Below are positions 1-64,000 of a stretch of DNA of 64,000 nucleotides, one piece after another; position 1 is the first letter of the stretch; the number at the start of each line of letters is the position of its first letter. Both the position numbers and the translations under genes were made by a program. A model generated the notes under the pieces. It was not told where the DNA came from and did not search any database. It was given only the letters and a program-made list of their open reading frames with translations. This DNA comes from Tribonema minus (Eukaryota > Sar > Xanthophyceae > Tribonematales > Tribonemataceae), in NCBI GenBank assembly GCA_017506865.1, contig JAFCMP010000514.1:1116001-1180000 (forward strand). The letters run 5' to 3'.

Positions 1-564
1 TGATGGGCATGGCTTACAGATACGGTGTGCCTGTAGGTATGCGTGTATGCATGTATGAGCAGCAGTAACGCGACACTGCCGGTGCGATGCAGCTCCCGAC
101 ATGGACATCGTTTGCAACTTCTGCAGGGCAACGGACAGCGGCAAGTGCAGGTCAATGAGAGCATGGCAGCAGCTGTCGTGCTCCGTGCCTGGCGCCGCCT
201 ACAGCGCCGCGCCCTAGAAAAGAGTCACCTCGTGATGTCCGCGTTGAGCGCTGAAGCGCAGACGCGATCGTGCTGTGTCGCACGCTCATGCTTTTCTGTC
301 CACGAGGTGACGCAGAGGCTCTGGCAGGCCCCGCGCTGTTGGAGGTAATCAGGTACGGTGTCTGCCTCGTGTGAATGGGCAGGACCGGAACGTGCCGGCC
401 CCACGGCCCACTTGAGCGTTGCTCAACGTCCTGGATGCCCCAATCGGTTTCTTTGGACTGGTCTGCACTCATCTGCAGTGATGATGAATCCATGCATGAG
501 TTCAGCAGTGCTCATCATAAACGAGTTAACATCAGAGCTCTGCGCGGCAGCGCCTCCGCCTTGC

Positions 565-932
565 GAACGTTTCATGTGCATTCATGTGTGAATTGTGCCT
601 GCCTTGACAAGTTCTCGTTGAAGAGCTTGGTGAAGTCGCTCGACAGCTCCTCCGTCTCCTTCATTTCCATGTCCAGTTCATGTGTCATTGGAATTCATGC
701 ATGAATTCAGCAGTGCTCACCTTTGAACAAACTTTCATACCAAAAAGAGCTTGGTGAAGTCGCGTGGCAGCTCCTCCGTCTCCTGCATCTTCACTAGAAG
801 TTCATTTTGATTTCATGATGAATTCAAGTGTGAATTCAGCAGTGCTCACCTTGAACGAGTTCTCGTTGAAGAGCTTGGTGAAGTCGCGCGGCAGCTCCTT
901 CAGAATTGCTTGGTGATGTTGTCATGCCATAT
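565..932 (-). repeat. Three tandem partial copies of the last visible IFT52 exon edge
   Basis: Copies of the 3' edge of exon 1146-1012 (coding ELPRDFTKLFNEN plus the donor GGTGAGCACTG) recur at about 600-665, 720-790 and 840-905. They are separated by AT-rich linkers containing TGAATTCA. Each keeps the exon-donor junction and decays further away from it. Confidence 0.85.
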
Positions 933-1011
933 TCATGTTTGAATTGAGGGTGCTCACCAGAAGTCCATTTTAATTCATGATGAATTCATGCGTACATTCA
1001 GCCGTGCTCAC

Positions 1012-4000
1012 CTTGAACAAGTTCTCGTTGAAGAGCTTGGTGAAGTCGCGCGGCAGCTCCTCCGTCTCCTGCAGGCAGCAGCGCAGCCTGTCCGCGAGCG
1101 CCTCCGAGTTGGGCACGCGCGTGTACTCGCTGATGTCGTACTCTCGCTGCATTGCTCAGCAGAGGGGGAAAAAAAAAATGGCGTTAAGGGTGTGTGTGTG
1201 ACACCTTCGAGTTGGGCACGCGCGTGTACTCGCTGACGTCGTACTCCCGCTGCAGCGCTCAGCGTAGGGAAAAAAAATGATGTTAAAGTGTGTGTTCTCT
1301 CGATGCATCGCTCAGCGGAGAAGGAAGAAAAATTCTCCCGTTAAGGGTGTGTGACACCTTTGCGTTGGGCATGCATGCGTGTACTCGCTGATGTCATACT
1401 CCCGCAGCAGCGCTCAGCGGAGCAACAACAAACAACGGTGTTCAAGGTGTGCGGAACGGCTTCATATTGAGGGTTAGAAAGCAAATAAATACTTCTGATG
1501 GGGAAGGAGAGTATGCTGTCATGCCAATGACTGGCAGGTACATGCATGGCCAGTGTTAACCATGCAATGCACAGGCTCATAGCGTTTAGAATTGCGTAAA
1601 AGCTGCAGTTCAGACAGTGTACGTAAGTGTTCCTGTAACTGACTGATGCGTACATGACCAGTGCCAATGGGTGCATTACACGACTCCATGGCTTCAGAGG
1701 AGCGTATCAAGTGCTTTTAAAGGAGCTTGTGCTGCCGCGACTGTGACTACCAGACACGCGCAAGGCCAGTGCTAAATGTGCGCAGCTTAGGGTTAGGGTT
1801 AGGGTCGCAGGAAACGCTGCATCGGAAAACATGTGCTGCCACACATGACAACATGAACTCGAAGTGCTACACCATCTGGCCTCATCTGTGGGCTGTGCAG
1901 CCTTTTCCCCAATACGACAGTTCACCGTGTCGAGAGTGCATGCCACCATGCCTCATTCTGGTCCTGCAAAACGTATACTGTGCCGTATCAGTGCTCTCTG
2001 CGGCCCCTATTCGCACCCCCTTGCCATGAACTTCAAAGGCAACTATGACTATTGCCTGCCGACCAGCAGCGTCATGCACATTGGAGTTGAATGCAAGTGA
2101 GGCCTGTGTGCCCAAGGCCAATTGAGGTAAGAGAGGGCGATACGGAGCCTTGTGAACCGAGAGGTTGAAGTACTCTAAGTGCGCTCACCTACTTGATACT
2201 CTGCGTACTGCTAAATTAAACCTTTAGGGGTATTGTCTCTGTTGCCGCTGCAACACTAGTGTTCTTGCTGCTGGCGCTGCAGCATTCTCTGTGTCATGGC
2301 GCACAGAGAACCTTAACAGCATTGGCAGCCAGCGAGTCGCTGGGCAACACACTTCCGCCGTGTGGGTCACATGGAAGTCAACATGCAATGCGTTGAGGAG
2401 GACAGCGCCGCAACTTCAAGTTCAACTGCAACATCAACTTCATGGTACTTGGTCACAGTACTTGACAGCCAATTCCATCGTCCTACACCCGTCAAATGTA
2501 TGATGGGTTAGTCACACTGCTTGACAATACGTGCCAACACGCAGCCAGCGCACCAAGACAACACTGGGTGGAGGGGGATGATGCATCACAAAACTTCAAG
2601 TTGACTTTTGCACTGCGACATGTTCAAGCACAAGCTCAGCGAAGCAGGTCGCACGGGCCGCCTTCGAAGAGTCTTCCCCCCTACTTATGCCAGCAGTGCT
2701 CCCACCCCCTGTCGACGCTCAGTTCCGCCCTGTAGCAGCGCTCACCCGCAAACTCAGCACACTGGCCTACACGCATTGTTGAGCTCAATGACGGGCCTGC
2801 GTTCGACGCATAGCATGTCACACTGCGAACCTACGACATCTATAACTCGCGTACTCCGAGGCGCCAAAGTCTGGCGGCTGCGTCATGTGCCGCTGCTCTA
2901 AGTGAAGAGCAGAGACACCCCAGGATGGCTTTGTTTCTTAGCAGGCACTTCGTGCTCAAGCTACACAGCCGTGCCTGTACGTATTGCTCAGCAGTCAGCG
3001 CTCACACGACACTTGCGGTTGCAGATGAAGCGCGCTTGACGGCTGGGTTTGCCACCACGAAGTACTGTCTTCCGTCTTCTTTCAGTGTCGACCACAGCGC
3101 TCAGCTCTTCCTCCCCCCCCCCCCCCCCCCCCCCCAGGTGTGTGTCAGCGCTCATCTGCAGCTCCGGCCCCACTCACGCCAACAGCCGTGGCAGCTAATT
3201 ATGAGATTGGCACAGCACCAGCCACAGCCCGCCATTGCGCCTTGCAGTGCTGCTCGGTGCATGATCATGCCGAGCACCTCCACTGCTCAACCTGCTGCAA
3301 ACCAGCTCGATAGCTCTCAGGGACCGTACTACCTCGAAGTACGTGGTCGTGTGACAGTGCTCAGACCTCTTCAAGAAGCAAACCATTAAGGAAGATGATT
3401 ACGTAATCTTCCTTATTACGTAGTTGTGTAGCAGCGCTCACCTGCTGGTCCAGCTTGACGCCGCCCTCCCCGAGCAGCCACCGCACCAGCACGTCCCACA
3501 GCTTGCCGTTCTCCTCCTTGTCTATCCACTCGTCGCTGAACATCTCCGTGCTCGCCACCACGAGCAGCCTCCCCGGGCCCCCCTGCCCCTCCGCCTCCCC
3601 TGCCTCGTTCCGTGGACTGGCGCCACCAGCAGCAGCCGCAGTGCTCGCCCCCTCCCCTTTCCTCCCCCCCAAGACTGAGCGCTGCTGCTGCGGCCGCTCC
3701 CACACCGCCGCCAGCGGCCGGTTCAGCGGGTACGAGATGGGGCCGCTGGAGAGGATCGGCTGCGCGGGCGCCTGCACGGTGAGCGACGCTCCGTAGGGGT
3801 AGACGAAGGCGAGGCCGCCGCCGTTCGCGACGTCGTCAGCATCCAGGTCGCGGGATTGGCCCGCGCTGCGCGTGCGGCCCTTGGTCCCGACGCTGCGGCG
3901 GCGGTGGCAGCGGCAGCGGTGAGCGGTGTGATGTGAGGCCATTTCTGGCGCGCTGTAGCAAGTGGAGTACAGCACGTCGACAAGTTCACATGATGCGCGT

Positions 4001-5663
4001 GGTGGGGTGGGCTTGCGCGACTGCCCCGCGCCGCGCGTGCGGCCCGTAGTCCCGACGCTGCTGCGGTGGCGGCGGAGCGGGCAGAGGTCGCGGCTGCAGC
4101 GGCGAGCGCTGTGATGTTGACGCGCTGTACCAAGGGAAATACAAGCCGACGATGAGTTAGCTTGTGCATGGCAGGAACGTGCGCGGCTGCGAACGGCCCC
4201 CTGTGTGCGTGCGGCTCGCTGCTGCTATTGGGGCGGCAGTTGGTGATCGGTGGGAAAGGGCCAGTGCGCTAAAGACTCAACTTAATGCATATGACTGCAC
4301 ATCACTGTACTCTAGTTCATGCTTGTGTGTGCATCTGTATTCTTGGGAAGCCACAAACACGGACAAAAGCCTCCGTGTGCGGCGTAGATGAGGAACAATG
4401 CGCATTGACACCGCCTGCGCGCACACACATACAGCATTATATTATACATACATAAGCCGTGCACCGCGTCCTCAATAAATCCGCTTCCACCGCCCCCATG
4501 CACCACTAACGCACGCGCACGCTCACGCGCACCTGTTCTTCATCCGCGCCAGCTCCGGGTTCAGCACGCCGTGCGACACGAACACCTCCTTCGGGTGCAG
4601 GTACTTGTAGAACGCGGTGCGCACGACGCTGTCCGCGTGCACTGCCACGCCAAACTCCTCCAGCAGGTAGTTGACATTCGTCCCCAGGTGCCCCTCGCCG
4701 CCCTCCGCCAGCAGCACCGCAACGCTGCCGCCGCCGTTGAGGTACGCCTTGATGCTGGCAAACTGCGTGACGCGCGGCGCGGCGCGGGCTGAGATTAGTA
4801 GTTTCATTGTCAACTTCAACTTCAAGGCAGGTGAGCACGCCGCGAGGCGCGGTGCGCGGTGGGTTGCACTCCGCCAGCAGCGCCGCGACGCTGCCGTCGC
4901 CGCCGTTGAGGTACGCATTGATGCTGACGAACTGTGTACATCGCGGCGCGGCGCGGGTTGAGCTTATTGCAGATGAATCAAAAGATCGTAGAGCTGTAGG
5001 TGATGAGGTGTGGTTTATTATTTTGTTGATGCCCGCGCGGCGCAGCGGTAAGGCCAGTGGCGCCGTCTGCTGCGCCTCTCTCTGGCGCAGGCTGTGTACT
5101 CTAGTTGCTTCAACTTCAACTTCAAGGCAGGTGAGCATGGTGAGACGCGGCGCGCGGCAGATTGCGCTGATTACTTTGCACCGCCGACTTCTCCAACTTG
5201 AATGCACGCGTAGGCTGCCGCCCTGCCCGGCAGCAGGAGGTGGCGCGCAAAAGCTTGATGCTTGCCGCCTGCAAGTGCGTCGATGTAAGTAGATGGTGGT
5301 ACAATGCGGCAGGTGCACGGAACGTGCGGCGGTTGACCACAACTTATGTGCAGGGATCGATTGCAGAGTGTAAGCGTGAGACCTGCAGCAGAAGTTGAAA
5401 TGATACACTAACAAATCCGCTAGCACTGGTCTTCACCCTGCATAGTCAATCATTACTCGCTGTGAATCACTCACCTCCTCATTTGAGAACTTCGCGCGCG
5501 GCGAGCCAAATATTATGAGCGATGTCTGCGCCAGCCGCTCATCTGTGATGTCATCCTTGTTGGCGAGCACCTTGTAGGATGTTTTTAACCGCCGCGCCAG
5601 CTTCTTGAAGCCTCCCCCGGGGTGATAGTTCTCCCGTTTCGAGACGTCAAATGTGATTGATTT
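1012..5663 (-). CDS. IFT52: Intraflagellar transport protein 52 (IFT52), partial: 5' exon not found, 3' end off the window
   Basis: IFT52 is a core subunit of the IFT-B complex that carries cargo along cilia and flagella. Four exons are legible: 5663-5475, 4762-4533, 3865-3442 and 1146-1012. They join in phase (978 nt). Family landmarks appear in order: ITFDVSKRENYHPGGGFKKL with FGSPRAKFSNEE; then KAYLNGGGSVAVLLAEGGEG and NVNYLLEEFGVAV, KYLHPKEVFVSHGVLNPEL; then GGLAFVYPYGASLTVQAPA, SSGPISYPLNRPLAAVW and EMFSDEWIDKEENGKLWDVL; then LQETEELPRDFTKLFNENLF. This follows the animal protein closely up to the end of its N-terminal GIFT domain. The start codon must lie in a small exon upstream of 5663 that I could not place, and the C-terminal third lies left of base 1. 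A Gly/Glu-rich insert (about 3560-3690) breaks the conserved block before the EMFSDEW segment. The donors are GTGAGTGATT, GTGCGCGTGA, GTGAGCGCTG and GTGAGCACGG. Confidence 0.93.
1200..1425 (-). repeat. Partial copies of the 5' edge of IFT52 exon 1146-1012
   Basis: Two clear copies of the exon start (coding REYDISEYTRVPNSE with its CTGCAG acceptor and the adjoining CGCTGAGC) lie at about 1203-1262 and 1358-1421. A shorter trace lies near 1293-1315. They sit on the intron side of the acceptor, mirroring the donor-side copies at 565-932. Confidence 0.8.
1788..1806 (+). repeat. Three TTAGGG units in an IFT52 intron
   Basis: TTAGGG three times in a row, with no further units on either side. Confidence 0.85.
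4000..4110 (-). repeat. Partial copy of the 5' edge of IFT52 exon 3865-3442
   Basis: The stretch around 4011-4085 repeats the acceptor side of the exon and its upstream intron found at 3850-3930. The shared core reads GCGTGCGGCCC, followed a few bases on by TCCCGACGCTGC on the plus strand. It is diverged and not open as an exon. Confidence 0.7.
4850..5137 (-). repeat. Partial copy of the 5' edge of IFT52 exon 4762-4533, with AACTTCAACTTCAAGG boundaries
   Basis: About 4865-4945 repeats the exon start (INAYLNGG.GSVAALLAE against IKAYLNGGGSVAVLLAE). CAACTTCAACTTCAAGGCAG followed by GTGAGCA occurs at 4811-4837 and again at 5110-5137, bracketing the copy. A fragment of dispersed repeat B lies between, at about 4965-5015. 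Confidence 0.75.
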
Positions 5664-6462
5664 CTGCACCCGAAGGAAAGTGGTGAAAGTGAGAATGGAG
5701 GTCGTGATTCTCTGTGCTGTATTGTTGGCGTTCACAGTTGTGCGCTCTGCAAAACATTACTTGAAGTAAGTTGCTGCTCAGGCAGTGCCTTGCATTGTGA
5801 CACCGACACGTCTGGCTGGCACCTTTACATTATTGACACCAATATGCGTACCCAGGCTGGCTCAGCAGGTTCAGAAGGAAGCCTAGACCGTGCAATCAAG
5901 TCCGAGATGCAGACCTAACATCAACAACAACTATTAGTAAGTGCTGTTTGAGTGAGTTGAAGGTGGCTCGTACACCAGTCTTCTCGTGACTGCAGACTCA
6001 CCCGTGCCGCTGGCTCCCCATTTTTGTCATCCATGCTGCGCTAGTATCACCCTCGCCAACGCGACTGGCTCTCCTCCGCCCGCGCACTGCTCTAGCCTTG
6101 GTCTCAGGGCAGGCGGTTGCTCGGTCGTTGCAAGTGCCACAATGAGCACTTGGCTCTCATGTCAGCGCCAATGGCTTGGTTGCAATGCCTCACCAATGCC
6201 ACTTCAGCGCTGATTGAGCTGCGGATGTTGCAACGCCAGGCAGCAGCTGTGCAAGTTGGATGGTAAAATCCGTTAAACCAAAATTCAAGAACCTGAGCAT
6301 GCGCCACATTTGAAGTTTTTTTCGACACGGGCGTCAAACGTAGCTAATACATAGCTGCTGCTGCTCCTGAAGTGGTCATTGCTGATAATTACACCCCTTC
6401 AGCACCGGCGTCTTTCATTCAAAGGGTGACCACAGCAGCATCCGCCTCGGGCCTGCGGCAGC
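5664..6462. other. Region between IFT52 and uL15
   Basis: It should hold the first IFT52 exon (minus strand) and both promoters in a head-to-head arrangement. I see no convincing start exon, no clear TATA box and no repeats. Confidence 0.4.
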
Positions 6463-7461
6463 ATGTTCTCCAGGGCGGCAGCTGCGGCGAGCAGGCAGCT
6501 GGCGAGGCGCTTGACAATACCACTGCTGGCAGCAGCCTCCGCCGCTACACCTGCATCCTCCAGCGGCAGCACCTGCAGGGCTGCACTGCAATTGGGCGGT
6601 ATCAGGGCCATCTGCAGCAGCAAGCCAGCAACAGCACCAGCAGGAGACGACTACCACGTGCCCCTCAAACTCAACACCCTGGTGCCAAATCCAGGTGCAG
6701 TGAGCCAGAAGCGCCGCGTCGGGAGGGGCATCGGCTCGGGCAGGGGCAAGACCTCCAAGAGGGGTAACAAGGGCACCCGGGCACGGCAAGGGGGCAGCGT
6801 CCCCCTGGGCTTCGAGGGAGGGCAGACGCCCCTGCACCGGCGCCTGCCCAAGCGCGGCTTCAAGAACGGCGCCGACACCTCCTTCGACATCGTCAGCATC
6901 GACAAGGTCTTCGAGTACGTGGCCATGGGGCGCCTGCGCGTCCCCGTCCCCGAGCCCGGCGCCCCCCCCCGCATGCTCACAATGAAGGACCTGCAAGACG
7001 CGGGCGTAATTGGCCGCATCAAGTTTGGCCTCAAGCTCGTGGGCGGGCGGCGCCAAACTGCCGACGGTGACGCTCCCATGGCGCGCGCCGTCCCCGAGAG
7101 CGCGTACGCCGCGCCGCTGCACCTCGAGGTCAGCGGCGCGAGCGCGGGCGCGATCGCGGCGGTCGAGGCGCGCGGTGGCACCGTCACGTGCGCGCACTTC
7201 AACCGCCTCGCGCTGCGCGCGCTGCTCAAGCCGCACAAGTTCGCGCCGGGCCTGCTGCCGCGGCGCGCGCGCCCGCCGCCGCGCCTCATGGCGCGCTTCC
7301 TCAGCGGCGACAAGCGCGGGTACTTGTCGCCGGAGGTGCAGCTGCGCAACCTGCGGCTGTTCGGGAGAGTCACATCGGAAGTGCGGCCGGAGGGGGAGGA
7401 CGAGGAGCAGGAGGCGGGCGCATACGGCGGCGGCGGGGAGAGCGTGGTGGCGCGCCAGTGA
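6463..7461 (+). CDS. MRPL15: Large-subunit ribosomal protein uL15, mitochondrial-type, intronless
   Basis: This is a structural protein of the large ribosomal subunit, bacterial (uL15/L15p) type. The 332-residue frame opens with [20 protein letters not shown], an Arg/Ala/Ser-rich segment without acidic residues for about 50 residues, as expected of a mitochondrial presequence. The uL15 signature follows: [20 protein letters not shown], then [20 protein letters not shown], then [19 protein letters not shown] at roughly residues 68-135. The remainder is a long C-terminal extension rich in Ala/Arg that ends in acidic [10 protein letters not shown], longer than bacterial L15 (about 145) and nearer to mitochondrial homologues (about 300). 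A plastid target is possible but the leader looks mitochondrial. The ATG chosen is the first in frame and gives the leader. There are no introns and no exon-edge copies nearby. Confidence 0.93.
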
Positions 7462-8408
7462 GGAAGGCAGGCGGCGGCAGCGGCGGCGGCGGCGCTCAAA
7501 TGTACTTGAAGTTATGATCTGGTTGTTCTTCGGATGTCGCTGACGCAGACAGTGCGCGCAGTCTCTGCCTAGGCGCTGGTGCACATGTGTCGTGCAATCG
7601 CGTGTGTTGGCACCCGCTTGTTGCGCTTGTCTTGTGATGACATGTTAAAAATGCCGAGGGAGGGCGGCTGCAGATTGTGGCGCAGTTCATTTGTTCGGCT
7701 GGTGACACTCCCGTTGCTGTGAGCCTGGCGCGCGTGTGTCGCAGACATGTAGCCCACTTGTGCGCAACACCTGTTGCCGGGGACGGGCCTTTTTCATGTA
7801 CTTCATCACATTGCAGTCATGTGCAACCGACATACATTGCAGGTTACTGTCAACGGTGCCCATACAACAGCATGCCTTTGCCAGCGCCAACTCTGCTAGT
7901 TGCTGGTGGCACAGCAGATCATACAGACTGCAGCAGTGTGTGCTCTATGTCACAACTGCGTATTGTAAGAGCTCCAACAATACATGCTGCTGAGGTAGGG
8001 CCTGCTCTGCACATGACGGCCGATGGCAGCACACACTTGCGCAAGGTGCAGACGTATTGCGGATCTGGAAGTGGAGACACGCATTTGCCTGCTCTTGAAA
8101 CATCAGATGTCGCAAAACGAGGCAAGCTTCAACTGAGGTCACAGCTGCAGAGATGTGAGCAGCTTTCTTAGACTTGCTGGTGCCGGGAAAACTGAAAGAT
8201 CACGTGCCATGAACCGCAATTTTGTTGAAGTAATTCCTACCATGATGCCGTTCGAGCAACATCATCAGAGCGGATATCAGGAGCTGATGTCTCCTTGGTC
8301 AGGGCAACTGCTGCAGGCAGTGATAACATGGCAAGAAGGCGCATCAAACCCCGCACTCAGTCAGGGCATTTGCGGTAGACAGTGAGAGCACGCCGAGGCA
8401 CATCACAA
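7462..8408. other. Intergenic, convergent 3' ends
   Basis: This lies between the stops of uL15 (plus) and the four-helix membrane protein (minus). I see no gene, tandem repeat or clear polyadenylation signal. Confidence 0.5.
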
Positions 8409-10039
8409 CTACACTTTCTTGAACTTGTATTTGAGCGCGCCCAGGCCGGCGACATCGGCTTGAATGCGCTCCACACTGTAGCGCACGTACACCGCAATTG
8501 CAACCACAACACCGCTGCCCATCGATAGCCACAGCGCCACCGGCGGCGGCGCGCCCCCCCGCCGCGCGAAATAGCCCCCCCACCCCAGCGCCAGCGCGAG
8601 CGCTATCGCCGCGCCAGCATTCCTTGCCGCCGCTGCTGCAGCAGTGCTCCGCAATGACAGCGCTGCCGCCGCGAGGCAGGCCGCGTGGGCGGCGCACGTG
8701 AGCCGCAGCGCCGCGCGCGGGGGGGGTGAGCCTTGCCACTGCGTGTGGTGATGCTCAGCGCTCCACGCGCACGCCGCCAGCGCGGCGCCGCACGCCGCGC
8801 ACAGCACGCGGAACCTGCGGCACGCGTGCGGAGGGCCGCGCGGCGCGCGTGGCGCGTGCATCATCAGTAGGGCATTGAGGGGATGGCGGCGGGGGCTTGC
8901 GCAGAGTGGGGTGCTTGTACAGAGGGGGTGGGGGGGTGGCGGTGCGAGCGTGCTGAAGGCATGCGCACGGAGGTCGCCAGTGGCGTAGTTGGAGGATGCA
9001 GGAGCGTGTGAAGCACTGAAAATTTGCACGCTGCACGATACATGCTGCTTGCGCAGTGGCGCTCTCCTGCGTTGATTTTGTGTGGTTCTGTCAAGGTGCA
9101 TCGAAACGTTAGCAGAGGCTCAACGCAGCGCCAAATGAGCGCATGCGGCACCTGGCGGCGCGCGGTGGCACGCAGTGGATGGTTTCACTGCGCGTGCAGT
9201 GCAGCCGTGTACAAGTATACGGCGAAAGGAACGTGGAATGTACTGAACAAGGTGCGGTTGGCCAAGTGTCAGTTTCTCACTGACTTGAGCGTGTCCTTCG
9301 CACACACGAGCGCTTGCAGAGCGTGTTATGGCGTTCAGTACAAACGCGAAGAGGACTGCATATGCTGGCCGCGCGGCAGTATCTGAGCTGTTGATGTGTA
9401 GAGCGAATCAAAATATGAACTAGAAAAAAAATTGATTGTTACTGTGTACAACTAGGTCATAGGCACACACCAGAAGACTTATGGCATTTTTTGGTACCTC
9501 CAGACAAACAAGTTCGCAAGAACAATACGCGCCCTGAGCAAGAATCAATGAAAAGCTAATACGCACGCCCCAAGTGTGCCTTGTCCACCCACGCAATTCT
9601 CTCGTACATATGGTGTGAGACCCATATGCGTGGATGATGCACTATTACAGGGCGGCGCACACTTACACTCATGCTCCTTACGCTCTCATATAGTTGCATA
9701 CATTGCAAGCAAAGTGGACGACAGCATCATGCAAGTCAGCTGTCGCATCTGAACTCGACGTGATACTCTTCACGTGCTGCGCAGTCTGTCGGCGACAAGG
9801 AGATGCATATGACAACAACGATAAGTTGCCAAGTCAAAGATCAGTACTCCATTTCACGTGGGTGCCAATGCCAATAGTCTTTACACAGTGCATCTGCCAA
9901 TTCACTCAACGTACCCCAAGATCATCTCCTTCGCCGTCCGGCTCGCTTCCTCTCTGAGCTGCAGGACAATTTTCTCTTGCTCGTCCTCATCTAAAGGGTC
10001 AGCTTCCTCTGAGGCGTCTGCTTCTCTCTTTCGCTGCAT
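8409..10039 (-). CDS. Small four-helix membrane protein, family unnamed
   Basis: Two exons, 10039-9915 and 8814-8409, join at GG|G and give 176 residues (531 nt). The cytosolic head is acidic: MQRKREADASEEADPLDEDE followed by QEKIVLQLREEASRTAKEM. About four hydrophobic segments follow (FRVLCAACGAALAACAW, LTCAAHAACLAAAALSL, AGAAIALALALGWGGYF, VALWLSMGSGVVVAIAVYV) and a basic tail, LKYKFKKV. The layout PLDExEQE + short helix + R-F + four helices recalls uncharacterised fungal membrane proteins that open with a similar PLDE.EQE motif. That resemblance is from memory and untested. The donor is GTACGTTGAG and the acceptor is GTGCCGCAG. The lysine-rich C terminus (KFKKV) could be an ER-retention signal, which is inference. 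The 1.1-kb intron has no clear exon copies. Confidence 0.72.
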
Positions 10040-11125
10040 ACAGTACGCGCTTTTCCTGCTTTCACGTTCGTTTTTTTCAGAGGATCCAAAACACTTCAAC
10101 TTGAAGTGAGGTTTATTCTCGCGTACGACATTTGCTTCAAGGCAGTATGATGTGTAAGCTCAGTGCCAACATGTTTCGAAGGCTATGCTAGCCTGGCTGA
10201 ACGACTCAGTGGCACTCACGTTTGGTGACCCAACTGGCGCTTCGCACTTCAATTCATCAAAAGTTCATTCATTGAATCGACCTGTGAGGGCTCAGTCCTA
10301 GTGCAGTGCTTTGTGAAGGCAAGTTCATGGGTGCAGTGCCATCAAGTGCTGTTGTGGGCAGCCTTCGAGAGCAGATACACTCGCAGTATTATGAGGCACA
10401 CATCGCCGCCGCCACTGAGCCAGTGCAGCAACTGCCGGCTGCAAGCACATGCTGACCGTTGACAAAGCACTAGGGGCAACACAAAATCAAGCACGTGTTT
10501 GAGGCAAGAACACAGGCGAAGCAAAGATACATAGATGGATCCGCGACTTCGTCACATTTACTGAACTGTGTCGGCCGACTCATTACCCGCTACCGGGCTC
10601 AAACGCCACCACTAGGTAATCACTGCTCAGCACTAGGGCACTTCTTGCCCCCTCTCCCAGGCACCAACAGGGTGCTGAATTCGAAAACACGCGGTGCACC
10701 TAATGCTTGTGGCGTTGCCTCCGTGCCGCTGTTGAGGTCGACACACATTACTGAGCACTGGTGCGATGCCGCTGCCGCCCCAAACAACGACAGCATCGCG
10801 CACTTCTGATGACCCGACACCCCCTTCTTGCTTTTGCCGCCCCCGCAGCAGCCTCACACCTCTGACCATTGTATGCCGCCGCCGCTGCCGCTGCTGCCGC
10901 CGCTGTCGAAGGCAAGCACATGCCCCCGACTCCGCGCGACGCGTGCAGCCATACGCAGCTCACTCGCGGTGCCCGAAGCGCGCCGCCATCAGGGCCCCCG
11001 TGACGCGCACGGCACGCGCAACAGCAGCGCTCAGAAAGAGCGTCACAAACCACAGCCGCCACTAAAGACTGCGCTGCTGCCGCAGGCACCAAGTACTGCA
11101 CATAGCGGTGGCGCGGCGTCAGCGC
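10040..11125. other. Region between the membrane-protein and exonuclease genes
   Basis: No convincing exon. From about 10750 it becomes GC-rich with GCCGCY runs, downstream of the exonuclease stop on the minus strand. It may be its 3' untranslated region. Confidence 0.4.
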
Positions 11126-11680
11126 TCAGTCAGATTCGGCAGAGCTGCCGGCGCCGCCGTCGTAGTCCGCGAGCATGAGCTCGCCGTTCACGACGGCGGA
11201 GGTCGTGGCGCCGCCCCTCCTGAAGCTGCGCACCTGTAGCGACAGCAGCAGCAGCGGCGCAGCGGCACACCGCGGTGAGAGGCACACTCAGCACAGCTGA
11301 GCACACCCGTGTTGCGATACTGCGATGCGGCGCTCCAAGTTTCAGGCGAGCAGTCGCAGCGCTGACGGTCCTCGCCGCATGCAAAGCACGCGTTTAGCAA
11401 AGGCAGCGCGGCAGCGATAAGCGGAAACGGAGAGCGCAACAAGGCGTCAGCGCCCCAAGCCAGGGTCTTGCAATGCTGAAAATGGCCCTAACCCTACCCC
11501 TACCCCTAACCCCTAAATAACCCTACCCCTAACCCTAACTCTAAACATCCCGTTTAGCCATCAGGCAGCCGACGATCCTCATTGCACACAGCGCACAGCA
11601 TCAGCGAGCCATCAGCTCAACGGTGGTGGCGCGGCAAATGCCGCACCCGCTGACGACGTGGCCCAGGAGATTGCGCTGAC

Positions 11681-11713
<33 letters not shown>

Positions 11714-12527
11714 ACCTTACCGATGGGCGCAGGGCGCGGAAATGCCCCGTGTGCGCACTGCTCCGACAGGCTGCCAGCAGTGCGCATACCTGCGCCCCCG
11801 CACATATTCGCCGCAGGCCAGCCGCAGGCGTGCCCTGCAGTTCAGACAAACTTCAACTTGCAGAGTGCGCCTGTCTCTCATTCAGCAGCGGCGCGTGCGC
11901 ATGACGCGCGCCGTTCGACGTGCAGAGCGAGCCCCTCTCGCCTTCGACAGCGGCGGGCACGCGTGCGCAACGCACCTGCACGTAGCCTAGTACAGTAGCC
12001 GCCGTTCTTCAGACAAACTTCAACTTGCGGAGCAAGCCTCACTCGCGCGGCGGCGCGCACGCATACCAGACGCGTCTGCGTGTAGGCGCCATTCCTCATA
12101 CAAACTTCAACTCCCTCTCTCATTCAGCAGCGGCGCACATGTGTACCAAACGCACCTGCATGTAGTCGCCGTTGGCCAGGCGCAGGCGCTTCTGGCGGAA
12201 GCCCGTCTTGTCCTTGCTGGCCTCTCCGGGCAGCGTCTCAAACACGAGCGCGGCCTCGTGCGCGGACGCGAACGTCAGCACGGCGCGCCCCGTGGCGGCG
12301 TCCGGCGGGAACGCCGGCTCCTCCACCGTGGCGGGCGCGACGTTGACCTGCAGCGGCGGCGGCGCTTTCAGACTTGAGCGTCATGTGCGCGTCACACACA
12401 CGCACACTCACACACACACCACGCGTGCGCGCGCACACACACGCAAGCGCATCATACGGTGGCGGGCGCGACGTTGGCCTGTGGCGGCGGCGGCGGTCGC
12501 GAGACCGGTGTCATGCGCAGTGTCACA

Positions 12528-12560
<33 letters not shown>

Positions 12561-14702
12561 GCACGCACGCACGTAGGGTGGCCGGCGCCATGTTGACCGG
12601 CAGCGGCGGCGGTCTCGAAAGTGACGTCATGTGCGCGTCACACACACGCGCACACACACACACACGCCTATCTGTATTGGGCGGGCGACGAGGTCCCCGC
12701 TTTCACGCTGCTCCTCGGTGCACGCGCGCTGCCGGCCAATCACCGCTTTCGGCCTAGCGTAGCCTGCCAAGTCATGGTGATGCTCAGCAGGCGTGCTACC
12801 AGCAACCCTAACTTGGATAGTGAGGCAGACGCCACTGCAGCTTGACAGTTGTGATAATTGCGTCTTCATCCTTGATCAACGCGCACTTAGGCCGGACCAC
12901 CGCCTCACCAGCTTTGTGAACGCCGTCGTGAGGTGCGCGGCCTTGATGCCGAGCGGAATGCGGTGGACGAGCAGCTGCGCGCGCATGCCGGCGTTCTTGG
13001 GCTTGCCGCCGCCGCAGCCGCGCTTTATCAGCGGCAGCGCCTCCGCGCCGCGGTCGAGCGCAAACTGCGCCACCTCGAGCGCCGTCACCGCGTCCGTCAC
13101 GGAGCTGTGCGAGCCGGACTGCGCGGCAGGGGGGAGGGGGGGGGGGCGGCGATGATGTCAGAGAAGTGTGCTCTTTCAATCTCATATGCATGCATCATTG
13201 AAGTACAGCACTTCAAGAAGGTATCCTTGCCCGAAGATTCTTTGACCGCCTCAATGTGAATTTATCGAGCGCAAACTGCGCCACCTCGAGCGCCGTCACA
13301 GCGTCCGTCACGGAGCTGTGCGAGCCGGACTGCGCGCAGCAGCGGGGGGGGGGGGGCGTGGCGCGGCCTGAGAGAAGTGTCGTTTTCAGACTCGCATGCA
13401 TCTTTCAAGTACAGCGCTTGATGAGCAGCAGCGTCTGCGCCGCGAATTGCGCCACCTCAAGCGCCGTCACCGCGTCCGTCACGAAGCTGTGCGAGCCGGA
13501 CTGCGCGGCAGCGGGACACGGGGCGACGTCAAAGAAGTGTTTTCTTCAATCTCACATGCATGCATCATTGAAGTACAGCACTTCAAGAAGGTATCTGTGC
13601 CCGAAGGTTTCTTTGACCCTGTGCAAGCCGGACTGCGCAGCGGTGGGGGGGGGGGCGTGGCGCAACGTCAGAGAAGTGTGTGCTTTCAGACTCGCGTGCA
13701 TCTTAGAAGTACAGCGCTTCAAGACGGTATCTTTGCCCGAAGGTTTCTTTGCCCGCCTCGGCGAGAAATTCTTGGTCGAGCGAGGTCGTGCAGGCTGGGT
13801 GTCGCGCCTGACATCAACTTCACAGTGAACAGCAGCAGGTGACGGACCCTCACCTGAATCTCCTTGTCGAGCACCGCCTTCACGAGGTCGCGCAGGCTCG
13901 GCGTCACGCCGGGCATCAACTTCAAGTACCTACTTCAACAGGTGACGGACCCTCACCTGAATCTTCTTATCGAGCACCGCCTTTGCGAGGTTGCGCAGGC
14001 TCGACATCGCGCCCGGTGCCAACTTCAACTACTCACCTCAACAGGTGACACACCGTCACCTGAACCTCCTTGTCGAGCACCACTTTCGCCAGGTCGCGCA
14101 GGCTCGGCGTCACGCCCAGTACCAAATTCAATTACCATTTTAAAAAGGTGACGCACCCCTCACCTGAATCTCCTTGTCGAGCACCGCCTTACGCCAGGTC
14201 ACTCAGACTGGCTGAGCGTGACGCAGGACAACAACTTCAACTACCAACTTCACCAAGGCGACGTCCGTCGCCCCGCCCCCCTCACCTGAATCTCCTTATC
14301 GAGCACCGCCTTTGCAAGGTCGCGCAGGCTCGGCGTCGCGCTCGGCCCCTCCCCCTCGAGCGCGAACAGGAAGCTCGTGTCGACCACGCGCTCGTGCACC
14401 ATCCCCAGCGCCTGCAGGTCGTTGTGCAGCGCGTGCCCCACGAGAACGGTCCCGGGGCAGCACAGGCGCGCGACCGCCGCCTGCGCGTGCGCGAGCGTGA
14501 AGCGGCAGTCGCGCAGGTGCTCCGGCGTGATGCCGTGGCAGCTCGTGCGCATGTCGACGACGCGGCCGCGCGGCGCGACGAGGGTGTCCAGGAGCGGCGT
14601 CCCTGCGCCGTCCACGATGGACATGCGCACGAGCGCCTTGCCGTCGCGTGCGCCCGTCGCGTCGTCGACCGTCTCGCACATCTCGCAGTCGAGCGCGAGG
14701 AC
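11126..14702 (-). CDS. DEDDh 3'-5' exoribonuclease, SDN/REXO5-like (N-terminal exon not found)
   Basis: This enzyme family trims or degrades small RNAs and structured RNA 3' ends. Four exons are read: 14702-14286, 13118-12909, 12347-12156 and 11233-11126, all phase 0 (927 nt), ending at a TGA. Exo motif I is VLALDCEMCETVDD (D and E). Motif II is GHALHNDLQALGM (D), after HGITPEHLRDCRFTLAHAQA. RVVDTSFLF follows, then SLRDLAKAVLDKEIQ. Motif III is SHSSVTDAVTALEVAQFAL, supplying H and D as in the plant HNCLDDA. An RRM-like tail follows: LLVHRIPLGIKAAHLTTAFT, AVLTFASAHEAALVFETLPG, FRQKRLRLANGDYMQVRSF. This domain order (nuclease then RRM) matches plant SDN proteins, with animal REXO5 the alternative. 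Any 5' exon beyond 14702 is hidden among exon copies and telomeric repeats. Confidence 0.88.
11485..11716 (-). repeat. Two short interstitial telomeric blocks
   Basis: CCCTAA/CCCCTA-type units at 11485-11540 and 11681-11716, within the last intron of the exonuclease gene. Confidence 0.85.
11825..12125 (-). repeat. Two tandem copies of an exonuclease exon 3' edge
   Basis: Copies of the NGDYMQ|GTGCGT exon-donor junction (real at 12156) lie at about 12040-12080 and 11930-11985 with decaying frames. Each is followed by ACAAACTTCAACTT (11847, 12014, 12100), so the motif marks each unit boundary. Confidence 0.8.
12360..12680 (-). repeat. Exon 5'-edge copies plus (CA)n microsatellites
   Basis: GGTGGCGGGCGCGACGTTG and variants at about 12461 and 12577 repeat the start of exon 12347-12156 with its acceptor side. 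Each unit is followed on the plus strand by a (CA)n/(CG)n tract (12393-12450, 12522-12570, 12638-12665). The microsatellite was therefore duplicated together with the exon edge. Confidence 0.8.
13255..13640 (-). repeat. Three partial copies of the exonuclease motif-III exon
   Basis: The start of exon 13118-12909 (SGSHSSVTDAVTALEVAQFAL and its acceptor) recurs at about 13265-13342 and 13437-13512. A remnant lies at 13618-13640. Each is preceded on the coding strand by a C-rich tract (plus-strand G runs at 13130-13147, 13345-13357 and 13645-13656). The first two copies encode the catalytic H and D intact. Confidence 0.88.
13838..14200 (-). repeat. Four tandem copies of the nuclease exon 3' edge
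   Basis: The end of exon 14702-14286 (TPSLRDLAKAVLDKEIQ|GTGAGG) is repeated at about 13853-13910, 13956-14010, 14060-14115 and 14163-14200. The spacing is near 105 bases. Linkers contain AACTTCAA or close variants. Confidence 0.9.
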
Positions 14703-15563
14703 CTGCGCGGGGGGCACGCGGCAGGAGGGCGGTGGTGAGCAGCCTGGATACGATACGTGCGACGAGGAATTCCTTTGCGTGCACGCAGCGCCCTCTTTTG
14801 TACAGGAGAACGCGGCGTCGTCGACTGTATCGCGCATCTCGCAGTTGAGCACGAGGGCCGCGGGCATGCGGACAGCGCAGCACAGCCGGGCGACGTCACG
14901 CGCGAGCGCAGATTGTCTGCAACACGCGCACAGAGCAAGATTCTTGCGTGCACGAGGTTCCGTGTGCTTGAGTTCGCTGGGCGCCTCGCCGGTGGACCCT
15001 AACCCTACCCCTAACCCTAACCCCAATCCTAATGTTCACGGGCTATGCTGAACCCCCTACCTTTAACCCTAAGTCCCTGCAACCGCCCGCAAGAGGCATG
15101 ATCCTGACGCATTGCAAGCGTCGCCGCACTCAATGAAAAATGTGCGACCGCGCGTATCGCGCTGTGTGCAGTCCGTTGTGTCAAATGAATGACTGCGTGC
15201 TGATGAGTTGGTTGCGTCGTAGGACTGAAGTGCAGCCATTGGACATCGCTGAGTGCACCACGTGCCGCTAAAGGACGGTGATGCAATGTGCAAATGGCAG
15301 TGAAGTTCTCACAAACCTCTGAGTATGACGTTGTATCGCTCTTGTGCAGCTGGCCGAGTAGGTTAAGGGTTAGGGTTAGGCGTAGGGCTGCGTTGGAGTT
15401 GGCACCCCTAAGACGCATGCAGCGACAGAGCTGCTGTCACATGGAGCATGCCACAGCGCTCGACATAGGTGCGCTCGATCACGTGTCACATGCCGCATGG
15501 CTCAGTGAGAGGAGTTGAGGTCTGCAGAACTGCATGCAGCCGCACACGTCTCATCCTCGGCAT
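14703..15563. other. Exonuclease upstream region: one exon-start copy and telomeric repeats
   Basis: A copy of the nuclease exon start (ALVLNCEMRDTVDDA) lies at about 14800-14870. CCCTAA-type repeats occur at 14996-15031 and TTAGGG-type at 15360-15380. The missing first exon of the exonuclease could be here but I cannot identify it. Nothing else is seen. Confidence 0.5.
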
Positions 15564-17498
15564 TTACGCCCTAATGTTTTGTGAATCACGGCACGTATAT
15601 CTGCCATGATTAACTGGCCTAGAGCTTCCACAATAAGTGAGGCATTGCTGTATTGCATGCCTGCACACATCATGAACCGATGCACCTGCATACATATATA
15701 ATGGACAGATGTACCATTTGCGAGGAAAACCGCTGCTGCGCACTATGAGATTCCCAAAGTTGAGCATCGCCATCATCACCTGCGGCAGCGCGCTGCAGCG
15801 CGCCTTCTTGCACTCCGACGCGGCCCCCGCCGCCACCAGCGGCACGCCTGCCATCGCCATGCCCCCGTTGCCCGCCGCCACCGCCGCCGCCGGCACGCCA
15901 AACAGCCGCATGTACTCCGGGTGCGCCCGCGTGCGCTCCACCAGCTCGTCCCACACCGTCGCGCGCACGTGCGGCACGGGCGGCGGCGGCAGCGGCGCCA
16001 CCGCCGGCACTGCTGCTGCCGCTGCCGCCGGCGCTTCTTCCGCTGGCGGCGCCTGCAGCGCCGCCATGCTCGGCGACGGATGCGGTAGTATGGGCAGGTC
16101 GCGCAGCAGTCCGCGCATGAGCGTCTCCGCATCCAGCTTCGCGGCAGGCGGCGGCGCCGGTTTGGCGGTCGCTGCCGCAGCGGCAGCGGCGGGCGGCGTC
16201 GCGGCTGAGCGCTGCCGCTTGTGCTGCTGCTGCTGCTGGTGAGCGGTGGAGGGCGGCGCGCTGCTGCCGCTGGCGGCGGGCTGGTGCGGCTGCTGCTGCA
16301 TCGGCGGTGGCAGCATGGGCGCGTGCGGCAGCTGCGCCATGGACGGCGGCATGTAGGCCGCTGCCGGCGGCGCCGCGTACACGGGCTGCGCCGCTGCTGC
16401 CTGCGCCTGCGCCGCTGCCGGAAAGTACGCCTGCGCATACGGCAGCTGCATCGGCATACTCATCGGGTGCTGGAACATGGCGGGCATGCTCATCGCCGCT
16501 GGTGCTGCTGCCGCCAGCGCCGGAGCCGGCGGTGCCATCGTCGCCACCGGTTGCGGCGGCGCGGCTGCCGCAGGCTGCGCAGCGCCCGGCACGACGTGGC
16601 CAGGCGGCACCACCACAGTCGTCGCCTTTGCCGCCTCCAGCTTCGCATTCCGCTTCTGCCGCGCGATTTGCCGCTTCGACAGTGGCGTCTCTGTTGCAGC
16701 CGCTGCGGGTGTTGTGGGTGCCGCCGCCGCTGCCGCTGCCGCAGCGGGGGTGACCGGCTGTTTTCGGTTTGCCGACTTCTTTGCCTGCGAGGCAGCTGAC
16801 GGCTGCGGCGCCGCTGGTGTGGCTGGCGCGCTCACTGCCGGTGCCTGTGCCGCCTGCTTGGCAGCGGCCTTGGCTGCTTTGTCGGCGGCCTTCTCCTTAG
16901 GGGTTTTGCTGGGGGCGCGGGTGGGGCCATTGGTGTGGGCGAATTGACAGGCGGCGCCGCTGTTGCACGTCCCTTTGCGAAAGAACACGCAGATCCTCTT
17001 CGGCGTGCCGCCGTTCTCCACGGCCTCCGCTGGTGCTGCCGGCGCCGCCGGCACTGCAGCAGCTGCGGAGCCATTGGCTGCTGGTGCTGCTGCTTTTTTC
17101 TTCTTGCTCTTCTTGCCAGACTCGCCGTGGCCATTCTGCTGGGGTGGCTCCTGCGGCTGCGGCGGTGGCACTGCAGCTGCCGCCGCCACTAGAGCCGCGG
17201 GTGCAGGTGCGGGTGCCGGCACCTCCTCCTGCTTCGTCTTCTTTTTCTTCTTGGGCGGTGCTGCTGGCTCAGGTGCTTGCGCAGCAGCTGGTTCAGGCTT
17301 CACGGCTGCGATGGCCTCTGCTTTGGCAGCAGCAGCGGCTGCCAGGCTCCCAGCCGTGTGGCACCCATCGTGGGTGAATTTGCAGGCAGCGCCAGATCGG
17401 CAACCCTGCTCGCTGCCGAAGAAGGCGCAGGCTCTCAAGCCAGCTGAATCTGTCGCGCTGAGCTTGTATTTGCGCTTCTTGCTGGCGCTTTCGGCCAT
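15564..17498 (-). CDS. Two-finger CCCH zinc-finger protein, Ala/Pro-rich
   Basis: A single frame of 644 residues starts MAESASKKRKYKLSATDSAG. Finger 1, CAFFGSEQGCRSGAACKFTH, is C-X8-C-X5-C-X3-H at about residues 29-48. Finger 2, CVFFRKGTCNSGAACQFAH, is C-X7-C-X5-C-X3-H at about 170-190. Such fingers usually bind single-stranded RNA. Lys-rich stretches (PPKKKKKTKQEE, GKKSKKKK) near the N terminus look like nuclear localisation signals. The middle and end are low-complexity Ala/Pro/Gln with a QQQQQ run, and a short motif, WDELVERTRAHPEYMRLFGV, sits near residue 520 and looks folded. The last 70 residues change composition, so a 3' intron near 15780 may be hidden and the true C terminus may differ. 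Function beyond RNA binding is unknown. Confidence 0.85.
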   Translation of the reverse strand: MAESASKKRKYKLSATDSAGLRACAFFGSEQGCRSGAACKFTHDGCHTAGSLAAAAAAKAEAIAAVKPEPAAAQAPEPAAPPKKKKKTKQEEVPAPAPAPAALVAAAAAVPPPQPQEPPQQNGHGESGKKSKKKKAAAPAANGSAAAAVPAAPAAPAEAVENGGTPKRICVFFRKGTCNSGAACQFAHTNGPTRAPSKTPKEKAADKAAKAAAKQAAQAPAVSAPATPAAPQPSAASQAKKSANRKQPVTPAAAAAAAAAPTTPAAAATETPLSKRQIARQKRNAKLEAAKATTVVVPPGHVVPGAAQPAAAAPPQPVATMAPPAPALAAAAPAAMSMPAMFQHPMSMPMQLPYAQAYFPAAAQAQAAAAQPVYAAPPAAAYMPPSMAQLPHAPMLPPPMQQQPHQPAASGSSAPPSTAHQQQQQHKRQRSAATPPAAAAAAATAKPAPPPAAKLDAETLMRGLLRDLPILPHPSPSMAALQAPPAEEAPAAAAAAVPAVAPLPPPPVPHVRATVWDELVERTRAHPEYMRLFGVPAAAVAAGNGGMAMAGVPLVAAGAASECKKARCSALPQVMMAMLNFGNLIVRSSGFPRKWYICPLYMYAGASVHDVCRHAIQQCLTYCGSSRPVNHGRYTCRDSQNIRA

Positions 17499-18332
17499 TT
17501 TTACGTGATGGTGTTTTCGAAGCTCAAACTAACTTTTTCGTGGTCCATGGACTGCAAATCAAAAGTTGACGCGCCGCTAAAAAATCGCTTGGAAGTTTGG
17601 CTTCCAGACTCCCTCTATTAGTGCGCCAGCGTTAAGTCGGAATTTCTCGAACTTTGAAAGGCAATGGAGCGTGGACGTTTAGCGAGGTGGATGCCCGAGG
17701 GTGTGCCATCTAGTGGTGCAGCGGGCGCCATGCTAGCACAAACTGCGGAGACAGGTACGATATCTTTGGAAAGCCCACTTTCTGGATCCGCTCGCTGTCC
17801 GTGTGTGGAGAAGCGATCCATAGTGAATGTGTAGCGGTCTATGATGAATGTGCCCCCCCCACGTCAATTGCACGTGCGACAGGTCCTGACTGTGTGCCTC
17901 TGCGACTTACTTCGACATCCACCCATCGCGCGGTGTGACACACCCTCCCCGCCTTTTATGCCTCTGACCCTTTCTCACCCTGACGACACACCCACAGCGC
18001 CGTCTGCCTGCGTCCATGTTCATTCTGTCTATTTTTGCAACCCCCTTGCGATCTTGGCTAAGCCAATCTGCTGTTGGCAGAAGCCTAGCAACAGGCTCTG
18101 CCCCTGCAGAGGCCATATACCATTTTATTCTAGGTAGCTGCAACAAGGCTTCACCTAGATGGTGTGGACTCGCCGGTGTGCAGCCGATGGTTGCTGATGT
18201 TACGACACAGGACAGCGTGCTGACCATGGCACATCACATGATGTTCACAAACATGACTTTTCTCCTTGATGCTTGCGTTGCAGGCGGTGCTGAGTGTCTG
18301 GGCCTGGCCCCAGTATCGATCCAAATGTCTAG
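17499..18332. other. Intergenic
   Basis: This is the upstream side of the CCCH gene (minus) and of the tentative basic protein (plus). It is less GC-rich than the flanks. No gene or repeat recognised. Confidence 0.4.
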
Positions 18333-19262
18333 GTGGGGGCCACGGGCTTGAGCAGCCACCACTCTGCTCGGGCCCGGACTCCGTCTCGGACTTGGCGCAC
18401 GCGTCTATCGCAGACGCAGCCAATGGGTCGGGCGGGGGCCCCATTTGTTAGTGGAAATCATGTACATAGGCATATAGCCCACACGAAGGAGCACCACCGT
18501 ATTGATGGCGCGGGCAACAGCCGTGAAAACCAGTCGCCGCGGCCCACCAGGGCCCGCAAGCCGTCCGCGAAAGCGCTTGCTGCCGATGATGATGCTGCAG
18601 CCGCCGCCGATGCTGATGCGGCAGCCCCTTCTGCCTCCACTAAGAAGCGCCCCAAGGTTGCTGGCGGGGGGAAGCGAAGTGAGAAGCGCCCCAAGGCAGC
18701 TGGCGGGGGGAAGCGAAATGCAGCGTCGTCAACAGCTGCGGCAGCTGCACGCGGCGGCGGCAGCGGCGGCGGGCTGAGCGGCGGCAGCGGCGTGGGGGCG
18801 GGCGCCGCAGTGTGGAGGGGCAGGGGGCAGTCGACGGGGGAGCAGCAGGTCGCAGGTACCACAGGGGGGGCAGTCACACGGTGTCATTCGTGGATGCACT
18901 TGTGTGCTTGCTCGTTGTGAGGGTTTTGCAGCTGAGGCTACCAGGCAGCGGTCACAATGCAATTGTGTCTGGATTTGCGTTGCCGGCGCGTGACTCCGGG
19001 CTTGTGCCGCATGCGCACCGCCGCAGCACAAGTTTGCTGGCGGCAACTTCAACTTCAACTGCTCGCGCTGCTGCTCTGTCGTGCCGTGCGCGCAGTCAAG
19101 GCCAGCGACAGCGACCACGACGACGCCTTTGAACCGCCGCCGGGCGAACACAAGCGCGGCAGCGGCGCGGGCGGCGGCGGCGGCAAAAGTGGCACACACA
19201 AGCGCAGCGGCATTTGTCGTGGAGGAGGCAAAGCTCCTCAAGTTCACGCGCCGCTTCCCTGA
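18333..19262 (+). CDS. Tentative basic low-complexity (nuclear?) protein
   Basis: I do not recognise this gene. A frame ending at 18855 with donor GTACCA joins in phase to 19096-19262 (acceptor GCGCAG). It gives a basic, Gly/Ala-rich product: TKKRPKVAGGGKRSEKRPKA and AGGGKR, then VKASDSDHDDAFEPPPGEHK and a Gly/Lys end. KKRPKVAGGGKRS is an imperfect in-frame 39-base tandem duplication (18641-18718). Lys/Arg-Pro clusters resemble linker-histone or AT-hook tails, but no domain is present. The start is unsure: the first 50 residues from 18333 look non-coding and the real start may be nearer 18420-18530, or in an upstream exon. The gene may not be real. Confidence 0.35.
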
Positions 19263-21161
19263 TGATCTCTCAGAAGATCGCGCCCCCCCCCGCCGGCGCG
19301 CCCTGCCCTCTAGTTGTGGATCACAACACAGCTTGTAGAACGGCATAGATACCAGTTAATGTGGTATGTGTGCGGTGATTCTCATTTGCCTGGCAATTGT
19401 GAAGGACCTGACCGATGTGACCAAGCTTTCTGCGTTGAGTGGCGCCACATTGCCTATGTATTGGACGCTTTGCATGATGAAAGGCACATACTGCTTTACC
19501 AGCATTCCAGGCTGCACAATTGTTCTGGTGTGCGCTGCTCTGGCTTGCTGTCCAGCAAGCCGCAGGCATCGTTCGTCACGTGCAGCCACAAACACCCGAG
19601 TCTAGTCACAAAGGGGCGCGCGGTCACCAAGTCACGTTTAAGGAACCCAAACTTCTTCAACGTAGTGTTTACACCTGCATAATACATAGATGTAATATCA
19701 CACGCTCAATTTGTTAGTGCTCTGGAGAAACTTGTAGTACTCGCTTATCAAGCATGAACTTTGATTGAATATCTTCATCACTCTGGTTACCCCGCTTGCC
19801 CCCCGCCTCCCCCTCATGCTCCGTATGCAGAGATCTACCATTTGGGCAACACAGTAGTGTGACCTTTGTGTAGTTGCAGCCACAGTATGCGCAAAGTCTT
19901 TAAAGCCTGTGCGGCGACTTGTTGCCGTCACGAACTTCAAGGCTCAGGCGGTTGACTCATGCAGGTCGCCATCATGAAGGCCAGGCATTGGACTCTGTTG
20001 CCTGGACGCAAGCAGCAGTAGCCTGGACCACAGTCAATGTTCCAAGTGGCCCTCAGTATCCTACAGCTGCTGACAGTGCTGCTGCTGGTGTTGCTGTGGC
20101 TTGGCTTGCACAGCACACAGCTGATGATGTAGAGATGCCGCTATCGTTGCCATCATTGCTGGTGCTGTACCTTGTGTGGCCTGCAGCTGTCCATGCTGAT
20201 GGCACTCGCTGCTGACAGTGCTGCGGCGCTGGCGGTGCTGGTGGCGGTGAACGCTGTGTAGCTTTCTGTCCCGGCAATCCGGTGCAGAGAAAAAACGAAA
20301 GCGTTCATTTGAACGATTCGTTTCACAGTTTTTCACACTGTGAATTCACGTCTCGGCATCCGTTCAGGGGCTCTTTATTATTTCAAGCTGCAGCGAGCTT
20401 CAGCTCGAGCTCCATCCGGTGCATGCTGGCGCGGAAACAGTGGAAGGAAGTTTACTGCCTGAACATCAGTTGTGCCTCGTCACAAGCTGCTCTGTCCACC
20501 CTGAAGCACAAACAGAAGCAAAGGCGGCTTTGCTTGGGTGCAGAGGTGAGCGAGATCGGACGAGATGTCGCACCAACAGTCTGGGACGATAGCCGCAGTG
20601 GGCACGTTGTTGGCGTCGGTGTCGGTGCCGCAGTCGGTGTGCCGCGCATCAGCGCAAGCTTTGCAATGTAAAGTACCCAAGTAGGCGCCGCCTGGACCAG
20701 CAGCAGCCTGTATCCGTTGTGGTGTGTGGCTTCGCTGGCCTGCAGCGCCAACGCCATGGCACTTTCAGCGGCCCAGTCCATGTTTATTTTCGTTGAACAC
20801 GCACAAAATGCTGGCAACGGTTGTGGAGCCACCTCGCTCTAGCTCCGTCTCATGTGACCGACCACAGTCCCACTGAACACCGTAGTGGTGGCTTTCTGTT
20901 GCTTCTATGCCTTGCATCAAATGGCACCCAGTCTCTTCGCATAATGGCATGTCAGAGAAGCAAGCAAAAGCAAAACGAGCTCCGTCATCCCCCCCCGATG
21001 CATGCATACCTACCCCTGCATTGCTCAGCAATCTGACTCTCGCACACCTTCATATTCGCTTGCCACTCGTGCCGCAGCTCCACCCCTAGCGCTGAGGAAG
21101 GCGGCAGTCACGACGCCACCGCCAACGCGCGCAGCCATGACCCCACGGGGGTAGCTCCGCC
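19263..21161. other. Intergenic, nothing recognised
   Basis: About 1.9 kb of mixed composition without an open frame that resembles a protein, and without tandem repeats. The last 200 bases should carry the MYB gene promoter. No TATA box is evident. Confidence 0.45.
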
Positions 21162-23508
21162 ATGAGCCTATACGGGACACCAAAAGTCTCCTTCGCCGCC
21201 AGCGTTCCTGTCGCCGCCAGCGGCAGCAGCAGCAGCAGCAGCGCAGCGGCAGGCGCTGCCGCCGCGGCGGACGGGTACCATGCTCCCCCCCTCTTCCCCA
21301 GCCCCCTCGTGCACGGGGGCGGCGGCGGCGGCAGCGGCGGCGGCGGCGATGACCTGCCCCCCGACCTGCCCAAGCTCAACCCGCGCTGGTCCCTGCGGAC
21401 GTCGTCGACGTGCAGCACGGACTCGCTGCTCGTGGAGGGCCTGCTGACGGACCCCGACTTCTTCAAGCCCTTCAAGCGTCTGCGGCACGGCTCCGAGACG
21501 GCGGCGTCCTCGCCGCTGCTGCGGCTGCCGGCCTCCGCGTCCGGCGCCTCCACGCCTGCGGCAGGGGCGGCGGCGGCGGCGGCGTGCACCGCCGCCGCCG
21601 TGGAGGACTCCATCGTCGCCGGCATCCGCGACGGCACGATCGCGCTGGAGCGCCTCGAGGTGCGCCGCAAGCACAGCCTCGGCGGCTGCGGCGATCTCGG
21701 GGACCCTCCGCCGCCGCCGCTCGCGCTCGCGACCGCGCCGAGCTTCGACCCGTCGCGCGACCCCGATGAGCTGCCGAGCGTCGTGCAGGCGGGCCTGCTG
21801 CTGAGCCGCGCCGCCGCCGCCGCCGCCGCGGCGGCGGACCCGCAGCAGCGCGGCGGCGCGCACGCCAACGGCTTTCAATTCGCGAGAGACGCGGAGGCGC
21901 TGCCGCCGGCGGCAGCGCCGGCGCTCGCGACGGTGCCGAGCTTCGACCCTACGCGCGACCCGGAGGAGGACGACGAGGCGAGCGCGAAGACGGCGGCGGC
22001 GGATGCGCTGGCGATGATGCAGGAGGTCGGCGCGCGGTTCCGCGAGCTGCGAGAGCAGCGCGAGCAGCAGGTGGGGTATGTATATAGGCCTTGTGGTTGG
22101 TATGTATGTGAGCAGCGGGAGCAGCGCGCATGCCGTGCATGCGGTACGTGGAGAACCTGGGTGTAACACTCTTGCGATATGAAGCAAGTTGAAGTTGAAA
22201 TGTAAGCGGAGACGGCGATAGTCAATGCGGCAGCGGCGACGCTGTTGTTTTTCTGCAAAGTTCAAGGGCAGTCATTGTGCGTGTGCTCCAGAAGCAGCAT
22301 CGCACAGGCGCGGAGGGCTGCCATTTGCGGCCGTGGCAGCGCAGTGTCAGAGGCACGTTGCGCTCTCGCGACAGGCAAAGTGGTGGCGCTGCACGCGGAC
22401 GTTGCGCTGCGCCAGCGGCCCCAGGACGTCTTGACGTATACCAGCAAATGCACAGGACAGTCTGTCGCTGCTCATCTTAGGGTTAGGTTTAGGGTTAGCT
22501 GACAGGGTTAGGGTTCGGGTTACAGTTAGGTCGTCCGGCAGCGGACAGCTGGCCTTGCACAAGCTGCAGGCGAGTTTGAACTGTTGCGCCTTCAGCGGCA
22601 TCAGCCGGTGGCGGCCAAGCGCGTGTTGGTATCCACCACCTGATTGGTCTCTGATGTCTGTCATGCTTTCACGTCCACAAGTCGCCGACCTCATTGGCTC
22701 TCCTGCAATCGTGTTGTATGGACAACTACAACCAGGAGTGGCTGGGAACTGTCACATCTCTTCAGTCTGCTGCGCTTTTTTGACGGCCACTCGACCCGAA
22801 ACTTCAACTGTTGCAAGTGCTCCCAATGACAAAGGCTACCCTGATGTCACGCGATGCAATGCAGGCGCAGCAGGCGGCTGAGGCTGCTGCCGCCGCCTTC
22901 CGCGCGGGCCATCAGCAGCGGCGTCAGGAGCAGCAGCAGCAGCAGCAGCGGCTGGACGTGCACGGCATGCCGCCGCCTCACGTGGCTGGCGCTGCAGCGG
23001 CGAGCGCTGACGCAGTGCAGCCGTACGGCGCAGCGGCAGCAGCAGCGGCGGCGCAGGAGCGCAGCGCGGCGCTGCTCGCCGACGCGCACCACCAGTCAGC
23101 AGCGGCCATGGTGATGCTCCACGCCGGCGGCGGCGCGCGCGCTGCCGCCGCGCCCGCGCGGCCCGCTGCAGCGTCCGCCGCCGCGATGAGCGCTGCTGCT
23201 TGTGGAGCGTCACCCGCTGACAGGGAGGCGGCGGCCACCGCGGCGGCGGTTGCGATCATGACAGTAGCGAACGCCGCCATAGCCAATGGGCCTTGTGACG
23301 GCGGCGCGCACCGGCGCTCTGGCGCGCAGCTTGGCGGTGGCGCGGCAATCGGGCAGCAGCAGCAGGCTTGGCCGCCACAACCGCAGCAGCAGCAGCAGCA
23401 GTGGCCGCAGACCCATGTGCCGCCGTCCGTGCCTCGGCAGCAGCATCAGCAGCCAGCGATGATGCAGCAGTCACTGTGGCATATGCGGCAGCAGCAGCCG
23501 CCGCCACT

Positions 23509-23543
<35 letters not shown>

Positions 23544-26500
23544 GGCAGCAGCAGTATCTGCCGCCTCAGCGGCCGCCACTGCCGCCGCACCAGCAACAGC
23601 AACGCTCGCCCCAGCTCCAGAATCAGCAGCAGCGGCCGCCACTGCCGCAGCAGCAGCTGCAGCAGCGTTCACCCCATGCGCAGTCTCCGCAGCGCACGCC
23701 GCACCTGCGACGCCGCTCGGCGCCGAGCCCTGCAGCTGCAAGCAGCGCTCAGAGCAGCGCCAGCAGCAGTGAGCCAGCCCTGCGTCCCCCCAGCGCGTTT
23801 GCTGTTGATCTCGAGGAGAGCGGTGCGCAGGCGGCGCCAACTTTGAGCCGCAGCGGCGGCAGCGGCAGCGGCAGCGGTGGCGCCTTCGGCAGCGGCGGCG
23901 GCAGCAGCGGCGGTAGCAGCAGCAGCGGCGGCAGCGGCGGCGGCGGCGCTGTAAGCATGGATACTGGCAGCGTTGCGGAAGAACGAAGTGGTGGTCACGG
24001 CCGTGGCGACAGCACACACGGCAGCGGCAGCAGCGGCAGCGATGGCGGCAGCGGCGCTGCCAGCAGCGGCGGCGCCGCTGCCGGCGGAAGCGACGGCAGG
24101 GATGATAGCGCTCAGGGCGGCGGCAGCGGAAGCACTGCTGGCAGCGCAGCAGCGGCGGTAGCGAGCGCGGAAGCAGCGGCACCGGCGGCTGCTGCTGCTG
24201 CGCAGGCAGCGCACCTGAGCGGCGCGGAGAGCCAGCAGCAGCAGCAGCAGCAGCGCTACGACGCGGCGTGCGACGTGGACACGTCGCTGTGGGAGACGGT
24301 GCCGCGGCGCGCCATCTGCCGCGCGGCGCAGTGTACGTACCGCAACAGCGCGTCGCTCGTCGCGCACCGCAAGCACTACCACGCGCGCTGCGGGCACATC
24401 CACCAGGTGAGCGCTGCTGCTGCTGCTGCTGCTGCTGCTGTCGCTGCTGCTGCAGCTTCTGCTGCGCGCAGCCGACGGAGCGTGGTTTGCCGCGCAGTGC
24501 CTGTGTTGTGTGGCAGTTGCACAAATAGCAACAAGGGGGGAAGGGGGGAGCGTGTGCAGAGTGGCACTTGCAGCAGTTATTTTTGCTGCGCGAGACTTTG
24601 TGGCTTTTGGCTTGAGCGCGTGTGTGCAGGCAGCCACAGCTTCTGTGTAGGCGTGTGCGCTGCGTTTCGTAGGTAGGTACGACTGGGTTAGAGTTATCAT
24701 TAGGATTAACGTCAGGGTTAGGATCAACTTTGACCCTAGCAGAGCCCATGTAGTGTATTTTAGACATTCGCATGTTGATCTGCATCATCTAGTACCAGCA
24801 TCTGCGTGCATGCGCTGCGTAGCTATTCCCGCCCCCCACGGATGCGTTGCGCAGCACGCATTTCCTTCTTCGGTTTTGACAATGCTCCTGGCGCACAGGC
24901 ACGTTCAGAGTGCGCGCGGAGTCGCGCGCCGTGCCCAGCGCTCAGCAGGCGTGCGCCGCACCGCACAAGCACTGCGCCGCACCATGGCGGCAGCTTGTGC
25001 CACGCTTGCGCGTGCGGAACACGCGTGGGTAGGTGAATTTTCCCATGATCTCTGACGCCGTACTCGTACAGGACGCGTACTCGTACACACGACATCATCA
25101 CGACCTCTCACAGCACTCGTACTCATTCACTCGCATCGTTTGCAACTGTGGAAGGTTCCTGGCCTTCGCCGCTCTGAGCACTGTCGCGCTGCGCCCCTCG
25201 TCGAACGCTGCAGACGGGCGAGAAGCGCGGCATGCCGTTCCACCACCACCAGCTGGAGAAGATCAAGAAGCACCAGCGCGCGCACGCCGTGGCGCTGCTC
25301 CGCAACAGCAGCAACAACTCCAGCGTGGCGGCAGCGGCGGCAGCGGCCGCGAGCGGCGGCGGCGGCGCCGGCGACGGAGAGTCACCAGCGGGACCGCCGC
25401 GGTCGCCGAGCGCAACCTCCGGTGAGAGTTGAAGTTGTGCATGGCGTGCGACGTCAGCAGCAGAGCACACTCGCTTTAACACCCAGATGCAGGCGTCACT
25501 ACAACAGGAAGTGATGGCTAGATACCATCAGCCGCTCTCTACAGGGTGCGGCGGCAGCACGTGGGTCTACGGCCCGTCTTGGTATGAGCTCATACTACGA
25601 GACCTGCTGCCGCGGGCGGGGCGCTGTTTGATGCTGCAAGCGGCGCACACGGCGCGGGCGATCGCTTTGCGCTATGCGCGCCATTGCCGTGCACTGCACG
25701 ATTGCTGTACTTGCCCCAGCAGCCGTGCACGATGCGCGTCCGCCGGCGCCCCTATGCCACCGCACTGCTTCGGACAGTCACATCGCTCATCTTCTCACGC
25801 AGCACCACAGTAACAAACCCCTGCCTCCGTGTGCAGACGCGTCCGCCGCAGCGCCGCCGCCGCTGGCAGCAGCAGCAGCGCTCAGCGCCGCCGCCGCCGC
25901 CGCGCCAGACTGGTCGCAGGAGGAAGTGGAGCAGCTGCGCGCGCTCGCGGAGGCGCCGGACGCGGGGAGCTGGTGTGACATTGCTCAGGCACTCGGCGGC
26001 GGCCGCGGCGAGGACGCGTGCAGGCTCAAGTGGGGGGAGCTGTGCGAGGCGCGCGCGCGCGAGGCGAGGGCGGGCGTGGGCAGCTGGACGCCGGAGGAGG
26101 ACGAGAAGCTCAAGGCACTCGTGGGGGTGTATGGGTCCAAGTGGGCGCAGGCGAGTTTGTTTGTTACAAAACGGCGCTGATTGTTGTGGCGTTGGGGAGC
26201 GCGTTTCAAAAATGTCGATAAGTTGAAGTTCATGGCAGCCGCCGAGGAGGACGAGAAGCTCAAGGCGCTCGTGGGCGTGTACGGGTCCAAGTGGGCGCAG
26301 GCGAGTTTGTGTGTTGCAGAGCAGCGCTGATTTGCGCTGTGGCGTCATAAGAGTGCGTTTCGGTCATGTTGAAGTTGGGAAGTTGAAGTGTACGGTATAC
26401 ATGTTGAAGTTGGGAAGTTGAAGTTTGTTTTGTGGGCAGCAGGATGCCACAGGAGGACGAGAAGCTCAAGGCACTCGTGGGCGTGTTCGGGTCCAAGTAG

Positions 26501-29500
26501 GCGCAGGCGAGTTGAGAAGTTGAAGTTTGTAAACCCCCAAGGGGTGTATGCTGTTATAACAGTATAAATACTTGTGTGAGCTGAATCCCCGAGGAGGACA
26601 AGAAGCTCAAGGTGCTCGTGGGGGGGTGTATGGGTCCAAGTGGGCGCAGGCGAGGTTGTCTGTTGCAGAGCGCCGCTGGTGTGCGTTGTGACGTTGTAGG
26701 AGCGCGTTTCGGTCTAATGTTGAAGTTGGGGAGTTGAAGTTTATTGCGGGGGTGTTTGGCTACCCGAGGAGGACGTGAAGCTGAAGGCGCTCGTGGGGGT
26801 GTACGGGTCCAAGTGGGCGCAGGCGAGTTGAGAAGTTGAGGCTTTTCAACCTAAGGGGAGTATATGTATGCTGTTGAGCTTGTTATGAGCTAGCTGGACA
26901 CCCGATGAGGACAAGAAGCTCAAGGCGCTCTTGGGCGTGTATGATACCAAGTGGATGCAGGCGAGTTGAGACATTGAAGTTATCTAAAGGGGTATAGAAT
27001 CATGTACACGTGTTATACTTCAGAAGTATTTCCTTTAAGCATGTATACAGTCTCCACGTGGACGCAGGCGAGTCGTTTTTTCCTAGCAGCACTGATTTGC
27101 GTTGTGGCTGCAAGTGGGCGTAGGCGAGTTGTCTGTTGCAGAGTGGCGCTGATGCGCGTTGCGGCGTCGTGGGAGCGCGTTTCAGTCAAATGTTGAAGGT
27201 TATTGTGCGGGTGTACCGCTCAAAGTGGGCGCAGGCGAGTCGTTTTTTACAGAGCAGCGCTGATTTGCGCTGTGGCATTCTTTTGGAGCCGTCAAATGTT
27301 GAAGTTGAGAAGTCGACCTCTCCAAGTGGGCGCAGGCGAGCTGTTTGTTGCAGAGCGGCGCTGATTCGCTTTGCGGCGTCGTGGGAGCGCGCTTTGGTAA
27401 AATGTCAAAGTTGAAGTTTGTCACCGGGAGTGTACCGCTTCAAGTGTGCGCAAGCAAGGTCTGGTCTGTCAGGAACGCTGGTGTTCGTTGCGGCCGCCTT
27501 GTCCTTCTCGAACTGGTTCGATCAGAGGAAGCACGTGCACGCTACGGAGGCCGGAGCGCGTGTCGCCGAAAAAGTGGACCTGAAAACTTGAGGTCAGTTG
27601 TGGGCGTGTGTGTGGATCCAAGTGGGCGCATCATCAGCGAGCGGCACACTGACAACGTCGTCTCAGAAAACCAACTGTGCCGCCACTGCAGATCTGCCTG
27701 CACATGCCCGGGCGCGTCGGCAAGCAGTGCCGCGAGCGCTTCCTGAACCACCTCGACCCGAAGCTCAAGAAGACGCCGTGGACGGAGCACGAGGACAGCC
27801 TGCTGGTGGAGCTGCATCAGCAGCTCAGCAACTCGTGGGCCGACATTGCGCGCCACATTCCAGGTGCGCCTGTGCGCTCGTTACTTGAAGTATGCCAATT
27901 GTGCACGTGCGCTTGTCTACTTCAAGAATGCCAATGGAGCTGCATCAGCAGCTCAGCAACTCGTGGGCCGACATTGCTCGCCACATTCCAGGTGCGCACT
28001 TGAGCTTGTCTACTTCAAGAGTGCCAATTTCAGGGGTTATGTTGGTCTTCATGTCACTACCCGGCGCTACTCAATGGTCAAGAGAACATCAACCGTTAAG
28101 CAAGTGATGAAGAGTTACCGGTCCTCTCGTACAAAGTCCCAGTACTGTGCAGCAGCAGCTCAGCAACTCGTGGGCGGACATCGCGCGTCACGTGTCAGGT
28201 GTGGCAATGCACACGTTTACTTCAAAGATGTCAGTCGAGCTGCATGAGCAGCGCAGCACCGCGTGGTCCGGTACCGCTCGCCATGTCCCAGGTGTGCATG
28301 TCTTAATGTCAAAAAAAAAAAGGGTGTCACAAGTTGCAGCATCGATGTGAACAGAATGGCGGCGCTGTTTTTCGCGGCGGTCTTGCTGCGGCTGCCGTTG
28401 CTCACCACTTCCTAGATTAGGGGATGCACGTCTAGACTCTAGAGTGGCGTCGTGCGCAATGTGAGCAGTGTGTTGGTTGGGCGATTGTTGTGCGGAATGG
28501 GGAGGGGGTGGGGGGGGGCAAGGCGGGCTTCCATGAATTCACTCGATTTCGTGATTCGGGCCACAAGTGAATCCCTTCCCAGCCCACCAGTATTATACAA
28601 CAGCAGCATCATTCGTATACCTGATCGTGTGTACACGAGAGCAGATGCGGCACAGTCTGGTAGCGATTATTATAATCAACCCCCTTCAACCTCCCCCCCC
28701 CCCCCCCCCCCCCCCCCCCGCGCCGCCTCCTCAGGGCGCTGCGACAACGACGTCAAAAACCGCTTCAACCTCATCCAGCGACGTGCCAGCATGGGCCTCA
28801 AGCCCTCAGGCTCGCCCGCGCTCGAGCTCCAGCAGCTGCTGCAGCAGCAACAGGAGCAAATCCAGCAGCAGCAGCAGCAGGAGGAGCAGGAGGAGGAGCA
28901 GGAGGAGCGCCAGCAGCAGCAGCAGCAGCCGCCGCCGCAGCAGCAGCACCAGCAAAGTCCGACGCAGCCACCGCCGTCGCCGCAGCAGCCGCCGCAGCTG
29001 CCGCCGCATGCGCTGCCGCAGCGCCCGCAACCGCAGCTCGCCTTCCCAACGCACTCAGCGGCGCCGCTGCCGCCGTCGCCGCATCTGCAGCGCCAGCGGC
29101 AGCATGAGTCAGCGCCGTCGCCACCGCACGCGTCGCCGCAGCGGCGCCGCCGGCAGCGGCAGTACCAGCGCCCCGCTGACGATGATGTGTCGGGTCCGCC
29201 CCCGCCGCCTCCGCAGCAGCAGCAGCAGCAGCAGCAGGAAGATGCGCACATGGGCCCGGTGCCGCCCTCGCCCCGCCCGACGCCGCAGCAGCACCCGCAA
29301 CAGCGGCCGCAGCACCCGCAGCAGTGCTCAGCACCGCAGCCGCCGCAGAGGTATGCAGACGCGCCGCCGCAGCACGAGAACTCCGTCCCGCCGCTGTCGC
29401 AGCAGCAGTCGCCGCCGCCGGCGGAGGCGACGGCGACTCAGCAGCACCATGCGCCGTTCAGCCTGGCGCCGCTGCTGCGCAGCCACGAGCAGCAGCAGCG

Positions 29501-29939
29501 CCGCCGCCAGCAGTCCGCCGCGCTGCCATCGCTGGTGGCGTACCCGCCGCCAAAGCGGCCGCACCAGCAGCAGCAGCAGCGCTACCGCAGCCCTCCGCAG
29601 GAGCAGCACCGCCCGCACTCCCCGCACGGCCCCGACGCCAACAGTCACGCCGCATCCGCAGCGCCGCTCAGCAAGGGCCATCGCCCATCTGCCTCCGCTG
29701 CCGCCGCTGGTGCCGCCGCCGCCGCCGCCGGTGCCGCCGCCGCCGCCGCTACGGGCGCCAAGAAGCAGCGGCGCGAACGCAGCAGCGCCTCCGCCGCCAC
29801 GCCTGCCGCCGCCGTCTCCGCCGCCTTTGCCAGGATTGCGCACCTTCCGTGGCGGCGCAGTGCGCAGCAGCCACTGAGCACACAGGCGGCAGCGGCGGCG
29901 ACGGCGGATGGCGCGAGCGGCGACTCTCCCTTCGCGTGA
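21162..29939 (+). CDS. Zinc-finger-like + three-repeat MYB (MYB3R/c-Myb type) transcription factor
   Basis: Six exons (21162-22070, 22865-24406, 25214-25421, 25837-26150, 27692-27863, 28735-29939) sum to 4350 nt, so 1449 residues, with matched phases at every join. Three-repeat MYB proteins bind DNA and in plants and animals control cell-cycle genes. R1 is DWSQEEVEQLRALAE to CRLKWGELCEA. R2 is GSWTPEEDEKLKALVGVYGS, KWAQ|ICLHMPGRVGKQ, CRERFLNHLDP. R3 is TPWTEHEDSLLVELHQQLSN, SWADIARHIPGR, CDNDVKNRFNLIQRR. They span about residues 908-1060 with the usual W/W/W or W/W/F cores. Before them (about 790-850) lies ICRAAQCTYRNSASLVAHRK, HYH, and after an exon join TGEKRGMPFHHHQLEKIKKH, QRAH. It resembles C2H2 fingers with a TGEK linker, but the second finger lacks cysteines. 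The ends are long Gln/Ala/Gly/Pro tracts. The R2 exon uses a GC donor (CAG|GCGAGT). Confidence 0.88.
22071..22864 (+). other. MYB intron 1 with interstitial telomeric repeat
   Basis: This intron runs from GTGGGG to ATGCAG, phase 0. TTAGGG/TTTAGGG units occur at about 22477-22520. No exon copies are evident. Confidence 0.7.
26225..27635 (+). repeat. About eleven tandem decaying copies of the MYB R2 exon edge
   Basis: After the real exon end at 26150, the EEDEKLKALVGVYGSKWAQ| edge recurs at about 26239-26300, 26450-26510, 26588-26650, 26764-26822 and 26895-26961. Shorter traces lie near 27050, 27110, 27215, 27320, 27435 and 27610. Copies keep the GCAGGCGAGT GC-donor and carry about 100 bases of following intron, including GCGCTGATTTGCG, before a GTTGAAGTT boundary. 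Exon content shrinks toward the 3' end of the array. The copy at 26239 would be a 62-base exon, so it would shift frame if included. Confidence 0.92.
27925..28300 (+). repeat. Three copies of the MYB R3 exon 3' edge
   Basis: ELHQQLSNSWADIARHIPG|GTG (real donor 27864) recurs at about 27938-27991, 28147-28199 and 28237-28292. The nearest copy is nearly identical and the last is clearly decayed (ELHEQRSTAWSGTARHVPG). All keep the GGTG donor. Confidence 0.9.
28691..28734 (+). promoter_or_regulatory. Pure-C polypyrimidine tract before the last MYB exon
   Basis: A run of about 27 C residues ends 16 bases before the CAG acceptor at 28734. The polypyrimidine tract of this intron is therefore C, not U. 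Confidence 0.75.
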
Positions 29940-31289
29940 TGTTGTGCGCAGCGACGCGCGGCTGCTCGCCCCCCTGATCCCCATTGCGTACTGCACACTG
30001 TACTACGAAGGCTCATATATCGCTGGGGGGGCGGGGGGGGGGGGGGGGGGGTTGATGACGGCAGTGAGGCAGGGGGCGCGCGGCGTGACACCTGCGGCAG
30101 CTGCGCGCGGCGTGAAAGCTGCGGCAGCTCCGCGCTCGCCACCGCGCTCGAGCACTGCAGCGCAGCTGCGCACGCCGCGTCAGCGCCATGTCATCAGCGC
30201 TCGGCCGACTTCAACAGCATCGCTCGGCCTTCCACTATCCGTCAAGGGGGCCTGTGCTACTAAATCCGGTGCCTGCAGGATCCTGTTCCTGGTGCAAGGC
30301 CAGCTATATTTATGAGAGATGTGCGAAATCCCCCCCCCCCCCCCCATTCCAACAACACACAGAACTAATGCAGCAGCAGAGGGAGTTCAATAAATTGCGA
30401 GGGCTTAAGGGGGGGGGGAGGGGGGGGGGGGCATGAGCATGTCGCGATGTGTTCCAACTAACTTGCGCAACGGCAGCGGGCCCCGAGGCCTCCTATATGT
30501 GTGTTGTGCTGCTGCGGCTGCGGAGGGTTGCGCCGAGCTAGGACCTAGGGTTACCGAGCCTAGCCCTCGCGCTGCCCCGGCACGCCGATGCCCCAGTGCT
30601 CAGCATCAGTTCCGCCGCTCGACCGTGTGCGCCGCCGCCGTGCATTTGATGCGGCGCGCCACCGACGCAGCGGCGCTCAGATGGTGTCAGCCGCCGCATT
30701 CTTTCGTCCTACGTGTATGACCTCCGCGTTTGTCTGTTGTAATCTGATACAGTCGCCATCGGTTGTCGTGGACACACCGAAAACAAAGAGGCGACCGCAT
30801 CAAAGTGGAAGTTAGGGCTGCGTGGGTGAAGTTGCAAGCCCCTCGCTCATGTCCCAGGAATTCACGAGTACCAGTAGGGCGTGCATGAGCTCAGCGGTGC
30901 CACTGCGCCATCGGATTGACATGCTGTTTCAGCTGCCTTCCCGGGTGCACCACGCTATACCACGGTTTGTATGCAGCTTATGTGGGGCCAGCAGATGCGT
31001 GTACAAGCCGCCCCCCCCTGAATACATGAAGTTTCTCACAGTTCAGAAGTTGACACGGGGAATGCACTTCTTTTTGCTTTTTGACACTTGCTGCAGTCGT
31101 ACTGCCGTTTGATGGGATGCCTCTGCCTGCAGTGCTGCTCATTTTTGCGTGTGTGCACCCTGCACGTGTCAGTGGGCGTTCCCTCCTGGCAATGGTTGCC
31201 TTGTCCGCGCATAGCGTTGTCAAGCATCAGTGTGTGCCTGTGTGCGCCCAGATGTTGTCGATGCAATGCATCATACAGCTATGTATGCA

Positions 31290-31402
31290 CTTTTGATTAA
31301 TTCTCGCTCAGGGCGCGAAAAAGCCCAGATGATTCTAACTTGATGCTGCTGTACAGAATCTGCATGTCGTGTGACAGTCTGAAAGTGTCTCAACGACAAC
31401 CA
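31290..31402 (+). repeat. Dispersed repeat A, copy 1
   Basis: It begins ATTAATTCTCGCTCAGGGCG and ends TGAAAGTGTCTCAACGACAA. It shares most positions with copies at 31581-31695 and 51627-51735. GGGC...GCCC near the start could form a small hairpin. Length is about 110 bases and no coding is seen. Confidence 0.85.
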
Positions 31403-31574
31403 CTCAAACGCCGCCGCCGCCAAAAGCCATCTCGGGATCCTCCCCTACGTCCTCCTCCATGTGCCCCCCCCCCCCCCTCGATTCTGCCATGTGTGTCATG
31501 ACACGGCCAGAGTACGCCATGTGGAGCGCTGCCGTCGGTGCCGAGCGTAAGCGCGCCAGGGCAATGCCCTGAGT

Positions 31575-31695
31575 ACCTTTTATTAATTCTCGCTCAGGGC
31601 GCGAAAACGCCCGGATGAATGGCATCTAACTCGAAGCTTGCTTTACCGAATCGACATGTCGTGCGACAGTCTGAAAGTGTCTCAATGACAACTTC
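31575..31695 (+). repeat. Dispersed repeat A, copy 2
   Basis: Same ends as copy 1, with more substitutions and a short insertion near 31617-31625. It lies in direct orientation 280 bases from copy 1. Confidence 0.85.
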
Positions 31696-33521
31696 TAATA
31701 CTGAGACGCGCTGCTCGTCGGTGATGCATTGAAGTATGAACATCAAGTTTCAGACACCATCTCCTTTGCTATACGTGCGGCCATGTGTATGTCTCATGGT
31801 ACTTGACTCACTCTACCTGATGGCAGAGCGTTGTAGGAATGGCCGTGTTTTTTTGTTTTTATGCGCCTGCACCTCCAATGCATAAGGCCAGTGCACGCAG
31901 GCGCTTCCGCCGCGGCACCGTCGTCGGCACTTGACGTGGTCTGAATGCGCGTGTGCTTCCATACGATGTGCGCGACTACACGTGCACTCTCCGATGTGTC
32001 TGCAATGGCTCTGGGTGTGGCAGCATCGTGTTGCCATCTGGAATTCAGACCTTAGAGGAGCAGTCCATCGCAGACAACGACAAAATTACACAGGCAGCCA
32101 TGGCGCCGTGTCAGCAACACGCTGAGTGAGCACTGTCATTCTAGTTTTGCAGTATGCAATGACAATGACACGGGCCATTCGCATATCAACATGAAGGCCC
32201 AAGAGGTAGGGGGCACGCCCAAGAAGCAGCCTCTAAAGGGGTTTGACGTGTGAGCGCAACTCCTTAGAAGGTGTGGACGTTGATCACTGCATTCGCGAAG
32301 TCTGCATTGTGATTTGCGTGTGTCTTCAGTTGTGAAAGTGAGCCCGCAGTGCTCAGGGTCATGCATGAGTGACTTAAGGGTGACTCAGATTCAGAGTTGC
32401 TGCACTTGGGCACATCAACCCACAAGTCGCTCGAAAGCCCAGATGAGCAACATGGCGTGTAGCCGTGTGGCAGTCGACATGAATGACATCGCCATACACT
32501 CTCTCAATCCACAGCATGCTCTCGACTTTCTGCCCCCTCTGCGTAGACTCTGAAGATATGTGTACACCCAATGTTTACCATGTGCCTGCTTCGTAAAAGG
32601 CCACGGCTGGGTGCATGCAAGCACCTGGTGCTTCACAATTATTTACTTCTGTTGAAGGGGCGGAAACTCTGGATGTACCCATAGAGTAGTACCAGCTATA
32701 CGGAGGCGCGAGAGCATCATGCTGTGTGCTCAGGTCCTTGGGCTCCCGCGTTTATCAACAATGCGCCATCATGACAATCGTCGACATGGCAAAGTGACGC
32801 ACAAGCACTGACACAAAAAAAAAAACTCGCGGCGGCGGCGGCAACGCGGACTTTTTCATCAACTTCACAAGGTTGTGCAGCAGGGGCTGGCACCAGCCCT
32901 GGTCTGCGCATTTCGCGGCATTGCACGACACTGAAAGGATTCCAAGGTTGTCAGCGGCGGTGGTTGGGCTCAGCCGTGGCACTGAGCTCACCGCAACGCT
33001 GCCGGTTTCACTCTTCAAATGCAGTAAACTTGTGAGGAGTTAACTTGAGAGGAGTTCTGAGACGAAATGTGATGATGCTCAGCAGCTGACCACCTCGCAC
33101 GGACACGAGTTGGATGCGCAGACAGCTACAGTAGGGGGGAGGGGGGGGGGGGCGGAGGTGGGACGTGGGGGGGGGGGGGGTGAAGCTTGTGATGCATACC
33201 AAGCGCACAGTTGTCTCACCGACAGAGAAAGGAGGGGGGTGGTATAATCTGGTTCGAAAGCCTGCTTCTGTTGTGCTGCAGCATGGGGGAGGGAAGAAGG
33301 AGTTGCGGGTGACGTAGGTATCACAGTAGGTGGGCAGGTATCAGGAGTCGCTGGATGCCGTAGGTATCACAGCAGGTGGGTAGGTATCAGGAGTCGCTGG
33401 AACAGGTGTCTTGAGGCCTTTCAGAGCAAGTGTCCAAAGGCCTCGCTCGCGCCCTTGGGCTGGTACATAGGGACGTCATCCTGACGTTGAAGTTGCTCTA
33501 CTTCATAAGGCTGAAGTTGGT

Positions 33522-36294
33522 CTACTTGCCGCCCTGGCCCCTGATGGCGCCTGTAGCGACGCAGAGTAAGACGACGACGACAGCAGCAGGATAAACATGC
33601 ACAAAGACTCTGTTAGCGATGTGTGACTCCATGACAAAGGGGAGTACAGTGATTGATAAACTCCGAGTATTGGCGCCTTCAGCAAAGTGTTCCCATGGAA
33701 GTCTGCCTCGGGTGCTTCAATTTTGATACTCGACAGACAGAATTTTCTGCCAAAGGCCATCACGCACTTCAAGCAACTGACGGTACAAAGTGGGTGCACG
33801 AGCGAGCCGACACTGTACGGAACCATCGCTTGCTGAACACCACATACTTCGAAGTACAAGACGACAAGACACATACCGAACGATATGTTCCTCAAAATTG
33901 ACACGGCTGCGCAGTGCAGAGGCTGAAAGTACCACACGCATGGCGTGTGTGCGCTCACCAAGTGACGGAATTCGGCACCTACCAGCATCGAATCACGAAG
34001 TTCAAGAGCGAAGTGCACCACTCACCAGCGGGGTAGGCCTTGGTGTGAATGTTGGCGTAGTACTCTTCGGGCTTGGTTGCAAGTCCGCCGACCACATCAA
34101 GGTCGGCGTTAATGCAGGCGTTCAGCGGGTTCACGGTGAGGTCATCGAGCGCGCCGAGAAGGTCCGCCACCTGCATGCATGAATTCATTCAATCACACAT
34201 GAATTCATTGAAGAGCGTACTTCTGAGATATCGTTGAGGGGGTTCACCGTGAGAACATCAAGCCGACAAGGTCTGCGACTTGCGCATGAAATCATTCATC
34301 CATGAGTGAATGAAGATGCGTTGAGGTGGTCAACAGTGAGGTCATCGAGCGCATAGAGAAATTCCGTCACATGCACGCCTGAATTCATTCAGAAGTCAAT
34401 GAGGTGGTTCAAAGTGCGATCATCAAGCCGAGAAGGCCCTGCGACCTGCACGCATGAACTCATTCATGCGATCAACTGCAACACGTGACTCACCACAGGG
34501 CCGTCCGTGCCGCCTGTGCCCTTGTGGATGTGCCCCTTTGCAACTGCAATTACTTTTCTGCAACATCTGTAACCGCAACAGGTGACTCACCACAGGGCCA
34601 TCCGTGGCCGCGCTCATGTGGATGTGCCCCTGTTCAGATAACTGCAACACGAGTAACTGCAGCAGGTGACTCATCACAGTGTCGCCCGTGCCTGCCGCGC
34701 CCTTTTGTGGCCCCCGTTTAAGTAACTGCAATATCTGTTGATGCATCATCTGTAACTTCAACAGGTGACTCACCACAGGGCCGTCCGTGCCGGCTGCGCC
34801 CTTGTGGATGTGCCCCCGTGTGACTGCAACATCTGTTTCTGTAACATCTGTAACTTCAACAGGTGACTCACCACAGGGCCGTCCGTTCCAGCCGCGCCCT
34901 TATGGATGTGCCCCTGTGTGATGTCGACCAGGTTTGTGTCTATGTCAAAGCACATGGTGCCGTGGAGTTGCAGCCTGAACTGGGCCACGCCGTGGCCCAT
35001 TGGGTCACCCCTGCAGCGTTCATGAATAACAGCGTTCATATTTGTGAAAAATGATGCCTTGTGGATGACATGAATGAATGAATACAATTGGAGCGCCCTG
35101 CAGATTACCTCATGCATTTGAGAGTGAAGATGGACACCATTCAAACGCCTGCAATGTCAATTGCTGAAAGCATTGCCAATGACAAAGGCGCACAGGCATA
35201 CGACAGAGACGGGCACCAAAGCGAGCTGACACATCGTCAAGTGAGCTATGCATCTGTGCCATGAGAGCATAACAACACACGCACGCTGCCGAAGCAAGGT
35301 CAACTGTTAGATGCGCCCACCAGAAATACTGCCCATTGCATGCGTGCTGCAACAGTACAGGTGAGAGTACTCAACAAGCTCCAGCGAAGGAAAAAAATGC
35401 AGCACGCGCACAGATGAGCAATGCTGCTGCGCAGAGGCAACGGCGTAGTCAGCTCTGCGGTGCGTACGAAAGACCTGTACTACAGCGTGTCACTGACGTA
35501 TTTGCACGATGCAGCAACGTGGTGTGTAGCATCCGATGCGTGCGTGCCGCCAAAGCAGCGCAGTCTGACGCTGCACAAAAAAAAAAACTTCACACACCAA
35601 CGCCCTTTCCTCACGCGCACGGTGATCAATTCAGTAGTTGCTTGCACGAGGTTTTTGTCCCAGGCTGGAGTATACTTGCACCACTCGGCCAATCACGCGC
35701 AGGCAGGTCTGCACTGTGTGCTGAAGCCCTTCACGCAAAGGTGTCACTGAGGCATTTGCAACAAGCTGCTTGTGCCGCCACATGCCAGTACCCGATGGGT
35801 GCGCCACACCAGAGCGCCGGACGGCGCTGCCAAGGCATGCACGCATACCTACCTGCACAGGTACGTAGGCATGTGCCAGCACCGCAGGGCAGACCACCGA
35901 TGGCACCGCCCCCCCCCCCGCCCCTACACCGCCATCCCCTGCCCCTCTCCCCCCCCCCCGCGCGCAACGGTCCCTGCGCCACTCCAACTCTCCAGCCGCA
36001 ATCATCGCCAAGGAGGACCGCGCCAACCGCACACACAAAAGATTACTTCAAGTACTTGAAGTAGCTCACCCGTCAACTTCCTGGGCCGGGTCCATCTCCA
36101 CAACGCTGAAGCCCGGGAGACCGTGCGGCACCAACGACGGCGCGGGGGTTTCCCCTGCACTGGGGGCAGCACTGGGGGCGGCGCTAGGGGCAGTGCTCGG
36201 CGCAGCGCTGGGGGCAGCGCTGGGCGCTGCGGACCCTGCCGCTGCTGCTGCCCCGGCGGAGGCGGCGAGGCACGCGAGCGCGCGACAACATCTG
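33522..36294 (-). CDS. CHRD-domain protein 1 (secreted, start exon not found)
   Basis: CHRD domains are beta-sandwich modules found in chordin and in many bacterial and algal secreted proteins. The exons are 36294-36070 (5' limit approximate), 35010-34872, 34170-34026 and 33550-33522, phases 2/0/1, ending TAG. The first exon has a hydrophobic ALACLAASAGAAAAAGS, a run of APS repeats, then FSVVEMDPAQEVDG, the usual CHRD opening. The core is TMCFDIDTNLVDITQGHIHK, GAAGTDGPVVADLL. The end is EEYYANIHTKAYPAGAIRGQ, GGK, with the family's N-I-H-T and IRGQ signatures. The hydrophobic start suggests export, but its Met lies in an undetected exon or at an in-frame ATG near 36369 through an AG microsatellite. 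It is a paralogue of the gene at 43043-48147. Confidence 0.85.
34195..34460 (-). repeat. Three copies of CHRD1 third-exon 5' edge
   Basis: Copies of the VADLLGALDDLTVNP exon start with its acceptor lie at about 34215-34275, 34320-34376 and 34385-34445. Linkers contain TGAATTCATTCA. Confidence 0.85.
34480..34830 (-). repeat. Four copies of CHRD1 second-exon 3' edge
   Basis: HIHKGAAGTDGPV|GTGAGTCACC recurs at about 34488-34545, 34580-34632, 34668-34715 and 34763-34815, next to the real edge at 34872. Spacing is near 90 bases. The linkers carry CTTCAAC or the similar CTGCAAC. The oldest-looking copies are furthest from the exon. Confidence 0.9.
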
Positions 36295-37416
36295 CTGAGC
36301 ACTGCGTTGTGGGAGTAAGGGAGGGAGAGCGAAAGAGAGAGGGCCAACAAGAGAGAGAGAGACATGAGGCAGTGCAGGAAGCTGTATGGGAGGCGGATGC
36401 TCTCGGCATGGTCTAAATTGTATACATAGGTGTGCTGATATTGGGTTGCGTGCTGTGAGGGAGGGCGTTTGCGCACTGTGAAGGGCGCAGTGAGTAATTT
36501 TGCGTCACGTTGACACGACAGAGATCTCACACAAACACTGCGTGTAAAATTCAAGTGTCACAGCCGTTGCATATCCAGCTCCCTACTGTGGCTCGCACTT
36601 GCGAAGTGCTTCAGAGTGTACAGTTACTGCTGACCCGAACGTTCTGATAGCATCCCACTCTATGAAGCACACGATGAACACTGTTATCATGACTTCCAGC
36701 TGCATGACAGGCCGATGAAGCAGAGGCATAAGAGCAGCGTAAAACAGATTGCCTTGCGCTATAATTCTTGTACTCTGTTGCTTCGGTCCACACAGTAGGT
36801 GTGTGCGTGCAGCTGTAAGAGACATCAAGCTTGTGCAATGATGATACGGCATTTTGCGAAGGAGACCAACTACTCACTACACCAGCTCAAGGGGACTGCA
36901 TTATTACGCGAGCACGGCACCATCAGATGGGATGCCGCCTATTAATGCTGCAATCAAGTCACGCGCTGTTGCACTCACCTGCCATTTTCGAAGTAGATGC
37001 CTTGCCTGCACCGACCTAAGCGCGCGACTGCTTTGCTTGCCTTGCGATGCGCTTGGCTGCTGCGGCTTTTTTTTTTCTGACGCAGACTTCAAAAGTAGTG
37101 ACTCGCCAGCCCTTCGGAGTGTAAAGAAAAGAAGGTTGCTCGGCGCGCGGCAAAGGTGGTACTTGAGGAACGGGTGCGCGCTAGGCTAGGCAACAAGCGT
37201 ACCGCTTGCCGGCGTGTGCGTTCCCGAGGTCGTCTTGCCGGCGTACCTACCCTTACACTTCCTGCTGTGCTGTGTCAGCCTGGTAGCTTTGCAGCGGGAT
37301 CGTGCGTGTAGCAGAGGCAGGCGGCGGCGGGTGCTGTCGGAGGCCACCAACTGATAAACGCAGCACAGCGCATGTGTTTGCTGACAGCACCGCCGCCCGC
37401 TCAAGGCATCTGCAAC
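36295..37416. other. Divergent upstream region of CHRD1 and the fusion gene
   Basis: It holds an AG/CT-rich microsatellite (about 36315-36365) at the CHRD1 5' end. Otherwise it is unremarkable sequence that should contain both promoters. Confidence 0.4.
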
Positions 37417-40400
37417 ATGAAAGCTGCGGTTGGCTCAAAGCAGAGGCTGCCAAGCACTACTCTGCTGCTGGCGGTGGTCTGGTTCCTTGCGTGCAGCCTG
37501 CTAGTTTCATTGAAACAGCAGGCCCTGGCGCCAGTCTTCTACGCCTTTATCGGTGCTTTTGCAGTGCAGTACGCTGTGTCAGCGATCCTGCGGGGATTGT
37601 TGACTTTCAACAAGAGGAGGGAGAGGGAGACGGCGGCGGTGCTGAACTGGGCGCTGACTGCGATCCATGCGGCCGCTGTGCTGGCGCTGAGGGGCAGGGA
37701 GTCTCTGGTGGTCACCGCAGGCTACTGCCTGTTCGATCTGTGGGACAAGGCCGCCAACGGCCTATTTGGCAGCGCCGCCGCTGCCTGTGAGCTGGCTCAC
37801 CATACCCTGCTGCCAATCTGGTACATTTCAGGTAAATACATACTGCATCGATTGAAAGTATCCGCAGTATTGGCATTACGATCAGACGCAGCCTACACAT
37901 TCAGGCACAACATGCGGCGGACTTTCTCAACACCGCAAGATTCGAGTCATCAAAAGATTTACAGTCGCCATCAGTGGAATCCTGAGTGGATATATAGTGC
38001 TGCTGTAACAAACGTCATGCCAATCCAAAAAGCTGTGACGTGAGGGTGGCACAAGACATCTGCACGCTGCAATTGTTTTCTACATCTCCTCTCCTCAATC
38101 TCACTCACACCACACAGCAGCGCACGTGTGTAATAGCAGCAGCAGCAGCTGTGTTTAGGTCTCAAATTTCATGGCGCACTTTGAGAGTTGGTTGGCATAG
38201 CTGGTCAATGAAACTCGAGGAGGGAGACAAGAGGAAGGAACGGCAATGCTAAATTCAGAGCGAAGTTATGCCTTGTACAGGTGCAGACCCGCAGAATGAG
38301 GGCGTGAATTATGCATGATGTAGTCACATTTAAAACATAATGGCCTTTCAAGACGTTCATTCTCTTATTATCCTCCAAACATGTTGCACGGTGATGACAT
38401 GACTGGCAGTGGTAAAGATGTGCAGCCATTCACCACAGCAGTGCATGTTCGTCTGTGTAGCAGCTTGAATGAACGGTCTCTGCTCAACTAGTGGTGATTG
38501 ACTGTAGCTGACGCACACACCCCTGATCGCGGCACAGCCAGCGGCTTTCAGTCAGAATCCATGCAGCAGAAGTCAAAGATCACGTCCTACATGAACCATG
38601 AAGTTTAATTTTTGTAGTCATGAACTTCTTGCTCATGATGCCACATCCAATCGCTGTACTACGCAGTACCTCAATGCGAAGACACGCCCTATGTGTATGT
38701 GGAAGATGCAGCCGCAAATGCGCTCTCGGGGTGCCTCAGCCACCGCGGCTGCTTGCACCGCGTGTTCAAGCCCGTGCTCTGTCGCCGCATGCATCCAGTG
38801 ATCACTGCAGCCGCTGCGTACCATCAATGCAGCGCTCTCCCTCTACACACATCTGCACTTTTGGTGTCCGCGTCGTTCACCGTGTACCACCGCTGCTCGC
38901 CCCGCCGCGCCACCGCCGCAGCGCTCTACAAGGAAGCTGCGGTGCCGCTGCAGCTCTACGCCGCACCTGTAGCGCTTTCATCGCTGGTGCTCTCAGCGGG
39001 AGCAATCCGCAGGCAGCTCGCGACCCCCCATGATCCCCCCTCGGCGCTTCAAACCTGGCTCTTTTTGGGCCTGAGATGCGCTGGCTACGGGAAGCTCGCG
39101 CTGAGCGCTGCGCGCGCGCACCCCGCCACCGCGGGCATGGGGAAGCTAGGGCTAGGGTTCGCGCTTGCGCTTAACGTGCTGAGCATCGTGACCGCGGCCG
39201 CGCTGCTGCTGCCGCGGCGCCGCGCCGCAGCCACAGCCTCAAAGGCTGTCGCTGTAGTACCAGCGCCTGCGCCGCCGGCAGCAGACGCTCCTGCTGCAGA
39301 GAGCACCGCTGCAGCCGCCGCCGCTGCTGCTGCCGCGGCGGCTGATGCGGATGCCGCCGCTGAGGCACCGCCGTCGCTGTGGCGCGTGCACGGGCGCCTG
39401 TACGACCTGGCGCCGTTCCTGGCGCGTCACCCCGGCGGCGTGGCAGCGATCAGCCTCGGCCGCGGCCGCGACTGCACGGCGCTCTTTGAGTCGTACCACC
39501 CGTTCACGGACGCGCACCGCGCGGCGCTCGCGCGCTACCGCGTCGCCGGCGGCAGCGGCGGCGGCGGCGGCAGCAGCAGTAGCGGCAGCGGCAGCAGCGG
39601 CGATGCGGTGCCGAGTCGTGAAGAGGCGGACCCGCTGTACGCGGAGCTGTGCGCGTGCGTGCGCGAAGTGCTGGAGGATGCGGGGCTGGACCCGCGGGGG
39701 GTGGGGCAGCGCGGGCGCGACGGGCGGCTGCGGCGCGGCGGCATCAAGGCGTCGCCGGCGCGCGTCGCGCACTACGCGGCGGCGGCGGCGGCGCTGGCGG
39801 CGGCGTACGCGCCGTTCGCGACGGGGCGCTGGGGGGTGGGGGGGCCGCTCGCGCTGGCGCTCGCGGCGTGGCTGTGCGGCGCCGCGGGGCACGACGGCGG
39901 GCACTACGCGGCGGCGCGCGGCGCGCGCGCGAACGCGGCGGCGGCAGCGCTCATCGCGCCCCTCGCGTCGCCCTTCCTGTGGGCGCAGCAGCACACGTAC
40001 GCGCACCACGCGCACACGAACGACGCGCGGCGCGACCCCGACCTCCACCACTTCGGGTGGCTGCGCACGACGCCGCGCGCGCCGTGGGCGCCGCGCCACC
40101 GCGCGCAGGCGCGCCGCGCGTACGTGTACGCGTGGTACGCGCTCGTCGTCGTCGGCGAGGCGCTCTGGCTGCCGCTCAAGCTGCTCGCGACGGGCGACAT
40201 CAACGGGGTGACGCACGTGCCGGGCGCCGCGGCGCCGCGCGCGCGCGCGCCGCGCAGGCGCTCCACGTCGCCCTCTACGCCGCGCTCTTCGTCGCGGCGC
40301 CGCTGCGCTGCGGCGGCGGGCCCGCCGCCGTCGCCGTCTTCCTCGCGGCGTCGGGCCTGCTCTTCGGCTTCTTCAGCCAGGTGAATCACCTCAACGAACG

Positions 40401-40719
40401 TAGCGTGCCGCCGGGCGGCGGCGGCGGCGCGGCGGCGCCGGCGCCGGCGTCGTGGGCGGAGGGGCAGATCGTCGCGTCCAACAACTTCTGCACGGGCAGC
40501 GCATTTTGGACGGTTTTCAGCAACGGTCTCAACTTCCAGATCGAGCACCACCTGTTCCCGGGCGTGAACCACGCGCACCTGTGGCGCGTCGCGCCCGCGG
40601 TGCGCGCCGTGTGCGCGGCGCGCGGCGTCGAGTACAAGAGCTTCGGCTCGTTCCGCGAGATCCTCGCGGAGACGGCGCGCTTCTACCGCCTGCTGAGCGT
40701 CGAGGACGGTCAGTCCTAG
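37417..40719 (+). CDS. TLC-like domain + cytochrome b5 + front-end fatty-acyl/sphingolipid desaturase fusion
   Basis: Exon 37417-37831 encodes a polytopic segment (MKAAVGSKQRLPSTTLLLAV; FYAFIGAFAVQYAVSAIL; VVTAGYCLFDLWD; ELAHHTLLPIWYISG) with the GY.L.DL and HH features of TLC (TRAM-LAG1-CLN8) proteins. Acceptors at 38712 or 38811 both restore phase. The next frame continues with membrane helices and then, without a stop, a cytochrome b5 domain (LWRVHGRLYDLAPFLARHPG, heme-ligand HPGG) and the desaturase histidine boxes HDGGH, HTYAHHAHTN and QIEHHLFPG. The QxxHH third box and N-terminal b5 define front-end desaturases, ER enzymes that add double bases' worth of unsaturation near the carboxyl end of acyl chains or to long-chain bases. 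The frame changes at 40208-40257; a 50-base GTGACG...GCGCAG intron would restore it, and a GC-repeat sequencing slip is the alternative. With that intron the product is 757 residues. Confidence 0.8.
40208..40257 (+). other. Frame change in the desaturase: 50-base mini-intron or sequence error
   Basis: DING|GTGACG and GCGCAG|ALHVALYA flank a GC-only tract with GCGCGCGCGCGC. Removing exactly this segment rejoins the reading frames in phase 0. All other introns read here are more than 100 bases, so a dinucleotide-run indel is about as likely. Confidence 0.6.
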
Positions 40720-43042
40720 CCCTAGGGCCAGCGCTGCTGCAGCCCTACAATAGGCGACCCTGCGTCTGGAGCAGTCTGCTGCTGCCGCCGCCGCTAGCTT
40801 TGGCCCGTTCGAGCAGGTCGAAGCATTCTTTAGATGCCTCCGTCAGCTGTGGCATCGGCAGCAGCCTTCGTGCTCTGCTTAAGGGACTGCACAGCTACGA
40901 CCCCGCTGACAGAAGGTGTGCTGCGGAGGGGCGGCGGAATGGCAGTGCTGCGGTCAACAGCGGCGGGGGCTGGCCAGTGGCGCGCCAGCGGCAGCAGCAG
41001 CACAAGGAGCTGTGCTTGCCTCGCCCGCGCAAGCGGGCAATGCGGCGCCGATGGCAGCAGCATCGCTGGCGGCAGCGGCGGCGGCGGCAGGCGCCGACCA
41101 CAGCGGCAGCAATGCCAGCCTTAGCTTCTACGAGCGGCCGTGGCAGCGTATTCAAATGCCGCGGCAGACGTGCTGATAAGTTTTCCGTACTATGCCGTCT
41201 ACTTCGCTTTACAAACTGGGGGGCGCGCGGCAGGGTTTGGGTGGTTTCCCCAATCTTCCCCCCCCCCCCCCTTCCCAACCAGCGCACTGGGTTGAACATC
41301 CCCATTTAGGCAAGACGCCGCAGTTTCCGTCAGGGATGGGATTGTTTATAGCCATGGTGCGCCTACCCCGTGTTGAGTGCAGTCTGACCCGTGAAACTAC
41401 AACGTGTGAATAGTCTCCCTGGTTGTTGAAGTTAGCTTTGAAGTTTTGTACGTCAGTTTCTCACTCAGGAGCACATGGCATGGCCGGATCTTCTCGTGAC
41501 CTGCTGTAGGCAACTTGCTGCACCTGCGCGGGCCGTAGGATAGGGCAGCCGCATGCGCCTACACATTTTAACATCCGGTGTGCAACCAGTTACTAATATG
41601 AAAGTACTTCAGGAAGTGCATCTCTTTGTGTACTGCTCATCCTACCTGCTTGGTCTGGTTCTGCGGCATCTCATACACATTCTTGTGGGCCAGTTGTGGC
41701 TGTGCTAGCAACAGACGTGAGTGCCAGCGCAGACTAGGCTGCTGCGTTGACGCAAGCTTTTCGATTGCATAGGCAACCCGGCCTCCCTTGGGCCTTTATA
41801 AATACAAGTCCATACGTGCATCAGTGGCTTAAGGACTAACACCTAATTGCATCAGATCAGTTGGCGAGTACATTGCCACCCCCCCTCAAGTAGGATAAAC
41901 ATGTAACAAAATTAAAATGCTACTACATGTGTCAAAATGATTGCTTGTCCATCAGTGCAGGTAGGTCAGGTCAGGTCACTGAATCTGATGCCACTGCGGG
42001 GACACGGCGGCTGCCGTTCACCCCTGTCAATGTTGAGCTTTCAATGTTGAGCTTTCAAACTACTTTTTTTTTACAGACACATATCTGCTGCGCCCCCTAC
42101 ACAGAGAGCTCAACTTCGGCAATCAGGCATCGACGAAAATGGCAGGTGCGTGCACATTGAATGCAGTGAGGTCGTCGAGTGCGGGCCTAGCAGGCATCCC
42201 GATGCATGTGTTCTAAGTTTTCGGTACAATGACACGGGCCCCCCCAACAGCGCCGACCGACGGCACGCTGCGCGGCCGCCTGCTTAGATCCGGGCGCCAC
42301 AAGTGGCATTGCGGGACTAGTTGTTCGCTTTTTAGCTGGTCTGCGCGCGACAGCGATTCCGGGTAATCGCTGAAGCCGTGGTGGTGGTCGCCGTCGGCAT
42401 ATTTAGATTTTCTGATTGGGATGCCCTGTGCTCGCGCAGTGAGAGGTGCAAGTGCAGTGCTTCTTGTGTATTGGCAGCATTCCAGCAATTGTGATGTGCC
42501 ATAGTGGAGCCAAGGGCTGCGTTGCACTGTACATATCCGGCACCATTCATGAATTCAGCGATGGACGTTTTGTGGAAGATGTCGTTGGCCTCCATGACGC
42601 TCCCGCCCCAGCTGCTGAGGCTCCTTGATCTGTTGTGCTGCATATGCTGGCGTGACGGCTGCACCTGGTGATCTCCTTCTTGTGTCGACACTCTCTGTGT
42701 CGCTGTACAGAATGTTCCTGTTGCGCCACCAGATCATGTCCTCATCCTAGTGACCGTTGTTGCAACAGGCGCCCTGCCTGTTGATGATGAGCAGTCGAGA
42801 GTTCTCACCTCGCAGTGCAGACACCAGACAAAGGTGTACGTACTCGCTTCTCTTTGCAAGTCGGCTGAAGTGTCCCGCTCGTGTCCCGCTCGTGTGTTGC
42901 GCTGACCGTTTTTCTCGTGTACCCACAACATCACAGCAGCTGTGCTGGTCTTGACCTTGGGCGTTTCATGTACCAGCCTGCACAGCCCCCACCTACTGCT
43001 TTGCGCTCACCATCAGCTCTCTGCTCGTGCCCCCCCCCCCAG
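40720..43042. other. Region between the fusion gene and CHRD2
   Basis: A GC-rich open stretch at about 40916-41176 ends ASLSFYERPWQRIQMPRQTC. It has coding-like composition but no partner exon. A TATA-like TTTATAAATA lies at 41794-41803 and might serve CHRD2. The rest shows nothing recognisable. Confidence 0.4.
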
Positions 43043-46000
43043 TCATCAGCAAATGTCTTGCCCTCGCGTGTCTGGCCGCCGGCGTAGCAGCGGAGACCAT
43101 GGCGCCTAGCGTTGCACCCAGCGCCATGCCCAGCATGGCGCCTTCCAACGCGCCGGCCATGCAGGCGCTGGTGATTGAGATGGATGGCGCTCAGGAGGTG
43201 GACGGGTGAGCACTTATTACACAACATCTACTATCTTGCGATCAGAGCGCAGTTACAGTTACAGACAGCTGATGTGTGTGGGGTTCTCATTGGTGCACTT
43301 GGAAGCTGCTGCTCCCAGCATGGCGCCGGTCTGTGCGCTGTCGGGCGCGCCAGCCATGCAGACTCCGGCGACAGAGATGGATGGCGCCGGGGGTTGGACA
43401 GGTTGGGAACACTTACTACATAGCATTTCAAAATCAGAGCGCAGTTACAGTTGCAGACAGTTGGGGTGTATGTGGTTCTGATTGATGTATATTGAAGCTG
43501 CGTCCAACGCGCCGGCCATGCAGGCGCTCTGGTGCCAGAGATGGATTGCGCCCAGGAGGTGGACGGGCGAGGGACACTTGTTAGAGCGCAGTTACACTTG
43601 CAGACACTTGAGTGTGTGGTTCTGATTGATGTACCTCGAAGCTGCGCCCAGCGCAGCCGTCCAGCGCGCCTTCCAACGCGCCAGCCATGCAGGCTCTGGT
43701 AATTATGTATGGCGCCCAGGAGGTGGACGGGCGAGGAACCCTTATGAGCGAAGTTACAGTTACAGGCACTTGAGCGTGTGGTTCTGATTGGTGTATTTCA
43801 AAGCTGCGCGCAGCGCAGCGCCGGTCTGTGCACTGTCCAACACGCCGGTCATGCAGGCTCTGGTAATCATGACGATCTTTTGATTCGTTTTCATGATGGA
43901 TGGCGCCCAGGAGGTGGACGGGTGAGACACTTGTTGATGGTTCATGGTGATTGAGAACAGAGCGCAGTCACAGCTACAGAATGCAGGCGCTGGTGATAGA
44001 GATAGACTGCGCCCAAGAGGGCAACGGCTGAGAAACGCTTCTTCGTCGTGCACTTGTAAAAAAAGCTCAGCAACAGGTACAAAGGTGTTCGCAAAGACAC
44101 ATGTAGAATTCTGGTCGCAGGCTGGACATCCAGCAACTGGGCTTTCTCGCGCCCTGAGCGAGATTAAATAAAAATCATAAAACCGTGAGCGAAAACTCAT
44201 AAACAGTACAAAGCAACCGTTGTTGATTAGTAGCTGCCGCTGCAATTGGCTACTCATGTAGTGCTGAGATGTGCCCAGTGCCTGGCGTGCGGTGATGTAG
44301 AAACAATAAACAACCGTCGTATGTGCGCCTTCAGGATGTGCGGGGTCTGTCGCCATGCAGTGCAGCGTGCAGGCGCCTCCCAGCCAACTCTTACTAGCGC
44401 GCTTGCGTTTCGGGGCGCAGCAGAAGCCATTTCAGCTGACTTAACCATTGGACACTCCTTGTCACCTAGAGCTCTACGATCTTGTGCTTCGTTCCCATTG
44501 ATCTTGGCGACGATGACTGGTAGAATATATCTTTGTTTTAATGGATGCTGTGGATCCATATATTTTCGCAACTGTTCGGGAAATAGATATTGCACAGCTT
44601 CTTAGATGGATGTTGAAGAATGTATCCTCAAATACAGGGCGGTACCGTTGCTGTGGGTGGAATTGAGCGTTAATTGTGGTCAAACAATCGAAATACCACT
44701 TTGGGGCTAGAGTTGAACGAACACCAGAGTTGACTCGATCATGATGCGACACTTTGACCTTCACGACAGCGCGCAGGATTGATGTAACTTTCCGCTCCCT
44801 CAGTGTCAATTCACCACCATCACGGAAACATATACAAATTGAGGGCTTGAAGTCCGCACTCTTGCGAGATTCCCACTGTCAACATGGCCAACAGCTCTCT
44901 AGTTGTCAGCTGGACCCTCCGCTAAGCGCTACGCGGCGGCGTTTTGTGCGGGCGGCTGACCCCAACTTCAACTGGAAATGTCACGTGTCCTATGCTTCCC
45001 AGTGGGAAATTGATCCACACCGAATGCGTACCAAAACATAGTGCTTTAGAGTTGTTGTCTGCTTTGGGGGGGGGGGGGGTATATGCACCGCTATAGTGAT
45101 GCTCCAGAACCCCGGATCAAACTTGAAGTGTCATACAGGCTCACCCCTTTCGTGGGATTTAACGCGCACCGAGAGGGGGCGTGAGCATGCATATTGTATG
45201 CACGTGCTCTGCACCTTGTGTGCACAGCGGTGCTCGAATGGGCGCGCCAAGGTGACACTCCAGGATCCCAACTTCAAGTTGAAGTGTCATAATGTACTCT
45301 TTTGCGTGAATGAACACACAACAAGTACAGCGCTGCGCCGCTCGCGGCGCCACGTGCTGACAACGTCGCCCAAGCTCACGTAAACATGCACACCTTGATG
45401 TTATTTTCTGCACGTGCTCTGCCCTTGTGTGCGCAGCGGCGCCCCGGACGGCCAGGGCACCGCTACGTTCACCCTCAAGGATGCCAACTTCAACTTGAAG
45501 TGTCGTACTTGCTCATCGACTTAGTTTATGCACTCCCTTTCGCGCGAGTCAACGCGCACCGACAGGGTACATACTCACACATGTTGTTTGCACATATGAT
45601 ATACTTGTGCGCGCAGCGGCGCCCCGGACGGCCAGGGCACCGCCACGTTCACCCTCAAGGACGCGGCCACCATGTGCTTCTCCATCACGACGAACCAGAT
45701 GGACATTGAGATGGGGCACATCCATGAGGGCGCGGTGGGCGTCGACGGCCCCGTGGTGAGTCACCTGTTGAAGTTTATTTGCAAAGTTCAGGGTCTGAAC
45801 ATCGTTCGGCTCTGAGCAGATGTGCTGATGATGCTGATGTCAAGTCACTTTCTCATGTACATGCATGCATGGCGATTGCCCAGCAGAAGCCTAGCGCGCT
45901 CATGAAATGATAACATCGCGCCACCGATGCGGTCACCACTTAGCAGGCTCAGAGCCCCCAAAGAAATGATTACATCGCGCCCACGATGCAGTCACGACTC

Positions 46001-48147
46001 AGCAGCCCAGGCTCAGAGCCCCCAGATGTGACGTGCAGCCCGTCTTTTCTTGTGCGAAAAAACATTCTCACAAAGGTTGCGCGCTACTTGAATGAATGCC
46101 ATTGTCTAGTCTAACCGATTTTGGACCACATTTTCAGTTCGGCTGTTTGGCTGTCTCAGGAGGTGGTATAGGATCTGATTGCGGAGACCCTGGACAATGC
46201 AAAACTTAACCCTAAACCTAACCTAACCCTAACCCTAAGGTGCCTCCACCCAACAAGGGCGGTGTGGGGATCTAATCAGGGGACCCTATGGAGGCAGGGG
46301 GTGGATGCGGCGGTCTTATTAGCGCGTTTTCAAGAGGAAGACATGATCAATTCATAATGATCTGGTCATGAATGTGATATGATCATCGTGAGCTGATCAT
46401 GATGGGAAAAAAATTAAAGGTGGTGAAGTTCTAGATGGCAAGGCGTGGCTAGCCGTCAAATTGAATGCCTTCTATCAATAACCGCGGTTGCCGCTGCTGC
46501 GGCAACTGGCCATGAGTCAAACAGTGCCATCATATCCACGGTAGTCAAAAGACTTTTGTGTGCGAGCTTTCAGCATTTGAAGCATGAATGTCATCAATGT
46601 CATCTGTTAGGACTGTTAGCTGATCGTAATGATGAGCTAGCTGATCATGACAATGACCGCGGCCTGATCCAAATCATGAACTGTGAGCTTATCACAATCA
46701 CGAACGTGATTGACCATGTCCGTGACCTGAATCACGACCTATCTGTGAAAACGCAGGTGGTGGACCTCAAGGATGACGACTCATGACCGCGGCCTGCTCA
46801 AACATGAATTGAAACTTGATCGCAATCATGGATATGACCTGATTTATGACCTCTTTTAAATCAACTCAGGTGGCGGACCTGCTCAAGGATGATAAATCAC
46901 GACCGCGCCCCTACTTCAATCATCAATTGCAAGCTGATCACAATCATGAACTTGACCTGATTCATGAACTCTTTTGAATGACACTCAGGTGGTGGACCTG
47001 CTGAAGGACCTCCCGGACCTCACTGTGGACCCCCTGGAGGGCTGCGTGAAGCCCGGCGCGGCGCTCGTTGCCAAGATCACCGACAACCTGGAGAACTACT
47101 ACACCAACATCCACACCACAGCGTTCCCTGCCGGTAAGTTGTAGAATCACAAACTCCAAGTCATCAAATTGAAGTACATTCTCACCACGGCGTACCCCGC
47201 CGGTGAGTCGTAATCGCAAACTTGAAGTTACCAAATTGAGTTGCGCTGATCACCAAGATGATTGGCAAGATCACCGACAACTTGGAGAACTACCACACCA
47301 ACATCCACACCACGGCATTCCCCGCCGGTGAGTTGTAATCACAAAATTGAAATTATCAAATTAAAGTACATCCACAACACAGCATACCTCGCTGATGAGA
47401 GACGTTCTTGTCAGTGGTAGTAGTTTGATAAACTTGAAGTTGGTAATTTGAAGTTCATTCGCACCTCGGCGTACCCCGCTGGTGAGTGACATCTGCGTCA
47501 ACTGTGGCATGTAATTACAAGCTTTTCGTCATCAAATTCAAGTTATCAAATTGATGTGCATCCATACCACGGCGTCCCCCACCGGCGAGTGGTGTCTGCG
47601 TCAGGTGTGGCATCACACTGGAAGTTTTCAATTTCAGTTCACCCACATTGCCTGTGCATGCATCGGCGCACCACCTCCTTCTGCTTTGCCATGGCCGTGC
47701 GCTGCTTCATGAGGCGAGAGCACAGCACACCCTGCCGGCGGCAGATGAGTTTCAAGTGCTAGTGCGAGGTTTCCCTGTTGACGATGTCGACCTGCTGCAT
47801 GCATGCGGCACTCGCAGAACGGGCTACAGGGGGGGGACAGTGGCAGCTGTGGCGAGCCGTCTGTCTGCTTGACTGCCAACGATACAGCTGAGGTGGATCC
47901 GCGCAGCAACTCAAATGAAAGATTGCGAGTGCCTTCGCGGTGTGTTCTTTCCTTACGCTCATCAGAAAACGGGGGTGATCCTGCCCCTCCCCACCGCCCC
48001 CTGGCACACGCACGGCGCACACACACGCCCATGACCTCATCCATTATCATGATTCCAGAGAAGTGATCTCGCTTCACCGCATTGTGTTGTGAATTTGCCT
48101 GCCGACTTGCCCACCACGCAGGTGCTATCCGCGGCCAGGCCCTGTAA
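43043..48147 (+). CDS. CHRD-domain protein 2 (secreted, start exon not found)
   Basis: The exons are 43043-43205, 45617-45755, 46989-47133 and 48122-48147. The two middle exons are 139 and 145 nt, exactly the sizes in CHRD1, with the same phases. Reading: SKCLALACLAAGVAAETMAP and SVAPSAMPSMAPSNAP (hydrophobic leader then APS-type repeats), QALVIEMDGAQEVDGGAPDG, QGTATFTLKD, TMCFSITTNQMDIEMGHIHE, GAVGVDGPVVVDLLKDLPDL, then NLENYYTNIHTTAFPAGGAI and RGQAL before TAA. This is a complete CHRD domain. The initiator Met is not visible; a pure-C tract and CAG precede 43043, so a short upstream exon is expected. Likely role: a secreted or cell-surface beta-sandwich protein, perhaps in the cell covering, which is inference from the leader. 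Confidence 0.87.
43330..44040 (+). repeat. Five copies of CHRD2 first-exon 3' edge
   Basis: The coding MQALVIEMDGAQEVDG with its GGGTGAG donor region recurs at about 43350-43410, 43505-43572, 43660-43735, 43845-43925 and 43980-44035. Spacing is about 150 bases and each linker carries CAGTTACAGTT(G/A)CAGACA. Some donors changed from GGTGAG to GGCGAG. The copy near 43880 is interrupted by a fragment of dispersed repeat B. Confidence 0.92.
44122..44170 (-). repeat. Dispersed repeat A, fragment
   Basis: Reverse-strand head of repeat A (TTTAATCTCGCTCAGGGCGC on the minus strand). Only about 45 bases are recognisable. Confidence 0.65.
44420..44510 (-). repeat. Dispersed repeat B, head fragment
   Basis: The minus strand reads AAGATCGTAGAGCTCTAGGT then GACAAGG, matching the head of repeat B at 58340 and 63145. 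Confidence 0.7.
45085..45520 (+). repeat. Three copies of CHRD2 second-exon 5' edge
   Basis: The exon start GAPDGQGTATFTLKDA recurs at about 45100-45140 (remnant), 45225-45292 and 45437-45510. The last is almost identical to the real start at 45617, including GTGCGCAG before it. In the copies the exon text runs on into AACTTCAACTTGAAGTGTC in place of the real exon sequence. Confidence 0.9.
45895..46022 (+). repeat. Direct repeat of about 62 bases in CHRD2 intron
   Basis: Two imperfect units each contain ATGATAACATCGCGCC or ATGATTACATCGCGCC and end CAGAGCCCCCA. Confidence 0.7.
46205..46242 (-). repeat. Interstitial telomeric repeat, C-rich strand
   Basis: About five degenerate CCCTAA units in CHRD2 intron 2. 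Confidence 0.8.
46340..46985 (+). repeat. CHRD2 third-exon 5'-edge copies in a TGATCA-rich tract, with repeat B
   Basis: Two copies of the acceptor and VVDLLKDD-like exon start lie at about 46753-46785 and 46868-46905. Between them runs a tract dense in TGATCA, ATCATGAAC and TCATGACC palindromes. A full copy of dispersed repeat B lies at 46436-46575. Confidence 0.75.
47140..47595 (+). repeat. Five copies of CHRD2 third-exon 3' edge
   Basis: NIHTTAFPAG|GTGAGT-type edges recur at about 47170-47210, 47238-47335 (long copy including ALITKMIGKITDNLENYHTN), 47365-47400, 47455-47490 and 47552-47592. Linkers carry AAATTGAAGT. Confidence 0.9.
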
Positions 48148-50724
48148 GCCAAGATCATCGGCGACTGCTTCTGATCTGGACCCAAGGGCCCCTAGACATG
48201 CCGGAGCATGGTTTTCCGTAGCAGCCGGCTGCTGCTGCGGCGCTGTTTAATCTCGTCCTTTCCAGCACCCCCTCCCCCCCTACAGCATAAGCGACAGTTG
48301 GATTGGGGCGCGGGGGGGGGCGTACAAGAGTCTTGTGATGTCCTTTCCTCTCGCACTCGTTCTGGCTGTTTCCTGACAATTTGGAGCGTGCGTTTTTTGC
48401 GCGCGGAGCGTGACTCGTGGGCGGTGCGCGCCGCCGCGGCGGGCCGCCGCCTCGTCGACCCACAGTCGACCGTCGTTGAAATGGCACGTGGTTTGATTGA
48501 ACAGCGAGGCATGCGCGCACGCGCCTGTGTGTTTTGCGCCTTGCGTTTGGTTTGCTGCTGTGACTGCTGTATGTAGGGGCACAAGCTGAGCCATAGCATG
48601 AGCAAGTGCTGGTCGTGTTTCAGCTGCGTCAAGATCGCCAGCATGCTTGCTTCCGCGTGTGTGTACAAGTGCGCAGCAGGCAATGAGCGTTGTGTTGCAA
48701 TGAACTTTGTGTTGCATTTGCTCACCCACTTGTGACGCTTTCTTGTCTTGCATCATACGCGCCCCCCTTGAAGTTCACAATGGTGATGTGCCCGGCAATT
48801 TTGCTTCGTACGATGCGCTGATTTCATGACGAGTTGATCGCCGATTACACCAGTTCTTCTCTGTTTGACTGTTTGACTCGCTCCTCTCTTCTAGTCACTC
48901 TGCCACGTCATCTGTAACTGAAACTTTCGTGGGGAGATTGAGGTTGGGTGAGTGGTATGGTGCAGCGCGGGGCGTACGGTCCACAATGCTGCAGCATGAG
49001 GGCTCCATCACATCTGAAGACGCACGACGGCGTCAGCATTCTAACTCTAGGCCACCAACAGCACGAATCAAAGGCAGGTTGACATCCTACACGGCTCTGC
49101 TGCAAGCATTGGCTGCCCTCGACCCAGAATGTGTCAAAAGCTTGCAGTCCTTAGACCCACCTGAACCGCTCGCCAGACAGCCCGCCTCACTATTGCCACT
49201 GACGCAGCGAAGAGAAGTTCACAGCTCGTATCATCGGGCTGGCTCGTATCATCGGTGTACCGGAGGAGCGGCTGGATCGCAAATACACCCCATATGGCGC
49301 TCGCGGGAGTGGGAGCAAGAAGCCGGCGGGCAAGGCGCGATACGGAATGGTGGCGTCGTCGGATACAGATCCGCTGCACTTCTCACCGCTTTGCTGCATT
49401 TTGCATAGGAAGAGGTGCCGGCGCCGTTGGAGCGCTGTGGTAGCGGGAGGGCGTGCGCTGCAGCCCCGGGGCGCTATGGTTTGCATGATGCTGAGCCACG
49501 GGATCAATGCATGATCATCAAGTATGGTCAAGGCCTGACAAGAAGGGAAACTGGTGTATATTCTTATTTAAAATAGGCTGCAATCAGAGTGATAGTTGCG
49601 CGCTTCTCTTTGCCATGTGGCACTGTGAGTGCAGAATGTGCCAACAGCACGAGTGGTCGGCCGCCGTGTACGACTTGAAAGAGCAGAGTTTTGAGCCTCT
49701 GGCTAGAAGCAGCAGGATCTTTGGCCGTACGGGGTACATACTATGGAATCCACCCACTGGACGCCTGCGACTCAAACACGGCGCATTGCTAGATTGTTTG
49801 CATATGCCGCATGATGCAACTCTTCAGCTGCGGCAGGGGGCATGTCGAACCCATTCCTAGGCGACTGTGGCACAGATCGGATTCAGTCAATTCCGTTCAA
49901 GTTTGCGCATCATGCATGTCTTTGCTTTGACCTGTCGACAACAATCACATTTATGAAAAAGTGCGACGCGCCTCACGCAATTTAAATGAGCACACTGTCA
50001 GCGCGTTGATGAACTGCTTGGTAGCTACGGACTGGTGCTGCTAGATGCGTGTATGCTCCATGGTTGGGCACTGGCACATGGCGCGCCCAGTGAGTGCAGC
50101 AGGGACTACCACGTGTACAATGTTGCCATCATGCGTGCACCCTCAGGCTGGCAAGCGTCCGCCTACAACAGCCTGCCACATTCCCTGCATTCCATGCCGT
50201 CTTCAAGGCTTCTGTATTCGTGGCCAATGCCTAGACAAAATGTGCTAGGATGGCTAACACATTGATCTGACATACTTGCATGCATGTCGTCACAGAGTTG
50301 GCTCTCGGACTGGGTGGAACTAAATGGGTGTGTCACAGGCTATGCTGCCTCTCTGTGTCACCAGACTTCGGTACATGCAGTGTACACAGGACGTCCAAGT
50401 CATGAGGGGAAGGCAATGCCAAAATTAAGGCAAAGGCAACAAAGGCACAACCGGGTCAAGTCATGACACGCAAGCCACAGGCCACAAAAGCGGGTCACAC
50501 GACGTTCGTTACGCATAAAGTTCCCGGGAACAGACAGTTCAGTCCCCGAGAACCCTCTTCCCCAGTTGAGTGCTTTGACCCTGAACGCCGGATCTCAGTG
50601 CGTGTCGCAGTGCATCGTGCGGCGTCATGGTTCACCTCAATGATCTTGACCCGCTGCCAGTCCCAGCACAACTGCGCCTAGGCCACTTGCAAACTGCTGC
50701 AGGGTGTTGCTGCCGTGCGACACC
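48148..50724. other. Intergenic between CHRD2 and the secreted repeat protein
   Basis: No convincing gene. A 117-residue open frame at 49507-49860 has no family resemblance. No tandem repeats were recognised. Confidence 0.4.
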
Positions 50725-53700
50725 ATGCGAGGTCTTGCGACAGCAGCCGTCTTATGCCTGGCGTCAGGACTCGAAGGCGAGCAGCTGCTGCAGCGGCGAT
50801 TGCCTCCGAATGCCGACGAGGTCTGCAAGCAGGCACCTGAGGCACCCGAGATCAAGAAGGTCACCACTGGGTGCGTTCAGATCACGTGCAAAGTGAGTGA
50901 GTCAGGCATTGCATGCTGTGAGTTGATCGTTGCAAGCGTCCTGCATTGCCGTTGCCTGCTGCAGCCAACGGTGTAACCGTGATGACGACATGCAACGGCT
51001 CCCTGTCTATGAATGGCGACAGCATCTGACTCTTCCGACCCAGTCCGAGGGAAGATGGACATACAATTCCCCACCTTATGGGTGAGGTACATCAGAGGAT
51101 ACCAGTGCATTGCGTTAATCTTTCAAGAGGACTCTCTCACATTGCATCCAGTGGAGAGCCTGCTGAATCCACACACTGTCAGCCAGCATCAGTTCAGCGC
51201 GTCGCTGTTGGCCCTTACGCCAGTATTATATATTGCTGCGCCCCTTGCACCAGCAGTTTTGCTGGTCGCGTTCGTGGCGCCGTCACGTTTCTTGCAGCGC
51301 TGCAGCAGCGTCGCCATACGCGCATATGCAAATTCTGCGGCTCTTTCTTTCCTGATTGTCCTCCCCTTCTTGTGTTTCCTCTTTCTTTTCAGCCCGACGC
51401 CATAGGCATAGGCGAGCCGTACCACTTGACGGCCAGGTGGTGTGTGGACATGCCGCGGCCGCTGTACGTCCGGTACGACATCATCAACACAAAGACAAAG
51501 GTGACTCTGATTTTTCTCAAAGACAATTGCTGCCGGTCTGTGCCTGCTGGCTGTCCAGTGCGACTGGTCTGTGTGTACATGCAAAAACACAAGTGCAACA
51601 AATAACAAACATGCATGTACTTTGTATTAATTCTCGCTCAGGGCGCGAAAAAGCCCAGATGATGGTCTAACTTGATGCTGCTGTACGGAATCTACGTGTC
51701 GTGTGACTTCTGAAAGTGCCTCAACGACAACAACATGCATGTGCTACTTAGAAGTCAACCGCACTCCTGGGCGCGTTGCAGTCGCGTTGGGCCTGAGAGC
51801 GCAAGCGATCCAGCACAATGGACCACTTAGGTGTGCTCTTCACCTTGGACAAGATGCATCTCACTTACATTTGCTTGAGAGGCGGCAACCCCACGCGACA
51901 TGCAAGATAGGCAGCTCCCACGCTCGTGTACTGCGTGCCTTCGTACGCTCAGCTGACACGCGGGCACAATGTAGCCGTTGCACAGTCGCCCTATCACCTG
52001 CATAGCACAATTGCACTTCACATCTTGCTCTCATCGCAGTAAAAGTCGACCAACTCCCGGCCGCGTCGCAGCCACGCTAGGCCTGAGAACACAAGCGGCG
52101 TGGCATATCTTGTATGCTCTTCAACATGTTATTCATACTTCAATGTAGGAAAAAATCATGTAGCACAGTCACCCGGTCACCTGCAGCGGCACACTTGCAC
52201 TGCGTTACGCGCGCATTGCGCTTGCATCTGACCCCACGCGCCTGACCGCATGCCGCGCCCTCCCCTGCGCAGGAGCTCATCAGCACTGTTGACCACATGG
52301 TCGCGGGCGAAGACGCCAATCACCAGTGCGGCGAGCACACGTTCGAGCAGAAGTTCGACCCCGCATATCCTGCCGGCGCGGGCGGCGGACCCGCCGTTCT
52401 GACGCCGTATAACTTCGCGCACATTGTAAGAGCGCGCGTGATGGAAACTTTGCTGCATGTGTGCGCCGAGGCGCCGTCAATGCGACGCTGCCTTTATTAC
52501 TAGTGTTGACATGAGTTTTGGCGACTGGGCGCACCACAGTGTGATTCACACGCACGCCGTGTAAATATGTCGGGTGTTTCATACCAATGTTACTGCTTAT
52601 ATTGATGCAAGACGTCCCAGAGATCCATCACCAATCTTCTCGCGCTTGCAAGAATACATTCCCTGCTGCGTCTGCAACAGATGTTCCCTGGCAAGTTTAC
52701 AGCCTCATATGCGCAGCATTGAAATTCCCACGGCCCGCTAGCTTTCACCCCTTGGTTTGCCTTGCTCTTTCAAGCAAATGTACTACCCCCCCTCGTCCCC
52801 CCTACATTCAGCTCTCACCCCGCCCATGATCCCCCTTGATTCTTCAGTCAAGTTGACCTCCCCCCCCCCCCCCCCCCTGCCCCCCCTCAACTCCCTTCAA
52901 CTCGCTTCCCGCCCAGGTCTACGCCGCCCCCGTCTGGGGCGACCCCGCGCAGCCCGACGGCTACGTCGAAGACGCATTCCCCAACGTCCTGGGCAAATCT
53001 CACCCCCCCTTGAACCCCCTTGATTTTTCATTTACACTGAACCCCCCTCTGTTACCCCTCCCCTCTATTCAACTTGCGTCCGCTCAGGTCTACGGTTGAG
53101 TTGACCCCCCCCACCCACCCCACCCTTGCCCCCCCCCATTCCCTTCAACTCGCTTCCCGCTCAGGTCTACGCCGCCCCCGTCTGGGGTGACCCCACGCAG
53201 CCCGACGGCTACGTGGAAGACGCATTCCCCAACATCCTGGCGCAAGACGTGTTCTTCTTCGCAGATTACGGTGGCGCCACCGAGGGCGACTGCAATGCGG
53301 TCCCAGACCGTTCCTGGGACGTTCTTGAACCGGTCCCGGGACTGGGCGCCGCCGCCGACGCCGGGGTCAAGAACGTCGACGCCATTAACTTCCCGGCCGT
53401 GCCGGACTGCATCACCCCCGGGGAAAACTGGGACTTGAAGGTGGGGTAGGCATCTACTTTAAGTTATGTTGGTTCAGTAGGGCGAGCGAGCTCGATGACA
53501 CGTGCGCAGGGAGCCTCCCCCTGCTGCACGTGCCGCAGAAAGTGCGGCTGTGGGGCTAGGGTCAAGGCACCTCATCCAGTGTTTGGTGCATACCAGAGCG
53601 TGCTTGGCGCCAGTCAGGTCTGCCCCCGCACCACCGTCTTGAAGTTCAGCAGTTGAAGTCCAGAAGTTGCTCGTCGTGCAGCCAGAGTAACGTGGCAGCG

Positions 53701-56700
53701 CACAACGCGCCCCCGTGTGTCACGGCAGCGACCCTGCGCACGCGTGAACGCACCCTGCAGCAGCGCTTAAATTGCGTGTGCTCACCGCTCCGCGCAGTCC
53801 TGACAGATGTGGGGTAGGTATTGTGAGGTGCTGGTACTTGAACTTCACTCACGCTGCGACACCGCCTCGTTCACTTGGAGTGCCTTGTCAATGCGCCTCA
53901 ACGCTGCTTGCGGCACTGCAATTCAAAAAGCCGACATCGCTTACCTTTATCGTCGTCATGGCCTGATCCAATTCAGCAGCGCTCGACGTGGCGGGCGCCG
54001 ACGCATGCGCGCCCTCCACGGTGGCGCAGAGAGATTTGATCATTTACGTTCATGAAACTCACCCCACACATACACCCTCCATCCGTGACCCAACGTAGGA
54101 GCGCCTTGACATGTTCGAGTTGAAGTTTTCATGGGCACTGTGACGCGTCAGCAATCCCTGCAGTGTGCGTGGAAGGACCCTGTCGCGATCGGTCGCACAG
54201 CGTGCCTCAAAGAGAGCTTGAGGCTATCGTCCAAGCTAGCATACCTACTCCGCATCATGGCAGGCTCCACATTGTCAGACGCTCCAGCAATGCCCACCCC
54301 TATGTGGTTGGCTGTAGAACATACATATTACATCGCAGTATATACATAAGCGTCTTGTTGATGAGCACACATACATGCGCCGTTGCAATGCGTGGCCACC
54401 TCTCCTTCGAGCCCTTAGCACAGCTCAGAGGTACAAGGGTTCCGGTCACAAATCGCGTCCCTCGGCCGCAGCACGGCTCAGTCGCACGGTTGCAGCACGG
54501 CTCAGATAGACCTGCTGAGCACTGCCCAATTTACACGACAAACGCCCAGCACCGTCCCCCCCTTGTACGAGACGCCAACGCATTCAAGCTAACAAGGCCT
54601 GTGGCTTCTTCCTAAAACCTCCGCTTGTGGGCGAGCACTCGACAACGACAACAAGTACAACGTGAAGTATGATATTGAGGTATGTGTTGAAGTTACCAGG
54701 ACTGATGATGTTGAGGTATGATGTTGAGGTACAATGTTTGAGTTGCAATGACAAGCCCCTGTGCTGCCTTGCCCGCGCTCTGACAGGTGCAAGCGCACGT
54801 CGCCAGCCTGCCCGCCGCCGACTTGCACGTTAATTTGCAGCTCGGCACGGGGCCCAACGGCTACCTAGGCGCCAAGGACGCATACGTCGCAGGTGCGACA
54901 TCCTCTATTTGAATGTTGGCGCAGTCGCACTACAGTAGCACTAGGGAACGAGACTAGAATTGCGTCATGCACTATAGATTAGGGGCATTGCCGGTGGGGC
55001 TCCACATAGAGGACCATTTGCGCTACGTGCGATTGCGCCACTTGCGCTTGCGTTGCGCTGCCCGCGCTTGCGCCACCTGCGCTTGCGTTGCTTGAGCTTG
55101 TACTACCTGCGCTTGCGCTACGGCACCTGCGCTTCATGCGCTGTGCCGCTGAGGGGGCGTCGCGTGCTGCGCAGAGCACAGTGCAGCCATCGATACGCCT
55201 GCTGCACGAGATGGGATGCTCAAGCGCCAGCACACAAAGGGTTAGGGTTCGGGTTAGGGTTAGGGTTAGGGTTAGGGTTAGGGTTAGGGTTAGGGTTAGG
55301 GTTAGGGTTAGGGTCAGGGTTAGGGTTAGGTTCTAAAGAAGCCACCGACGAGCAGCTGTATGTTTGCATCACACCTTCAGTAATGACTTGGCGGCCTTTG
55401 TTGATGATATTCACTGGAGATGGAAACAAAGCTTGGCGCACAGCGTTCATGGCGGCTATATGCACTCCTGACGTGTGCTGTGTAGCAAAGCGCCAAGCTG
55501 CTTTAACGGTCAGGGGCCAGGGTCGGTTGTCTACGTCCTCTTGCACGCGGGAGCCAGCGCATTTGGAACGAATGGATGTACTCTGGAGTAGTACACGGCA
55601 TTGTGTACTACTCCGAACACAAGCGGCAGTCGCACATATGGCTTCATAGCATTAGAATGAAGTACATGATGACAAAATCGTGCCTAATATCTCCAAGACG
55701 GCATCGCGTCGGAGGCACCGAAGCTTAACTTTCAAGTGGTGGATTAGACTAGACCAGCAGGGCATACGTGGCCCTGATGCCAGTGGGACATGTTACACTT
55801 TATGCTGTGAGAATGTTCCTAGGTAGTGCGTTTGTGTCATGACAACATTTGTAGTATTACGTCATGGTTGCACCGTCAGTGCCTGCCGCGCATGCGGCGA
55901 GCGACACCCGGGGTACAGCCTTGTCACACTGGAAAAACAGACACATAAAACGGCAATGTCTTTCAGACTGAAGACGACCCCATTTGTCCCTTACTTCAAA
56001 ATCACGATACTCTACTTCATCATTTCCCAGTCAGCACGGCTCTCACAAGCCCCCCCCCCCCCCCCCCAATCCCCCCTCCCCCAGAGGCCAACGCCTTCGG
56101 CCTCAAGAAGGCAGCACCAGACGCCACCCCCGACGACGCCGCCTACTGGGACAACGTCGTCTCCGGCTTCTCGCCGCTGCAGACGCGCAACCTCAAGGCG
56201 GGTGACACTCCCTACATCGTCGCGTTTCTGGTGCCGCCGGGCAGCGAGTACGACGCCACGATACCGGGCGGCTGGAAGACGCTCGCCAAGGAGTATTACC
56301 TGTCGCTCGAGCTGTGCGACGCCGCCGCCGACGACGATCCCGCTGGTGCGTATATACTTCAAACTTGAAGTGCGTATGATCTTGAAGCACGTAGAATGTT
56401 GAAGTATAATGTATGATGTGTTCTTAAAATGTCGAAGTCCCCGGCGGCTGGAGAAGACGCTCGCCAAGCAGTACCACCTGTCGCTGATGCTGTGCGACGC
56501 CGCCGCCGCCGCCGCCGTCGAGCCCGCCGCTGGTGCGTCGACATCATTTTATTTTGAAAGTGGAAGTGTCGATGCTTTGAGGCGTGTATACTTTTAAATT
56601 TTGATTGCTTTACAATTAATCATCTTTTCACGGCAGCTGACAGCGTTCAGACTGTGCAGCACTGTGCTGCACAGGTGCCCATGTCACATGCTCTTTGCAC

Positions 56701-59700
56701 GTGCGGCAAGTGCGGCGGGCTCAGATGTATGTATAATGTTGAAGTAATATGTTACTAACTTGTACGATAACTTTTGTTTTTGTAATGTTGAAGTATGACG
56801 TCCAAGCGTGCGTGTACATGCCGCCGCAACGTCCTGGCCTGCTGACGCAAAGACATGCGAGTGCTCTCCTCAAACCGAAGTACATCAAACTGCGACGCGT
56901 GTCGCAACGCAATGAGCTCATGCACTGTGTTGCTGCTGCTGAGCCGCCTGCTGGTGCGTAGACCTAACCGTGACCCTAAGCCTGACCCTGTCTCAAAGCG
57001 TGAACGCTTTTTCGTGGAAGCCCTTCACTGCCATCGGTGGTTGGCAGCCATGGCCGCCGTGACTGCGTGATTACACTTGAAGTTACACTTAAAGATGTAA
57101 TGACAGATGCTCGTGTCTCGCCGAGCTGACACGCTTATTGGTGGTGGTGTGCGACTGCTCAACTTCAACTTGAACTTGCAGTACCCGAGCAGCCCAGACG
57201 CTAGGTGGGCCACATGCCATACGCTACCTACCCCTTCGCCCCTCCCCCTGTTCCCCCCCCAAAGGCGTGCATGATACGCCCTGCAACGTCAGATGACTCA
57301 TGCACTCGTTGACTCCTGAATCATATCAAATTGGCGCATGTGTGTAGATTGCACGTGTATGCGTGCCTGCACAATTACACAATGTAGACCTGGGCTCTGA
57401 GAAATACGCCGCGGTGCACTGCGGCAACTCATTGAAGTTTGGTCAGCATCAAAGCTTGGTGCCCCAGCGTACTGAAGCTGTTGCTGCTGACCCTCCTGTT
57501 CTGTTCTGATCTGCGGTCTTTACCATTCCTTACAATAGTACTTCGAATTGCAACTATTTGTTGATGTCTAGACTCATCATTGCACTCCAGTAGTGCTGGC
57601 GGTAACCTTAAGTTCGTATTGACCCCGTTGTCTCCGCAACCATGCCACAATGACAATACACATCATGTCAAGTTGACATTCACCCGTGCACATGGTGATC
57701 ACTTGACTTGAACAGATTTGAAGCTGCTTGCAATTACGTGTCAGGCATGGGTATTCATAAGGAGATCGCTGCAGTACAATGCTGCTAGTAACGCATGCTG
57801 TGGTTGAGAATCATGTAGTTGTGCTGGAGTGCCTCCCATATATATGCTACATACATGGAGCTACAATCGTGCGTGCGTGTATCATGTACAACAAAGACCA
57901 GACACGAAATACTAGAATCAGCTACTGTATCACAACAGATATCACGCACAGACTACTTGAGCCACTTAGTATTCGCACGCGGTTGTCTCCTCCATGGCGC
58001 ACGAGTACGCGAACACCATCTTGCCGTCGCCGCCGTCACCTGGGATGTGCAGGCCTGCGCAGTCGTAATGGTTGGTGTGGGTGTTGGCCCAGCCAGTGAT
58101 GTGCTTCTTGGTCAAGGGGGCGACATAATGCCTGGACTGTCGGGTCCTCGGGCAGATGTTGTCCGCATACTCATGCGCAATGGAGGAGACTGTCGTTTGC
58201 GGATACAATGTGGTTCAAGTAATCTGTGCACGATCTCTGTGACAGGGAGCCATGGTCATCACTGACCCCCAACACACGTCTCATTTTCTGGCTCACATTC
58301 AGCTCGATCTGTGTCATACATGTTATATAAGTATATGGAGATGAATCAAAAGATCGTAGAGCTTCAGGTGACAAAGGATGGTTGGCCGCAAGTGCCTTCC
58401 ACCAATAACCGTGGTCGCCGCTGTTGCAGTCACTGGCCACGAGTCAAACAGTGCCATCATATCCACAGGTCAAAATGTGATCTCCTTCAATTCTGTTCTG
58501 AGTCAAAGTAAATGAATGCACGCTTGTCCAATGCAGCAACGGAGGCCCCAGCTGATGCAACGGAAGCCCCAGCTGGTGCAACAGAAGCCCCAGCTGATAC
58601 AACGGAAGCGCCGGCAGATCATGCAACGGAGGCCCCGGTTGACGCCGCAGCAATAGAGGCCCCAGCTGGCGCCGCAGCAACGGAGGCACCAGCGGACGAT
58701 GGTGCAACTGAAGCGCCGGCAGATGATGCCGCAGCGACGGAGGCACCAGCTGATGATGCCGCAACAGAGGCCCCAGCTGATGATGGCGCAACGGAGGCTC
58801 CAGCTGATGATGGCGCCACAGAGGCCCCAGCTGACGATGCTGCCACTGAGGCCCCTGCAGATGGCAGGATGCTCGCACCATCAGACACAACGAGTACTCC
58901 CACGACCGTCACCACCAGCAGCGGCAGCAGTGGCAGCAGCAGCACCACTGTCAGCACCAGCACCGGCGGCACCAGCGGCGGCAGCAGCGGCACCAGCAGC
59001 AGCAGCGGGACCACGACTGGCACTGTCGGCAGCACCACCACCACCGCCAGCGGCACCGGCACTGGCACCAGCGGCAGCAGCAGCAGCGACAGCACGGGCA
59101 GCACCACCATGAGCAGCAGCAGCGGCAGCAGCACTTTTGGGGGTCCCAACAGCCGCCGCAACAGGGTCCTGGCTGCCTCTACGTCATCAGCAAGCACATC
59201 TCAGAGCATAACTGCGTCCGGTGGCATTCCGGCCATCACCATGCCGCCTGTGGCCACTACCGGATCGTCAACTGGCAGCACCGCCAGTGGCGGTACCGGC
59301 ACCAGCGGCAGCACTGGCAGCAGCACAGGCAGCAGCACGAGCGGCAGCATAAGCGGCAGCACCAGCGGCAGTACCAGCGGTGGTGGCAGCACAGGCAGCA
59401 GCGGCAGCACAGATAGCAGTGGCAGCACAGGCAGCACCACTACCAGCAACAGCACTAGCAGCGCTGGCAGCACAGGCAGCAGCAAAAGCACAGGCAGCGG
59501 TAGCACAGGCAGCAGCGGCAGCACAGACAGCAGCGGCAGCACAGGCAGCACCAGCGGCAGCACCAGCGGCAGTAGCAGTGGCAGCAGCAGTGGCAGCAGC
59601 AGCGGCAGCAGCAGCGGCAGCACCAGCGGGAGCACCAGCGGCAGCACCAGTGGCAGCACAAGCGGCAGCACCAGCAGCACCACCAGCGGCAGCAGCAGCG

Positions 59701-59864
59701 GCAGCAGCAGCACCAGTGGCAGCACAAGCGGCACCACCAGCGGCAGCACAAGCGGCAGCACCAGCGGCAGCAGCAGCGGCAGCAGCAGCGGCAGCACGGC
59801 TACTGTCAGCACTAGCAGCAGCACCCAGCGCCGCTTGCGCGGTGGCAGGGCGCTTGTTGCCTGA
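50725..59864 (+). CDS. Secreted protein with unknown globular region, TEAPAD repeats and Ser/Gly/Thr tail
   Basis: I do not recognise the family. The exons are 50725-50892, 51393-51500, 52273-52425, 53165-53440, one ending 54679 (start unresolved), 54787-54892, 56085-56345 and 58537-59864. All other joins keep phase. It begins with a signal peptide, MRGLATAAVLCLASGLEG, then ADEVCKQAPEAPEIKKVTTG. Two stretches resemble each other: PRPLYVRYDIINTKTKELIS and DNDNKYNVKYDIEVQAHVAS, suggesting duplicated beta-sandwich modules. The remainder includes AAPVWGDPTQPDGYVEDAFP, DVFFFADYGG, CITPGENWDLK, AYWDNVVSGFSPLQTRNLKA and EYYLSLELCDAAADDDPA. The last exon adds 13 TEAPAD-type repeats, then about 300 residues of SGSTSGS(S/T) repeats ending QRRLRGGRALVA. 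It resembles extracellular, O-glycosylated stalk proteins. Next to two CHRD genes it may belong to the cell covering. Confidence 0.75.
51627..51735 (+). repeat. Dispersed repeat A, copy 3
   Basis: ATTAATTCTCGCTCAGGGCG to CTCAACGACAAC. It is nearer to copy 1 (31290) than to copy 2, and lies within an intron of the secreted-protein gene. Confidence 0.85.
51738..52210 (+). repeat. Intronic tandem duplication, two units of about 250-300 bases
   Basis: AGTCAACCGCACTCCTGGGCGC... (51758) matches AGTCGACCAACTCCCGGCCG... (52045). GTAGCCGTTGCACAGTCGCCC (51970) matches the segment at 52158. No exon edge is recognisable in this unit. Confidence 0.7.
52910..53105 (+). repeat. Two copies of the secreted-protein fourth-exon 5' edge
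   Basis: CAG|GTCTACGCCGCCCCCGTC (real exon start 53165) occurs first at 52915-52990, extending through GYVEDAFPNVLG, and as a stub near 53084-53098. Pure-C tracts (52861-52877, 53125-53137) precede both the long copy and the real exon. Confidence 0.9.
55018..55140 (+). repeat. Minisatellite of CACCTGCGCTTGCG-like units
   Basis: About eight degenerate units of 12-18 bases built from TTGCGCTTGCG and CACCTGCG, in an intron of the secreted-protein gene. Confidence 0.7.
55239..55333 (+). repeat. Longest interstitial telomeric array, (TTAGGG)n
   Basis: About fifteen TTAGGG units, nearly perfect (one GTCAGGG and a few edge variants), inside an intron. Confidence 0.93.
56440..56965 (+). repeat. Two copies of the secreted-protein seventh-exon 3' edge
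   Basis: Exon end KEYYLSLELCDAAADDDPA|GTGCG (real 56345) is repeated at about 56446-56533 (KQYHLSLMLCDAAAAAAVEP) and as a remnant at about 56880-56960. Both keep CCGC(C)GCTGGTGCGT. The linker has GTTGAAGTA. Confidence 0.85.
57930..58250. repeat. Imperfect palindrome with arms of about 95 bases
   Basis: Plus strand 57935-58025 (CACAGACTACTTGAGCCACTT, ... GTCTCCTCCATGGCGCACGAG) matches the reverse complement of 58150-58245 (CACAGATTACTTGAACCACAT, ... GTCTCCTCCATTGCGCATGAG). A spacer of about 125 bases does not pair. It is foldback-like and lies in the last intron of the secreted-protein gene. Confidence 0.7.
58330..58480 (+). repeat. Dispersed repeat B, copy
   Basis: From ATGAATCAAAAGATCGTAGAGC to GAGTCAAACAGTGCCATCAT. 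It aligns with 46436-46575 and 63125-63310 and carries CACCAATAACCGTGGTCGCC. Confidence 0.88.
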
Positions 59865-60797
59865 AACCTCAACGGCATGTAAGCGGCTCTCTGCGAGGTG
59901 CGTCAGCAGCAGCGTTGCAGCAGCAGCAGCAACAGCGGCGGCGACCGCAGCGACAGCGGCAGCGATGGGGGCAGGGGCAGCAAGTGTGCCACTAGCGGTG
60001 CCAGCGCCAGCGGCAGCAGTGGCACAAGCACAGCTTGATAGGGCGGCCGTCGCGCTGGCGGCACATGCAGCACCGATGGGCGCGAGCACAAGATAGCCTG
60101 CCTCAGATGTGGCTGCGAACTTTTTGAAACCGTTCCGGTACACGTGGTGCACTGGCGGGCGCTCAATGGTTTCATACCTAGGGTTTGTAGGGCATCAGCC
60201 ATCTCGCCACATGTGCAGTCGGGCAACAGAGGTTGGGGGGGTGGGAGGGGGTGCTGTCAGCACTGCTCAGCAGACTGCAGTGTCAACGCATCTCGCTTTG
60301 CGATTGGGTGTGTGCTTGATCTCAAGCAGCACCGCAAAGACTGAGCACTGCACTAGGGTTAGGGCTAGGGGGGTCGCATTGCGTGGAGACATAGCACCTG
60401 ACACATTGGTCAGCACACACACGCCACAGTATATATCTTGTGAGTCTTGGTCGCCGATCGCACTAATAGAAGTCATCTGCATTCCATTTCTAGCAGCCCG
60501 CAGGACCGTGTTACTTCCTGATGCTGTGGCTGCTTGTGGCTGCTGTGGCTGCTTGCAACCTGAGCTGCCTCCACCCCTTGCTGCAGCAGTCAACATCAAC
60601 ATCAACTGCAACCTCAAGTGACTGTGTCCTTATCAACAGCGGCGGCAAAATCTCATCACATGTTCGGCACATTGTTGAGAGGCTGCGTATTTCATTTACA
60701 ATACAAAACAAACTGCGGTCTGCATTGCGACAAGCGCCTTGCTCGCTATCTGGGTCCGGCGCGGCAAACTCAAATGGCACGAATGCGGCATCGCGGG
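59865..60797. other. Convergent intergenic region
   Basis: Between the 3' ends of the secreted-protein and coiled-coil genes. GC-rich near the left, with a short GGGTTAGGG at 60356-60365. No gene seen. Confidence 0.45.
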
Positions 60798-62389
60798 TTA
60801 TTCCCGTGATTGCGGCCCAAAGTCCATGTGCCTCAAAGCCCCGTCGCCTTCATCGCCCCACCCGTCGTCGCCACCCCCCTCCCAGTCCCCCACCCCCCTA
60901 GATTCCACGCGTGGCTGAAAATCAGAACTTGCATCGTCTGGCGCCGCGTAAGCGAGAGCGGAATCTTCCAGAAAGCGCTTGTTTGCGCCGCCCGACCCCT
61001 CGCGCAGCCCCCTCTCGAGCCGCGACAGCAGCAGCGGCAGCTCGCCCGCCAGCGCGGCGCGGCAGGGGGAGACGCGCCCCCCCTCCCCCTCCCCCTCCCC
61101 CTCGCGCTGAGCGCTGCTGCTTCCCCGCAGAACATGCGGAGCGCTGCTGCTGCCCTCTGCCGCGTGCTGCGCGCTGCTGAAGTCCGGCACAGCGCGTCGC
61201 GCGCCGCCGCCGCCGCCGCCGCGCCGCGCGCTGCTGCCGCCGCCGTCCAGCGACGGCGACGGCGGCGCCGTGTTCCCCCTCTGCTGCGCGCCGTGATGGA
61301 ACCGCTCCCCTCCCAAGGAGGGTGACAACGGCAGCGCCGCCGCCGCTGCCGCTGCTGCGCCCCTTTCGAAGAGCGCCGCCGCAGAGGAGCCGTCATCTGC
61401 AGCGCCGCCGCCGCCGCCGCCGCCAGCAGCAGCGGCGGCAGCTGCGCCGCAGAGTGTGCGCTCGAGGTCGGACTGCGCGCGGCGGTGCTGCTCCAGCAGC
61501 GCTCGACGCGCGCCGCGCGCAGCGTCGACGCGCGCGAGGTCTGCCTCTGCCGCTGCCCTGCGGCGGCGCTCCGCGGCGAGGTCGCGCAGCGCGCGCTCGC
61601 AGCGGTGCGCCGCCGCGGCGCTGCGCAGGGGCGTCAGGCGGGGGGGGGGCGATCAGTCCATGTGCGCATCTGGACACTTTTCAAAAGCATCAGGGGGCGG
61701 CAGGCTGGGAGCGTGCGTACTTGTGCTGCAGCCCCGCGAGAGCACCTGCGCCACGGCTAATCTTCCGCGCGCGCGCGAAGGTGAGCTGTTTCGCGGGCGC
61801 GAAACCTGGACCGCGCGACACGCCGTTGTCGCTGCCACCGCTGCTGCGCCGCACACAAGTCCTGCGAACGCTGCCGGCGAGCACGCTGCCGCCTGCGTCA
61901 CCGCCTGGGTAAACGCGTTGCACTGCACTCAGAGCCATGTAATGCAATGCGCCTCTTCTGTGGAAAGCACGGTCACAGCAGCACTTGACCCTCCCAGCCG
62001 CACCTCGAGCAGGCCCAGAGAATCAGCCTCAACGTACTATGTGAAGCATCCAACACAAGCGCCGTGCACTATTGTAGTCTCGGCGTGACGCACCGTTCGC
62101 GCCGCTCCTGCGCCAGCAGCGCTCGGCAGTCGCCGTCGCCGCCGCCGCCCTCCTGCCGCTCGTGGGCGCGAAACGGCCACGCCGCGTCCCCGTCCCCCCT
62201 CCCCCCCCCACGACACTGACTGTCGCCATCGCCAACGGTGTCGATGGCAGCGTCCGCGGCGGCATCGCTGCCGCCGCCGCCGCCGCCGCAGGTGCACGCG
62301 GAGGAGACGGAGAGGGTGAGCTCGCGGCGGCGCTCGCGCTCGCGCGCGAGGCACTCGTCCCTGTCCCTCTGCGCCCTGCGCACGTAGAT
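60798..62389 (-). CDS. Coiled-coil, Gly/Ala-rich protein, 5' part not found
   Basis: Function unknown. Exons 62389-62094 and 61620-60798 join at CG|C. They read IYVRRAQRDRDECLARERER, RRELTLSVSS, then a Gly/Asp linker, ALLAQERRERRAAAAHRCER, ALRDLAAERRRRAAAEADLA, RVDAARGARRALLEQHRRAQ, SDLERTL. Heptad-like charge and Leu/Ala spacing support a coiled coil of at least 70 residues. The rest is Gly/Ser/Arg-rich with three SSSA(P/Q) patches, ending in an acidic, Trp-containing tail (GDWEGGGDDGWGDEGDGA) and a stop. The upstream exon(s) should lie right of 62389 but I could not read one. The intron has a GTGCGTCACG donor and a GCGCAG acceptor. Confidence 0.6.
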
Positions 62390-62514
62390 CTGTACGGTGC
62401 AGCGCGGCGCGGCGGAGGCGGCAGCAGCGCAAAGGACGATCGCGGTGAGCGGCGGCGCGGCGTTCACGTGCTGCTATCCAGAGTTGTTCAAAAACGACAT
62501 GGGGGTTGGGGTTA

Positions 62515-62700
62515 AACTTCTGCTGCGGTTCAGGCACGGCACTCGTCCCTGTCCCTCTGCGCCCTGCGCACGCAGATCTGCGCAGCGCGGCGCGGCGGAG
62601 GCGACGCGAAGGGTAATTGCGGTGAGCGGCGCGGCTCCACGTGCGCTGAGCTCTGCTGCAGTTCAGAGTTGCTCTGAAAAGGTGCTCAGCAGCTGATGTA
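62515..62700 (-). repeat. Copy of the coiled-coil exon 5' edge and its upstream intron
   Basis: About 62531-62660 repeats 62345-62475: CCCTGTCCCTCTGCGCCCTG, CGCAGATCTG, GCGCGGCGCGGCGGAGGCG, then GGTGAGCGGCG. The copy carries the exon start (VRRAQRDRDEC on the minus strand) and 60-80 bases of the intron end. Confidence 0.85.
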
Positions 62701-64000
62701 TTCTCAAAAGTTTGTGGTGCAGCAAGCAGCGGGCCAGCTGTCCCTGACCCTAGCCCTACGCTGGCACGGGGGCCCCGCAGTGGTGCTGCGCCTCAGGATT
62801 GGGGTTAGGTTAGGGTGAGAGCTGCGGTGAGGAGACTTGGGGATAGGAATAGGGTTTGGAGTGGGGAGACTGCCGATCTTGGTCAGCCCGCGCTACGGGG
62901 CTGCTAAGCCCAACCCTATCCCTACGCAGCGCGCTTTTCCGTGCATGGACCTCGCAGCCGTGCTGTACATTAGGGTTAGGGTTGGGGTGAGGGCTGGGGT
63001 GAGGAGGCTTGGGGTTAGGGTAAGGGTTCGGTTACGCTGCTGCGGGCACACACGGCCCGTCTCGATGCGCGCTACAGTCCCATGGACTATGCTCCTGACG
63101 TGGTGTGAACGGGCAATGGTAAGGCTTTGTTGTTTATGAAAAACGAATCAAAAAGATCTTTGAGCTCTAAGTGACAAGGGATGGTTAGCCGCAAGTGCCT
63201 TCCACCAATAACCGTGATCGCCGCTGCCGCAGCCATTGGCCACGAGTCAAACAGTGCCACCATAACCTCAGTAGATAAGACTTCTGTGTGCAAGTTTTTT
63301 AGCGTTCGAGGCAAGGGTGTTCAGTATGGACAGGTCTCACGTGTTTGGTAGGCCAGCTCAGTTTATATTGCATGCTTAAGTACCCGAAACCCTATGTGTG
63401 TTTGCTCGCATACAGTCGTGATGGCCTCTTGCAGGCACCCGCCAAGTATCTGCTCTGCCAGCAGTTATGGCATACTGAGGACAGTGAGTCTAGGGTGCGT
63501 CCGATAGACTGGGTTGCCCCAGAGACACCAAAGGCTGACAGCACCGTGCAGAGCGCGCTGCGGGAATTTGAAAGGGCGATGGCGATCAGGAATGCAACCC
63601 TCAACACATACTGTTGGAATATGAGATGGTCCAATACTGGGTGCATACCCTAGGGGTAGGGGATGGTCCAGTTCTAAGGGTTTCTCCAGGAATTTCTGCC
63701 AAGTTCTTGAAGGGTTATGGTGCCCCTACGGCAGCTACAAAGGGTACCTTCGCAGAGCATAATGTGCCACGAGTCAGACTTGTCCCCCATCACAATCGCC
63801 TGCATTTGCCACTCGACCTGGTCAGCAGCGCAATCACGTTTTTGCTCAATGTCAGGCTCATCATCTGGGGCAAGCGATACAGCGTCAGGCTTTTGCGAAG
63901 TACTCTTTGTAGACTATGAGTTCAGCGCTTCCTTTCGGATCGCCAGTACCCTTTCAGATTCCCGCAGCGCGTGCTATCATCATCCTTCCGTATCTCTGGG
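62701..64000. other. Right flank: degenerate telomeric repeats and repeat B, no clear gene
   Basis: Scattered GGGTTAGG/GGGGTTAGG units occur between 62795 and 63035. A long copy of dispersed repeat B lies at 63125-63310. A 102-residue open frame at 63345-63653 and a 101-residue one at 63614-63919 have no recognised family. Confidence 0.45.
63125..63310 (+). repeat. Dispersed repeat B, longest copy
   Basis: About 185 bases, from AAACGAATCAAAAAGATC through CACCAATAACCGTGATCGCC and CACGAGTCAAACAGTGCCAC to AAGACTTCTGTGTGCAAG. The tail is shared with the copy at 46436-46575 (AAGACTTTTGTGTGCGAG). Confidence 0.88.

What the first reader, a model, noticed from the sequence alone, without database searches (positions are those of the whole stretch)
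565..62700. Introns across the window carry tandem decaying copies of the neighbouring exon edges
In all seven of the long-intron genes (IFT52, exonuclease, MYB, both CHRD genes, the secreted protein, the coiled-coil gene), one or more introns contain copies of the exon end that borders that intron. There are about 50 copies in total. Donor-side copies lie downstream of the donor and acceptor-side copies lie upstream of the acceptor. Each copy includes the splice site plus some adjoining intron, and frames decay with distance. The intronless uL15 and CCCH genes have none. This implies a recurrent local duplication of exon-intron junctions that lengthens introns. I know of no named mechanism with exactly this signature.
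Basis: partly seen in the sequence, partly recalled or inferred. Interest (0 to 1): 0.9.

Follow-up and report, generated by a model that had tools for sequence, protein, structure and literature searches.

The report
Introns built from copied exon edges
In this stretch of protist-like DNA, many introns contain tandem, decaying copies of the exon-intron junction beside them, as if the working splice site had been copied into the intron again and again, which would show one way introns can grow.

Summary
I modelled 8 multi-exon genes with 45 splice junctions. At 20 of 45, the adjoining intron carries same-strand copies of that junction's own exon edge. Local direct repeats cover 35% of modelled intron sequence but 1.3% of the gene-less spans I chose as control. 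None of 7 start- or stop-codon edges has copies. Two introns are 96-98% repeat.

The copies look dead. Changes private to copies are spread evenly over codon positions (50/39/45), while the few on the live exon favour position three (2/1/8). Using an inner site would break the frame or add a stop in 37 of 38 cases. Two CHRD paralogues differ in arrays at 4 of 5 corresponding junctions.

Best reading: recurrent tandem duplication, about 70-250 bp, of live splice junctions, with the outermost site still used, so introns lengthen inward. A single duplication across an intron-exon boundary is known (potato RdRp). The recurrence and the junction bias are what seem new. The cause of the bias is unknown; a TTGAAG motif is a weak lead. 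No RNA, relative or genome was available, and gene models are mine.

The parts
470..1073 (-). IFT52 donor array (live exon ends at 1012); 3 copies, one lacking the last 19 nt of the exon part
1101..1451 (-). IFT52 acceptor array (live exon starts at 1146); 2 scored copies, the nearer with AG, the farther with TG in place of AG
3850..4218 (-). IFT52 acceptor array (live exon starts at 3892); 1 copy, the only one of 38 tested whose use would keep the reading frame open
4700..5168 (-). IFT52 acceptor array (live exon starts at 4762); 1 copy plus an intron-part repeat
11800..12165 (-). Exonuclease donor array (live exon ends at 12156); weak, best exon-copy score 19; 53-bp repeat at 77% identity
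12325..12667 (-). Exonuclease acceptor array (live exon starts at 12347); 1 scored copy (score 20), further repeats around GT-rich tracts
13054..13770 (-). Exonuclease acceptor array (live exon starts at 13118); 2 scored copies plus a decayed unit
13780..14346 (-). Exonuclease donor array (live exon ends at 14286); 4 junction copies and one truncated; meets the acceptor array, so the intron is 98% repeat
14659..14859 (-). Exonuclease acceptor array (live exon starts at 14702); 1 copy
26074..27458 (+). MYB donor array (live GC donor after 26150); 5 strong copies, 1 partial, 1 doubtful, plus short decayed units; includes a multi-unit duplication
27806..28301 (+). MYB donor array (live donor after 27863); 3 copies at 98, 86 and 76% identity
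34118..34467 (-). CHRD2 acceptor array (live exon starts at 34170); 2-3 copies, AG lost in the two scored to the junction
34469..34921 (-). CHRD2 donor array (live exon ends at 34872); 4 copies; meets the acceptor array, so the intron is 96% repeat
43113..44043 (+). CHRD1 donor array (live exon ends at 43205); 5-6 copies
45145..45664 (+). CHRD1 acceptor array (live exon starts at 45617); 1 strong scored copy plus an older one seen in the self-comparison
46655..47008 (+). CHRD1 acceptor array (live exon starts at 46989); 1 short scored copy (score 16), intron part repeated at 78%
47068..47628 (+). CHRD1 donor array (live exon ends at 47133); 3 scored copies, more partial ones by eye
52841..53240 (+). 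Secreted-protein gene acceptor array (live exon starts at 53165); 1 copy over 81 nt of exon
56264..56514 (+). Secreted-protein gene donor copy (live exon ends at 56345); 1 copy, last 9 nt of exon not aligned
62350..62631 (-). Coiled-coil gene acceptor array (live exon starts at 62389); 1 copy

Best explanation
The arrays come from repeated short tandem duplication (unit about 70-250 bp) of DNA segments that span live splice junctions. In each, the outermost copy stays the working splice site with its exon; the inner copy is a dead duplicate that becomes intron and decays. Repetition at donors and acceptors makes introns grow inward from both ends, leaving partly ordered layers of old exon edges. 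Shown: the arrays, their junction focus, neutral copies and a constrained outer exon. Inferred: that the outermost sites are used (no RNA), that the DNA step is fill-in and end joining at staggered breaks, and that something tied to active splice junctions (breaks linked to transcription or splicing, chromatin at exon edges, or a TTGAAG-type hotspot motif) causes the bias. Use of the outermost pair also suggests recognition of whole exons (exon definition).
For: 20 of 45 junctions with copies. Repeats cover 6570 of 18542 intron bp against 248 of 19107 control bp. 0 of 7 start or stop edges have copies (two-sided Fisher p 0.033, counted with the doubtful 21st array). Live-versus-copy substitutions by codon position 84/75/172, ratio 2.16, array bootstrap 1.89-2.45, as expected for a constrained exon and neutral copies. 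Private copy changes 50/39/45, live-branch changes 2/1/8, p 0.018. Copy-versus-copy third-position excess 172/144/231, ratio 1.46, bootstrap 1.18-1.69 over 10 arrays: copies taken from the live edge at different times. 37 of 38 inner sites would break the protein. CHRD1 and CHRD2 (83 of 143 aligned residues identical) differ in array presence at 4 of 5 corresponding junctions. Copies of upstream-exon tails were found near donors and of downstream-exon heads near acceptors within whole introns. Spliced IFT52, MYB, exonuclease and both CHRD models match Pfam.
Against: 25 of 45 junctions have no copies; 5 of 17 introns have no local repeats. Non-junction tandem repeats exist: 31289-31701, 33279-33401, 35443-35769, 45904-46024, 51749-52097, 62798-63031. 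The copy-versus-copy excess is carried largely by the MYB array (89/68/122); CHRD2 donor (12/16/12) and the IFT52 arrays show none, and pairs are not independent. At least one MYB duplication covered several dead units, so the live edge is not the only source. Only 11 live-branch changes. Unit breakpoints mostly could not be resolved: of 16 arrays, 3 gave overlaps within 10 nt (-9, -6, -3). Why junctions are favoured is unexplained. I drew the gene models and chose the control spans.
Confidence: 0.75

Rival explanations
1. General short tandem duplication strikes everywhere; exon hits are purged, so survivors show up in introns and, by geometry, at junctions.
For: Explains orientation, side and junction anchoring without a special process; a few intergenic tandem repeats exist.
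Against: Intergenic and deep-intron DNA should then hold as many. Control spans hold 1.3% against 35%, unmodelled tiles 20 of 794 against 184 of 624, and 7 coding-end edges none.
Confidence: 0.1
2. A local sequence hotspot drives it: a TTGAAG / ACTTCAA motif, often near-palindromic, sits near donors and at unit breakpoints and triggers breaks or template switching.
For: TTGAAGTTGAAGT-like sites 34 against 0.64 expected; intron density far above exon (46+18 in 18542 bp, 1+5 in 9038 bp); motif beside the first copy in 8 of 19 arrays against 0.195 expected, p 0.02; donors with arrays 7 of 9 against 4 of 14 without, p 0.036.
Against: No association at acceptors (6 of 12 against 6 of 10), none overall (p 0.24). 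Orientation tests: one of four settings nominally below 0.05 on counts (0.045), others 0.18-0.36. Junctions with the motif but no array exist (for example CHRD1 45755, CHRD2 36070). Breakpoint extents depend on alignment ends, and arrays amplify the motif count.
Confidence: 0.3
3. RNA-templated local copying: fragments of unspliced RNA held at splice sites are reverse transcribed and patched into nearby DNA.
For: Would explain why splice junctions but not coding ends are copied and why each copy holds exon and intron sides.
Against: Head-to-tail adjacency and shared unit boundaries are what plain DNA tandem duplication gives; no reverse transcriptase or RNA-specific mark was seen or tested.
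Confidence: 0.07
4. Tandem alternative exons or recursive splice sites: the copies are used in RNA.
For: Splice dinucleotides kept in 33 of 38 copies, slightly above the neutral estimate of 0.76; one IFT52 copy (1249-1205) is a 45-nt in-frame stretch between AG and GT (by eye); IFT52 3892 copy keeps the frame.
Against: Copies change evenly at all codon positions; 18 of 46 have frameshifting indels and 37 of 38 inner sites break the frame or add a stop.
Confidence: 0.07
5. Assembly or sequencing artefact.
For: Assembly source and reads are not known to me.
Against: Copies differ from the live edge by about 13% on average with a codon-position pattern that errors would not make.
Confidence: 0.02

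Closest known systems
Tandem genomic duplication across an intron-exon boundary, potato RdRp (PMC4974935; abstract and passages seen)
   Same: A duplicated segment holds intron tail plus exon head with branch site, pyrimidine tract and AG, as in the acceptor arrays here.
   Different: One event that created a new intron by a cryptic donor; here 20 junctions, donors as well as acceptors, up to about 7 copies, and existing introns lengthen.
Rogers-type intron gain from an AGGT-bearing exonic duplication (described in PMC4974935)
   Same: Tandem duplication touching splice signals.
   Different: Predicts copies of the downstream exon at the intron start and of the upstream exon at its end; one search found the opposite placement.
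Introner elements, for example Amoebophrya (PMC7789003; passages seen)
   Same: Recurrent repeat structure in protist introns.
   Different: Those are dispersed related introns with terminal inverted repeats and 3-5 nt direct repeats at the boundaries; here each array is private to its own junction and holds up to about 100 nt of its own exon.
Small tandem duplications from staggered breaks, Pol alpha-primase/CST fill-in (PMC8355091; abstract and Introduction seen)
   Same: Makes direct tandem duplications without long homology; a candidate for the DNA step.
   Different: Described mainly below 100 bp and not tied to splice junctions; not tested here.

Membership tests
Tandem genomic duplication across an intron-exon boundary | Direct adjacent copies that include exon and intron sides of one junction | tested here: met
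Tandem genomic duplication across an intron-exon boundary | Creates a new spliced intron between the copies | not testable with these tools
   No RNA. 37 of 38 inner sites would break the protein as exon extensions; cassette use was not tested.
Rogers-type exonic AGGT duplication | Downstream-exon copy at intron start, upstream-exon copy at intron end | tested here: not met
   17 complete introns scanned whole with both exon edges
Introner elements | Related intron sequences at many unrelated loci | tested here: not met
   In the self-comparison array repeats pair within their own array; a shared short TTGAAG motif exists between introns, and a few dispersed repeats that are not the arrays
Introner elements | Terminal inverted repeats and target-site duplications | not tested
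   No dedicated search at intron ends; local inverted copies are rare
Tandem alternative exons | Copies under coding constraint | tested here: not met
   private changes 50/39/45, frames
Break fill-in tandem duplication | Blunt or near-blunt unit junctions | tested here: inconclusive
   3 of 16 arrays resolved within 10 nt, no overlap above 0 among them

The most novel reading that the evidence does not exclude
Active splice junctions are themselves the target of a recurrent local copying process, coupled to transcription or splicing, that writes successive states of the live exon edge into the intron; introns in this lineage are largely built this way and keep a readable layered record of their exons' past.
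Probability: 0.3. Interest if true: 0.85.

Novelty: new variant of a known kind. Interest (0 to 1): 0.65.

Why it matters
How introns lengthen without transposons is poorly documented. Here the source of the added sequence is identifiable, the events are recurrent, and dead copies beside a live, selected exon give a built-in clock. It also poses a splicing question: how a spliceosome ignores several near-identical sites and takes the outermost pair, which makes exon definition in a protist testable. If a splicing-linked mutator is behind it, that would be new.

Tried and rejected
Rejected: Rogers-type intron gain (wrong placement); coding alternative exons; plain uniform tandem duplication; pairing between donor-side TTGAAG and acceptor-side CTTCAA as a firm claim (orientation only marginal). 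Splice-site retention above neutral was not significant by my judgement (33 of 38 against about 29 expected; no test run). Breakpoint microhomology gave mostly unresolved values.

Led nowhere: search of bacterial and archaeal genome contigs for an IFT52 relative, none confirmed; motif patterns in viral contigs, 3, 0 and 38 loci, for which I looked only at GC, motif density and telomere repeats and one stretch of L001 and drew nothing; Rfam and tRNA searches, no hits; organism not identified. E. huxleyi has 56% GC-AG junctions in hand-curated genes (PMC4028052, passages); here 1 of 23 donors is GC, which does not suggest that species.

Dropped rows: acceptor 25837 hit (alanine-rich, low identity) from the array count; hits not anchored within 3 or 9 nt of the splice site.
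Full report
What was checked. The window is a eukaryote-like 64-kb stretch (about 60% GC in most bins); no genome is held for it. Genes were modelled by hand from reading frames, codon scores, splice dinucleotides and phase continuity. The models: IFT52, an RNase T-type exonuclease (EXO), a C2H2-like gene (ZNF), a MYB gene, two CHRD genes, a secreted-type protein (SECR) and a coiled-coil-type protein (CC), 25 exons, 23 donors and 22 acceptors. Joined models match Pfam for IFT52 (4e-86), exonuclease (5e-05), MYB (three repeats, 1e-41) and both CHRD genes (1e-17, 4e-14); SECR and CC match nothing and ZNF was not scanned. No RNA supports any model.

The observation. Self-comparison shows local direct repeats concentrated at exon edges. 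Scanning 17 complete introns with both bordering exon edges gave 38 direct copies in 11 introns and 1 reverse-complement hit. With terminal introns included, 43 copies at 19 of 45 junctions end within 3 nt of the splice site; a looser anchor adds SECR 56345 (20 of 45) and a hit at 25837 that I discard. By gene, junctions with copies are IFT52 4 of 8, EXO 5 of 6, ZNF 0 of 5, MYB 2 of 5, CHRD1 4 of 5, CHRD2 2 of 5, SECR 2 of 8, CC 1 of 3. Median exon extents per array run from 20 to 82 nt, mean 51.

Junction focus. Tiles with a local direct copy: 184 of 624 on the intron side within 600 bp of an exon edge, 20 of 794 in unmodelled DNA. Repeat cover is 6570 of 18542 intron bp, but 248 of 19107 bp in seven spans without gene models. 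I chose those spans; three further repeats (33279-33401, 51749-52097, 62798-63031) lie outside them. Five of 17 introns have no cover; two are 98% (EXO 13119-14285) and 96% (CHRD2 34171-34871), built of a donor array and an acceptor array that meet. Seven start or stop edges have no copies. So neither a coding/noncoding border nor being outside exons is enough; being a splice junction matters.

Dead copies, live outer edge. Live-versus-copy substitutions are 84/75/172 by codon position, ratio 2.16 with array bootstrap 1.89-2.45. This is close to 2, the value expected if copies drift freely while the live exon changes mostly at synonymous sites (my inference). Polarised on arrays with two or more copies, private copy changes are 50/39/45 and live-branch changes 2/1/8 (p 0.018). 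Eighteen of 46 copies have frameshifting indels, and using an inner site as an exon extension breaks the frame or adds a stop in 37 of 38 cases. The functional sites are therefore, by inference, the outermost ones.

Order of events. Nearer copies are more similar in 39 of 55 within-array pairs (pairs not independent). Copy-versus-copy differences show a third-position excess (172/144/231; ratio 1.46, bootstrap 1.18-1.69 over 10 arrays), as expected if the live exon was copied repeatedly while it evolved. The MYB array (89/68/122) carries much of this; CHRD2 donor (12/16/12) and IFT52 do not show it. MYB also contains a multi-unit duplication of dead units.

Paralogues. CHRD1 and CHRD2 share five junction positions by alignment (83 of 143 aligned residues identical). 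Arrays: donor 1 CHRD1 only, acceptor 2 CHRD1 only, donor 2 CHRD2 only, acceptor 3 both, donor 3 CHRD1 only. Array presence thus changes within the age of this pair.

Motif. TTGAAGTTGAAGT-like sites are 34 against 0.64 expected. TTGAAG or CTTCAA occurs 64 times in 18542 intron bp and 6 times in 9038 exon bp. It lies next to the first copy in 8 of 19 arrays against 0.195 expected (p 0.02; 11 of 19 if any copy counts). It goes with arrays at donors (7 of 9 against 4 of 14, p 0.036), not at acceptors (6 of 12 against 6 of 10) nor overall (p 0.24, which counts the doubtful acceptor). A lead, not a result.

Mechanism and standing. Best supported: recurrent short tandem duplication across live junctions, dead inner copies, introns growing inward. 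The DNA step (fill-in and end joining at staggered breaks, as in PMC8355091) is inferred; unit joins were resolved within 10 nt in 3 of 16 arrays (-9, -6, -3). The cause of the junction bias is open. The closest precedent is the single potato RdRp duplication (PMC4974935). My searches listed no account of recurrent junction arrays, but they cover open-licence papers only and listings were capped. I therefore call it a new variant of a known kind.

Noticed in passing
window-wide, for example 4813-4825, 5107-5125, 19046-19058, 45271-45285, 36045-36062: A TTGAAG / ACTTCAA motif, often in near-palindromic pairs (11 and 10 pairs against 0.4 and 0.5 in block shuffles), is strongly enriched, mainly in introns.
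   Followed up: partly
1205-1249 (-): An IFT52 acceptor copy forms a 45-nt in-frame stretch flanked by AG and GT, a possible mini-exon as in the potato RdRp case (by eye).
   Followed up: no
31281-31403, 31575-31701, 51611-51734; 58348-58468, 63151-63271, 46466-46591: Two small dispersed repeat families (78-90% identity) unrelated to the arrays.
   Followed up: no
55238-55330, 46202-46238, 11486-11544, 22477-22530: Interstitial TTAGGG / CCCTAA arrays, two of them inside introns of the modelled genes SECR and ZNF and one in CHRD1.
   Followed up: no
39030-40719 (+): Cytochrome b5-desaturase-type gene whose frame changes at about 40.2-40.3 kb: a short intron or a frameshift.
   Followed up: no
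26150 (+): The only GC donor among 23; its strong copies carry GC too.
   Followed up: partly
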